This document shows positions 1 through 64,000 of a stretch of 64,000 nt of DNA, piece after piece. Below the pieces are notes generated by a model. That model made no database searches. It was not told the origin of the DNA and saw only the letters and a list, made by a program, of their open reading frames with translations. Position 1 is the first letter of the stretch, and the number at the start of each line of letters is the position of its first letter. Source of the DNA: Branchiostoma floridae (lineage: Eukaryota; Chordata; Leptocardii; Amphioxiformes; Branchiostomatidae); assembly GCF_000003815.2 (NCBI RefSeq), contig NC_049984.1:4466927-4530926 (forward strand). Direction: 5' to 3'. Made by a program: the position numbers and the translations under genes.

Positions 1-669
1 TTTCATCATCATCACAGTCACGGCATTTCAGTATAATATTTAGGCTAAATAATTCCCTGTATTCCTACTAATAGAAATGTAAAGGCATTTTGTAGCTTTT
101 ACAGCATCTGCATTAAAGATAATTGAATATAACAGCTACATGCATGTATATAGTGTGCAAATAAAGGCATGTTACCTGTAATAGTCTATGCTGCTTTACG
201 ACTTCCAGCACTAGTGCTTCATAACTTGATAATAACATTCTTTACTTTTGCCATCTTTGGCATGAAAGGGTACAATTTTTAGTAAAATTGCTTATTGAGT
301 AACATTTTATCACTCCCTTGTGAATCGTAACTCTCTTTAGCAACATGAAACCTGCATATACCATACGGCAGTTTTCTTTCCTGTGTTTCCCATTTGGTGG
401 TCGTATTCAGACCCAACAGCTGCCGTGGGTCTCCTAAAGCTTACAGGTAGTGACGCACATGGCATTGTATTACACTGCTTCCTCTCTGCACAGACAAAGG
501 TACAGTTTTTTACGATGCCGGAAGATTCTTCTTTAATCAATTTTATTGCCCTGTCGACAGCAGAATCTGACCTCAGTTCAAGCAATCTCCCTTCCCGATA
601 GGGGGTGTTCGTCTTTGACCTAGAAACAGATGACTTTGTGTCATGGCTGGAAGATAGAGCGCTTTTTCC

Positions 670-1015
670 ATCAGTGTAATGGTAGTATTATTCTGAAGGA
701 TGTCATCATCTTGCAAAGCCATTTGTATTCCCAATTCTATGACAATTCCTCATCTTCATTCTTCAATTCTCTTATTATGCAAGGAATTGTCCAGGGAAGA
801 AGAGATACAAATGTACTAGTAGATCAAAATGGTTTATTCGTTGAAAATGACATTGCAGCCAAGGTCTGAGTTATGCCCATCAGTGTATACGTAATGGCAG
901 TATTATTCTGAACGATGGCATCATCTTATAAAGCCATTTCTATTCCCAATTCTATGACAATTCTTCATCTCTCATTATGCAAGGAATCATCCAGCAAAGA
1001 AGAGAAATGGATAGG
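670..1015. repeat. Two-copy direct duplication, about 206-bp period
   Basis: CATCAGTGTAATGGTAGTAT and ATTCCCAATTCTATGACAAT recur about 206 bases later with small changes; the copies are near 670-810 and 877-1010. Confidence 0.75.
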
Positions 1016-2494
1016 TGTAGGAAAAGATGGGAATATATCAGAGAAATGTACTGACAATAAGTGAGACAGGGATGACTACAGAAAATGGTAAAACCAAAAG
1101 GTGTAGAAAAATGGTCAATTCTACTGTGGTGTCCCAGAGGTCCAATAATTAGAACGAGATAGATGAGATCAGGGATCGCTTATGTACACAGAACATTGAT
1201 ATCTTGAAATGGACAGTAGTTTTATATTCATATTTTTGTGATGACTTCACAGCTGTGATATCATTGTCTAACTCAGTTGGTCTGTGTAGGCCCTGGAAAC
1301 AGTCTGGCATCCAGGCTAGATGCCACACAGAGATGTGTCTTTCCTTTATAATACGGAATTGTTTCAACCGTGAAATTAAAACACTGCAGAAGACTCCCTC
1401 AACCCCATCACGAAATTAAGTCTCGCTGAAAAATGCATCTATTCACGGTATGTTACATCAACATATACCTTGGCATGAAGGACAAAAAATGGCCATGTTA
1501 ATTGGTATTGATATTATTGATATGGACACTTTTTCTCTGTATAATAACTGCTGGCTCAATCTTTTTGGTGGTTAGCAAACAAAAAGATTGAGCCGACAGT
1601 TACAGAGGAGGATGGTGCTAGTACCCAGGCTATGATTTGTGTCTGTGTTGACAAATTAATAATATAATATAAAGTATATGCATCTGTTCAATGTTCAGCT
1701 TGTAATGTCATGTAGTTGACTTTTATACAATATGTAAATATTATCTACATAACCATTACTAGCAGGTACAAAAATCTAAATGAATAATACAACTTTTATT
1801 AAGACTACGGTTATAAGAGCCTATATCAGCTCCAATCTCCGCCATTAGTTACCTCCATGTTTTGGAAAAGGGGATCTAATATTTAAAGTTACGGGTGTAA
1901 TCCTAGGACCGTGTCCTGAATACGTCGGTCTTCCTTTAATTCTGTCTGCAGCGAATGCAGCCGATTGATTTTTTGGTTAGCATTCATTGGGGGAGGGATT
2001 GGGGGATGGTGTTGAAAACATATGTCGCTATTACATGATACATCGCATTGTCAACAGGAAATGAAGCACTGCATAGAAATAGGCTGTTCAAGACAACAAA
2101 TTCTACATAATACAGTATACATAAAAAGGAATCTCATTTAGGTATATTCTTACTGAATACAAGGGAGCATTTGAATGTCAACTGAGTGTGTACTAGTATG
2201 TTTCTCCAAAAAGATGGACTTTTCAGTCCAGAAAGAAAGCAAGACTTAACCGAAAAGCCACTTTTGTTAGATACATATTAAACAGTAAATCTCATTTAGC
2301 TATCAGTATATCGTTTGTTCCCTTCCAAAGCTACTAAACATACATTCATTTTGTCAGTAACATGTTTTCCCTTTTAGTTATGCCATTGTACCCTGACATA
2401 TTCTATAACCACCGTCACTACTTATTCATTTCCAATGATTGGAATGGTAAGCAGGTAAAAGCAATCGCATTCCAAGGGTATTTCCTATCATCAT
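1016..2494. other. Non-coding stretch
   Basis: No convincing exon. The GGCCCTGGAAACAGTCTGGC piece near 1290 recurs at about 36642 and is probably repeat-derived. Otherwise only the hairpin at 1535-1608 is seen. Confidence 0.5.
1535..1608. other. Long perfect-type hairpin, possible small RNA precursor
   Basis: TAACTGCTGGCTCAATCTTT (1545 on) pairs with 1580-1602 around a 12-base loop: 21 of 23 pairs match, and CTCTG/CAGAG extends the stem after a bulge. It could be a microRNA-like precursor or the core of a tiny MITE. Confidence 0.5.
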
Positions 2495-2866
2495 CAGGGC
2501 TTGAAATACCACCTGCATATGCAGGTTAGTGCAGGTAAAATTGGAGCTGTGCAGGTATTTCTGCTGTCTACCTGCACCTAACCTGCTATTTCTGGTGTTT
2601 ACCTGCACCTAACCTGCACTGGTCCAAGTACTGAGTCTTATACATTAATGTCCTATCATGTAGATGTACATGGATTGCTATTAGCTACATTGACTGTTAC
2701 CAGCTATAAAGTATAAGAGAAAAAATAGCATTGTTACCTGAACAATTTTAGTATGATCCATACTTCATAAATTCAGAGTGGTGCAGGTAAAATTTGTCTG
2801 GTGCAGGTAATTTTCAATGTTACCTTCACCTGTGAAGGTATGCAGAAAAATGTATTTCGAGCCCTG
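2495..2866. mobile_element. hAT-like MITE, copy A
   Basis: Ends CAGGGCTTGAAATAC and GTATTTCGAGCCCTG. Inside each end the word GCAGGT or ACCTGC is repeated many times. Flanks share ATCAT, which could be part of a worn 8-bp target duplication. The hAT assignment rests on the CAGGG termini only. Confidence 0.7.
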
Positions 2867-3294
2867 ATCATGGGTTTACCACGGGCCGCTGATGAAAAGG
2901 CTGAGTGTGTAACAGAAATACTGATTTCTTTTAGATGTACAGGTCAATAGTTCTGCATTACACATAAGCTGGCAGTCAAATACATAGATGATATTCCTCG
3001 CTATTTGTTGCTGTATAAACACTTCTCTGGGCACTACACTTGACCTGTGTGACGGAAAGCCCTTTTGATCCGTGTTCAAAGCTTGTATACTATACAAACC
3101 GTGTGCGTCACCCGCCATATCCGCTTGACATTTACCCTCTGGCAACGCACCTTATGAAGATGTCAAGACTCTAAAGGCAGCCTTCCAGACATGTTTGCCC
3201 TTGGTTCTGAAATGCCATCCGAGAGAGCTTGCGTATGCCTCAAGCATTTTCCCTTCTGCTAAATGTCACCACCTGAGCCCGTATTGTTTTATGT

Positions 3295-3955
3295 AGTATG
3301 AAAAGGTCCAGGAATATTATTATCAAAATGCCTCAAGGAGTCTTTTACCTATACTGTTTTCCCATCAATGTGAAGTATTTGTGTATGATAACACCATCTA
3401 TGCTACCACCTGAGCCATTGCCATTTTGAAATACTAAGGTCCTGATCAGATGTACTTAAGTATTTGAAACATGGCATTTCAAAATGCCTGACAATATGCA
3501 CATACTAGATGTCTTGCCACTATCTCTACCCATGTTTTTGTGTGTGATAGTGCTATCTGTTACTCTTTTCTCTTCTGTGGAATAATGATGCCTGAGCTCT
3601 TGCTGAGGCCAAAGAGGTTAAAATAGGAAAATTTCAACCTCCTTTCTCAGGCCATTTTATATATGGTATGGTCGTGGAAAGGACCAGACATATTTCGAAC
3701 ATGGCGTGTTAAAATGCCTCTGTCAATGCTCTTAAGACTATCTCTTCCCATCTGATTGAAGTATTTGTATATATGATAATGCGATCAGTAGCCTTTTCCT
3801 TCTCTTGAATATAGCCTGAGCTCAGGTATGGAAAGGTTCTGATGTATTTGAAACATGACATGTTAAAATGCCTCAATACACATGTATGTCTCTTACCGCT
3901 ATCTGTCTAGATCAAAGCTGAAGTATTTGTGTATGATAACGCTATCAGTACCCTG
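3295..3955. repeat. Degenerate tandem repeat, four units
   Basis: GAAGTATTTGTGTATGATAA-like cores at 3371, 3533, 3759 and 3919, each with AAAATGCCT and TATCT nearby; the period is 160-225 bases. Confidence 0.65.
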
Positions 3956-4544
3956 CCTTACAGACGGATGTGGTGTGTGGGGCCATTCATATTTATAACA
4001 CTCCAGGGCGTGATTACATTGCTGCGGTATTAACACCGTTTGCTGCGCGTCACTCTCTGGGATTATTGATCGTCGACTTGAATTCCAGATCTTATCATAC
4101 ATGTTTTTCTCATGTATCACAGGTACATGTCTGCGGCGTCTTTCACGGCATGTTTTGGGTGTTTTATTCTTCTGAAATTCTCCCAACTTTCAAAAAAGAC
4201 ATCAGGAGGAAGAAATTTCGTGCGATATCACAATGTGATATTTCACAATGTTTTATTTCACACATTAGCAAACTTGCACAAGTAGGAAGCTGCAGCCTTC
4301 CTGAATTGAGTAAGATTTGCTACCTTAAGCATTAAAAAAACGCATAAACAAATGCAGGTTTAATATGTACATACATGGGATGTACTATTTATATTTGCTT
4401 GTGCAAATTTACATGATTGTTTGAATGAATTTTACAGTAATGGAAATGATGATGCAGATGACCTATATGACCAACGAGAATAACAAATGAACAGGATCTG
4501 CAGTTTTTTTGGTACATCTTATCACTACTTGGATCTGAGTGTGT

Positions 4545-4790
4545 GTCATTGCACAGCCTAGTTGTAAGCATTTGGCACAAAGCTCAAAGGTCTTGGGTTC
4601 AAATCTCTTGATATTCTTCGAGGTTGTGCCCTTGTAAAAGAACCTAACGCATGTGCACTTATCAAAAAGAGTAGGGATCCTTCCTGGTGTGATTGAATCA
4701 AGTGAATCTTTCCTGATACGCAGCTTGTACTCTTCGGTAGAAACCTGGTGTGTTACGCCATAATGTGGTTTACCAGGTACAATATGTATG
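4545..4790 (+). mobile_element. tRNA-derived SINE-like repeat
   Basis: A-box-like CAGCCTAGTTGTAAGC and B-box-like GGGTTCAAATC at 4597-4607, then TTGTGCCCTTG and CACTTATCAAAAAG. A related CACTTATCAAAAAGTGTAGG piece is at 23355. This explains the C-terminal half of the long minus-strand open frame here. Confidence 0.55.
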
Positions 4791-5281
4791 CAGTAAACAA
4801 GTGGAGGTTTATTCTTAGAGTGGTCAGGGATGTCACCAACTTTACTATTGTCAGAAAAGAATATATCACATAACAAAAGGACATACAAGATATTCTTGTT
4901 ATCTAATATATTATATTGAACCCCACTAGAAGGCTTTGAAGTGGAGTTATGTATTCCTTTACCACTTTTACCTTTGATAGTGTTGGGAGAAAAGGATATG
5001 TCATAAACAAAAGGTGATACAGGATGTGTTAGTGTATCACCACACAAATCACACTTTGACATTATGGTATTACATGTACCAAATATTGACAACAATGTAT
5101 ATCCTTCTAGACATAATGTAAAAAGTCACTGCCCTCTGATATAATACAGTATACAATTTTCGGGCTTCAAAATTGTGCTTAAATTTGAGGAAAAATTTTC
5201 TAGATTGGAGAAAAGAATATTTAGCAAATTGTAACATTTTTGTCGAACAGTCTTCTTCGTTTCACAACCTCTTTTTTATTC

Positions 5282-5328
5282 TTCTGCAGACGTTTCGGTG
5301 ACTGTCTGTCACCTTCATCAGTGCAAAA
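5282..5328 (-). ncRNA. Hammerhead ribozyme motif, PLE left arm (sense to the ORF)
   Basis: Exact inverted copy of the motif at 6266-6312. CTGATGA reads on the minus strand from 5321 to 5315. It lies downstream of the GIY-YIG stop in the same sense, the usual place of a PLE ribozyme. Confidence 0.85.
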
Positions 5329-5435
5329 TGAAATATACTAACGTTACTCGGTGCGATATGACCTATACAGTGCAAATCGAACTAAACCTATTGTGACGTA
5401 ATTACTTGACATGGAATGTTCTCGAACGTGATACG

Positions 5436-5975
5436 TTAATCATCCTTGCCACTTTGTGACGTAGTGGCAAGGATGCGGTCCCAAACATGGCTAAGTTTAT
5501 ACCCCCCTTCGTCTCTATTCATTACTGCTGTAGACTTTCTGATCCAGATGGCTTCCTTTACCCAACGTGTGTATTTGTTGTCCTCTCTGTCAATAACCTT
5601 AGCCCCCTCCCAATCTATTACACAGTTATTTCTTGCAATGTGGTCTGTCACCGCTGACTTGTTTTCTTCTTTCTCTGCTTCTTTCTTCTGCGCCCTGGTG
5701 TACTTTCTTCCTTCAACATTTGTTGCTTCCTTTCTGTGTTCTGCTAATCTAGTGCCAAATGTTCTTCCCGTCTCTCCAATATATACTTTGCTACAACTTT
5801 TACATGGAATTTTATACACACAATCTGTTTTTACAGCGTCTTCTAATTTGTCTTTGGGGTGGACTAAAAGTCTCCTCAGGGTGGTTTTGGGTTTTACTGC
5901 TGTAGTGATCTTGTGCCGTCGGAATATTCTCTCTAGTGGCTCTGTAACTCCTTTTATGTATGGAAGTGTCACCAT
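5436..5975 (-). pseudogene. PLE polyprotein C-terminus with GIY-YIG endonuclease (fragment)
   Basis: The 179-codon open stretch begins with VTLPYIKGV, the segment that ends the RT region in Penelope-like proteins. It continues with the GIY-YIG module: VYKIPC (about 53-58), KVYIGETGR (63-71), RLAEHRK (75-81) and KEAIWIRK with the metal-binding Glu (about 131). Upstream sequence in the same frame soon runs into the inverted arm, so the RT is absent and the copy is dead. GIY-YIG nicks target DNA for PLE insertion. The plus-strand open frame at 5446-6192 is its shadow. Confidence 0.88.
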
Positions 5976-6265
5976 GCCTGGACTTTTCTTCTTGTTTCTT
6001 TTTCTCTGTATTCTTCGGCTTTTGTCCCATCGTCTGTTGTGCGACTCGTTTGAAGGCCCACTCGAGGGCCTTCAAAGAGAGACGAAGGGGGGTATAAACT
6101 TAGCCATGTTTGGGACCGCATCCTTGCCACTACGTCACAAAGTGGCAAGGATGATTAACGTATCACGTTCGAGAACATTCCATGTCAAGTAATTACGTCA
6201 CAATAGGTTTAGTTCGATTTGCACTGTATAGGTCATATCGCACCGAGTAACGTTAGTATATTTCA

Positions 6266-6312
6266 TTTTGCACTGATGAAGGTGACAGACAGTCACCGAA
6301 ACGTCTGCAGAA
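6266..6312 (+). ncRNA. Hammerhead ribozyme motif, PLE right arm
   Basis: Core CTGATGA at 6273-6279 and GAAA at 6298-6301, with a five-base-pair-plus stem II closed by GGTGAC/GTCACC around an AGACA loop. Helix III is the minimal A-C-G-T pairing and the cleavable GTC ends at 6305. Helix I is TTTTGCA with TGCAGAA (seven pairs, one G-T). All core bases are present. PLE hammerheads with minimal helix III are known to be active mainly as dimers. Confidence 0.85.
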
Positions 6313-6910
6313 GAATAAAAAAGAGGTTGTGAAACGAAGAAGACTGTTCGATTGATCTACCAACCTGATGAAACTATTTACGGATGTAACATTTTTGGCT
6401 TAAGTGGTTCAGGTATCATGAATTACACATTATTTTATTCTAAAATAATAAACAATTCAAGAATGTCCAGCTCCAATTTTTCCTGTACTACTTGGGTATT
6501 TGAGTCCCAATGTTTTAGCATGTATGCAGTACTCCCAGAACACATAAAACAGATGGTCACTTTCCTTCCAATTCCAGTATGATGCGAATAGAAGTGAGTG
6601 CAACAGCATTTCCTAATGGAAGTGGCACATTTGCCTGCCAGATCTCATTTCGTTCTGTAGTTTATTTTAGAGGAATGCATCAGGAGTTATATATGGTACA
6701 ATGCACCCGTGTGTAGTGAATACAAACCTATTCTAGAGTTACACATGTAGATGGAGCTACCTGTTTCTAGTTTGTGAATAGCTACATCTTGTTATAAGAG
6801 ATGCAACCAACATGCTGTTCAAAACTGGATTTGTCTAAAGCGCTGTCTGTTGACAACATACATGTATGGGTTGTCTTGCTAGCTCATCTTGAGGTCTTAG
6901 CAACACGTAC

Positions 6911-7252
6911 CAGGGCTCGAAATACCCACTTGCCCACTTGCAAATGCAACCACATTTTGCTTTGCGCAACTTAATTTTAAACCCAGGTTGCACACTGAGC
7001 AACCTGAAATTTCGCCGTTGGAACACTGCTTTTTTCCCACCTACATGCATAAGCTTTTGTATTTATTTTTTGATGACATAAAACATATTGCATAGTTACA
7101 TATAACTGGAAGAAAAGATAATGGATAAGTAGCTGATTTGAAGAAAGTAACAATTTGAAAGTGGGGCAACCTGAAATGGTGATGGCGCAACCTGGCTTTT
7201 GACTCAGGTTGCCACTTGGACAACATGGCTGAAAAAAGTATTTCGGGCCCTG
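6911..7252. mobile_element. hAT-like MITE, copy B
   Basis: Ends CAGGGCTCGAAATAC and GTATTTCGGGCCCTG, with GCAACCTG words repeated near both ends. No clear target duplication. Shares its middle with the partial copy at 9070-9248. Confidence 0.7.
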
Positions 7253-7511
7253 CCTACCCACATACCAAGTATCAAGACAATCCTATCAATATAGTATACA
7301 CATTCTGGAGTTATATTATCCACAGACAGACAGACAGACAGACACATAGTACATGAATGCTGCCAACAATATTAAACCTTCTTAGTCAAAGGTGATTAGC
7401 AAAGGGGTATTTAATTGGTTGTTACTGGGGATGTAATTGTTGTTTTTAATGGGTATAGATGTAACAAATTGGTTGGTTGCGTCGATGTAGGTTAGACATC
7501 CAGGTAATAAG

Positions 7512-7651
7512 ATATGCCAAAAAGCAGTTACTCAAGCAACTGGATATGATTTTGAACACAGTGTCACTGACGAAAGATGGTGGATACCATCTGAAACGTC
7601 TGACCGTTTCCAAAATCATATCCAGTTGCTTGAGTAACTGCTTTTTGGCAA
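7512..7651 (+). mobile_element. Foldback element of PLE type with 40-bp perfect arms
   Basis: The arm at 7513-7553 (TGCCAAAAAGCAGTTACTCA at its start) is repeated inverted at 7612-7651. A hammerhead motif sits in the loop. The sequence just outside the left arm reads CTGGATGTCTAACC on the minus strand, a tail shared with the other PLE-like copies of this window. Confidence 0.75.
7563..7604 (+). ncRNA. Hammerhead ribozyme motif in foldback element
   Basis: CTGACGA at 7567-7573 fits the CTGANGA core. Stem II is AGATGG/CCATCT, GAAA is at 7593-7596 and GTC ends at 7600. Helix I is GTCA/TGAC. All invariant bases are present. Confidence 0.8.
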
Positions 7652-7652
7652 A

Positions 7653-9069
7653 TTGTTTGGTTGCAGCTTTCACAAGCAGTGATAATACATGGCAGTTATT
7701 GCTGTGCGCTATTAAAACCAGCGGGGCAGAGATGGTGATAAATTGCAACATTCCTCTTCCATAGTTTCCAACTGTTTTAATACAGGGCAGGTTTGTCTTT
7801 TTCTGGCAGCCGAACATACAGGTTTCCTTCAGGGGATGATTTAAATCATAAGATAGAGACACCCCATGTAGAAACCAATGGGGATTACTTGAAGTAATTC
7901 ATAAGCTATATATTAGAAATAGCCTTTTCTTACACGTTTTATGTTCTCTTGCCAAATTGTTATGTTGGATGAGTGTTGAAAACAGGAAGTCCTGTATTTA
8001 TGTAGCAGTTATATTTATGGTTTCTGAGCACTGTAGGATAACCTCTATCAACTTCTATCCGCTGGTTACATAATTCTGTACAAAATTCTTTGCAAAACAG
8101 TGTGTTTGAAAGATCTCCAATGTAATATTGAGATTTTCTGACCTCTTTGTCATAATTGAAAGGTAGAGTTTATTTCCTATTGATACATGTACCTCTACTT
8201 GCAATTTGTAATACAGTTCCTAGTACCTTTGCTTTTCTTCCAACTCATTATTGGAAAGAAAAAGTTACCATTTTTTCATTGTTAGCCTGATTAAACTGCA
8301 CTTATACTTATATAGCAGCCTGTCCAACATTCAGCCGGTCTATCTGCAAGGAGGGCCCAGTTACACCCCCAGAGAGTTTGTGTTTGTAACACAGACTATT
8401 TCATTGTCAAATGCTGTGAGGTACTTACCAAAGTATAAGTACGATCGGTGCGTATATTTTGTGCACAGTATCATCACAATAAGGTTGGACAGTGCAACTG
8501 GACACTGCCCTGTCCATGATACTGAAATAGCCATCCAAGTTGTGAACATGAACATGTTATCTTAGCATGGTGTGGCAAGCAGCTAGGTGTGAGCATTGTA
8601 AGGGGTGTGGGTTCATCCTACCCCTGAAAAGTCTAAAATTTGTAGCTCTCTGAAATTTCAGCATTTTTCGGTCAAATTTAATGAAATAACGTCAATAATA
8701 TTTACCTTTGTTACAAAACAACAGAAAAGAACCCTGTGCTGGTTGAACACAGCATACATGTAGGGCCCAAAATCAAAATCAAGGGGTATAGAGGCCTTCC
8801 TGCTGATACCAAAAAAAATGTGTTCACCACTAGAGAGAGACATAGAAATGTAGAACAGACCAAAATAACCCGCGTGTCATTCTTCTGCTCCTAAATTACT
8901 GCAATTAGAGTCACGTCATGGCAAAGATTGCAGTGTTGGAGTAAGATTTTTGCCCATCTGAAGTGTGTTTGAAAGCAATTTTCTGTCCTTTTCCTTGATA
9001 CATGATTACAACCCACACAGAATGTGTAGGCTGTAGAACCTACATTATGATGACAATTGAAGGGTACAG
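7653..9069. other. Non-coding stretch
   Basis: No gene recognised. A segment at 8306-8400 (CAGCCTGTCCAACATTCAGC) is related to 38536-38635 and is a minor interspersed repeat. Confidence 0.45.
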
Positions 9070-9248
9070 TGTTAGAAATACCCACTTGCACACTAGCTTG
9101 CAAATGAAACCACATTTTGCTTGGCACAGTTTTTCTCCCACCTACGTGCATAAGCTTTTGTATTTATTCCTTGATGAGGTAAAACATAAGTAGTTACATG
9201 TAACTGGAAGAAAAGATAATGGATAAGTAGCTGTTTTGAAGAAAGTAA
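9070..9248. mobile_element. hAT-like MITE, truncated copy related to B
   Basis: Begins GAAATACCCACTTGC and follows copy B through CATAAGCTTTTGTATTTATT and GGATAAGTAGCTG; the right end is missing. Confidence 0.6.
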
Positions 9249-9330
9249 TAGCCTCACAGATTCTAACGGAGAAAGTATGATACACGTTTTAGTCTCACTA
9301 CAGAAAGTGCTCTAAGAACAGATATACCTA

Positions 9331-9908
9331 CGAGGGGCGTGCAATTAGTAATGGTCCTGACCCATTGCCCATAGCATGAGATTAATGAAACTTGGCACAG
9401 TTATTAGTCTTTCTCTTCATAGGAATCACCCAGAGTTATGCATTTCTCCCATCGTTTGATGCAGCTCTGGACACCGATTTTGTAGGACACCCCAGGTTGG
9501 TCCTCCAACTGATGCCTCATCAATGGCACAAGAGGGACGACCAGGTCTGGGAGCTGTTTCCACAGACTTCCAGCCACGTTTGAATTCAGGATGCCAGCGT
9601 TTTACAAGGTCATATGATGGGGCATCATCACCATAAGTTTCATTTATTTCATCAAAAGTCTTCTTTGGTGTGCGTCCTTTCAAATACAAAAACCGGATCA
9701 CTGCGCGACACTCAACTGGTTCCATTTCACACCTGGTCCATTTCGCACCTGACTAAGTTCAAACACCAGTAAATCAGAAACCACAATTAGTTCAGAGCTG
9801 TCTTTTGCAACATAACCCATAGAGATATGAATTATTACACATACAAAATTTCATTTAGATCAGACAACTGGAAGTGGGTCAGGACCATTACTTATTGCAC
9901 GCCCCTCG
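9331..9908 (-). mobile_element. Internally deleted mariner element with TA target site
   Basis: Terminal inverted repeats start CGAGGGGCGTGCAATTAGTA on the left and mirror this on the right, with TA at 9329-9330 and 9909-9910. Length is 578 bases against about 1.3 kb for a full mariner. The two ends of a transposase gene are joined without the middle. Confidence 0.9.
9426..9725 (-). pseudogene. Mariner transposase remnant (N-terminal HTH fused to C-terminal tail)
   Basis: Starts with MEPVECRAVIRFLYLKGRTP and continues through DAPSYDLVKRW and EFKRG, the paired HTH found in mariner/SETMAR-type transposases. After PGRPSCAIDE the match stops and the DDE catalytic region is missing. In another frame the end reads like the RWEKCI tail of mariner transposases, so an internal deletion joined both ends out of frame. 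Confidence 0.85.
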
Positions 9909-10085
9909 TATTCTGCATGGAAGACTTGAAAGGAGCAAACAGGAAGGGATTGATTCCAGGCTATAATTTTGTATCAGATTTGTTGATTCTGTCTGTCAAG
10001 ATGTTGTAATGTAGCCTTTCTGCCATCCGATTACTACTGAGGCTCCTTACACTTGAAGGAAGAAACGGCCATACTAGTAATCTTT

Positions 10086-10252
10086 TACTCTCCAAGCAGA
10101 GGTTAGGCTCTGGCTTTTTTTGGACGTTTTTTAGGCATTTGCATCAGGCTTGATATTTTGTACTGTTCTTTTTATTAAGGGTGTCACCTTATATGTCTCG
10201 CACTGCGAGGAAACGTCACAACAACCTGAGCCTAACCTCTGCTTGGAGAGTA
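10086..10252. mobile_element. Palindromic MITE with 9-bp target duplication, copy 1
   Basis: Ends TACTCTCCAAGCAGAGGTTA and its complement. GTAATCTTT flanks both sides (10077-10085 and 10253-10261). Superfamily not recognised. Confidence 0.8.
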
Positions 10253-10710
10253 GTAATCTTTGTCATGCAAACAAGATTCCTGCAAAATGACAGAATGACA
10301 GATGCAGAGGAAAACTACAGGTCGCTGGTACACTAAAACTCCATCCAGTTTGAAGACTTCTGATCATGTTGGTCCAGGCTTTTAGCCAGGCATGCGTCCA
10401 GTGCGTCTTTGGACGTGCTGTTCTAAAAATATTAAGAGCTAGCTAGATGGCATAAGACGCCCTGAAAACACCCTTACACTGGGGAGCAGATCCTCTGACA
10501 AGCATGAAATTCTGATTACTTGTAGTCTGACAGTAATTTTGCCCCTCAGGATACCTTACAATGCGCCATTTTAAATCTAAGTTATCTAAAACCACCTACA
10601 ATCCTTGTGCCTGTTTCACTTGCCGTGCTGCGACTCTAAGTCACCTAGAAATTTGGACTCCCTATAATAAAATCCTAGCTAAAAGCCTGTGTCGGCCGTA
10701 TATACTGTAT

Positions 10711-11060
10711 CAGGGCTCGAAATACTGGGTGCATGTGCACCCAGGTGCACCCAAAATTGGAACTGTGCACCCAATTATTTTCTGTGGGTGCACAGGGTGC
10801 ACCCAAATATTTTCTTAGGTTTATGTTTGTAAAGATATCAAGTATACTAGTATACATCATATTCTCGACATCTAAGTGTTAGAGAGACAATAAAAATGTC
10901 TGTCATGTTACTTGTTTAAGAATTTGATAGCTTGTAACTAAGTTTTGTTATTACTAATCATGTTTTTTTTTTTTTACATTTTACTTAAATTCAAGTGGTG
11001 CACCCAAAAATTTTTTGGTGCACCCAATTTTCTAATCCCAAAAATGAATTTCGAGCCCTG
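10711..11060. mobile_element. hAT-like MITE, copy C, abutting a DENND11 acceptor
   Basis: Ends CAGGGCTCGAAATAC and AATTTCGAGCCCTG with GTGCACCCA words at both ends. CTGTAT occurs in both flanks, offset by two bases. Only 32 bases separate it from the exon at 11093. Confidence 0.75.
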
Positions 11061-11092
11061 CTGTATTGACTGTGATTGCTCTTATTCTGCAG

Positions 11093-14000
11093 GTAATATC
11101 ATTGAGTGGTGTAAGCCGGAGGACAGTGACCTCGATGGAGTGGAGTTCAAGGCCATGGCGAGCGGATCCCACACAATACTTAAGGACTTCATGTAAGTAA
11201 CCATCCAATGTCTCCTAATGTTACCTATTAAGAAAGAAAAATAGTTAATCTTCTACTGTTTTATATAGTGTTGTCCACTGTTGTCAAAATCTTAATATTT
11301 GATGTTTCTGCTGTGACCTACATGTGTGTTTGTATTCATTCTTAACTTAAACCACCACAAAAATCCTTGTTCTGTCTTCTGCCCACCTACCCCCTTGTTT
11401 GAATGGCAAATTACAAACTGTTGTGAACACTTAATTGTTTCCTACAGCAAGATGAGATTGCCATGAACTTAAAGGCACTTTACAGTATTTTGTTACAGTA
11501 GTTTTTACAATGTCATTGTTATTTTCACAGTTACTTCAAGAAGGATAACCTGTACGGCCTGAGCTGTTTTGAGAACATGCCGGTGGAGAGCGAACTTGAA
11601 CGTGGAGCCAGGATGAAGTCTGTGGGCATCCTGGCCACTTCTTACACCTCTCTCTACAGACACATGCAGTTCCTGGAGAACCAAGTCAGGTAGGTGGCGC
11701 TACTGCACACTTACACCTCTCTCTACAGACACATGCGGTTCCTCGAGAATAAGTCAGGTAGGTGGCGCTACTGCACATTTGATATTTGTACAGTCAAACC
11801 TTCCAAGAAGGGGACCAAGACTATCTCGTGGTCACCTATAGATAGGATTCTTCAAGTTTGTGTCAATGGAAATATTATCTAGGGGACCACCAAAATGTGG
11901 TCACATTTGTCAGGCGGTCCTTAGTTATACATGTATATCGTCACTTGTACAGGTTTGACTGTATTAGGACAGTTTTAGAATGTGGTTATGTCAAAGTGCC
12001 ATGATGTATTGCATTGGTCCATGTGCTTAATGTAAACAAGTCAGGATTAAGTTCAGATAGACACATGATTAATCCTTTCATGTTAGATATGCTATTCTGT
12101 CACTTTTGAAAAATTGTTTGTTTCATGCAACATTTGTGAGCAATTTCTGATTTTGCTCCAGCCATTGTCTCTGGGAAGAAAAAAGGTGGAGAGAGCTTGT
12201 TCTTGTATCATTTCGTTTGTGATTTCAAAAGCAACAATTCCTTTGAAACCCCAGTTCACATGAGACCCAGCCCCCTTCTTGTGTGAAGAGAATGGCTACT
12301 CGATTTCTGTGATAATTTCAAAAGCAACAATTCCTTTGAAACTCCTCAAGGTACACACAAGACAATGTCCCCTTCTTGTGTGCAGAGAATGACAACTAGA
12401 TGGCCTGCCTTTGATCTATATGCAACAAGGCACAACATCAGACCCAGAGGGACAGTTGCAAATGTTGCTTACAACATCAAGGCCAGTGGGTCCACCTACC
12501 CACTTTGCTCCAGGCATTGATCGTGTTCTGTAAGGAGGGACAGTGGGGAAGCTTGCCTATAAATCATACACCTCCACATCTGCCTGCACCTAAGGCCATA
12601 CCAATTTAGTTTGTTGGTTCACAAATTTTTTTAACTGGAAAACTGGAAAAAGACACTATGAAAACAGAAAAGAAACCAGTAGGACCAGGTTTATGCCTTG
12701 ATGCACTCAGTTTTATGGATTGAATACAGTCACATCCAAGTATTCCTCCCTGCCCCATGCTTATATGATGTCCGGTTGCTACATTTTAATTCTTAAAAAT
12801 CTGAGAACCAAGGAAATCAATTTGTATGGCCTAATGTTCTGGTTTACAGTTCAGGCATGGTTCTATCTGCTGATAAGATTGTGGGACTTGAGTGAAGGAA
12901 CTAGAACTATCCCATATGTTCGTGAATAGTTTCATCAGGTTCCTTACAACTTGTTTGTTACGTCAGTTCTCTGTGAGTTGACGAGTGAAAAATGTTCAGG
13001 TCAATACCTTTGTTGCAACTGTGTAAATTGAATATATTTTCTTTCATTTTTTTTCTGAACAACAGACATCAACTGGAGACTCCAGGGAGGTACGAGCAAC
13101 TCCGAGCATTCTGGGAAGACCGGAAAGGCTCCCTCCCCATGAGTAACCCTGGCCGCAGTCTACTGTCTCCGATGACTGAGATCCCTCGGGCCGACATGAG
13201 GGTGAGTAGAGCACATGTGTGGCGATGTAGGAACACCCCTATGTAATACTTTAGATGCATTGAAGTTCCCTGAGATTTAATTTTGCTGTAGTGGGAAAAA
13301 GGACTTTTCGCAGTGGTTTTAAGTTTGCGGTAGCACCATGCAATGTAGTCTCTTACTGCCGTGGAAAAATGTTAACAGTGTTTTTAAGTTTGCAGTGAAG
13401 CGGCCACCGCAAAAGCCGCGAACATCAAACCACCGCAAAAGTTTCTGCATTTACAGTAATGGTATGGTCTAGGCACACGCGCAGGCATGCTGGTCACTAG
13501 TGCCAAGGAATAAACAACAGAAGTAACGTCCCTGATATCTGCCGGCTTCTTGCTGTGCTTACGTCGTCTGATCGTAGTTTTAGAATGATTGAGAACTGAC
13601 ATGAGGGTGAGTAAAGCACAGGCAGGATTAACACTGGCACAGTTGAGCGTAGGGGCCCCCATGCTGTGATATGTATCCCCAATGCTGTGATTTGGTCTTC
13701 CATGGTGTGTTTCAACCAGGGGGATTTTCAGTTGGTTTGTACCAAAGGTGGAAAATTTTCACTTTATTTCATTGAATTTGGCCCTCAAGCCAACATTAAG
13801 GTGAGTAGAGGACAGGCAGTGTTATCACTAGTGCAGTTGAGTGTGGGGGCTCCCATACTGTGACTTGTATCCACTATGCTGTGATTTGGGCCTTTATGCT
13901 GTGTTTTGACCAGCTAAGGGAGATTTTCAGCTGTTTTGTTCCAAGGGTAAAAAATTTTCACTTACTTTCATTAATGCAGAAAATAGTGTTTCTGAGAGTT

Positions 14001-17000
14001 TAAGATTTAAAACTTTTCAGGGGGAGGATCCTTGCCACAAGGCTTTGCCACTGTAAGATGCCCACTGCGCAAAACCATCCTAGTCAGAAACACTGACATG
14101 CTAACTGCTAGTTTTCAACTAATCCGAACAGACTGTACAATCATGTTATCTATATATCTATCTAAATGAGGACATTTGTACATGTTGAAAGGGAAGATTC
14201 TAGTGCATCTACAGTCAAACCTGCCCAAGAATACCACCCAGAAGACAGATAAAATCTAGTTGTCACTGTTGACAGGATTTGTAAGGCTTACGTCAGTCTT
14301 AGTTCCTGAGAAAAGAGTAGTTCCTGAGAAAAATGACACGAAGAAGAAGAAGAAGAAGTTCCTGAGAGCTGCAGGTCACTACTTGTTTACATGTAGTTTT
14401 GAGGTTTCTGCAATACAAACAAGTTAGAATCTTATCAAGATTTTGAAATGTACAGTAGTAGTTTGAAAACTAATGTAGAAACGAACTACATTATCTCATT
14501 ACCATTCTGTAAAGTCTCACTTAGAACTTTTCCCCCACAGATAACCCATCCTGCCGGCTGCTTTTCCCAGTTCCTGAAGTTCTTCGGTGAGCAGATCTTC
14601 GTCCTGTGGAAGTATGCCCTGCTCAGGAGAAGGATTCTGTTCTTCTCACCTCCCCCCATCGGTGTGGTGTGCTACAGAGGTTTGTTTGTTTGTTTGTTTA
14701 TTTTGCACATAAAAACAATAACAAAAAGTAAAGTGATTAAAAGTCCTGTTCTTCTTACCTCCTCCCATCGGCGTGGTGTGTTACAGAGGTAGGGAAACAC
14801 ACTTTGTACAATCGCAGGTCTACGCAGCACTTAGTCTAGAGGCTTTGCCTGAAGATCAACCTAGGAAACAACTGACAAAGCGGCAATGCCTTATGCCAGC
14901 TTTCTTCCATGGTTGGATCAATGGACGGACCTTTTAACCCAGCCCTTCCAAAGCCCCTTTCAAAGGCCCTTTGTTATTTTGGGTATACAAACAGTTTTAG
15001 TAATACAGACAGAGACCAAACTGAAAACCATCATAATATAAGAAGAAACAACTCATGAATGGAAACAAAGAAAAAGAATGTGCCATTCCACCCGAGGCAG
15101 ACTTGCACCCGCCCACCCTTCTGCCAAGAAACGACACATCAAAGCAAACTGGAAATTATAAAGAGGACTAGAGAGTAGAAGGAGAACACCATAGTGAAGG
15201 ACTGACCACACATACTGAACATCTAACAGACAATCCACCAATAGCAAAGACAGACTGTAGCACCAAACAAAGACTACTACGACAAGGACTCTAAAAACGT
15301 AGAACCAAAACTCCCGTCCGCACACTTGCCCATTTAACAGATTGGCACCACTCAGCCAAGAAACTTTCAGAACCAAGTCGAACAAACTCCATCTTGAGTT
15401 TAAACCTAAGAGCCTCCTTGATTAGAGACACCAGCTCAATGTGAGATACGAAATTATTGTCAAAGAGAGCCTGACACCTGGACCACCAAATCTTAGACCG
15501 AGCGACGGCCAAAATGTAGGTGCAGACATCTCTCTTACACTTCTTCAGGGTAGACGACATAACACCATAGAGAGCGACCGCGCGAGAAACACGAAAACTA
15601 GAGACCACCCATCGCCTAATGAACCCTTCGACCCAAGTCCAGGTCAGGAGCACCTCGCCACAAGACCAGATGGCATGGGTAACGGTCTCCGTAGCTCTAC
15701 AGTTTCTCCTCGGACAAAGAGGGGAAGGAGTTCTGTGCCAAATCGAACAAGTCAAGTAGTTGGTTTTGAGAGCCCCATGTGCGACCTTCCAGGAAAGCTC
15801 CTTTAGGTTATTCTCAAGGAGAGTGTTATGCACCGTTGAAAAAACAAGTGACCAATCAACACCCCGCTCTAAAAAACAAGCGGAAGGGGTATGAGAACGA
15901 GCTAAAATGGCAGCTTTGTACAAAGACTGCACGGTGCATATCCTGTCCCAAGTCTTCGAAGCAGAAGCATTAACAAACTCCAAGGTGAGCTTCCGCATCA
16001 AAGAATAGTGAGGTGGAGCCTCAGGAGAGTGGGGGGAACTGTTAGACCACGATGATGGTTCAAAACAACGGGCAAAAAAACCCAGCCAATATTTTGCCAA
16101 CTGGACCCATGGAAGATCCGGCCGGTCAAGAATATTGGTAAACGGCCGACAATAAAAACAATTGGCCTTCACTCCAAAATCAATGAGATCCCATCCACCT
16201 TTGTCCAAAGGTAGCAAAACTGTCTGTCTAGAGACCAGTTCTGCACGATAACTCCAGAAAAACTTAAAGACGGCTCTCGTAATGTCCTTGACGACTGACT
16301 CGGGAGGAGAAAATACAGGAGCAATATACCACAAAGTAGATAAAGCAAGGTTATTAACGACGACAACCTTGCCAGCGAAGGATAAAGAGAAGCTGTCCCA
16401 CCTTCGCAGAACCGCTTCAAACTTAGCTTGCCTCTCCCTCCAGTTGACTAAAGGCATATTAACACTTCCAAAAGTACCTCCCAATAAACGTATGGATACA
16501 GATGTCCATTTAAAATTCTTCGGACAATCGAGTCTTTTCCTCCAACTACCTAGCCAGAGACCCATACATTTGTCAAGATTTAAAAGAGACCCGGAACCTC
16601 TGTTATACATGTCAATAACAGCAAAGAGCCGGCGGATCGACTCATCGGTTGTAACAATAGCCGAGTTATCGTCCGCATACTGCGAGATCTTAACTTCACG
16701 GCCACCAGGCAACCTGAGGCCGTGAATCGCAGCGTCGGCCCTTACTGTAGCGGCAAATGGCTCCAAAGAAATTGCGTACAGCAGGGGTGACATAGGGCAC
16801 CCCTGCCGAACACCTCTTGAGAGAGAAAAAGAAGATGATAGCGACCCATTGACGAGAACAGCACTGGTAATGTTGTGGTACAATATAGCAACCCATTTGC
16901 GGAAAACCGGGCCAAAACCCATCTTCGTAAGAGTCAAGTGAAGAAAATCAATATTCACTCTATCAAAGGCCTTGGCCTGATCCAGAGAAATGATCGCACA

Positions 17001-20000
17001 GTCAAAGTTATTCATATTAACATATGTAATGATATCTCTCATCAAAAGTAGGTTACATTGTATCGACCGGCCTGGTATACCGCATGTCTGGTCAGGACTG
17101 ATGACCGAGGCGGCAACCATCTTAAGCCTATTGTTAAGGACCTTTGCAAGAATCTTATAATCGCAATTTAACAAAGAGATGGGGCGACGGTTCTTCGGGT
17201 CCAGAGGGTCCCCTTTTTTTGGAAGGAGAGTAATAACACCAAAACTCTGGCTCTGAGAGAGCTCGCCAGAAGAAAAAACTTCCTCAAAAACTGAGAGGAG
17301 ATCCCCGGCAATGACGTCCCAGAAAGCGACATAAAATTCCTTCGGGAGACCGTCACTGCCAGGGGACTTATTATTCTCCATACTGCACAATGCAGCCCAA
17401 AGCTCATCCAATGAAAGAGGACCTTCTAATGAAGAGACTTCATCAGGATCCAAAGACCCTTCTAAATTGTTACAAAGGTTATTCGCCTCACACTTATCAA
17501 TAGGCTCAGCACTAAAAAGGTCTTCATAAAATAGCTTAAAAACGTCTAAAATCTCCTCGTCATCTTGGACAACACGTCCAGTAGAATCTCTGACCGAAGA
17601 AATGCGTCGCTGCCTACTTCGGGAAGAGGCCTGGCTTACAAAATACGAGGTACATTTTTCCCCCTCGACAAATTGCTTGACTCTGGACCGAACAAAAGCA
17701 CCGCGAGCCTCCTCAGCGGACAACTCGGACAAGGAAGACTTAGTACATTCATACCTACGCAAGATGTCCGCCGAAGAGGCCCCGTCGTTCATCTTGTTGG
17801 TGAGATCGACAAGTTCATTATTCAAGGTAAACATGGACTCCCGTCTCTCCCTAGCCAGTTCACAAGAAATTCTGATCAGGAGAGAGCGAGTTCTAGCCTT
17901 TACATCATCCCACCAGGCTCGCAAAGAAGGAAAACCTGGTTTCAAAGTCTTCCAATTGTTAAAAGCGAGTTTAAAATCATTTAAAACTTTGTCTCTTTTT
18001 AAAATCGAGACATTACATTTCCACAAGCCAGGCTTCTTCTTCACATCCGGTAAAATTGACAAGGACACACAGTCATGGTCTGTAAAATATGCGGGTAAAA
18101 AACAGTAGTTTGAAACGACGAGGCATTTAGACGAATAAAATCGGTCCAGCCGACAGGCAATACCTTTGGTCGGCTGTCTCCAAGTGAAGACCTTTTTAGA
18201 AGGATTCTCATGTCTCCAAGAGTCATGCACATTAAAATCGGCGCAAATGTCTTTTAAAACGGTGGAACCGCCACTACCATGAGCCGGGTTCCCGCCCCTC
18301 TTATCAATATCAACATCTTCAACGCAGTTAAAATCACCGCACAAAATAAGGGGCTCAGCCCCCGACAGAAACTTATACAAATTTTTAAAAAATCCAGTAC
18401 GCTCCGCAGAAATGTTAGGAGCATACATGTTACAAACTTTGAAATTACGCGCACCATCGGACAAGACGACACAGACAACACGCCCACTGTCGTCACAAGA
18501 CTTTTTAACCACATCAAAATTGAAAGATGGAGAGAGTAAAATACCCACACCTCTAGATTGGGAGGAGCCCAATGCCCAAAACGCTTGGCCTCCCCATTCC
18601 TTCTCCCAGAGCACCGCTTCAGATGTTGACGAAACATGGCACTCTTGGAGGCAAACAACGTCAAATTTATGTTGACGGCAAAAGCCGAAAACCTGCCTCC
18701 TCTTCTGCGGACTACGGAGCCCACAGACATTGAGTGTAGCAATAAGAACCATGAGGCTACATAGAGAAGGAATGTCAAACAACATCGGAATGTGAGGAAT
18801 TAGTGGTACAGATCATCAATTCCTTCCACACCAATTCGGTTAACAAATTGGGGGTGGACATTGTAGAGGTGCTTGAGACATAACATGGTGGTTTTAAAAA
18901 ACCTCGAACAATTACCAACCTTACAAGGCACAACGTCCCCGGAGATGCCATGCGCCTTTGCAAGGTGAGATTTCAAAGACCTAAAACTATGCAAGAGTTC
19001 GTCACAACCATGAGAAATAAACTGGTTGCACACAAAGACAGCCTTATTCTTGTACAAGTCAGAGGAGATGACAATGGCTCTCGCCTTTGCTACCAAATCG
19101 GGACTTGGAGCCTGAGAGGCATCCGAAGTATCCTCATCAATGATGAGGCTTCTGGAGCCAACAGTAGAGTCAGACTCGTTACCGTCCACAGAACGAAGAC
19201 TCTCCGAGGGAAACTCCTCGATAACAAGACTGGAGTCGGAATCCGGCTCCTTACGAATCTTTTTTCCTTTCGACAAAGTCTTTGCAGAGGCAGAACCCTC
19301 ACTGGAATCCCCCCTACACCTTTTCCTGGAATCTTTGTCAGCAATATCAGAGTTGCCATCATGGCAGCTCTGACAAAGAAAGAGGCGATTATCGCTTTGA
19401 CAAACTGGGCCCTCACAGAAAGCAAGGAGAGCAGATTCTGGAGTTATGTCTGCCTTGCACTGATGACAAGACACCACCTCCAGAGTGATTGTGTAATCCA
19501 ACTCACAACCCTGACACATGTACCGACGAGTAACAGGTCGGATAGGACTGGCCGCTTTACGCCTCCTTCTCTGGGACCGGGCGCGAGGGGCCGGTACCGG
19601 AGCAGCAGATGTTGAGGGTACCTGCTCGCTAGAAGAGGAAGAAAGGCCAGGCTTAGCCAGAGAAGGAGCGGCCTCCGACAGCAAGTCCTCAGACGGCTCA
19701 ACCACCGCGACCGGAGAAAACTTGGTCAGAGAAGGAGCGGCCTCCGACAGCACGTCCTCAGACGGCTCAACCACCGCGACCGTAGGAGAAACCTCCGGCT
19801 CCGCGACCGGAGAAGAAACATCCGACTTCACAGCCGAAGAAGTACCCGGGTCCACACTGCCAGGGTGACCTGGAGGCGAAACAGGATCAGATACACCAGA
19901 CTCTGCGTCAGAAACATGGGCCAGTTCCGACCGATCAGTCTTATTTACAGCCTGAGGAACCCGTCCATCATGATGTTCACGGACCTGACTCACACCTGCC

Positions 20001-23000
20001 GGGAGCTCTTGGCTCTTAGCCCAACTGGCTCCCATCTTAATCCTGTTTGCGAAGGACAGGGGACAACGGCGGGCCGTATGTCCCTCTGCCCTGCAACTGA
20101 GGCACACAACATCGTTGGTACAATCCATGGCCAAATGCCCAATGGATTGGCATTTGTTGCAAAATGTTACTGCACAATTTGCCGACTCATGGCCTTCCTG
20201 GTTGCATCTCAAGCAGGTACGGGGCTGCCCCACATACCTGAAGAAAACCATCCTCCCGTCATACATTTTCCATGCTGATGGGATATTGCATCCCGGCTTT
20301 AAAACTACTTTGTATTGCCGGTTCCCATTTTTGATGGTCGGTCTGTCCCCGTATGTTACCATACGGGACGTGATGACGGCACAGTATTGATTTAACCAGT
20401 TCCTGACATAGTTGTCATCGAGCTCATACGGAATTCTTGTGGCCGTGACAATTATCTCCGCCGCCGCGTAAGATGACACATCCACGGCGTCTAAACCAGA
20501 CAGTTTCCCCGCATACAATGTACGCTCGTGTACCGAGGAAAATGACACGTCGAATGAGTTTGGTCCCAGAGACTGAACAGCCTGAATGCTGCTCATGGGA
20601 GCCGAAACCTCGCTCAGCAAAGTAAACACTTGTTCATACGTTAACCGATCACGGTACACGGCAACTTTTATTGAAAGAGGACGCTTCATAATGCAGCTTT
20701 AACTAGAACCAAATAAAACTAAAAAGGAACCAAAATATGAGCAGACAGAGCTGCCAGAGACCCTGAAAAACACTACCTGTAAATCAGACAGCCTCCACGG
20801 ACTCCACGGGCAGCAAGGGTTGAAAACGTAACGTAACTGAAGGCGTGTAACCAAACTGACACGCTTAAAGAACAACCAAGTACGAACCAATAAACTAGGC
20901 AGCCTCTCCGGGCGCTACTGGTTCTCAAACTAAATTGCTAAATTTGCCAAGGAGCAAGCCCAAGTGGAAATTTCCACTCAGACAAAATGGACACCACTGT
21001 CTGTCTCAACCCTTGAAATGCAAAACAGAGCAGCGTCCTACAATGGATGACCTCTGCCCCCTCTCAGCCCAGTCTATATAATGGGCGGGGGACAGCAGAA
21101 ACTACAATGCTGCAACTAGATTTTGCAGCTGCGAAACAGGGCGAACGCCCCACAATGGATGGACCACCTCTGCCCCTCTCAGCCCAGTCAACGCAATGGG
21201 CGGGGGGCAGAAGTAAACCACAATGCTGCAACTAGATTCTGCAGTTTTAGATCAACTCATTAAAGCCCAGAGTTCAACCGACTTGCAAACCAATAGATCA
21301 ACTCATCAAAGCCCAGAGTTCGACCGACTTTCGAACCACATACTTACGGGCAAAAACACATTGTCACAATAACGTGATCAACGTGCCGAGTTTCATGGCT
21401 TAGTTAGACAATGGTACATTCCAGGCGAGTATTAAAACGCTCTTCTAGACGCATGTTACTGTATGTGGTCCAGCGTAATAAATCTACGCTTTAACTCACC
21501 ATGTTTATATAAAGATATATCACAAATTGCATCAGAAGGAACTTATTTTGTAATGAAAAATAATGCATATTCATTGTGGGTCAAAAAGTTTTACAAAACC
21601 TGTTTAATGTGCCAATAATTCATGTGACATAAATTATGATAATGAGGTAAATTTCCAATATCCCCTTTTGCTGCATTTCCTACTGAAGAAGCTAGGTGTC
21701 GCTCTCAGCAGTTCAGTCATAAAATACGCGGCAATGCACAGCTTTTCTTAAAAGATTTCTTGTTTAATCCCAAACGAAGGAGAAAACTGTTGCAATGGAT
21801 AGGCAATATATAGTTGAGGGCATCTAACAGATACAGTATTGGGGCATCTGTATCTCAATTTTATAGTGTATGGTATTGATAGCAAATCTATTATTAATTG
21901 GTTGTTATGTATTATAGCAGTAGAATGTTCAGCACCAAGGACAGCAATAGTTGTGGACCAACATTCAGTAACAAAGACAGTATTTGTTTTTAACATCATT
22001 AATTATAGTACTAAGAACAGTGATAGCTTTGTAAGCACATATCAATAGAATTGGGCAAGCAAAAGTGGTACTACATGCTTTTAGAGCCCTGGAGATGAGA
22101 AAGGCGCCTCCAGGGGACTAAAATGCCTATTGATACAGCATAGCATGTTGTACTGCCCCTACAGCTGATTAATAGATAATGAGCAATGGGATGATGTTGG
22201 TGATGATGGTTTTAGAGGATAAAGGTTTAAGGTAAAGCTATAACCTGAAGTTTAATCTATTGTGCGCTTGAAGTTTAATTTATTGTGCAGTTCAGATGGA
22301 TAACCTCCCAAATCAATTAAGACTGGTAAAAGTATAATGCTGCATTACATGTAAGTGTTTGATGCTAATTCAATTTTTGGTCAATTTTCCTGAGCCACTA
22401 TCTTTATCCTCACTGGCAAATCTATTTGACTTCGATCTCTGCTGGCATTGATTGTAAGAGGTTTGAATTATGTAATACTTTAAGCCCAACATGCCCATTC
22501 TTCTCATACATATGTTTCCTTACATTCGAGTTTAATCAAAGTTCTGTTATTCTTGTATGGTACACATTTGATTACTGAAGTTAGTGTGATTTCTGATGTT
22601 TGTCCATTGGGTGTCGATTAGGACCTTAGAAATGTGATTTCTAATCAACTTTTTTAATGTAAGATTAACTATTTTGCTAGCAATCTCATGACTTAAGTGC
22701 TGGTCATGTGGATGCATCCTTATGTTGATAACTTTAACATGTCTTAATATACTTAGAATATTGTTATTGTTATTCTGTCCATATATTGGTATTCTGTCCA
22801 TGCTGAAACTTTAATCACATTTGTATTGTCTTTGTCCAGCAGGGCTAGCCCTTTGTTATAGCCACTGGTTAGGCAACCCTGGCTGTGCATGCTGAACAGC
22901 CAAATAGACAATGGTTTATTCAGATGTTTTGTAGAGAAATCCCACATTGCAGCCAAGGGCACTTTACACAATCGGTAAAATCTGGTAACCATGGATAAAA

Positions 23001-26000
23001 TACAATTACACTAGATAACCTCTGGCATGTGTTGTTTTTGTCCTGTTCTTGTAGTGTACTGCGCCTGTTGTTTAGCCAGACACACGATTCCCGAGATCCC
23101 AGAGAAACCTCTCAAGCCACACTTCTACGTCAACATCGCAGACATCGACAGACTGGAGACTGAAGTGTCGTACTTAGCATGTAAGTGCCGCCGTGTCATT
23201 TCTCTACAACCTATATATAGCTTATAGCTTGTATAACCACCCTTAAGCATAGCACCAAACTGCCCTGTCATTTCTCTTCACTTATGTACTAGTATCTGTG
23301 CTAGAGTACTTATGTACTAAAGCCACACCTCAAGCATGTTAAATAATCCAGTACACTTATCAAAAAGTGTAGGGGTTATTCCCAGTGTGAGTGGATCAAA
23401 CCTTACAGTCTGGTCTCTGGTCTCTTGAAAGTCACCTGTTATGTCAGTCCTTCCATTTATGTTGTAAATCTCAATAATAGATAGATTAGATAAGTATCTG
23501 AATCAGATTCTGTACCTATATAGCTAGTATGATCGCCTTCCAGCATAACACACCAGCTTCGCAGGCACATGGGGGCAGCCGCAGCTGTTTATGTTACAAT
23601 GAATAACTTGTCACAACTAACCTTTGCACATCTAGCTGTAAGCATTGTTTGAAGCTATCTGGTGAGGATGCTTCTGTTGTATTTGGTATGAATGGAGTCC
23701 AATTGGCTACAGAATTATAACAAAAAGAAAGAAGATCTAGTGCTTGTCCATCTTTTGTTCCTCACACCTAACATTTAACAAGTAAAGCTACATGAGACAG
23801 CCCCTTGAGGGATAGTATGAGGATGTAAGAGTGCATGTTGAGTGCAGGAACATCCCACGCACTGTTCAGGCACTGTTCAGGGTAATTGGAAAGCCCTTAT
23901 CTGTAGAGCTGCGTCCCCCTCGGTAGATTTTGACGTTTTGTGCTTCAGACAGCTTGTCTGCTTCTGGTCTCTACTGTGTTGACTTGATAAGGCAGCACCA
24001 ATTTAATATGTTGGTTCTCAGATTTGTAGAAAAAGAAAAAGAAAAATGTTCCAGTTCATTCTAGTGACGCTGAAGAAGAGTAATAAATGTCACTCGAAAC
24101 GTCCGGAAGTATCCGTTTTTTATCCAGTTGTAGAGATTGAGTAGTTTTTGAATATTATTTAACTGGATGTCTAACCTTCATAAATGCAACTGGAAAAAAC
24201 GTTTTGAATTCAAAGCCAGAGGACCAGGTTAATGCCTTGGTGCACAGTTTTATGAATTGAATACATTCAAGTTTTTCTCCTGCCTTCTGCTTTTATGATG
24301 ACCGCTTGCTATATTTTTATTTTCAAAAAAATCCGAGAACCAAGGAAATCAATTGGCATAGCCTAAGTTCATTTCCATTGAAATTGAAACTGAATTTTGG
24401 AAACCTGCCATTAGCTATGGGACTCACTGTCTGTAACATTTACTGTTGAGTAGTCTGTAATTAGGAACTGGTTGTTGATGTTGATGTACATTGTAGGTAG
24501 ACAGAATCTGATGGAATTTACCATACTATTATGTGGTGACAAGTCCCAGAAGTGATTTGAAAAAAAAATTCTTATTTGTCTAAGTGAAATGCACGATTGA
24601 CTATTGGCAAACCTGATGTAGAACACCAAGAAAATCTTGTTAATTTTTCCCTCTTAATGTACATTTGGATGTCATGCCACTTGTGTTTTGTGACATCAAA
24701 AGTTTGGTCTTGAAAATTGCCAACAGTGTTAAATCTGTCATCATACACACCGAAAATATATTTTTATCAGTTTCCTTTTATTTTTATAAAATCCTTTCGT
24801 GCTACCAATCTTGTGCCCTTGGGAAAGCACTTAGCACGACTTTCCTCACTCAACTCAGGTGTGAAAATGAGTACCTGACTTTGGTTGGGGGAGGTAAAGG
24901 GTAGTGGAAGGAGAAGGATAGGCTTCGCATTACAATACCATGTCTTGGCAATCCACTGCCCCTATGGGCCATTTTATAAGCCATTAACTCTGAAAATAAT
25001 TTCACCAGGTTGGTAGATCATATGACATAGGAATTTTCTTTTTACACAACCAGTTTTTCTCACCTGCTGACGTTTCGATGTCTGTCAGACATCTTCCTCA
25101 GAGCTTCTAACTGGAGTTCTGCTTCTCGCTGACGAAGGGGGATACAAGCTAAGCCATGTTTGGGATAGTGTTCTTCTCGCCGCAAAAGCGCCACGTACAT
25201 CGGCTACATATAGCGACGAGAAGCAGAACTCCAGTTAGAAGCTCTGAGGAAGATGTCTGACAGACATCGAAACGTCAGCAGGTGAGAAAAACTGGTTGTG
25301 TAAAAAGAAAATTCCTATGTCCTAACTGACTCCTAAGCCATTTACTGTTCCCATATTATTTACAGGCACGACAGAGAAGATATTCCAAGAGAAGTCTCAC
25401 CTGTACGATGTGTATGTGGATAACCAGAATGTGGAGACCCACATCCCCAGTCTACAGGACATGCTAAGGCTCAACGACAGTGACAGGGACAAGTACAGCA
25501 AGCTTCTGAACCAGAGGTCAGCAACAATTGTTTGTTTGTTTGTTTGTACAGGAAAATACATAAAACTTAATACAATAAGCAATACCTAACAACAGGTGTA
25601 GGAGTAGGGAAAAAGCGTAAGCCTAAAGTAAACCATTCTCGAATTTTCTCCATGGAAACCTTTTCAGATTTATGTCATCTTGGCTCATCATTTAGTCACA
25701 CTAGATAATAGGTGATTAAGGTGGTCACCCGTAAAGGTTTGATTTTAGATAAGAAGCTACCTATACAGATACATATGTACAGGTCTAAGTAAATATGGAT
25801 ATTGCTGTTGTAGAGTGTTCCGGCTGTGTGTTGTATGAAATGAAGGAATTGCTCTTAGTCTTACAATAGACCAATCCTGTCCAACACCATTTTGAAGAAA
25901 TAAAACTCCCTGTTCTATTGCAAACACCTCCATCAAAAACAGCCCTAGTGTGACACAGAAATAACTAACTCTGCTATGTTACTTATTATACCGACTGACT

Positions 26001-28890
26001 TTGGTTTGGGTTTTTTACCCTAAAATCCTGAACGGATCAAAGAAAAAGGCTATGTCATCTTTGTTGCTAGCATTGTTCGTGTTTGTGTGGTTATGTTACT
26101 GTCAGTATCACTAGCTGACTTTGTTAGTAGTTGGTATTTGGTACAAGGTCCCTAGCAGCAGCAGCCAATTTCGTCTGACAAGCGCTGTTTTTGACGGAGG
26201 TGTTCAAATAGAACCTTGATAGAACAGGGTGGGGCTTAGAATCAGTGTCTTAGCGTGCCTGTGTAGGATTGCATTTCTAGGTCAGGTTAACATTTCTTTG
26301 ATCTGGTTTCCTTCTGCGCTCAAGTGAGGAGGTTTACGCCAGCTTGCCACGGACTGTGTAAGCCTTAAGAGCCTTTTTCTGTGCCAATATCCAAGGGTTT
26401 ATGCACCAACAAAGTAGCCAAGCAAGCTGATAGGTTTACACAATAATTATAACATTTTTTGTGTTATAAGAAACAAACCACTGTTACACAAATGTTTGCC
26501 AAATTTGTGGCTGACTGTAAAAATCAGTGGCTGAATAAAAAATACAGTTAGAACTCTTAATCTACAGTCTCATTATCAAAGTTGCCTATTTTGCAAATTT
26601 CATGTCATTTACTTTACAAATCTGCCTAACTAATTTGCATATCTAATTTGCATAGACAGTCTTTGTTGGTTGTGCCTTGGACATTGAGACAGAAGTGTAG
26701 CTAGTAGCTTGTAGGGTGCGTCACGAGCATGCCAAGTGGTTGAGTGTGGTTGTTGGATGCATGTTTTACAACTACTAAGTCTTGTACTAAATGAATGTTC
26801 CCCATAGAAGCATGAATCCACCTTTCCTAACCTTTATCATCTATTTAGGACACTCCTTTCTAACACAAAATATCTAACTGCACCATCTTAGTTGACCTAA
26901 CCCCTTATGACCATCACTGCCCCCTGTACCTAAGGAACAGAATATCATCATTTCATAAAAAGAGAGCAAGTTTTGCAGTTTCTAATATAATATACTAGTA
27001 TAAGAGTTAGAAGTTATTGTTACATGCTACCACACCTATTAATTTCGGTGGTTATTTCTGACTGATCTTGACAGCCACATCGGCACATAAAAACATTTGA
27101 ATGGAGCAGTAATAATGCCCATGCTTTCATCACATTATGTTATTTAAGTATGTACAGCCAGATAAAACTGTTTATAGTACAGGTACTTAAGCAAGTAAGC
27201 AAGCAATAGTACAGGTTCAGATAGATGCTAATTGAACTAGTTGTAGATTATGTGGTTTTGTATGTGTCACTAACGAACAGCGCCCCCTGTTGTAGGTCGG
27301 AGGAACTGTACAGCAGGGACATGGAGGATGATGAGGTGGCAGACGATGAGCAGGTCTTCATCACGTAAGTCTCCATGACGAGAAAGACTCTTTGGTCCAT
27401 TGTGTGCCTTTCTTGTGTGATGTAACTCTTCAGGATGCTTGGCCCAGAAGCCGGAGGTCCTGGGTTCAAGTCTTGTAATGCTACAGATCTTGTGCCCTTC
27501 AACTTTCTTCACGCCACCCAGGTGTAAAACTGGGTACCTGATTTTGGTTGGGGAGGTAAACGGCATTGGAAAGAGAGGGTTGGGCTCCACCTCCCTATAC
27601 GCGTTGGATAACAGCCCACTGCCCCTATTAGGCCCCAAAAAGGCTATGGAACTACCTTTGCCTATGCCATTTGCTGTGGAATACTTTTAGAATATTAATG
27701 GTATTTACTAAGCTGCTGTTAATATCCAGGACTAGTGATTGGTTATCATTAATGATTTTTGAAAATGGTCACACGTTTCAGGTAGCATTCACTACCTTTC
27801 ATCAGTTACTGAGCAAGATCTCACAAAATTTAGTCGAGCTAAACTGAAAAGTCCGGATTTGAAAATCTGCTCAATTGCTAATGAGCAATTGTTATCTTGC
27901 AAATCATATTTCCTAAACATCTAACCTTCATAGATGTATAACTACTAAGTGTAGTACATACCTTTTTAGTAGGTACCTTTCTGTTAGGTTCTTCACGGAG
28001 CAGAATGAATTTTGAAAATGGTCACACATTTTAGGTAGCATCCACTTCCTTTCATCAGTTACTATACAAGATCTGACAAAATTTAGTCAAGCTAAACTGA
28101 AAAGTCTGGATTTGAAAATCTGCTCAATTGCTAATGAGTAATTGTTATCTTGCAAATTGTATTTCCTAAACATCTAACCTTCATAGATGTATGACTACTA
28201 AGTGTACTTCCCTTTCTGTTAGGTTCTTCACAGAGCAGATTGATTTTTGAAAATGGTCACACATTTCAAGTAGCATCCACTACCTTTCATCAGTTACTGA
28301 GCAAGATCTGACAAAATGTAGTGAAGCTAAACTGGAAAGTCTGGATTGAAAATCTGCTCAATTGCTAATGAGCAATTGTTATCTTGCAGATCTCATTTCC
28401 CCAAAGTCTAACCTTCATAAATATAAGCACATTGTACTATCCTTACTTAGGTTCTTCACGGAGCAGAACAACAGAATTTTCCAGTTCCCAGTTTGCAGTA
28501 ATTCATGGCCAAGAACCACTTGCAAAGAAACCAACATATTCAATCCATTGAGTTATTACTTTGTTTCATTTAGGTTCTTCACCAAGTGACACAAAGCATT
28601 GTTTTAAGTTCACAGTAAGAGGTAAAAGTAGGCATTTACAACTTCATACCTCTTCCAGTTCATGATTATAACTTCCTTCACTTCATTTCAGGTTCTTCAC
28701 GGAGCAGAACAACAGAATTTTCCAGACCCTTCTGGACGTGGCGTCGACGTCTGACCGCACGCTGACCATGGACCACATGCGCAGCATGGGGCTGGACCCC
28801 GTCAGGGACAGGCAGTTTGTCATGGACCTGGTCGAGCTGCACGGCATCGACGTCATGCTGGTCATCGACAACCCCTGCTGCGGGGTCTAA
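11093..28890 (+). CDS. DENND11: DENN domain-containing protein 11 (LCHN-like), 5' partial, 8 exons
   Basis: Exons: 11093-11192, 11531-11689, 13066-13201, 14541-14679, 23055-23180, 25366-25516, 27296-27364 and 28692-28890 (TAA at 28888-28890). All introns are GT-AG and all phases agree, giving 359 residues. The order of blocks matches vertebrate DENND11/LCHN as I know it: [89 protein letters not shown] and the C-terminal [10 protein letters not shown]. The family has an AVL9-type DENN domain, the class that acts on Rab GTPases in membrane traffic; the exact Rab partner is not known to me. The first exon here needs one base from upstream, so the N-terminus (roughly 80-90 residues in human) lies outside the window or was missed. 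Intron 4 (8.4 kb) carries an antisense LINE. The donor after exon 4 (GTTTGT) is weak. Several exon edges have copies in neighbouring introns. Confidence 0.93.
11710..11777 (+). repeat. Tandem copy of exon 2 end plus donor
   Basis: Copy of 11641-11709, lying directly next to it. It keeps a CTCTACAG acceptor-like site and the GTAGGT donor but has lost one base of the coding part. Confidence 0.85.
12217..12400. repeat. Two-copy direct duplication, about 95-bp period
   Basis: TTTCAAAAGCAACAATTCCT and CCCCTTCTTGTGTG occur twice in order, in the DENND11 intron. Confidence 0.75.
12594..12831. mobile_element. PIF/Harbinger-type MITE, copy 1
   Basis: Terminal inverted repeats GGCCATACCAATTT and AATTTGTATGGCC with exact TAA target duplications (12591-12593 and 12832-12834). 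It lies in the DENND11 intron before exon 13066. Confidence 0.8.
13598..13995 (+). repeat. Two units that begin with a copy of the exon 13066-13201 donor edge
   Basis: GACATGAGGGTGAGTAAAGC at 13598 matches the real exon end and donor at 13193 in 22 of 23 bases. A second unit begins GGTGAGTAGAGGACAGGCAG near 13800. Both go on with ATGCTGTGATTTGG-type sequence, which also occurs at 53570-53630. Confidence 0.7.
14743..14792 (+). repeat. Copy of exon 4 end plus donor
   Basis: Matches 14634-14683 through CCCATCGGCGTGGTGTG and TACAGAG, then GTAGGG. About 60 bases with a TTTG run separate it from the real exon. Confidence 0.8.
15291..18785 (-). CDS. LINE ORF2 protein: apurinic-type endonuclease and reverse transcriptase (1164 aa)
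   Basis: Residues 13-242 are an exonuclease-endonuclease-phosphatase domain with LNVCGL, LQECH (46-50), NMYAPN, CGDFNCV (149-155) and TDHDC (235-239), so all catalytic residues that I can place are present. RT motifs run from about 470 to 740: [54 protein letters not shown] and the active-site YADD at 703-706. Near the C-terminus a CPRRNC-x8-H-x4-C cluster is the zinc-type motif typical of L1/Tx1 ORF2. No stop or frameshift interrupts the frame. The product nicks target DNA and reverse-transcribes the element RNA. The next Met is at residue 12, so the start could be slightly downstream. Confidence 0.93.
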   Translation of the reverse strand: MLFDIPSLCSLMVLIATLNVCGLRSPQKRRQVFGFCRQHKFDVVCLQECHVSSTSEAVLWEKEWGGQAFWALGSSQSRGVGILLSPSFNFDVVKKSCDDSGRVVCVVLSDGARNFKVCNMYAPNISAERTGFFKNLYKFLSGAEPLILCGDFNCVEDVDIDKRGGNPAHGSGGSTVLKDICADFNVHDSWRHENPSKKVFTWRQPTKGIACRLDRFYSSKCLVVSNYCFLPAYFTDHDCVSLSILPDVKKKPGLWKCNVSILKRDKVLNDFKLAFNNWKTLKPGFPSLRAWWDDVKARTRSLLIRISCELARERRESMFTLNNELVDLTNKMNDGASSADILRRYECTKSSLSELSAEEARGAFVRSRVKQFVEGEKCTSYFVSQASSRSRQRRISSVRDSTGRVVQDDEEILDVFKLFYEDLFSAEPIDKCEANNLCNNLEGSLDPDEVSSLEGPLSLDELWAALCSMENNKSPGSDGLPKEFYVAFWDVIAGDLLSVFEEVFSSGELSQSQSFGVITLLPKKGDPLDPKNRRPISLLNCDYKILAKVLNNRLKMVAASVISPDQTCGIPGRSIQCNLLLMRDIITYVNMNNFDCAIISLDQAKAFDRVNIDFLHLTLTKMGFGPVFRKWVAILYHNITSAVLVNGSLSSSFSLSRGVRQGCPMSPLLYAISLEPFAATVRADAAIHGLRLPGGREVKISQYADDNSAIVTTDESIRRLFAVIDMYNRGSGSLLNLDKCMGLWLGSWRKRLDCPKNFKWTSVSIRLLGGTFGSVNMPLVNWRERQAKFEAVLRRWDSFSLSFAGKVVVVNNLALSTLWYIAPVFSPPESVVKDITRAVFKFFWSYRAELVSRQTVLLPLDKGGWDLIDFGVKANCFYCRPFTNILDRPDLPWVQLAKYWLGFFARCFEPSSWSNSSPHSPEAPPHYSLMRKLTLEFVNASASKTWDRICTVQSLYKAAILARSHTPSACFLERGVDWSLVFSTVHNTLLENNLKELSWKVAHGALKTNYLTCSIWHRTPSPLCPRRNCRATETVTHAIWSCGEVLLTWTWVEGFIRRWVVSSFRVSRAVALYGVMSSTLKKCKRDVCTYILAVARSKIWWSRCQALFDNNFVSHIELVSLIKEALRFKLKMEFVRLGSESFLAEWCQSVKWASVRTGVLVLRF
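18800..20689 (-). CDS. LINE ORF1 protein, CCHC zinc-knuckle RNA-binding (629 aa)
   Basis: First ORF of the LINE, starting at an ATG and stopping 14 bases before ORF2. Residues 1-150 look like an RNA-recognition-like fold (inferred). Three CCHC knuckles follow at about 159-172 ([14 protein letters not shown]), 177-190 and 196-209, which bind nucleic acid in such proteins. Residues 300-346 contain two near-identical 24-residue tandem units ([16 protein letters not shown]). A Cys-rich segment at 392-442 has several CxxC pairs. A C2H2-like finger lies at about 589-612 (CKVGNC then H-x4-H), with a possible second one just before it (554-580). The C-terminal fingers are an addition beyond a minimal ORF1. 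The protein presumably packages the element RNA with ORF2p. Confidence 0.88.
   Translation of the reverse strand: MKRPLSIKVAVYRDRLTYEQVFTLLSEVSAPMSSIQAVQSLGPNSFDVSFSSVHERTLYAGKLSGLDAVDVSSYAAAEIIVTATRIPYELDDNYVRNWLNQYCAVITSRMVTYGDRPTIKNGNRQYKVVLKPGCNIPSAWKMYDGRMVFFRYVGQPRTCLRCNQEGHESANCAVTFCNKCQSIGHLAMDCTNDVVCLSCRAEGHTARRCPLSFANRIKMGASWAKSQELPAGVSQVREHHDGRVPQAVNKTDRSELAHVSDAESGVSDPVSPPGHPGSVDPGTSSAVKSDVSSPVAEPEVSPTVAVVEPSEDVLSEAAPSLTKFSPVAVVEPSEDLLSEAAPSLAKPGLSSSSSEQVPSTSAAPVPAPRARSQRRRRKAASPIRPVTRRYMCQGCELDYTITLEVVSCHQCKADITPESALLAFCEGPVCQSDNRLFLCQSCHDGNSDIADKDSRKRCRGDSSEGSASAKTLSKGKKIRKEPDSDSSLVIEEFPSESLRSVDGNESDSTVGSRSLIIDEDTSDASQAPSPDLVAKARAIVISSDLYKNKAVFVCNQFISHGCDELLHSFRSLKSHLAKAHGISGDVVPCKVGNCSRFFKTTMLCLKHLYNVHPQFVNRIGVEGIDDLYH
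21021..21340 (-). repeat. Tandem repeats in the LINE 5' UTR
   Basis: Two units of about 112 bases (21021-21131 and 21132-21246) share CACAATGGATG-type starts, CCTCTGCCCC, a GGGCGGGG box and CAATGCTGCAACTAGATT. They are followed by two units of about 46 bases (21249-21293 and 21295-21340) that start AGATCAACTCAT. Tandem monomers upstream of ORF1 are typical of LINE internal promoters, so promoter activity toward the minus strand is inferred. Confidence 0.75.
21341..22814. other. DENND11 intron sequence upstream of the LINE
   Basis: AT-rich, no exon or element recognised. Confidence 0.45.
22815..22910 (-). repeat. Interspersed repeat, GGCTGCCCAACTAGCC family
   Basis: Minus-strand copy of a unit with CAGCCAGGGCTGCC and AAAGGGCTAGCCCTGCTG. 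Two further copies are at 50584-50683 and 57707-57812. Probably the 3' end of a retroelement; class not determined. Confidence 0.6.
23991..24363. mobile_element. PIF/Harbinger-type MITE, copy 2, with nested hammerhead fragment
   Basis: TAA duplications at 23988-23990 and 24364-24366; ends GGCAGCACCAATTTAAT and GGCATAGCC. Compared with copy 1 it carries an extra segment at about 24050-24180 that holds the hammerhead core and PLE tail. Confidence 0.8.
24068..24105 (+). ncRNA. Hammerhead ribozyme motif nested in a Harbinger-type MITE
   Basis: CTGAAGA at 24070-24076 fits CTGANGA. Stem II GAGT/ACTC has a long loop, GAAA is at 24096-24099 and GTC ends at 24103. Helix I is short (CG/CG), so activity is less sure than for the other copies. 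A CTGGATGTCTAACCTTCATA tail follows at about 24163. Confidence 0.6.
24811..24985 (+). mobile_element. SINE-like repeat, 3' body only
   Basis: Shares TTGTGCCCTTGGG, AGGTGTGAAAATGAGTACCT and TTGGTTGGGGGAGGTAAA with 27420-27685; the tRNA-like head is absent. Confidence 0.6.
25066..25104 (-). ncRNA. Hammerhead ribozyme motif, second PLE remnant, left arm
   Basis: Inverted copy of the motif at 25241-25279. CTGAGGA reads on the minus strand from 25101 to 25095 and GAAA from 25076 to 25073. Confidence 0.8.
25241..25279 (+). ncRNA. Hammerhead ribozyme motif, second PLE remnant, right arm
   Basis: CTGAGGA at 25244-25250 fits CTGANGA. Stem II is GATGTCT/AGACATC with a three-base loop, GAAA is at 25269-25272, and the cleavable GTC ends at 25276. 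Helix I starts GCT/AGC. The copy is complete in the core. Confidence 0.8.
25600..27240. other. DENND11 intron sequence
   Basis: Nothing recognised between the exons at 25516 and 27296 apart from TTTG runs near 25530. Confidence 0.45.
27420..27685 (+). mobile_element. tRNA-derived SINE-like repeat
   Basis: Has a B-box-like GGGTTCAAGTC at 27472-27482 and a body with TTGTGCCCTTCAAC, CAGGTGTAAAACTGGGTACC and TTGGTTGGGGAGGTAAA. The same body occurs at 24811-24985. It lies in the last DENND11 intron. Confidence 0.65.
27755..28484 (-). repeat. Three tandem PLE-derived units, each ending in a copy of the DENND11 last-exon acceptor
   Basis: Units of about 235-250 bases start near 27755, 28008 and 28243. 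Each has a decayed hammerhead on the minus strand (CTGATGA at 27805-27799 in unit 1, but GTG in place of the cleavable GTH), then the TCTAACCTTCATA tail, and then an AG|GTTCTTCAC copy of the exon at 28692. The decoy acceptors end at 27987, 28222 and 28450; a fourth short copy follows at 28572-28573 outside the units. Confidence 0.8.
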
Positions 28891-31313
28891 CCGGCAAGCC
28901 AGGGTTCTAGCCAGGATTTTATTGTTACAGTAGTATAATGGTAATGGCGAGGTAGTGAAGCCACTGATCAGGATTCTAGCTAGCCTAGATCTGTTGGTGT
29001 GGAACGGGGGTTTGGGGCCATTCCACTTTGAGGAGATTTTGAAAAAGAAGGTAAAAACAGGCATTTTAAGGGTACCCAAAGGAGCTTGATTCTTTTTACA
29101 CCACAAGTAATTGGATTTTTTTAGTCAATTTGGAGGGTCAGATCAACATTTTGGTATCTAATCTGACATTGTTTGACAAGAAAATACTACCAAAGTACCA
29201 CTACACTAGTTGATAATTAGGGTAATGGCCCACATTTAGCATCATAAGGAGATATAGATTTTAAACTTTAAGTTAAGAGGCATGGTTGGTCAAGTATTGC
29301 TTTCATTGTACAAAATAAAATACTAGAAACAAATTATACTTTACACCAGAGCCAGAAATGAACCTACAGTCAGTAATAATGCTTTGTGTACGTACATGTG
29401 ATGTGTAGCAACTGTTTTCGGCAAAAAAAGGGTTCTGAGGAGCAACTAATTGAATTGTTGTCTGCCTACAAAATTTAATATTGAGTTATATCTGTGGAAG
29501 TGGGAGATATTTTGATTATAAATATAAACATTTAGATATAGAAAGATAGCGTTGTAAAATATTATGATAGCATTTTAAATACTAGTGAGGTATTGAAGTA
29601 TTAAGGTATGTTGACAATGGGTATCTATGTACATGATGTATGATTTACATGTTTCAAAGAAACACAGAAGTCACAAAGGATCAGTGATATCAATCTTCCA
29701 ATAGGGTCTATTTTTGATCGTGAAAAAAAATCATGACCTAACAACTGTGACATTAAAGCTCCCCCTGTTGAATCAAATCAGAACTACAAGAAAATATTAT
29801 CATGATTTGCACTAAGAAGGAATGAAAATCAGCAGGTCATTGTAATTAGTATATGTGTGATTCAAAACAAGTGTATGTTTTCCAATGTTCTCTAGGAGCT
29901 GTTTGGCATTTAATGCATTTTCCTTAATTCTTTTCAAATTGTGCAGTTGACTCATATTTTGAGATTTTAGCATTTAAGTCTGAACTATATGTGTAAGTTG
30001 CAGTAACATTTCTGTACGAAAAAACAGTATTGCTTTAACCATGCAGTATTTTTGGTAGGTATTGGTACAATATTTACTTAGCAATTCCCAAAGGCTAGTG
30101 AGTTTTCTATCAAAGACTTTGAAATTTGGATCCTTATGATCAAAAGAAATTCATGGTTTTGGGCAAAATTTACAATCTAAACATTTTTATTTCCAATACC
30201 AAGAAAAACCTACTAGTATTAGTAGTGCTTTTAACTTCAAACTCAACTATTTATAACAAACTATCCATAGCTGAATCCGAAACACATCACTAATACCTGA
30301 GTATATCTAATGCACAAGCTGTATACTATAGATTCTTTTATTCTTATTGGGACTTAATGTTGCAGTAGAGGTGCAAAGGTTTTTGCTGACTTTAAAGTTT
30401 GCAGTTGGAACAATTTTGTAGTACATGAGAAACTCATTGACTTAGCGGTTGAGAAGTCAACAACAAAAAATGAGACACTAAAACCTCTTCAAACATTTCT
30501 ACAAAGATCCCAATCCTGGGATTTGAACCCTGATCTATTAATCCAGAGGTTAAATCAAAAGTAAAATGAGTTGTTGGTTGCGAATTCTACTCATTCCTAT
30601 TTCCTTGCTGGTGTCAAGTGCCAAGAAAGATTACTTTTGACAACTTGACAAAGTAACCAATGTTGGAAGCACTACTTGAAACCGTTATATCTTCCCTTTA
30701 AGGCAAAACATATTGAAGACCTTTTTTTAAGTCAAAATAGACACAAAACTCAAAGCAACCATCTTGATCAACTGATCGCACAAAAATTGCATTTTGAATT
30801 ATTTGAGAAAGGCAATTTGCATAAAATGTACATATAGATACGTAGCGACACGGCCTATGTACATATTCATGTTGTAAGTTCTTATACCTATACAATAAGT
30901 GTTTGATGTTAGTAATCTGAAACTACTAAATGTATAAAGACTTGTTCGTGCAATATATGTTAGATAGTTAAATGTGTAAACGGTGTCATGACTACATTAC
31001 TGTATCACACTACATTGCTTGCTTTTGCTTGTCTTTTCTTCTTCTTTGGGCTAAAGGTAACATAGGAGGCTTGAATAATTGAAGAATGGAATATTTTGAA
31101 ATTTTCATCAGTGTATTTTAAAATTTCATATCAAGTAATCTGAATTTGCAGTAATACTGTCATTGGCCTACCTCCCTTTTTGACCCAGAACAAAACTTAT
31201 GAACAAACGTTAGAGTGCTTCTAAATACAGATATTATCTATACGTTAATAGATTAAGAATATAGCCACTTGCCATTTAAACTGATGTAAATTTTGGTATC
31301 CAAGAGAGATAAA
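28891..31313 (+). other. Probable DENND11 3' UTR
   Basis: No transposon and no open frame of note; AT-rich and ending at clustered AATAAA signals. A short tRNA-B-box-like TTTGAACCCTGAT occurs near 30515. Confidence 0.5.
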
Positions 31314-31319
31314 AATAAA
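31314..31319 (+). promoter_or_regulatory. Candidate poly(A) signal of DENND11
   Basis: AATAAA, with a second one at 31359-31364, at the end of about 2.4 kb without other genes downstream of the DENND11 stop. It would give a 3' UTR of about 2.5 kb. Confidence 0.5.
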
Positions 31320-31397
31320 GTTTGAACGTGTATGTAAATGTTAGGTCATTCTGTAAGAAATAAACAAGTTACTACAAAGACGTGTCAATGAAATATC

Positions 31398-31403
31398 TTT
31401 ATT
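31398..31403 (-). promoter_or_regulatory. Candidate poly(A) signal of MRPL38
   Basis: TTTATT on the plus strand, AATAAA on the minus strand, about 1.4 kb after the MRPL38 stop and only 34 bases beyond the second DENND11 signal. Confidence 0.45.
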
Positions 31404-31499
31404 TTACAAGTTATTGTGTACCAACATACAACATACAGACTTGTCTGCTGTCAGATTTTCTTTCTGATAGATTTTCCCAATGTGTGACAGGCATACATG

Positions 31500-32741
31500 T
31501 TGTAGAATGCCCCATCTGGACCTTGCAAGGAGAAGCTACCACATGTAATACTTCTGAACATTCTTTTCTGACGATCTCAAGAAATTCCAGACCCTTTTCA
31601 AACTTCACAGTTTGTAGACCCACATTTAGCTCTGTGGGAATCAAGGCATAAAAGAGTGCCCCATTTAGCCCTTGGAAAGACAAGTTACTGCCCGTAACAC
31701 CCTTGTACATTCTTATCCGATTCCAGTCTCTTGTCAAACTTGACAATGGGCCCTCAAAGCTGGTACATGTGTAATACAGTTGTACATCTACATTTAGCTC
31801 TGGGGATCAAGGCATAAAAGAGTGCCCCATTTGGACCTCAGAAAGAGAGGATACTACATGTAACATTCTATACTGTACATTCCAATTCCAGTCCCTTGTC
31901 AAACTTCACAATGGACCCTCACAGTTGGTTATACAGTCGTAGATCAATCTTTGTCAACCCACATCATAGTAGATCAATCTTTGTCAACCCACATCATACG
32001 TCCTGAACAATCTACATTCTGACAAGAAAACTTCCCTGCCTCGTACCAGTATGCACACTGTACGATGGAACAGAAATATGGAATTACACTAGTCCATGAA
32101 CAACCATTAACACTACAGAGGGTTGTCACTGGTTGGTTATGGCTCATGTCTAGGCTATGGGGAGACCTACATTTAGCTCCGTAGGAATTGGAACCCAGTG
32201 ATCTAGCCAGCCTGAAATATTTTTCCATCCCCTGTATTCTGAATAGAAATCCTGTCAAACAATCTTAGGGGGGTCTGGGGGTGTGCTCCCTGTAAAAATT
32301 TTGAAACCTAGACCCTCTGAACTGCTATTTCTTTTATGGTGAGGGGCTAATTTTGCTGGTAGTCTCAACTTGGGTTAATTAATATTTTGATATGCCGATT
32401 TTTGTTTGTCACAGAGGAAGAATGGGCAAAATATTTGTCCATCCCCAGCAGCAAAATTCTGTCAAAGGACAGATGCTGGCTAGACTGTGTCATACGTCCT
32501 CAACAACCTACATTCTGACAAGAAAACTTCCCTGCCTCGTATCAGTAAGCACACTGTACAAAGGAAACCATGGGATTACACTAGTCCATGCACAACCATT
32601 AACACTACAGCACAGAGGATTGTCACTGGTTGATATGGCGTTTGTCTGAGCTATGGGGAGACCTACATCAGTACCCCTTCAGTACAGGGGTAAGTATTTG
32701 TCCAGGTACTGCACAGCTCTTCTGTGGGGGATCATCACCCT
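31500..32741 (-). repeat. Nested tandem repeats in the MRPL38 3' UTR
   Basis: Three units of about 160 bases share ATAAAAGAGTGCCCCATTT and ACATTTAGCTCTG (31500-31970). Then a block of about 180 bases at 31994-32175 (CTACATTCTGACAAGAAAAC) is repeated at 32488-32667 and runs into the last-exon copy at 32667-32740. A short exact duplication of TAGATCAATCTTTGTCAACC sits near 31940 and 31971. Confidence 0.75.
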
Positions 32742-32787
32742 CACAGTTGGTTAAACAGTCGTAGATCTACCTTAAACTCTGTGGGAA

Positions 32788-35700
32788 TCAGTACCCCTTT
32801 AGTACAGGCTCCTTAGGTAAGTATTTGTCCAGGTACTGTACAGCTCTCCTGTGGGGGATCATCACCTGGGGCGCGATGAACGGCTTCGGGAAATCGTATT
32901 CGAAAATCGGCTCAGGCATTTCTGGAAGAAAACAAGAAACATTTGAGGACCGGGCTCCCACATTTCTATACTAAGTCTTGAAGAATAAGGACAAATGTAG
33001 TATTTCCTAATTGGAATTACCGGTACTGTCAAGGCACCTAGCTGATAGTTTCTATACGAACTGAAAACTACAAAAGCATAAGTTTTCTGCAACTTATGAT
33101 CCACTGCTCACTGAGTCATGTGTTCTCTCTGCATAGTGTGACATCATAGTGGAAAAATGTCTACGGGTCATAGTCATACGTCTACATGTGTCTCTTGTGT
33201 AAGCTGCTAATTGAGGCATTCCTTTACTATGACTGGACTTGGTCAGTCAAAAATTCGGGTAAGTTCAACTCTAGTGTTGGAAATTACAGTCAAACCTTGC
33301 TTCAGAACAGACAAGTATACTGTAATTCCTGACTTTTTAACAGTACTTATATGTTCACGGTTTTCACAGTGACGCCTCAGGCTCTAATGTGAACTTATCA
33401 TTACAGATAACAAATAATTCATCAACTCTTTTTACACACACCTGCCGCCACCATAATCATTTAATTCTGAGAACAAATTCAAGTTTCTCACTCTCAGACT
33501 GTTTGGTACCGAGAAGAAAAAGTAAATTACAGTACTCACTTAGAACACTGCGGAAGGTTTCCCTGACAGACGGGTCCCACGGACACTGGAAGAAGTTCAG
33601 TCCTGCCGGCGTCAGCTGGTCCTGGCGTTCCCGGTAAAACTCAAACGTGCGGAACGTTCTTCTTCTCAAGCTGTGACTAGAGCAAGGAACAATCACAACA
33701 TTTTGTCATCAAAAATACTGATGACCAATTACTTCAGCACGTAAACATGCGAGAGTTACAGACACGTAATTTTATTAATTATATCAGTATAAAATATATC
33801 ATACCGTTGTGTTGGAAGAAAAGTTTTGCGTTGTACCATGATTACTACCAACACAGACAAGCTTCCTTGATAAAACATACCAAGGTGATGGTCTCCTCTC
33901 TGTGCTGTAGTCCAGCGGCCCTTCTTGTTTGAAGAGAAGGAACACAAATCTGTGGTACCCGGTGCCTTGTGGAGGGAACGGTGGGAAATACTCGCACACT
34001 GTCTCTCCCTTGCTGATGTCACTCCCTGGGATGTTACCTCTGTGTGGGGGAGAGGGAAAAAATGTGAGAAAAAGTTGTGCAACATTCTTCAAGTTTGGTT
34101 TAAGGTTGAGTAAAAAAATTCAAAAATTACTGCTCTTGGTGGCAGATGTTGGCACACTCTCGCACCAGATCCATGTGTGTTTTTGGCACACTATTTGGCA
34201 AATAAGCCAAAGAGGCTCGGTGGGCGCTACTCCACCATTGTGGTGGGTATTTTTTTTCCAACAGCACAAGTTCGGGGCAAGGCAAGCATCGAACCCTGGA
34301 CCTATTGGTTCCGAGTCGAACGTTCTAGCCATTGTGCCACACAGGCCTTACTTGAGCCAAGGTTAAGGTTAAATATCTCCTATATGGGGGCCGATACCGA
34401 TTGACGGGCACTTTGAACCTGTTACTGATGTCACACGTCTGTTCAGCTCACATGACATAAGCTTCAGGTCATTTCAACTTGAGAAAGGTCAGAGGACTGA
34501 CCAAAAGCTTGTTCGTAAGAGCTTTTCTTTGTGTACAGAAATAAGAAATCAATCAAAAGCTTTTTTTGAGAGAGAGAGAGCTAGTACAAGGACTCCAGTT
34601 GTAAATCAGATGGCTGCCAGGCAGGCAAATCAGTCATTGAGTGAGGTCACATTTACTTACACAAACCAGTGGAGATACTCGGCTTCATTATCTTGCAGAT
34701 GTCCATCTGAAACAGAAGTGATTTTTCAAGACTCGCTCATCCAACAAATGTAAAGAAATAACACTCTTCAAAATTTCATTTTGGATGTATCATTCAACCA
34801 AGCTACACACTTGAAAATATGTCACTCATAAGGGAAGTTAACAGAACAATGGTACTTCTTCATTGATATTTTCAACATCTAGGGATAAGGCAAAAACTAG
34901 CTCCAGTTTTACAGTACCTGGATTTGTCAGGATTAGAGTCCACAAACTGTCCTCGTCACTTTCATATTCTACGACTGGAGGTCTGCAGGCCTGTGGAGAC
35001 AAATCATGAAGATAAACATTAACACAAATATGTAAGTATACTTCTAGCTTTCTTGTACGATATGGTGAAAACTGTAAGTAAAGTTTCAAACTCTGAATAT
35101 ACTTGATACATCAGAAAAATACAATGGAGTTTAATCAACCTAAAATTAATCAACTTAAAACTTGTATTCCTTTCATTCTTGAGTTTGTTCATTTATCGAT
35201 TTTCTGACCATCCTACCAACTAACCAACCTTCTCCTTTATTTATTCATTCACTCACTCACTCATTCCTATCTTCCAAATCACATAGAAACTCACCTCTGT
35301 AGGAGTGACCACATTTCCCCGGTACACAGGAACCACATGGTCATCATCAGAGTCGTAGTACACATTGGTTACCATAACAGGGTGGAAATACGCCCCCTCA
35401 AACAAGTCCTTCCAGATATTGTAATGTGTGGCCACGTCTTTCAACTGTTCGTGTGCAAACGTGGCCTCCCATTCCTTTTTTATCTCTTCCACGGGAACTT
35501 TTACTGTAAATAAAAAAGAATGACATATCAGCGATTTGATTCCATTTAAGCAAAGGTTTACAGGCATTCTCATATTGTCCATTTCTTCCTTGTGAGGATA
35601 CATCTTGTCTTGTCTAAGACAGTGTGTAAGTCTCAGAATGCATGACATCTTTTTAAGTATGATGTAACAAAGCTTTTAGTATACAAAGTATGATACTAAC

Positions 35701-36479
35701 AATGCTAATGGTTTCAAAATCACACAACACTTTATAGAATACAGGTGTACATGCAAGCTGGACTGAAAAAAAAAAATTATCTACATGTACTTACTGGGCA
35801 GACAACATAAAAGAAGACTTGCACCTCCTCAACCTACAAAACATCAAGTCTTTGCATTTATGTGCAAGCACATCTAATCATTACCCTTGCATGATGGAGC
35901 ACAAGAGAAAATAAACCAGATAACAAGTGTATAAATGTGAACTTTCAACTAAAATATGTGGATATGACTTACATGTCCGAAGACGAGCTGCTCTCTCTAA
36001 CTCGGCATTGGCTGTGTTCTCATTGGTCACCTTCCTCTTCAGCTGTCTGAACTTCTTCGCCCCTACAGTACGTACGGGCAGTCCTATATCGATCCCCTGG
36101 GAGGGCGGGGGCTCTTCTGAGTAGTACAGCTGCTGCGAGATGGGCGACGTTTTCTCGTGCCACGGGTACTCCTCCTGGTACTTTATCTCACCCTCTTGGA
36201 CCGGCTCCGGGAACTGGACATTGGGCTTAACTGGGCCAACTGGTGCTGTAAAAAAACAATCTCAAGATGTTAAACAGAGGAAAGACTCTGAACCTAAGAC
36301 TCTAAACCAGCCCCTAGTGCCAAAACAGTTTTTATAGCAATGGGCTTTCGTAGATCCGAGTAACCTGACGTGATATCCAGCCCATCTTCTACTAGTAGTG
36401 ACAGAGAAGGCAGATGCTATGTACAGTATTTACAGGTTCATTGTACAAGAAAATTCCCCAAGCTCTCTGTACAGCCCTA

Positions 36480-36515
<36 letters not shown>

Positions 36516-37331
36516 TAGAGCGCTACCATCATCATCAGAAATTATGTCTATCATTCATGGGGTGTATTTTGATATCAGAGGGCCTGTTGTAGAAATTTCT
36601 TGTGAGCATATTGGCCCTACAGCCGAGAAGTTAGCCCATGTAGGCCCTGGAAACAGTCTGGCATTCTGGCTATGTATAAGCACAGCAAATCATACTATTC
36701 AAACTCCATCAAGACATGATATGAGTTAAATTATGTTGTTGTTGTTGTCCTCGTTTAACGTCTAATATTTCGCTATGTTCTAACGTCTAATATTTCGTTA
36801 CTCTTGGTGCTGAGTAACACATGGTTCGTTTTTTAGTCGAAAGTCTCTCTTGGTATTTAACTCTTGGTTCCTTGTGCTTGAGAGTTGCTGGAGGAGTTTC
36901 TAGGAGAGTACGTCGAGACGGTGCGTACTCTCTATGTACTGGGAGAAGGCCATGTACATCTGTTTGTTGATTCCTTCTGAAAGGTCGCACACTACAAACA
37001 GCCATAATATTCTACATGAAGAATGTGGGCTGTTCACAGAAGAAGAAGAAGAAGAGGTCTCTCATTCCAGCTAGCGTGGTGATGTCCGTGTCTCTGCTGT
37101 CCTCTGCTGCTCTGTTGTATGTAAATTATGATACACAATGTATAAATTTTACAAATGTGGGGCAAGACAAAGTACAGTATAACACGTACCAACTAAAGTC
37201 TTGGGACGATTTTTCCTGCTGATAAACCGTCTGCTGCACTGATCGAGACAGGCTCGGGTGTGTCTGGAAGAGGAAACAAACGTACTGATGACGGGCGCAC
37301 ACCGACTTCCAATCCACAAGGGCGCAGCCAT
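32788..37331 (-). CDS. MRPL38: Large mitochondrial ribosomal subunit protein mL38, complete, 8 exons
   Basis: Exons on the minus strand, in order: 37331-37190, 36245-35973, 35503-35295, 34990-34918, 34706-34661, 34039-33881, 33676-33540 and 32921-32788 (TGA). The total is 1173 nt, 390 residues, close to the human length of 380. The start ATG has a good context and an in-frame TAG nine bases upstream. Recognisable mL38 blocks are IDIGLPV, ERAARLRT, PVYRGNVVTPTE, SLWTLILTNPDGHL, EYLHWFVGNIPG, HRFVFLLFKQ, RPSPC, RTFRTFEFY, TPAGLNFFQC and RRAVQYLDKYLPKEP. The middle and C-terminal part is a phosphatidylethanolamine-binding-protein fold that in mL38 serves as a structural piece of the mitoribosome central protuberance (family knowledge). 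Residues 1-45 are basic and lack acidic residues apart from one Asp, as expected of a mitochondrial targeting peptide. The gene runs tail to tail with DENND11. A copy of the last coding stretch lies at 32667-32740. Confidence 0.95.
34253..34352 (-). mobile_element. tRNA-like SINE head
   Basis: On the minus strand TGGCACAATGGCTAGAACG resembles an A box and CCAGGGTTCGATGC a B box, with spacing like a tRNA. The anticodon arm does not fold cleanly, so it is taken as a SINE rather than a tRNA gene. It lies in MRPL38 intron 5. Confidence 0.5.
36481..36514. repeat. (TA)n microsatellite
   Basis: Seventeen TA units in MRPL38 intron 1. A (GT)n run is at 42124-42149, (ACAG)n at 7322-7344 and (TTTG)n at 14681-14698. 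Confidence 0.95.
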
Positions 37332-38184
37332 CTTGGCCTATTCAATCTCGTACCCAGCGTACTGTTACAAGGTGCTCTGGGCTCGAGAGCTCTCGCGAGC
37401 ACACGCGAGAGATCGCGGGAGACTTTTTTGGCGCCAAATTCAAATAAAGTGTCGTCTGCACGTCACTTACGAGAGATCACGAGACTGCTCTTGAAAGTTC
37501 AAACGACGAACGACGATATAACGTTATACTCTCTACTGGGATCCACATGTCAATGGTAGAAATAAGCCAAATAGATCTAGACGGACACCAGAGGAGTACG
37601 CCGGCCAAAAATAGTGTTGGACATGTTTTTCCTCCAAAGGTCTGCTTACATGTAGCTAACATTAATTAGCTACACAAGAAACAAGGGACGACCGGTGAAT
37701 ACATGTGCTGTCGCACTATTAGATGACCTAGATGTCAAAGCAAGAGCTTTTTTTAAGTAAAAACTACTTGCTGTCGGAGAAGCTCAGCAGTACGTAACGT
37801 TACTAAATGGATTCTCTTTCCTCCCATTCTCCTCACTTGAATGGTAACAGTTTATCTCCTAGCAAATTTTCTAATGACGGGGCAGGGGCAGTAACGTTAA
37901 TGTTTTAGACTACTGCTGAGCTTCTCAATCACCATAAAACTACTAGGTATATCAGGTTAGTTTTCTACACTTGAAGCCTGCCAAAGTTCATACATTAACG
38001 ATTAAGCAAAAACTACTAGATAGAACACATACATTCAATCTTATTGCTATGTCGCATCCTCAATGTTAACGGGCTTACCTTCCGACTTGACGCTGTCTTC
38101 AGTCTTGGCCCTTGTCCAAGCTTCACCGATGTCCCAGTGCAGACGACAGACCGGGCTACCCCCCTCCCCCTCAGACCCCACCCC

Positions 38185-40307
38185 CTACACATCCTCCTCT
38201 GACGCCTTGACGCAGGGCGCCCGAGAGTTGTCCAGGGCCTCTGCCACCCTGATGACGGTAAGAACACCCTGCCCCTGCGTTCCCTTCTGGACATACTGGG
38301 TGGCGTTGGGCAGTTGGCCCAGCGCTTCGATGCGCATCCTAGAGTCGATCACAGACTCCAGCAGGCGAGTCAAGGGCTGGATACGAGCCTGAGATGAGAT
38401 GGGATGGGATGAGACCGGTTTAAGATCACCAGGGAAGACTGCTACATACTTAAGCGCTATTTGCATTTAAAAGGCATTGACAGACATTCTCACAAAGCGT
38501 TCAGGAGCATGGCAAAGTGTAGCCTGATCGAATCTCGCTTATAGCAGCCCGCCCAACATCCGGCCGGCCGCCTAGCCTGCGGGGACGGGCCAGTTACAGC
38601 CCTGGAAAGCGGAGTTTGTGCTACACAGAAGAGGCAAAGTGGTTTTTATGAAGCGAGATGTGAGGCATTTGAACTAACCTCAGCGCCCTCCTCATCCGAG
38701 CAGTCGGAGTTATGTGATGGAGCGCGTGCGCGCCGGTAGTCTCCGTACATGTTTCCATAGCATGTATGGGAAGAGCTCGCGGACTCGGGACGGGATGTCC
38801 CGGATGAGGTGTCGCTGATCGCAGTAGATTCTTCGCTGATCGCAGTAGATTCTTCGCTGATCGCAGTAGATTCTTCGCTGATCGCAGTAGATTCTTCGCT
38901 GATCGCAGTAGATTCTTCGCTGATCGCGATAGACGCTGAGGAAGCACAGCACTCGTCTTCGATGGACAGATCTTGCAGCGCTAGCAGTCTTGGTGCCACA
39001 AATAGCACACCTGCAGGACGATACAGGTGGTTACAAATAGCCCTTACCACTAAGGTTGCTGCCCCGCCGCGCCCACTCTGCGACCCAAAGTCGACACCGG
39101 AGCGCGTCCGACGAGCATGGTACCAAGTCTAAGAAAAGACGCCAAGCGTCTATCTAATACACTTCACTGAGCTGCGGTTTCGGCTCAGTCCGTTTGTATA
39201 GGGTTGTCGGGTTTTCTATTTCGTGCTGTTTTCTATGGTCCACCAAGTCTCTGCTTGAATAAATGCTAATCCCCAAGTAAGAAATGTTACTAATAGTTTT
39301 GTCGGCTTGTCAGCCAGAAAAATTTACGATCCTAACATCTGCTTGGATATCAGCTGCGCACCGTTCTTCGAATCGGAAAAGGAGAGAGAGAGCTTGTTTG
39401 CACATACATAGCATATTTATCATATCTAACAATTCTTAAGGACTAATCTACTTTACTATACTATTGGTGGATAACAGTAACGACAATCTAGTTATGCTTG
39501 CTAACCCGCTAGAACATTGTGTTGAATGCAGTATGCTGCAACAGGAATGTATAATAACAATGTGTCGCCTATGCATAGACAGTCTACTAGTTATTATACT
39601 TTCCTGAGCTGCATATGAACACGTGCATGATGATATCATATGGAATATCTGTCTTTGTATGGTAATGCAGTGTCGGTTTTACATTTAGAACACGACCATA
39701 AATATTTTTGTCATTCATTATCATGCGATCAAGTGGAATACGTTCTCACTATCGGAAAAGAATGAATGAACCGGAGGTAGGGAATTTCACAACCAGCCTT
39801 CGTAACCCCTGCTTCGCCTATTTAGTCAGTGAAGTCAGGCTGGCCTAAGACTGATATTTCCGACTTACTTAGGCCTACGTCACATTTCCAAACCGGGGCC
39901 GTCAGGGCAGCTTTCGGGAGCCACAAGTATGGTATAAAAGACACCAAAGTACACAAGACGTAAAGATGATAGTCGTGGGCATTATTGTGTATAGCTGTAC
40001 GTATACATTTCTATTTTTCGTTTCCACAAACAGCTCAGCCGGGCCCCGGTTTGAAAAATGTGACGTTAGCCGAGAAGAGATGCTGCTACAATTAGCACTA
40101 TGGGCCACTCTCCATCTTCATGATGGTAACATCAGGCGTTTGTCGAACTTGACTAAAATAAAGTTTCTCACCATGTGGAAGCTTTGGCACCGGCGACGTC
40201 TCCTCCTCTCCGAGATCCAGATGGTGGATCTTATTCTTACGCATCTTCTTGGGGAAACAGCACCTTACGATTTCCACACAGCTTGTTTTAGACTCCTTGG
40301 CACCCAT
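38185..40307 (-). CDS. Unrecognised 223-aa protein with predicted myristoylated N-terminus and 7-residue repeats
   Basis: Model of three exons: 40307-40172, 39010-38679 and 38388-38185 (TAG). Junctions are CAT-G|GTGAGA to CTGCAG|GT and GAG|GTTAGT to CTCAG|GCT; 672 nt close in frame. The ATG at 40307 has a good context (A at -3, G at +4), and the same frame has a TGA 42 nt further upstream. The N-terminus MGAKESKTSC fits the N-myristoylation pattern (Gly2, Ser6). Cys10, Cys16 and Cys17 could be palmitoylated, and a basic KKMRKNK patch follows, so a membrane-anchored cytosolic protein is inferred. Residues 72-113 are six 7-residue units (consensus STAISEE). The stretch 114-156 is Ser-rich and acidic. 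The C-terminal exon (157-223) is predicted helical with RIQPLTRLLESVIDSRM. I do not recognise the family. It lies 0.85 kb upstream of MRPL38 on the same strand and head to head with the methyltransferase gene. Confidence 0.6.
38812..38937 (-). repeat. 21-bp coding minisatellite, six units
   Basis: Five near-identical 21-base units and one diverged unit encode STAISEE repeats in exon 2 of the unrecognised gene. Because the unit is divisible by three and stop-free, several frames are open on both strands. Confidence 0.9.
39880..40062. mobile_element. MITE with CGTCACATTTCCAAACCGG termini
   Basis: The left end CGTCACATTTCCAAACCGGG is mirrored by CCCCGGTTTGAAAAATGTGACG. It lies in intron 1 of the unrecognised gene. 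A diverged relative occurs at 40965-41117. Confidence 0.65.
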
Positions 40308-41828
40308 TTTCTTAGGTTTTCTTTTAAATTTGGCGAATAAACTCAATCAAAACTTCGGTAACACAGCAATACACTGGGCGTGTACTTATTGCTACCTTGT
40401 TCGATTTGAACAATGGAGTTGTCTCCTTGTCAACGGACAGCGGTAAGTATTGTTCGAGAACAGTTAACAAATTTCCTAGGGATTGTACCATTCGTTCGAT
40501 CCAAAGGGGGTATTTTTTTAGATAACGAGTGTACTTTTGTGTGCGATAAAGACTTCAAAATGACGTTCACACTCTATTATTCTTGTAATATATTAGATTC
40601 ATTTAAACGCAGTAACTTATACTGATCGACCGGTGCCGTTCGGATTTGCAACACTGGATCTTCCCAACACTAACCGGTATGTTAGCCCATGAAAAACAGG
40701 TGTTTGAAATCTAGCGGACGCAATGTTAACCCTCAACTATTGGGAAATGTCAATATCCTTCAGAATGGCGGGAATCCACGTCACTTCAGATGTAATGGGT
40801 AAGATGTTCATGCGAACGACATTGTCAGAAAGAGAAGAAAAGAGTTTGGTATTAGAAGATAAGTGCAGAGAAAATCAGTGTATAAGCTTACGGGACGAGG
40901 CATTGCAACTCCTCTCTCTTACGCATAACCTGACCTACAAGGCCTAAGCCATACTTCCTACCGGGTGCCCGGCCGGACTGTTCGCGGAAATGAATGCCAA
41001 TAAATATGCACAAGGCATGTTGTTGAATTATTTTGGTCCTTTTTGTGTTTTTGTTGTCTTTTATGTCGTACTGTACACAAAACTTCCCGGCCGGGACCCT
41101 TTGTTGAAATGTGACGTTACTGTCGTAGTGAGTTGGGCTTCTGACAGGCCTTCCCATTGGGAGAGTGCTGATTTGCTGTTTATGACACGGGCCAGGTTCG
41201 CAAATGCCGGGGGAGCTTAATGCCCAAGTCCCCCTTTTTGTTTTGCTGCACAATACTTCCATAGTGTCTTTTTTGTTTAATTCACAAGGATAGTTTTAAA
41301 GAACGCATGCATGTGCAAAAGTTAGGTGTGACGGGTCCTTCGGTGTAATATAACCAGCTGCTGCCGCGCCGCGTGCCTGCGAAACTTGTGTGCTACACCG
41401 ATGGGCGGTTAAACCGGCCATATAGATACAGATACAGATACAAGCTTTGCCTATTTGGCAAAGTGCCAAGATTGAAATAAATGCATACTTCGGTGACCAG
41501 ACGTGTTCCTGCGTAATTAAACAATTGCACACAAGTCCACCAGAGTCCCCCCCCCCCAAAAAAAATTAAACGAATCCCCTTCTGTACACACTGAACATAA
41601 TACTCAAAGCACAGCACAACATTTGAATTATCCAAATAAATATCTGCGCATGCGAATGACACGTCATCCCTTGAACCCGGTAGAGACACGTCAGCAAGTT
41701 TGCCAATGTAAACACTGACCCCGCGCTCTTTGGATTATAACTCCGTCAGCGGGAAGTGAAGAAATTTGCGGAACTGTAAGTTTATTGTGAACTCCAAAAA
41801 CAAACAGTGGTACCACAAGAGTAAAATT

Positions 41829-44800
41829 ATGTTGGGAAAATCATTGACGAGTATTTTCCTGCCGTCAGTTGCCGCGTTATACGTTCTGAGTTTTAAACTG
41901 GAATGTGTGAACGGACAGGGCTACAGCTACATGTACGTGGATCGAGTGCTGCACTCTTACGGCAGACAGCTCCAGTGGACCTGGTGTGTGGACATCAGCG
42001 ACCAACTGTCGGTCTCAGAGAGGAACAGGCTCTGTGGCGATCCTGACGGCGACATCCAAGGTGAGAGATTCTTTTACCTCCATAAAAAATGTAGGTATTG
42101 TTTTTGTTTTGTTTTTTGTTTTCGTGTGTGTGTGTGTGTGTGTGTGTGTTTGGATTGTAATGGGTTTTGGTGTGTGGGTTGGTGTTGGGAAGACGAAGGT
42201 CAAGGTCAGTTTTGGGCCCCTAGTATGTGACCTTGGTATTGCAGCAGAACTTCCATTTTTTGTATATTTTGATCTTAACATGCTATTGTCTTGTTAGGAT
42301 AGCAAAGCTTTCAGTATTTCAAGATGTGTATTTACATAAGTATAAACATCGCGGTATATAGCTCACCAAGCATACATGTACACGTCAAGTTCTATGTGTT
42401 TTTGTTATCTATGTGACAGGCGTTTGAAAATCATTTTACAAGAACAATTGTTTTCGCACAATGTACATAAGATGTTACAGCATTTTTCTTTGACATTTGA
42501 CGTGCCGATTTCCTATTTAGTACTGCTGGGGCAGATTTAGTGCTAGTGCGGCTTACCCCGACACAAGCAAGTTAAGCAACCTTTGAAATACAGTCCACAG
42601 TGTATTGGTTTCGCACATGACGTCATTCCATCATGCTTTGCGGGGCTAAGGACACGTCAGGGCTAAGTCTAGTATTTTGCCCGCTATAGAAACGTAGTAC
42701 AAAGTACGGCTACTTTAGGGAAAATCTTTAGGGGTTTAGGATACTGTAACGACGCTTACGATAGTACGATGGCTTACCCCATGCGGAACCTCTCTGAAGT
42801 ACTCTTCAAGCAGAGGTTGTTGGGGTAAAATCGTGACCTTTTCTTATACATATATAACGTTACCGGTTTTTCTGTCAGCTATGCCCACTAATATATGACA
42901 GAAAAAGAGAGTACATAAGAAAAATCTCACTTTTTTCCCATCTACCTCTGCTTGGAGGGGAGTAATACTACTGGTACTAGTACTAGTCTAGTATTCAAAG
43001 CTTAGGGCAAGACGCATCTGCCCCAACAAAAATCTAAAGAATCTTACGGACAAAGCAATAGAAGTAATAACGTTACATACGCAAACTCTGTGCAAGGAGG
43101 TTGAAAGAGAAAAAAAAACCTCCTTGCTCTGTGCAAAGGTCACCTACTCAACTAGCCTACCGCTAATGTGCCGCCACACACACGTCACGGATGCTTGAGT
43201 CCAGAAGTACTAAATCCCGTTACATGGAACCTGAATGATGAATCTTGTTGTGTGCCAAAACCTTTTGATACTTCGTGTCGGAAAATGTAATACTGAGTAC
43301 CAGTACAGTGGTGAAGTCTGCCATCTCTGAATTGGCCTCGTACATGAATTTTGTTATTTTTGACCATAGCAGCAGAATAGTTTGCCATGTTGGTGATTGA
43401 ATATTTTCAATATCGCTGGTATGATTTGGCATTTGCTCTTTGCTGTGTTTCTTCTGATTTCTCATCATTTGCTGAATTCTTCTGCAGAGGACGCCTGACG
43501 TCCACGTTACAGTGATATCATGATAAATGTACAAAGCTGTTCATATTTCTTTCCGCTTGGTCAAAATATGTCTAACTAATTAGCCTTAGCCCATCCTAGG
43601 GGGCTCTGTCAGTGTACAGTGTGGTGGTGCTGTTTACAACAGGACACTTAATTTACGTTAAACTCAAAATGGTGACCTATTCATACACTTGTAGATTAAT
43701 CCATTGACATCCCCTTTGTTTGTATGTATAGTTAGTTGTGGTAATCTTACGTAGACGCTGTACATTTGTTGTATCAATAAAGATTTATCATTTTATGACG
43801 TTATAAACGCATCATTAAACAGCGAACAACGCCAGTGGAAACTGTTCAATGACCTCTCTAAATCAAATCGGCTTCAGACCGTTTCCATGGCAACTCTTCA
43901 TTTAAAGATCGATGGAGAAATATCGATCGATGGAACAACGAGTGTACTCTACACAGATTTAATTATACTCGTGTGAAGAGCTTTTCTGCGCACAGCACGG
44001 AAGTCGGCAACCATAGTTTATACAAGTAATCTACAGTGTCGACGTGGCTTCAGTAATGAATTCGCTCACACAACGTTAACGTTAACCGACCTGTGGTTTT
44101 GTGAATTTTGATGCCGTAACACCCAAGCTGGGTACGAGAATTCGAGTTGTGCAAATGGAGGACGACAATGACTCGAGCGACAAAGTTGGTAGGTAAAAAC
44201 TTGGTTGGTAGGTTTTTTTAACATTTGATAGATTTTTGCTTCCAAATTTACGTCCGTGCTTCTAAAGAGAATAGCTAACAGATCATCCCTAAATCCACTT
44301 TTCAACGACGTTTTGACGTTCGTAAGTGGGTACATTTTTGAGCAACCCTCAAATAAAACACTTGTCATATTCACCATCTGAAGTATTATATATTCACTAT
44401 TAGGACGTTAAAAACAAATACGGGTGATGTTTTCGAACTACATTGTATTTTGTTTCTACATACAAAATTTCACCGCCATTCTGAGACAAAGAATATCTGA
44501 TCAATACTCCGAACGGAAGCCAACGAAGTGCAGCAACAGTTACGTCAGCATTAGATTGCAAAAAAAGAGCGCAGCGCAGAAATAAAGGCTTACATGCCAC
44601 TTCAAAACCAGTCGCGCGTTTCAGAATGAATGACACACTGCTGGATGAAACCGTTTTGTGCTCGCTCGCTCGAAAACAACTATTTTGAGGCCATATCGCC
44701 TTTTGCGAAATTCTGGTTAAAACTAAAAGCACTTTTAGTACTTTTAGATTTCAAAATATTTATCTGCGACTTTTGATATATACCGAGGCGTATTTTCTGG

Positions 44801-47800
44801 CTTTATGTGGCGTCTTCATTGAACAGTTTTGAACCAAGTTTTGATTACAGGTGTATCGGTCCAAATTAGGCCCCTGACCTTATTGTAGGACCACGTCATG
44901 CCATAGACTTTCAAACTGGTATATGATACTTTCTCTGCTTAGCTTAGCCCTCAGCATTTGGGACTCAGCAAGAGCACACATCACCACTGGTGGATTAGCC
45001 CCCTGCAGTAGAGATTGCACAAAGTTTTGTGGCCTAAGGGCTATTAAAAATTGAGATGAGCGCCACCCTATGCCCCAGCTGGTGCGAGAAAGACTTAATT
45101 CTTTCTTTTTTTATTTCCTCCTCAGTCGACCATGCAGACGTACGGGTGGAGATGGCGGAGTTTTGGCGGGAACAGTCGCACGACGGGTCCCTTCAGGAGA
45201 TGATGTTGGACGAGAACGCTGACGAACTGGACCAGGAGGAGAGACCGGAGATACTCGCCATGTTACCGGACCTCAAAGGAAAACGTGTCCTGGAGCTCGG
45301 TGCTGGCATCGGGTAGGGCTTGATACAAGCATTGTCCCTGTAGCTCAATTGGTAGCAACCTTCTGGTTCCGAATACATGTAGTTCGAAAGGCTAACGTCT
45401 CATTTCCAAACTGGGGCTCCATTGGGCTGTTTGTGGAAACGAAAAATAGAAATGTATGCATGTACTTAAGAATATACACAAATGATGACCACGACTATTC
45501 TCGTTACGTCTTGTGTTGTTAAGTTTGATCCGTGTATATCTTTGTGTTGGAAACAAGTTAGGCATTGAACATGTGTACTAAGATCTCGTGTTATGATATG
45601 ATATGGTCATGATCGTTAGGTGTAAGACATCTAGCTCTTATCTTTTATTATTATTATATAATTCCTGTCTTATTCAATCGAGAGTAATCAGTTTTGTTTC
45701 GTTCCAAAGCCGTTTCACCCCGAGTCTGGCCAGGCAAGCTGATCACGTGACGGCCGTAGATTTCATGGAATCCTTCATCAAGAAAAACGAAGAGGCGAAC
45801 AGACACCTGGGTAATATAAACTTCCTGCAGGCTGACGTCACAAGGCTTGATCTGCCACAGGAAAGGTAACGCAAAATGGGCAAATCTTCTTTCCTTGCTT
45901 TGTCATAATTCTGTACAGTCCGCCTTCTTTTATTCCTTCTTTCTTTCCTTCATTCTTTTTTGTCACTTAGCTTAATATTTTTTCTTTCTTCTTTTCTTCC
46001 TTCCTTCCCTTTAGTCTGTTTGTAATCTGACCTCCAAACTGACAGCCGGTCTAGCTCTTTCATCAATGTATTTGATATGTCTCCCTAGCGTTGACGTCGT
46101 GTTCTCCAACTGGTTAATGATGTACCTGGCGGACGAGGAGGTCTCTGCACTTGCCGCTAAAGTCTTGTCTTGGCTGACTGAAGGCGGTTACTTCTTCTTC
46201 AGAGAATCTTGCTTCCAAAAGTCTGGTAAGGAATCACCAAGAAGATACATGTAGTAGGAGATATGTCATCGTCGTTTTAGTAAGGAAAAAGATATATCAC
46301 TGGTTGCAAGGGAATAAGAAGCGATGTGATGATATAAATGTGGTTGTAAATGAGACGTGATGTGGTAATGCACATGCGGTTGTAACCAGGCGTTGTAATG
46401 GTCGTATCTCTGTGGTTGTAACAGGGAATAAGTGGCTATCTGATTACTTAGTATGTGAATGCGCCTGTAACTAAGCGTTGTAATGATGTATCGCTGTGGT
46501 TGTAACCGGGAATAATAAGCGATGTGATGGCGTAACTGTGGTTGTAGCTACTAGTAAGCATCGTAATGCTATATCGATCACTATGGCTGTAACAGGGAAT
46601 GATAAGCGATGTGATGACGTGCTATGGTTGTAACCAAGCGTTGTGATGATATACCATTGTGGGTGTAACGGGGAATGAGAAGCGATGTGATTATGCAAAT
46701 GTGGTTGTAATTATGAAGCATAGTAATGATGCATCACTGTGGTTGTAACAGGGAATAAGAAGCGTTCCTTCAACCCCACCTTCTACCGTTGCCCAGCGGA
46801 CTACAGTGCTATATTCTCAGCTGTGACGCAGGACGCCCGCTATGTTTACGAGGAGCAGTTCGCCGGACGAGCAGTAAAAACGTACATCAAGGTACGACAG
46901 TAATCCGTACTTTTATGGGCACCATTACAGTAAACTGTCGATCCAATTTGTTTTAAGTATTGTATATAATAACAAATGGCCGTATAGGTCACCGCGAAGG
47001 TATTGCCAAACAAAATCCGGCCCATGGACACAGTTCAAATGCTCCTTTTAGTACATTTAACACAGATGAATCACTTAAGAGAAAATGTGACATTAGAATA
47101 GGGTTACTTTAAAGTCAACAATTTGGTGATGCATAAAGAGCCTACAACGCATGGTATGATGCATTGTGCATACAGAAATACCCGTATGGGGTGTAGCCCC
47201 GACAGGGCCTCGAAGCCACAAATTTGTCTCGATGGACTGGCAAAAACCAGGGAGGGGTACCTCTCGATGTTTTTTTTTCACGGGTAGGTGAACGTGTTTA
47301 TTTGTCACCGGGTCCAGGGTTGATTTTAACTGCCAGGGCCCGGCCGTGCCCCAAAAATAGCCCGGTAGCCACAGGGTGTCCAGCGAGGCTATGTAGGGGT
47401 CACCCCCGAAAGTGCAGAAAAATAGGCGTAAATTTCTCGGAGGGGCCCCTTTTCCAAATGGGACCATAGCATAAACCGGACAAAGGTTTCCACTTTTGTG
47501 ATGTGGGTGTAGCCTCTAACCAGCTGATAGAGGATCGGCTTGAACTGAAGAAAGCAATTAGGCAATTCTCTGACTGCTGGTTAGATGCTACAAAAGTGGA
47601 AACGGTTAAGCACAGCCTCCCCAAGGCTAATGTGTACGTGTATCATCGGCGTATAGGTCAGTGGCAAGGCTCTATCTGCGTACACAGCACGGAAATAGGG
47701 ATTTACCATTAGAAGGATGACATATACTGGGTAAATCTGCAGCTGGCTGCTTTGGGCGATTCACGGTGTCAGAATAGATTTCCTTTACCTATCGCTAGCG

Positions 47801-49546
47801 CTTATGGTAAATCCGTCAATTTCGGTGGAGCGAGCCTTCCATATCTGACCCCAGGTGATATTTAAGCTATATCTATTGCGAGATTTGTCACAGGAAAAGA
47901 AAGTCAGACAGGTACGTCTAGAAATGGTTTCATGGCAAGAACTCACATAAGTCCGATAATCGTTGTCTCAAGCTACTCTCCAAGCAGAGGTTCGGCTCCG
48001 GCTGTGTTTTTTTATGTGTATTCAGGCGTTTTTATCGGGCTTTTTCGTATTTTGTTACCGTTTTCTTCGGCGTTTGGCCGCGAGACCTATAAAGAAAACG
48101 GTACAAAATAGAAAGCCCGATAAAAACGTTTAAATACACATAAAAACAGCCAGAGCCGAAACTCTGCTTGGAGAGTAGTCTCTTGATCTCTTGATCTTCT
48201 TGATCTTGATTGAGTACTGGACAACGCCCCTCAGTTGGGGCAAAGCGTCCAGGGGGAGTGCTGCGCCTTAATGTCCCCTGAGGCGTCGGAGAACTGCCTC
48301 CTTGAACTTTGGAGCGTCTGTGATCTCCGTGACCTCGTATGGTAGAGAGTTCCAATCTCTCACGGTTTGTGGGAAGAAGGAATGTTTGTAGCAGTCTTTG
48401 TGAAAAGGTAGAGCCTTGTAAGAATTTGGGTTTGAGTGTCGCGATTGGCGCGGTACAGGCTTTAGATGAGATTCGACCGGTAGGGCTACTTTATGGTGTC
48501 TTGCTTTCTGTAAAATTGTTAATCTATTTGCTGTCCTTCTGTTGCGTAAAGTATCCCACCCCAAATCAGAGACAAGTTTGGTGACACTATCATAACTATG
48601 ATACGAATTTGTGACAAATCTGGCCGCTCTTTTTTGAACGGACTCTAACTTAGCATCTTAGCAATGTGCTCTTTGTGGTATGGATCCCAGGCAGCGCTGG
48701 AATACTCTAAATGTGGTCTAACAAGGGATGTATATGCATTTGTTTTGACTGATTTGGGGCAGTTATAAAGATTGCGTCTCACAAAGCCTAACGTCTTGTT
48801 AGCCTTGGAAGCACTGTACTGTATGTGTTGTGACCAAGAGAGCTGGTTGTTGAGCGTGACTCCTAAGTATTTGTGGTTGTTAGTCTCGGCTAGAACATGA
48901 CTTCCTAGTTTGTAGTCGTAGAGTTTAGGTTTACGTTTGTGGGTATAACGCATAACAAAACATTTGTCCGGGTGTAATTTCATCTGCCATGTGTTTTGCC
49001 ATGTATCTAATGTATTGATGTCCTCTTGTAAGAGGGTGTGATCTCTGTCACTGTTTATCTCCCTGTAAATGACGCAGTCATCCGCAAAGAGACGGATGTT
49101 AGAGTTGAGGTTGTCGGCTAAGTCATTAATGTACACTAAGAACAGTAGTGGTCCGAGCACGGTACCCTGGGGCACTCCAGAGACTACCTCTGCCCACTCT
49201 GAGTGCTCTCCCCCAACTACCACTCTTTGTTTACGATTTTTGAGGAAATTAGAGATCCAGTGAAGTACCTTACCCCTAATACCATAATTTTGGAGTTTTA
49301 GGAGTAAGCGTAGTCTCAAGTTTCAAATGCCCAAATCAACCATTAACAAGGAATTCATTGCTATTGTTAAATCCCGTTTTTCGTGCAGTGGTAGGAGAAT
49401 AATATAACGGGCAGCCAAAAGGATACGGCTTGCATTTTTCGTGCACTTATAACTCTTGTTTGTTTCTGCAGCGCAAGAAGAACGAGAACCAGCTGTGTTG
49501 GCTGCTGAGGAAAGTCCGTCGGGATGGTTCACACGAAGTCAAGTGA
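41829..49546 (+). CDS. Phosphoethanolamine N-methyltransferase, MT1-type domain, 6 exons
   Basis: Exons: 41829-42060, 45126-45312, 45710-45865, 46089-46225, 46752-46891 and 49472-49546 (TGA). They total 927 nt, 308 residues, all GT-AG with matching phases. Exons 2-6 form one class I SAM methyltransferase domain: motif [13 protein letters not shown] (split across exons 2 and 3), the AVDF acid, [44 protein letters not shown] and a C-terminal [14 protein letters not shown]. These match the first (MT1) domain of plant and nematode PEAMT/PMT enzymes, which methylates phosphoethanolamine toward phosphocholine. There is no second (MT2) domain here. Exon 1 adds 77 residues starting with a hydrophobic stretch (about residues 7-24) like a signal peptide or anchor, unusual for this cytosolic family. 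A second candidate first exon lies at 44155-44188. The catalytic part is secure; which first exon is used is not. Confidence 0.88.
42800..42964. mobile_element. Palindromic MITE, copy 2
   Basis: Ends TACTCTTCAAGCAGAGGTT and CCTCTGCTTGGAGGGGAGTA. Inside is a smaller hairpin on TTTTTCTGTCA. It lies in intron 1 of the methyltransferase gene. Confidence 0.65.
44155..44188 (+). CDS. Candidate alternative first exon of the methyltransferase
   Basis: ATG followed by ten acidic or polar codons ([11 protein letters not shown]) and one base, then a G|GTAGGT donor. It ends in the same phase as exon 1 at 42060, so it joins exon 45126 in frame and would give a short cytosolic N-terminus typical of PEAMT proteins. 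The upstream 100 bases hold CpG dinucleotides but no TATA box that I can see. This is inferred from phase and context; no transcript was available. Confidence 0.5.
45397..45530. mobile_element. Partial copy of the same MITE
   Basis: Contains ACGTCTCATTTCCAAACTGG, then GTTTGTGGAAACGAAAAATA and TACGTCTTGTGTT, all shared with 39880-40062 in the opposite internal orientation. The far end is missing. It lies in methyltransferase intron 2, just after a tRNA-like stretch at 45334-45392. Confidence 0.55.
46297..46765 (+). repeat. Intronic tandem repeat carrying copies of the exon-5 acceptor
   Basis: About six units of 76-113 bases, each with a GGTTGTAACAGGGAATAAGA-like core near 46310, 46423, 46508, 46595, 46671 and 46751. 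The last is the real acceptor and start of methyltransferase exon 5. The other cores keep or lose the AG. Confidence 0.8.
47973..48178. mobile_element. Palindromic MITE, copy 3
   Basis: Ends CTACTCTCCAAGCAGAGGTT and CTCTGCTTGGAGAGTAG. Almost the whole element is one hairpin, with CGTTTTTATCGGGC and GCCCGATAAAAACG arms. It abuts the 3' tail of the CR1-like LINE. Confidence 0.75.
48181..49330 (-). mobile_element. 5'-truncated CR1/jockey-like LINE fragment
   Basis: The RT 3' half and the C-terminal domain are present on the minus strand, followed by a TCAAGA-type simple tail at 48181-48215 that marks the 3' end. The sequence begins mid-RT at about 49320. It lies in the last intron of the methyltransferase gene, antisense. 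Confidence 0.88.
48268..49319 (-). pseudogene. CR1/jockey-like reverse transcriptase remnant with frameshift
   Basis: The first part (49319-48645) reads [32 protein letters not shown], the active site [11 protein letters not shown] and [13 protein letters not shown], all typical of jockey/CR1 RT fingers, palm and thumb. A frameshift near 48650 moves the match to another frame, where it continues to [10 protein letters not shown] and a stop at 48268. The endonuclease and N-terminal RT are missing. Not functional. Confidence 0.88.
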
Positions 49547-52500
49547 TAACAACTAATTGCTGCCTGGGGCCTCTGTGTACATCTTAAACCCTGTGTATGG
49601 GCGTGCTGAAATGTATACAGATAGATTTAGAAGCAGTTTGTATCCGAAAAAAAATCTTTTTAAGACCCCGATAATGATATAGAACGGAATTGATCTCGAT
49701 TCGCGAATCCTGGTATGGTGATATTGGTAGTCCTTCGTTGGCGTTGCCGAAGATAATTGTCTTCTAATCATATCTTCTACACACAGACGTCCACGCGTTG
49801 CATTTTGCCATCGGTGGTCTGTTGTCAGGACCGTGCTATAGATGCCGTCCTGTGGCATCTTGTATTTTTAGGGGGCGATTTTCAACATAGGTCTCCATGC
49901 TGAGAATTATGGGAGTTTCGTGGCATCTGTGTGCGGTGAACCCGACCAGGTTGAGGAACCGCCTTGGCCAATCTTAGCCCTTTAATAGTGCTACGCAAGT
50001 AATGAACGCCGCTATTTCAGCAGTCGGGCAGAGAGGCTACTGCCTCTTATCCCCCTCGAAAGCTGTTGCTCGTTCGCATCCCTCTAGGCTGTTCGTTTAG
50101 CAGCTGATAACTCCAGTTGGGATGGTTGAATGTGGCAACATATCATTTACGAATTCGATCTGCTAGGTGATCATGCAAATAGATGCAATCTTTGAGCTGG
50201 TGAGATAGACAAGAATTTTACGAATCCAAGACAACGTCGTAAGATATAGTTTGCCTGCAAAAACAGACAGACTGCGTGTGTTGATCTTTGTTATTTCTTA
50301 TTCAATAATGGCTGCCGTGATTTTCGTTTGTTATTTCTGATTCATTGACGCATTACTCTTGCTGCCGTGAATAACGTACCCGAAAGCATTACTGATACGG
50401 TTGTGTCAGGACCTGATTTGTGCAGGATGTAAATTTACCTACATTTACGTTAGACTGACCTAAATTTACGTCAGGCTTACCCTAGGTCTTCTGCAAAATA
50501 ATAGATATATGTATGAAAGGTTTATTCACTCATCACTTCATTGTAAAAAGCACATAGCAGCTTTTATTTATTTTATTTATTTATTGGTTTGGCTGCACCG
50601 AACACACAGCCAGGGCTGCCCAACTAGCCTATGGCTATTACAAAGGGCTAGCCCTGCTGACAAACACATAAACAATACAAATTTAAAAAAAGAACATTTG
50701 TATGTACATGGTATAGGATAACTTACATATCATCTAAAATGGAGTATATAACATCATATCATCGACAACAATATTTGCAATGAGAGCAGCAGCTTTTATA
50801 TTGATAACAGCTCCTTGGTAAAAGCTCCTTGATATCATATCACTCAAGTCTTGACTTTATCTTATTCGTATAAGTACTAAGTCTAAACCCAATCTAATAT
50901 TCTTTTAGCAATTTTTTTTCATAATTGGACAAACGACTGTTTGCATCCGCCCATATATTTGGCTAAGGCATGTCCGCTAATTGCCCATTAATAGCAAGCG
51001 AACTACGCTGGTTTAGTAAAATTTGGCCTGTTTAAGCATTTCTTTGGTGAATGGAGTGATCAATACCCCACCGGATACATAAGAGACACAGAATAACCAT
51101 ACATTGTACGCTTGTGTTTTGTTTTACGATATTGGAACAAATCTTTACTAGTGATCAGCTCTGCATGCAGGACCCTCTGGCCAGTATTTGGAAAGACGTT
51201 TTTACATATGGGTTTTCTCAACCATTCATACACTTCAATATGAATCGTGTATAAGTGATCACCTGTGAAAAAGACCACCTGCTTAGTCTGGTAGCCTTTT
51301 GATTATTCTATCCATTAAACCAACGCAAAAATCCTGTCAAAAGTGACTATTTTCTAAAGTGGTGGTCACTACAGACAGTTGGCTGTGGCGTGTAAGATGC
51401 TGAATAAATTGTGAATTACTGGTATGTGTTGAATAGATTCCATATAAATTTGCATCTAGTGTGAGCAAAATAAGAAGGCACAGGGAACATGGGTTTTGCA
51501 GTTTATTGCCTGTAATTTACTACAACAGACCATGTCGATAGGTGACAACTGCAGCTAGTATTCAATGATGCAGGCTATCTCACAAAAATATCTGTCTCAA
51601 ACGTGGACTACCTGATCTATACGTGCTATAGCTAGCTGTAGGGCCACCATTCAAATGTTCTGCAAAACATATGGCCTGGATTTTTTTTTCTTATCTGCTT
51701 TGGCAAAGACCGCTTTCTGGACATACTAAAAAAATACAGCTGTACACATGTACAAATTCCTGGTTCAACAATTAACAATAAACAAAACATTTGGCAACAA
51801 TACCAAAGGAAAATGTAACACGACAGTAACATACTAGTATGGAGGAATACATCAACAGCTGTTATTACAATGATCAGCATCTATACAACTAAAATGTGTG
51901 CAGTCAACATGGATACCATAACCATCAATGAAGTCCTTGATTGCTAGCTTTGAAGTTGCTTTCCAAAAAAAGTAGCTACAAAAATCTTATGACAACAAAA
52001 GCATTGTGTTTGCAGCTGTGGTCCCATCACGGAATTGTAATTTACATAGTTGCACTAGAAGGAACTTCATACCTACTAAGATGTAAAGACAGATTTCAAG
52101 GTAAAGGTTATTCTTCTTAGGAGATTATCTTCTAACAATGACCATGTTTGTATCAAAATTGACACTGCGCTAGTTAATCTTTGCAAGAATTAGTAGCTCA
52201 TTGTTACAAGATGTTAAAGAAGTACTGAAGAGTATTTGTTACATTTTACAGATCTTTCCCTAATTGAATTCAAGACCATTGTTGTTGTATATTTACATCA
52301 TCTGGTGAATCAACCATACATACTTTGTACAAGGGATTCATAAATCGTCATAATGAAAATAAATAACTATACCAAAGATTACATATCAGTGTTTCATGTC
52401 ATGTTAACGCATACTTACTATATAGCTACTGTATTTAAGATGTGAGTTAACAGTAGTGGGTTTACCAATCATCCAACCAATGCTGGCATCATCCAAATTA

Positions 52501-53836
52501 CTTGCTTCTTTCGGCAATCGGTATATGAACTTTCTACATATCAAAGCTTGCAAAATTGATTCCTTGAATTTCACAGCTTGCCACTTCATGACAAGAAAAA
52601 AAGAAAGCGTTTGCGCATGGAAGGTACTCTGTTTTGAGACAATCCTCCATCTTCATGAGTAGAATCTACCTCCGCACTGATCAATTTTTGGAAGATTTTT
52701 AATAGAGTGCAATAAAGGCCATGCTGTGCGAATATCTATCCATATGATCACTACAAAATAGTGCTTACACTTTTATCTATCTTTACTTTAGCATGGAAGC
52801 TTATCAAATTTAGATATCTACAGTGTGCTTCTTCAAAGTAGCAAGCTTGTTACATGCGTTTTTATGCTGCAAACTGTTTTTCTGATTTCATCAAACTGTT
52901 ATTCAGTCCTCCTATGGTTAGTTCAGTGAGTGGTCTTCAGAAAATCAGATACATTGATTCAATATCATGCTAGTGCATGTGAATGTTCTTAGCATTTGTG
53001 TTTGCTTTGGGATATCTAACATGCTGCTATGCTACTTCTGCAATCTAATGATAGTAATGTTAGGAAGTGGTCAGTATCATTACGATTCACGAGAATCTAC
53101 CATCATGCATTATCAAACTGCAGATAGACTGATAGTCAAAGGACAAAGATATTTCCTAAATCACTGGAATAGATATGATTACAACATTCCTATTTGTAAA
53201 ATATGTTATATAATCATAGAGGCATTGCTAACCCTAGCTCTCTACAAATGTACCTTCAATGAAATGCAGTACCTTCAAAATACAGTACCTTCAATGAAAT
53301 GTTTGTAGGCCCAAAATTCATGCTTTATTTCTACTGCCACTCCATGTATATGTCCTTGATCATTGGTTAAACCATTTTTGCTTTCAGCAAATTTATAGCA
53401 TAACATACTCAGAAACACCTTAACTAAAGGCAAAACTGGCGGGATGGCATCAACATTCTTTAAGGCAAACACTTCAAGCAAAAGTACCTAAGCACAGAGG
53501 GCTATACAGCCTGAGGTATAATAGGTGTAGTACATTTATCAGTGTTCTCGCGAGGCCTTTTTCAGCATAGGGGGCCCCTACGCTGTAATTTGGATCCCCT
53601 ATGCTGTGATTTAGGCTCCTACGCTGTTGTTTTGTAACAAAGGTTTTTTTCCTGGTGAGAACACTGTTTATCTATGATGTACATGTACAAACTACACACT
53701 CAACTCCATCACAGTAGCTTTACAGTCATCAAACCATACTTTCAACACAGAGTCACCAATGTGGTAACTTTTTACGTCATACATAAGCATTAATTAGTCT
53801 GTACAAACCAGCCGTAGCCTCTCACAGAAAGTCGGC
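49547..53836. other. Intergenic stretch and UTRs
   Basis: Holds the methyltransferase 3' UTR, one interspersed repeat (50584-50683) and probably the CDYL 3' UTR. A block at 53545-53660 with CCCTATGCTGTGATTTAGG is related to 13650-13990. No gene recognised. Confidence 0.45.
50584..50683 (+). repeat. Interspersed repeat, GGCTGCCCAACTAGCC family
   Basis: Starts TTATTGGTTTGGCTGCACCG and ends with a CAATACA run. Over 80 percent of positions agree by eye with 57707-57812. Confidence 0.65.
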
Positions 53837-56800
53837 TTAGCTGGATAGTCCTTCCCTGTCCACGTAAGACTTGATCTTTCGGAAACATTCCTTGTCCTCC
53901 CAACGTTCTCTGAGCATGTCACACTCGGCCTCATTGGTTGCCAGAAGCTTGGCTTTGTGTTGCTGCCTTAGCAAGGCCTTGGACATGGCAAGTGCCTGGG
54001 AAAAAAAATCAAACATCAGTGAATAGGTTCATCAAGTTGATGAGTCACAGGATAATGTATCCTTTGTTCACAACCAAGTGGTTTTAACGTTGATGAATGT
54101 CAGACATCAAGGTAAAAAGATACGCCAAATAGCCTTTACTCAAGCAAATGGATTTGATTTTGGAAATGGTCAGACGTTTCAGGTAGCATCCAATACCTTT
54201 TGTCAGTGACACTCTGGGGAACTGTTGACAAGCTGCTGTAGTGGCAAGTGGTAAGTCATGAACCTGTAAGTCATTTGTTTCTTCAGAGGATGTAGTTTAC
54301 ATCTTATACAACTTATACTTGTATACTTTTCAAATGCTAAACTATAGTACAATTTTTCTACTGGGACTATCCACAGTAGCTACTTGATGAAGCAGCTGTA
54401 AGATTGAACACTTAGATGTAAATACCTTAGCAGAACAGGTTGTCATTTTGAGCACTCTTGGGATGACCTCCCCCATAAGGCTGGTCGGCCAGAAGACTTG
54501 TGAGACCAGTCCTTTGCTGTAAGCCTCTGATGCTGTTAGTCTTCGGCCAGCCAGCAAGACATCACTGGACTGAAACATGACATCAACCGTCACATATAGC
54601 CTCCTTTGCAAACTTCTGGCGAGGCTGGCTTTTATTTTATGGGGTGGGGGAGTGGTTCAACTTTGACTAAGGTTCTTAAATGCTAGGGAAAAAGTCTGCC
54701 GTGGAAAAGAGTTTCGCCCCGCTCTAGTGGCTTCAACAGACTTACAGTTTCACTGAGTACACTTTCATACAAAATTGCCATTGAAAGTGCACTCTTTGGA
54801 AGATCAGTTGTAGATATACAAAAACAACTTGCAACAGTGCTTAAATCTTCACACAATCTAACAGTCGAAATCCTATAGCATAGGATAGGGCTACTCATAA
54901 AAGACGTTGTATCTGCAGCAATGTTGAAAATACTAATTTGCCTCTGAATTTACAAGACATAGATTTGAACTATACATCAGGCCAAGTTGATTTGATTATA
55001 TCGATAACGTCCACACTCGCATCAATTTCTATCTGCTTCCAAAGATTTCATACTGAAGGCAACCTTTTTTCACACCAAACTTTTTTTATTCCAGCTTGCA
55101 ACAATTTTGGAGTTCCCAGAGATTGTCATCCATACAATCATCATGGCCTTAGTAATAAGTTACAGGAATGTCAATGAACTGCTCACCAGTGCTGTGCCCA
55201 GCACCAGCGGGAAGGTGTAGGAGGAGCACCCTTCTGGCGTCTGTCCAATCTGCATGTATGGCATCTGGAACACAGCCTTGTCGCTGGCATACACAATGTC
55301 ACACAGGCCGAGAAGCGCCGCCCCGAAGCCAAATGCAAAACCGTTGACGGCTGCCACAATCGGCTTGGAGAATTCAATCAGCGCCTCCACCAGCTCCCTG
55401 CAAGAGACAGTCAACAACCCTGCAGTTAGGAGGATATGTGAGCCTGGACTGGCAATGTGCAGGAGCCATTAGCTGGTAATGGACACACTATACCAGTACA
55501 CAAACGCTCATGTAATCAAGACTTCTCTGTTTTTGTTCAGTCACAGTGCAGGCAATTTCGACTACCATTTCAGGCAAACATACAAATTCACCATGGCTTT
55601 TAAGCTGTCAGATCAGACAGAAATATGACACCCATGCATTATGTAACTAGGTATAGTTGAAATGCACTATTCTCTAGTTCTATGGTACTTTGTCAATCCA
55701 CGAACAGAATACAAAATACAGTAATATGCTTTGTGGCTCAATGGTGCATCTTGGCCTTCCTTGCACAAATATCTCACCACTTTTAAGAGCTCAAATATCT
55801 TATGACTTGGTGAAATTTTATCCTGTGCCTTGTTTGACTGTAGTTCATAGTTCTACCTCAACAAATTTTACCAACTCTGAACTGTTCTTCCTGTCTCTCA
55901 GCATGTCTGACCCTTGCAGTTATCTTCCTACTCACTTCATGCCAATCTATTGACAGCGGATTCAACTAATTACAAACACCAAAAAAAAAAAAAAAACAGA
56001 CTCCATACACAGGCTATAAGGGGAAGGCAAAGCCTAAAACAACGAAAATGAGCTATTTGTTACCTCAAAGGTTCAGCCAGCTCAGCTGCAGCTCTTCTCC
56101 TCCTCTGGAAGCCCTGGGTTGCCAGGTAGGTGATGTCTATCCCCGCACAGAAGATGCTTCCCGATCCGCTCAGAAGCAGCAGCTTACTGTCGTCGTCATC
56201 TTCTATCTCGTTTAAGGCATTGGTCAATTCTTTCATACCCTGGAGAGCAGATGGGAAAGTCCTACAATCAGATTTGCTGCCCATTGTCAACACGATTTTG
56301 TGCTCAAGAAGAAAAGAGACAATCCTTCTAGCTATTGGAGGGGCCTAATTACCATCTATTTTTATCAGTGTGGCACATACAATTATGCCTATCTCAACGT
56401 CTGTGAAAAATGGAGGTTGCGTTTTAGACATTTGTCTGTGTGTCAATCAACAAGATAACTCAAGAATGGTTTTCTTATCTGCTTTGTCTTTGGTACTGCA
56501 GCAGACCATATGGTTTTGATACTACTACAAATCGACTGACTCTAAAAAAACAATAACTCTATGCTAGCTATCAAAGGACAATCGTGGACACCCACTCAGA
56601 ACTGTTACCACTTTAACTGAAACTGTGTTATGTGCCTTATATTTATAAAAGTTACATATCATAATGTTTCTGGCTAGTACACTTATGCTTTCATTTTATG
56701 TCTAATGTTTTCCCAAGAGACTCTTCGGAGTCCATCAATCTTTATCATTTGATGGAATTTCCGGAGGCTAATGACAAAAAAATTAAGGCCACTTTGCCAT

Positions 56801-59281
56801 ACTGACAGGCAAAATTGGCAAATCAACTGTTAAATATAAAGAATGATTATGGCAAATCATGTGGGGGGTGATCATGAGTTGTTCAGGGCTTTTTCTAAAG
56901 TACCCCCATGCCCTGGCCAAGTGCCTTTCTCTGGGGAATGGATCTTCTAATGAGCATACAATTTCATTCTGATTGACAAGGGATACTACATCATCGTACA
57001 TGGCCACCTCTTTGACAGGGATTTTTCCCTTTGGACAGTCTTGGAATACCACATTATAACTTAACATTCTCTCAAACTTCCCTTCCACACCATCCCAATG
57101 CTCCCCCTTGCAATTTTTTTCTAGAAAACCCCCTGGTCGTTGATGACAAGACAACAATATCCTGGTTTGTTTTTTATCACCAGTAGCTTGCAGCTCATAA
57201 CAATCTTCATCAATAAACACAGCAATTTGATGATAATGTACATGTATTGGCAGATGTAATATCAATCTGTTTCAATTGTTTGTAATCTTATGTTTTCACA
57301 CTCCAGGAACTGAGGTAAGGAATACTGTACATTAAAAAAAGGAGTAATTGTTACCTGTGGTCTAAACATTGGCTTGCCTCTGCAGCTGGGTAGGAGCTTT
57401 ATGTGAGTGTATCCCTCTTCACTCCTCAAGGCAATGTGTTTGTACTTGGACCCCGGTCTCTTGACTTTCCTAGGCAGGGGCCGTCTCGTCGAGACCTCAC
57501 TGTCATCGCTGTCGCTTTCACTTGCTTTCGTCCGGTCCTCCTCAAGGGTTTTGGGGCCAGATTTCCTGGGAGATCTCCTCTTTACAACTCTACCGACTTC
57601 GACAACACTGGCCGATGAGTGGCTCTCTGTGTCATCAGATTCTGGAAGAAATATCAGGACACAGATGTTTGACTGAATTCCAAAATGAATTACTGAGTTT
57701 ATTTATTCCTTTATTGGTTTGGCTTTTCAGCACGCACAGCCAGGGCTGCCCAACTAGCCTGTGGCTATTACAAAGGGCTAGCCCTGCTGGCAGAGACAAA
57801 GACAATACAGATAGAATTTGACATGGATCTGATAATAAGCAATAACAATATTCTAAGTCAACTGAGTTGTCCAAAAAATGACAGCCATACTGCAGTGTTG
57901 AAATCAATTTCAAGACTAACATTATCAAATAGAGTAAAACATATATACAACAGACCAGCTAAACAGTTTTTGTTGGGTCACAGACCACTTTTTGTTGGGT
58001 CCCAATGACACAAACATGGAGAATCGTGTCAAAAGTAACCACCTGTCCACAAAGACCAAAGTGGTATTCTTGGGCAGTTTGCCTGTATTAACAAACTTGA
58101 CAATTGACACCAAATTTAGCATCATAACACAAACAGTTCATGATGAAGATATTGATTCCAGTACCTGTGTCTCCATTGACATTGACCTCAACAGACTCTG
58201 ACGCCCGACTTCTCGTCCGTCTGGAGATCGGTGCCTCGCTTTTCTGAGAAATCTCTTCTGCCGACAAAGGGTTTATCGTGACGACTGGCGACAGCTGCTG
58301 GGTTGTCATTTGTTTGACACTATCAGGGCACGTCACAGATAAACTCTCAGACATGGGGAGCTCTGACAGCTTGCTGTGGGATAAGGGGAAATTGTCAGCA
58401 GGCAGCATCCTCAGTGGGCTTCCTGGTTGGTATGGCATTCTTCTGGTCGGGCTGGTAGGATCACTTGGAGATTTCTGCGCTGAGAACGAGAGACTTCTCT
58501 GTCGATGTGGAGAGGTTGGACCCATCAGCAAGCTTGGTCTCCTACTAGGGGGGGTTGGAAGTACTTTGGGGACGACGTGTTCATTTTCAGCTCCAACAGA
58601 GAAAGAGCTGCTGCCTTCACTGGCATCGCTGATAGAAGTGGTTGTGCTGGAGACCTCAATATCCTTCTCCTGGCCAGAAGGTGCTTCCCTGTGTCTCCTT
58701 TTGGCTCTTCTTGCTGGAGAAGGTGACTTGCGCTTTCTCTTAGGTGATGCAGTTCTGGCCGAAGGTATGTGGGCTTCCTGTGCGTGTGTTTCCTCTTTGC
58801 TCATGGACGTTGACCTCTGCCGTTTGGGCGACACAGACCGACGGGGAGACTGCGACTTTTGTTGCCTTGCGGCAGGAGACCTTCTAGGTGAGACGGGTTG
58901 ACTGCCTGGCTCCTGCTTGATCTCAGTGATCCTCGGAGGGGACGCACCACGCTCCAGCGACCGTGTGGTAGTGGGCCCGTTGGGGCCGGAACCGTTGGGA
59001 ACTGCATTGCCTGGCAGCATCTCACTAAGAATTCTACTCCTGGATCGGGACGGCTGATTGGGGTTGGAGGAGGTGACGCGTTCAATGATCTTGTTCTCGA
59101 TCTGCTGCTGCTTCTTCAGCAGGAATCTCCGTCTGTTCTCGTAGAAGGCGTGTATCATGTCGACACACCCCTCCAGGTTTGATATGGGCTCCCAGGAGTC
59201 CTCCTCGCTGCCGTAACCCTTCCATCTCACCAGGAACTCCACTCGACCCTTCATCTCCCTGCGAGCCTGCAGTTTCTCAAC
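53837..59281 (-). CDS. CDYL: Chromodomain Y-like protein (chromodomain plus crotonase), 5' partial, 6 exons
   Basis: Exons on the minus strand: 59281-58165, 57641-57355, 56239-56064, 55397-55187, 54569-54426 and 53995-53837 (TAA). They are GT-AG and in phase, 697 residues in view. Residues 1-53 are a chromodomain lacking its first strand: EFLVRWKGYGSEEDSWEP is clear, with the cage Trp and Tyr of RWKGY, while the first cage aromatic must lie in an upstream exon. Residues 60-440 are Ser/Arg/Pro-rich with many SPRR and SPKR motifs and basic KRKRK patches, disordered and probably nuclear. Residues 440-697 are an enoyl-CoA hydratase-like domain: FCAGIDITYL, FSKPIVAAVNGFAFGFGAA, CDIVYASDKAVFQMPY, GQTPEGCSS, GRRLTASEAYSKGLVSQVFW. 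Vertebrate CDYL reads repressive histone marks and its crotonase fold removes histone crotonylation; that role here is by analogy. CDY or CDYL2-like assignment is also possible. Confidence 0.9.
54085..54235 (-). mobile_element. Decayed PLE/hammerhead fragment
   Basis: On the minus strand CTGACAA (54206-54200, a G-to-A change in the invariant core), stem II AGGTA/TACCT, GAAA and CGTC are followed by a sequence very close to the right arm at 7601-7651. It lies in the last intron of the CDYL-like gene. Self-cleavage is not expected. Confidence 0.65.
56783..57274 (-). other. Unexplained open frame in a CDYL intron
   Basis: About 160 codons stay open without an initial ATG. The translation has ordinary composition, with segments such as SCHQRPGGFLEKNC and DPFPRERHLARAWGYF. 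The flanking exons join in frame without it and in line with CDYL, so it is not needed. It may be a transposon gene fragment or a rare exon. I do not recognise it. Confidence 0.3.
57707..57812 (+). repeat. Interspersed repeat, GGCTGCCCAACTAGCC family
   Basis: Starts TTATTGGTTTGGCTTTTCAG and contains CAACTAGCCTGTGGCTATTA. It lies in the CDYL intron between the 57641 and 58165 exons. Confidence 0.65.
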
Positions 59282-59459
59282 CTGAAATAAAATGAGACAA
59301 AAACATCACTCAACTTTATCTGGGAAATCTTTTTATACAGGAACTTGAAGAGATAAAGTGTAAGTAAATGAAACCTTAGTCTGGTCTCTGAGTTGACATC
59401 TTGAAAAGATGACTGTCATCTGTTGTCTCAATTCTTCCAGAAACATGTGATAAATCTTA

Positions 59460-59908
59460 GGCCACACCAATTTAATTTCTTGGTTCACGGATTCGCTCGC
59501 TCCAATTTTGTGGGAAAAAAAATAAAAATAAAAATTACCACTCAGCAAATTTTCACCATTGATGAAACCATTCACCAACTTTCTGGTGTAGCAAATTGCC
59601 CTTTATATTTTAAGCTCCTTAAAATGTGGGTATTATTATTGCAGTTATATTTTTCATTCATGAAGAATGGGACTAACATAAAAACTGACACTACTTTTGT
59701 AATTTTCAATGAACAGGTGCTATTACTGTACAGTAATAGTGTTTTTGTACCTTTTTCAAGCTGAAAACTTTTAATTCTTTATGTTTTGGATAAGCCCTTT
59801 CCTTTACCCCAACCATTTTACAATTTTTATTTTTATTTTTATTTCGCCCTCTCGCTCCGTATTTTTTATGAAAAAATCCGTGAACCAAGAAATCAAATTG
59901 GTATGGCC
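59460..59908. mobile_element. PIF/Harbinger-type MITE, copy 3
   Basis: TTA duplications at 59457-59459 and 59909-59911; ends GGCCACACCAATTTAATTTC and GGTATGGCC with CTTGGTTCACGGATT inside both. It lies upstream of the chromodomain exon of the CDYL-like gene. Confidence 0.8.
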
Positions 59909-59911
59909 TTA

Positions 59912-62900
59912 TGAATAGATAAATAAATAAAGAATGACTATGTACAGAATGACATATTCAGACATATTAAACAGATTGATAAGATTACCAGCTCTCTTAG
60001 TATATAATGTCCTGAAGTGGTGCATAGCACATTTCACATAAGGGAGTCTTAGTCTAAGAGATTATATTTAGTCTTTGTATGCAAAAACATCACAACATTG
60101 TGATATATTTATAGCCTATTTTTGCAGCAAACACCGTAGTTGTTGATGCTGTTGAAAGGTTTCATATCTGCATATATGACCAAATCTTAGTACTTAGATT
60201 ACTCATTTTACACTCTTTTTATTTCACCTTCTAAGCTTCCAAGAACTCAACTACAATTTATTGTAAGACTTTCAACCTAAATCTAGTAAATTTTTCTCAG
60301 CTACATTACGACAATGAAAGCCTATATGACCTCATGAAATTTCTTTGATTGATACAACTGGAGTCATGGAAATTACGATAACTCCATCAGTATCCATGCA
60401 TAATTGAGTCCAACCTGACATATCTGATGTCTGAACCTTATCTCTATGTCATTGATAATGCTCTTAATGTTGATGCTATTTCTTTTTTATCACTTGGAAT
60501 ACAATGATATCATTAATTTCAGAACAAGATCCTTATGATATCCTACAGTGAAAATTGGAAAAAGAAACTTGAACAGATTATCAAACCTTAATACTTTATC
60601 TTCCTGAAATGAAAGCGTTCTTTGCTGCTGCTGCTTTGTCCCTGATACTATGTGATAGATTCCAAATGGCAATGCACCAGCATCACCATCTGCTACCAGA
60701 TCATGATCAGACTTTGAAATAAGCAGTTGGATAATACCTTTCTGTCCTGAACAATAATATCATCATTCTTCCAAAGGGAAACGTGGGAGCAAAATCTTTA
60801 AAACCCTTTTATACAGGGGACAGCTGGACCAAAACCGAAAACGTGTTTGAAGTATTTCTTACAACAATGGTTTCCATTGTCCTCTGGTTCACAAAGAAAA
60901 CGAGAGAATATTCCAATTCCACATGGAAAATTACGTTTTAAGAGCAGTAATGATTACGTAAAAAAGGATTATCCGTACAAAAACATTCTTGACTTATCCC
61001 TAATAAGTTACCTACAACCTTTTGGTGCCAGATCAGTTTTGTAGTCAGGCAGGAGGATGAAGGTTATTACAGCCATTTTTGCCTGCAATACAGATCAAGC
61101 GGCCGCTGGGGCGCTCTATATCCCCATTGTCTACTCCAGTGGTAACTGCTCCAGACAAAGGAAAGGATACAAGAGATGGACAATACTAGCTTTGCAGCTG
61201 AGTACAAACTGTCTACAGACTGTCCCAAAGTGGCTGCCAAATGCATGCTGTGCTGTTTTCTTCCAACAGTGTTTCTTTTGTTCAATAAATTAAGGGGTGC
61301 CAGTGTGGGAGAAATCATGCAGATGAGTATTGACAGTGGTAGAATCGTTAGGTGCTACATAGTTTTTAATCTACAATTCAAATACACAAAGCTGTACTTT
61401 GATACAAAAACAAAACGGAAAATTCTGTGATCTGATTCTAATATGTATGTGTCTGAAAATAAAGAAAACCGTACTTGCATGCCTCTAATTTTACGTACTG
61501 AACTTTTATCATTTTATGTTTCTTATATATGGCCCATCAAAAGAAATCTTAAAACACGAATATGGATATCAGTTTGAAAGCCACTCTTCTTTATTGGCTA
61601 ATACACATATGAAGTTGTAACATCACAACCTTCAACTTCAGTTGTTTCCAATGTACAGCAATGTCAATGACATGTACAAGGCAACAGCAGATGGAATTTC
61701 TCAGAAACAGATCTAGACAAAACTTAGAAGCACAGACAGCCACAGAGGACCATGAAGTTTAACACCTTTGCAATGTGATATGAGAACGCTGTTTATTGGT
61801 CTAGACATCAAATGTTAGTTGCTACTGCCTTGCATGATTTTTCTGGATTGAGTCTCTTGATAAAAATCCATTCATCACTCAGCATTCCAGATTCTACTGC
61901 ATAAGCAGATAAAATTTTGCAGATAACAAAGTGCAAATGATTCAAAGTACAAATGATTCATAGAATAAACAAACTTAAGAATAAATCAAAATACACATTT
62001 GTAACTGTGAGAATAAAAAAAGGCACATTAAGAAAAAAAATGGACCAACATAAACATTTTTGACCTCAACAAGATAAACTGTTGGACATCATCTGGTGAG
62101 TGTAAGCAAAAAGCCTGAGAGCCTGTTCAACATTGACATGGAAGCAGGTATTCAGCTACACATGGGCCAAGTAAGCTGAGATCCAACTGGCCTTGGGGCC
62201 ATATTTTACAATCATGTGTGGCCTATCCTTGCCTTCAGTTAAATCCTGTTCAATAATGTTTTGTCCACAATTAAATATCAATATGTTCAGCTGCAGCAGT
62301 GCAGCAGCAATGAGCTATGGCAATACAAATACTTTCTTCTCAAAATATACATGCAAGTTGTGGTCTCTCAAAACTGACTTAGCTACATTACACATAACTA
62401 TAAGCAGGCTGGCATACATCTAATGGTAAAGCCCTAGATGTATGCTCAACCATCTGAATTCAGGACTCGCAGTGAGACTTTGGACTGGCAGATACATTGA
62501 CCTTTGATTATAGGCACGTTGAACAAACCTTTAGTTACATTCACAAACCCAGTGGTGCCTATTAAAACTGGAGGTTCCCACTGCTTTAATTCAAAGCAGA
62601 CTAATTGGAATTCTGTAAAATACCGGGGCATAATCATCATGACTAAATGACAGTATGAACGATGAACAGAATCTGGTTGAAACAGCCTTGCATTGGTGAT
62701 GACTGATACATCAGGAATTACATTCCAAAGACAGCTAAAACATATATAATGTAGCATGAAATTTACAACCATACTGTGGCAAATAAACCTTTAGCTGTAC
62801 ATATGTGTTCCCACTTTAAACCATTCCCATTCAGAATCCTAATCAGCAGTTGCTACCATGTGTAGTTTATTTTAACTTCAGCATAATTGGACAGAGATGC

Positions 62901-62956
62901 CCAAAGCCTAAAGGCCACTTAGCCTCAGATCTGATCTCATTTCACAAGCATTGCCA
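59912..62956. other. Upstream intron or flank of the CDYL-like gene
   Basis: AT-rich. No exon with a chromodomain start (an aromatic followed by EVE) and a suitable donor could be found, so the missing 5' exon is probably beyond 64000 or very short. Confidence 0.4.
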
Positions 62957-63205
62957 GGTCTAAAAATTCCTGGGTGCATATGCAGATTTCTGCGTCCAAA
63001 ATTGTGCACCCTATCATTGATTTTGCTGCACACCATTTTTTAAAATGCTCAAGGTTACAAAGTACTACTGACAGTATTGTGCACTAGCTTATAGCATGGT
63101 CATGACTATATTTTGACATGACACCCAAAATATCCTTTGTGCACCTAAAATTGTTACAAGCACCAGTGTACCATGCATTCCCCAAAGTGAATTTCGAGCA
63201 TTGAC
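62957..63205. mobile_element. hAT-like MITE, degenerate copy E
   Basis: Starts CAGGTCTAAAAATTCCTGGG and ends AATTTCGAGCATTG, with GTGCACC words at both ends as in copy C. Flanks share GCATTG. Confidence 0.5.
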
Positions 63206-63729
63206 TGTATGCTTCATGCAGCTAAGGTGCATGAGACAGGACCTGCCTGTTCTGGGTTAATTCCATTGTGCTGTCATGGTTGCTGATCTCATTAGGTACA
63301 AAAAGGATGAAAGACAGCCTGTGTTCCTGTTTTTAGACTTGTTTGATGACTGATTGCATCAGTGTGTGAAAAACAAGATTGGGTTGTTCTACATATCATT
63401 GCATTTTAGAGGCAAAACCAATGATATTCTAATCATACATCAGGCAATTTTACAGTCATCTTTGACATTTCTTATAAGTTGAGACTACTAGTAATCTAAT
63501 CTTCAATTCATGCCCAGTTCAATGTCAGGACTTTCTTCAGAAGCCAAATCTTGCATAAATATGCACAGGGGTACGTAACAATAATATATCAATAGTAGAA
63601 ATAATGACTAAAATAATGTTACATAAAGGCAAAGACTGCTGTTGATTTTTAAACATTGCTTCTGGTAAATCTTGGCAACATGGATTACCCAAGACATATT
63701 TCTGTGTATGAAACAAAGTATCTGAATTC

Positions 63730-64000
63730 TGGAACATCGAAATATATATATGTTTGTGCTGCTTTAAGGTTGGCTGCAATAAAATCTATGACAGTTGATG
63801 CTGCTCATGGTCAACAGCTGTAGAACCAAGTCTTAGAAATTAGACGTTTACTGAAAGGCAACTGCAAATAAAAGTCCAAAAATTAAGTCTTGGCCAACAG
63901 CTAGAACATCGAAATATATATATGTTTGTGCTGCTTTAAGGTTGGCTGCAATAAAATCTAAGACAGTTGATGCTGCTCATGGTCAACAGCTGTAGAACCA
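63730..64000. repeat. Two-copy direct repeat at the window edge, 172-bp period
   Basis: GAACATCGAAATATATATAT begins both copies (63734 and 63904). They run nearly identical through GGTTGGCTGCAATAAAATCT to the window end, so more units may follow outside. Confidence 0.85.

Follow-up and report, generated by a model that had tools for sequence, protein, structure and literature searches.

The 64,000-nt stretch of Branchiostoma floridae DNA analyzed here (the window) contains ten hammerhead-like motifs that are real and are the expected ribozymes of Penelope-like elements (PLEs), a kind already known. We consider it very probable that they are minimal type I hammerheads left by about six PLE insertions of at least two lineages and that the ends of the foldback copies among them derive from two start places. 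These copies are scars of PLE insertions, ordinary in kind, yet they record the element's mode of copying.

Hammerhead cores, chance level, and pairing

The type I core CUGANGA ... GAAA together with a UH cleavage site is retained at 6 of the 10 loci, which belong to insertions A, B, C, and D; the other four, in insertions E and F, are decayed. The intact motifs are as follows.

5289..5321, minus strand: motif A1, sense arm; core intact, CGTC
6273..6305, plus strand: motif A2, inverted arm; sequence identical to A1; core intact, CGTC
7567..7600, plus strand: motif D; core intact, CGTC
24070..24103, plus strand: motif C; core intact, CGTC; stem II of 4 bp followed by a mismatch
25069..25101, minus strand: motif B1, inverted arm; core intact, CGTC
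25244..25276, plus strand: motif B2, sense arm; core intact, CGTC

A strict descriptor (CTGANGA, a stem II with 4 bp or more, and GAAA) scanned over the window retrieved eight loci, at six of which CGTC is then present. In 200 dinucleotide shuffles, the same descriptor occurred 0.135 times on average (maximum, 2) and never with CGTC; none of these shuffled windows contained a complete motif of the form CTGANGAA–stem II–GAAACGTC. A looser scan of the window yielded 14 sites, of which ten are the reported loci and the remaining four are strays at 3442(+), 46326(+), 61320(+), and 19729(-), which we set aside as not above the shuffle level (mean of 3.0 and maximum of 9 in 60 shuffles). Every locus that the sequence-only reading had listed is present, a few bases from where it had been placed, and the six that it credited with CTGANGA, a paired stem II, GAAA, and CGTC are found by the strict descriptor. 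The four that it called mutated are indeed altered: all three units of E have G at the cleavage position, with CGTC kept in none, E2 additionally lacks GAAA and one of the stem II pairs, and in F the core G8 is changed to A (CTGACAA), with CGTC kept. Judged from these bases, E and F no longer function as ribozymes.

MAFFT placed within the core the gap that stems from the one-base difference in length of A and B; for this reason, a script that assigned the gap to the loop served to count stem II, and the covariance model was limited to C, D, E1, and F, which are equally long. The model recovered the remaining six loci (E3 at 1.2e-12, E2 at 1.1e-9, A twice at 3.6e-6, and B twice at 2.8e-3), of which only A and B constitute an independent test because E2 and E3 closely copy E1. 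Its search of the window gave 25 matches at E values of ≤10, known loci included. A putative eleventh copy among these, 60263-60304(-) (E value of 0.061), was rejected, as it is without a hammerhead core and its flanks are unlike those of the known copies. The sequence-only reading had named the lack of any hit to the Rfam hammerhead models as grounds for giving it up, and formally, that is what was found: with neither the gathering score nor an E value of ≤10 as the cutoff did the Rfam hammerhead families match anywhere in the window, and 6200-6400, the sole locus searched singly, gave no match either. The mir-4875 and TA-repeat microRNA matches in the Rfam scan at E values of ≤10 are other hairpins. 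Ten copies of the PLE hammerhead class escaped the Rfam scan. The likely reason for the miss is that stem III has no loop, as reported for PLEs. In the six intact motifs, CGTC follows GAAA directly, leaving stem III loopless.

The unpaired CTGANGAA and GAAACGTC are invariant across the four diverged insertions A to D, and the stems differ. With A1, B1, E2, and E3 left out as duplicates, stem II in the six loci has standard pairs in 24/24 cells at pairs 1 to 4 and in 10/12 at pairs 5 and 6, with at least two Watson-Crick types at each pair; among the duplicates left out, E2 has one broken stem II pair and E3 one G-U. In a count of four rows (C, D, E1, and F), both sides are changed in 5 of 6 stem II pairs and in 1 of 4 stem I pairs, and the first four pairs of stem I are paired in 13 of 16 cells (81.3%), C having only two of them. 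A pairing test on these rows, whose structure was itself drawn from the same four sequences, favored the structure in four of five measures, the exception being further pair types (475 of 500 shuffles as high). The compensatory change in stem II claimed earlier thus stands insofar as the sequence varies and pairing is mostly kept, but it speaks for selection on the source elements and not on the present copies.

Minimal type I hammerheads of PLEs were reportedly described by Cervera and De la Pena (2014) and by Lunse et al. (2017). They are reported to number in the thousands in animal genomes and to cut as dimers, and the stem III loop is also missing from them. The motifs of the window share their type I-like core, stems I and II, absence of a stem III loop, and position at PLE ends, and nothing essential differs; most here lie in foldbacks or single truncated copies, and no direct tandem dimer is thus available in cis. 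The available part of PMC7761336 describes the job of PLE hammerheads as unknown.

Insertions, flanks, and lineages

The ten motifs, which had been read as ten variants, represent about six insertion events because 5282/6266 and 25066/25241 are each the paired arms of a single foldback and the E trio is a set of tandem copies. These insertions and their associated features are listed below.

5243..6384, minus strand: insertion A, a foldback PLE copy with arms 5243-5519 and 6075-6351, 555 nt apart
5230..5242 (left) and 6385-6397 (right): putative target-site duplication of A, 13 bp, 13/13 identical, abutting both ends
6049..6076: palindrome at the inner junction of A, 28 nt, with 11-nt arms and a 6-nt center, read from the sequence
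5436..6071, minus strand: 3' part of a PLE ORF with a GIY-YIG endonuclease-like region, in A; an open frame, not a complete ORF
24990..25333, plus strand: insertion B, a foldback PLE copy with arms 25021-25128 and 25217-25324, 88 nt apart
25131..25238, plus strand: C terminus of the PLE ORF up to the stop, in B, matching the ORF end in A
7481..7648, plus strand: insertion D, a foldback in which one hammerhead is accompanied by its downstream flank in both orientations; lacks an ORF
27751..28468, minus strand: array E, three tandem units with hammerheads at 27805-27772, 28058-28025, and 28293-28260
54088..54216, minus strand: insertion F, hammerhead at 54206-54173 with a D-like downstream flank and tail

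The inverted repeat of A spans 277 nt (276/277 by BLAST), the arms of B are complementary at 107/108 positions, and those of D (7512-7562 and 7603-7653, 51 nt) agree at 92%. In each case, one arm carries a tail: 6352-6384 on the inverted (plus-strand) arm of A, 24990-25020 on the inverted arm of B, and 7481-7516 on the left (inverted) arm of D; the tails of A and B are homologous (27 nt, 92.6%). The notion that the left arm of D stops right at the ribozyme cut was discarded, its end lying about ten bases farther on. Besides the exact repeat around A, B is flanked by 24977-24989 and 25334-25346 (12/13) and D by 7465-7480 and 7649-7664 (15/16), such that all three foldbacks carry duplication-like flanks of 13 to 16 bp. 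Equal scores were reached for A, B, and D in 6, 16, and 6 of 600 random windows, respectively, in a control that used the full search windows and did not require adjacency to the arms. Inverted pseudo-LTRs with an optional tail and short flanking duplications, a PLE trait, are hence present in A, B, and D. Nine nucleotides of B (25325-25333), between the end of the sense arm and the duplication, are without explanation.

C and F are single copies. The flank downstream of C is similar to the tail flank of D until 24190 (73 nt, 75%), and the flank and tail of F resemble those of D over 93 nt (85%) and 75 nt (84%). Neither inverted nor direct pseudo-LTRs with tail and flanking duplications were found for C, E, or F, around which no repeat is as good as the duplications of A, B, and D (best scores of 8, 9, and 7 versus 12, 10, and 13).

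The proposed PLE origin is supported by the GIY-YIG-like frame in A and the C terminus of the same ORF in B. The ORF of A, and it alone, matches PF01541 with an E value of 6.4e-4 and 20.4 bits, 2.2 bits below the Pfam cutoff; B has only the ORF end, which matches that of A over 35 nt of DNA at 88.6%. Both copies are cut off 5' ahead of any reverse transcriptase (RT) region, and a Pfam search of eight ORFs detected no PLE RT; its two RT matches fall in other ORFs that are LINE-like by their domains. With the GIY-YIG ORF as the query for a PLE relative among viral contigs, eight stretches fit the pattern and none was confirmed. The assignment of all motifs to one family has to be revised, as their sequences point to at least two PLE lineages, A/B versus C/D/E/F.

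Arm ends and the route of copying

In all three foldbacks, the arm ends fall at consistent distances from the cleavage base: sense arms end 46, 48, and 48 nt past it and inverted arms, with the tail, 79, 79, and 84 nt past it. Tail similarity reaches 85 nt past the cleavage base in F and 87 nt in C. The tails have an A+C content of 0.44 to 0.56, not strikingly AC rich, and fold weakly, which counts against the explanation given at the outset. By analogy, the foldback arm ends resemble the two reverse transcription start sites of an anole PLE. In the green anole element Poseidon PAc, the cut lies 26 bp into the ORF, the main reverse transcription start lies 111 to 118 bp into the ORF, and a tail of 30 to 40 bp separates the two start sites (PMC11167929). 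Its hammerhead occupies the pseudo-LTR/ORF junction, as we infer for the element here, and its genomic copies end at the two start sites, with the tail between them and similar distances to the cut; the window differs in being without a complete ORF, the element being known here from sequence alone. Rotifer Penelope elements, as described in the available part of PMC3846280, likewise include 5'-truncated copies whose pseudo-LTRs are inverted, with one of the two optionally bearing a tail of about 31 bp; short duplications flank these copies, and palindromes occur at the inverted junctions. The duplications in the cases seen there are 8 to 10 bp versus the flanking repeats of 13 to 16 bp here, and D is reduced to the ribozyme and flank with no ORF.

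The copying route that we propose is as follows. In the live element, the ribozyme would sit at the junction of the pseudo-LTR and the ORF start and presumably cut at CGTC. Its stem III would be a self-complementary ACGU without a loop, for which reason cutting would require pairing between two ribozymes of a tandem transcript, that is, action as a dimer. Reverse transcription would have two alternative start places, each lying downstream of the cut by a fixed distance, and the tail would span the interval between them. In A, B, and D, both insertion ends were apparently begun at these places in opposite orientations, and such two-ended priming would produce a foldback in which only one of the arms is tailed. 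We tentatively suggest, as a possible but rather doubtful elaboration, that the PLE protein cuts both target strands and that a cDNA is made from each end, from the far site with the tail and from the near site without it, the two then being joined. In vitro, the anole PAc start site is used without strand difference (PMC11167929), which counts against the proposed route.

How PLE inverted repeats arise is unsettled according to the available part of PMC3846280, and it is quite possible, if somewhat short of an even chance, that the foldbacks arose instead by self-priming, the cDNA having snapped back and copied itself. The 28-nt palindrome at the inner junction of A is the kind of feature behind that proposal in the same part of the paper, but the inverted arm outruns the sense arm by the tail in 3/3 foldbacks, which could not result if only the sense arm had been copied. 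Self-priming on an antisense template, which the authors suggest in that part, may nevertheless have occurred. If the reading with two cDNAs is true, an untailed sense arm paired with a tailed inverted arm, as in 3/3 copies here, would be the rule, with the start sites taking on different jobs on the two target strands. The three foldbacks allow close placing of the ribozyme cut, the two presumed cDNA starts, and the junction, and the window yields a prediction as to which arm of a foldback bears the tail that can be counted genome-wide.

Array E, intronic copies, and host genes

Array E has three tandem units of 235 to 253 nt (spacing of 253 and 235 nt) with one type I-like hammerhead each, and animal retrozymes are described in the available part of PMC7229834 as tandem repeats of about 150 to 450 bp. 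One could thus imagine E as a retrozyme, a small nonautonomous tandem repeat whose hammerheads release circular RNA; we reject this reading as highly improbable, since none of the three units has cleavage-competent hammerheads, the cleavage base being mutated to G in all, and the array includes host exon sequence. The start of the neighboring exon recurs in it at 36/36 nt (28449-28484 = 28690-28725), with further pieces at 27986-28005 (20/20 nt) and 28207-28239 (82% of 33 nt), which points to local genomic duplication. Accordingly, E is apparently one copy, already mutated at its cleavage base, that was tripled by local duplication. The shared G is most simply explained if the change predates the tandem duplication, so the trio would not illustrate steps of decay after insertion, as had been supposed. 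That the motifs arose by chance, or are DNA palindromes with no ribozyme history, draws on the silence of the Rfam models, the missing stem III, and the capacity of copying errors to keep short DNA palindromes; it is nonetheless very hard to credit given the 0/200 shuffles with a full motif and the constancy of both unpaired elements in A to D while stems II and the stem I partners differ.

One might envisage that the host has co-opted a copy for intron cleavage or regulation, be it B, whose end lies 32 nt and whose right flanking repeat lies 19 nt ahead of the exon starting at 25366, just before the splice acceptor, or D, whose intact motif has a very long stem I. The B RNA has a predicted fold of -229.3 kcal/mol (z score of -29.5), which is the duplex of its own arms, with each ribozyme predicted to be buried in its own antisense, and the key bases are gone in E and F, leaving this possibility extremely slim. 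The D RNA (-83.9 kcal/mol; z score of -11.9) is predicted to display its one ribozyme at a hairpin tip. Full-length A and B RNAs would be inert on account of their duplexes, and among the foldbacks, only D might cut. The location in introns of two genes asserted by the sequence-only reading holds for B and E, within a DENND11-like gene (score below the Pfam cutoff), and for F, within a CDYL-like gene, the CDYL naming having been tested and borne out.

Hammerhead motifs and the insertions that carry them

The ten motifs reported by the sequence-only reading were tested by a structural descriptor, by shuffles and by a covariance model; neither the ribozyme nor the element that carries it is new in kind. 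A descriptor scan of the window for CTGANGA and GAAA with a stem II of 4 bp or more between them returned eight loci, six of which have CGTC next. Over 200 dinucleotide shuffles, such loci averaged 0.135 (maximum, 2), and none had CGTC. A looser scan yielded 14 sites: the ten already reported, plus four strays.

The motifs at 5282 and 6266 are both ends of one 277-nt inverted repeat (276/277 by BLAST; foldback A), those at 25066 and 25241 are both ends of one 108-nt inverted repeat (107/108; foldback B), and the three at 27.8 to 28.3 kb are tandem copies with spacings of 253 and 235 (array E, units E1 to E3). The cluster of ten stands as a set of motifs, but its number was inflated by foldback arms and duplication and reduces to about six insertions of Penelope-like elements (PLEs), the others being a third foldback, D, and single copies C and F. 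A covariance model of 42 positions made from just four loci (C, D, E1, and F) recovers A twice (E 3.6e-6) and B twice (E 2.8e-3), as well as E2 and E3; as the latter two nearly duplicate E1, A and B are its real test. The feature is real and had been well named from sequence alone. The Rfam covariance search that the reading had called for returned no hammerhead match across the window at either the gathering score or an E value of ≤10, nor on 6200 to 6400 alone.

A and B match at 74 to 75% over 65 to 113 nt and at 89% over 35 nt at the open reading frame (ORF) end, and C, D, E, and F match at 75 to 87% in BLAST-linked pairs; with the copies as queries, no BLAST link between these sets was found at an E value of ≤0.01. 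By sequence there are at least two groups, A/B and C/D/E/F, and the single family originally claimed is too narrow. For comparison, one coral genome reportedly has more than 6000 type I hammerheads, of which 1508 are canonical and the rest resemble the PLE form (PMC7229834).

Anatomy and proposed origin of the foldbacks

Foldback insertions
5243-6384: insertion A, with 555 nt between its arms
Within A, minus strand: GIY-YIG-like region (PF01541, E 6.4e-4, short of the cutoff by 2.2 bits)
24990-25333: insertion B, with only the end of the ORF; flanking repeat 12/13
7481-7648: insertion D, ribozyme plus downstream flank in both orientations; flanking repeat 15/16

Identical 13-bp repeats directly flank A at both ends, and a 28-nt palindrome can be read at its inner junction (6049-6076). 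The ORF end in B corresponds to that in A, and no ORF part was seen in D. In a control for the flanking repeats, scores equalling those of A, B, and D arose in 6, 16, and 6 of 600 random window pairs, respectively.

Counted from the cleavage base, sense arms stop at 46 nt in A and 48 nt in both B and D (57 nt for B if 9 nt without explanation between its sense arm and flanking repeat are included), and the inverted arms stop at 79, 79, and 84 nt in A, B, and D; F and C resemble the flank of D up to 85 and 87 nt. This geometry is like that of an anole element that is cut 26 bp into its ORF and has its main reverse-transcription start 111 to 118 bp into it, i.e., 85 to 92 nt past the cut, with a tail of 30 to 40 bp lying between two start sites (PMC11167929).

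For Penelope in a rotifer, an account describes palindromes at the junctions and inverted pseudo-LTRs, one of which may carry a tail, and proposes self-priming as their cause (PMC3846280); the same origin could be proposed here. However, in all three foldbacks the inverted arm outruns the sense arm by a tail, and self-copying of the sense arm cannot yield such an extension. For this reason, we propose that the foldbacks were made by two-ended priming, an idea that we found stated in no title or abstract opening within the partial literature covered. The protein of the anole PLE is reported to cut both target strands and to extend them; since its start sites are apparently equal on both strands in vitro, a strand rule is not favored. 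Hammerhead cleavage in that system required added protein, and insertion did not require cleavage (PMC11167929).

Short matches to the tail region of A also occur on the minus strand at 54004-54039 (36 nt at 81%) and 12921-12941 (21 nt at 95%), each with an E value of 2e-4 in a small search; these are perhaps further PLE tail remnants.

Ribozyme fold, selection and decay

In all six intact loci CGTC directly follows GAAA, so that stem III would consist of A-U and C-G without a loop. Such a stem would hardly close within one molecule, and the self-complementary ACGU would let two molecules pair. Reviews describe PLE hammerheads as minimal versions without helix III (PMC6155905, PMC7761336).

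Across A, B, C, D, E1, and F, stem II pairs 1 to 4 are standard in 24/24 cells, each with two or three Watson-Crick types, and pairs 5 and 6 in 10/12; the duplicate rows, which were excluded, hold one broken pair in E2 and one G-U in E3. A four-row alignment has double changes in five of six stem II pairs and one of four stem I pairs, against 0 to 1 among all pairs once the partners are shifted by 1 to 3 columns; one of the five measures used does not favor the structure. Coming from four to six sequences, this covariation is modest evidence of past selection on the fold. The earlier argument from compensatory change is to that extent upheld; the selection that it indicates is on the mobile source elements, and it has no bearing on a role for the window copies.

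Decay is evident in F, where G8 is replaced by A, and in E1 to E3, all of which have G at the cleavage position, with GAAA also lost in E2. By parsimony, the common G suggests that E was already dead before tripling. The array includes 36/36 nt of a host exon start, namely, the acceptor AG and the first 34 nt of the exon at 28692.

Pieces of the host-exon start in the intronic E array
27986-28005: shorter piece of the start of exon 28692
28207-28239: shorter piece of the start of exon 28692
28449-28484: copy of the start of exon 28692, the longest (36/36 nt)

The predicted RNA fold of B is an arm duplex (-229.3 kcal/mol, z -29.5) in which each ribozyme pairs with its own complement, and A, having longer arms, would be expected to form the same duplex. 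The predicted fold of D is a long hairpin that prolongs stem I and carries one ribozyme at its tip (-83.9 kcal/mol, z -11.9). As short monomers, A, B, and D have unconstrained folds better than the open-core fold by 2.4, 7.1, and 4.2 kcal/mol, with core bases paired to the cleavage segment; the gap is 3.0 kcal/mol for C, although the open-core fold of C does not represent a hammerhead.

Host genes and other mobile elements

Exon 25366-25516 resembles the final part of Pfam DENND11 at 18.8 bits, below the cutoff of 27, and by eye its last two bases join in frame with the exon that follows at 28692; array E occupies the interval between these exons. B ends 32 nt, and its right flanking repeat 19 nt, upstream of exon 25366. 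Within 24977-25366, the foldback sits directly 5' of the splice acceptor, and going by the folding predictions the pre-mRNA could contain a very strong hairpin here. F falls between two exons of a CDYL-like gene that shares its strand: ORF 54342-54656 matches human CDYL residues 162 to 215 (E 2.8e-10), piece 53898-53992 weakly matches the following CDYL stretch (CDYL, E 0.35; enoyl-CoA isomerase, E 0.07), and ORFs upstream carry enoyl-CoA hydratase and chromo domains.

On the minus strand, 15291-20698 contains two long adjoining open frames (1173 and 632 aa) with zinc-knuckle, endonuclease, and reverse transcriptase domains, and looks like a fresh LINE-type retrotransposon. The same strand has a reverse transcriptase fragment of another retrotransposon at 48645-49322 and, at 9426-9752, an open frame encoding a Mos1-type (mariner) transposase HTH domain (E 1.3e-10). 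A long imperfect, MITE-like palindrome at 47973-48178 matches mir-4875 on either strand, at 55.8 and 54.9 bits (short of the gathering score of 90), a resemblance that would tentatively fit a lancelet. Lastly, 38812-38951 is a tandem repeat of 5.5 perfect 21-bp copies with more than one open frame on both strands.
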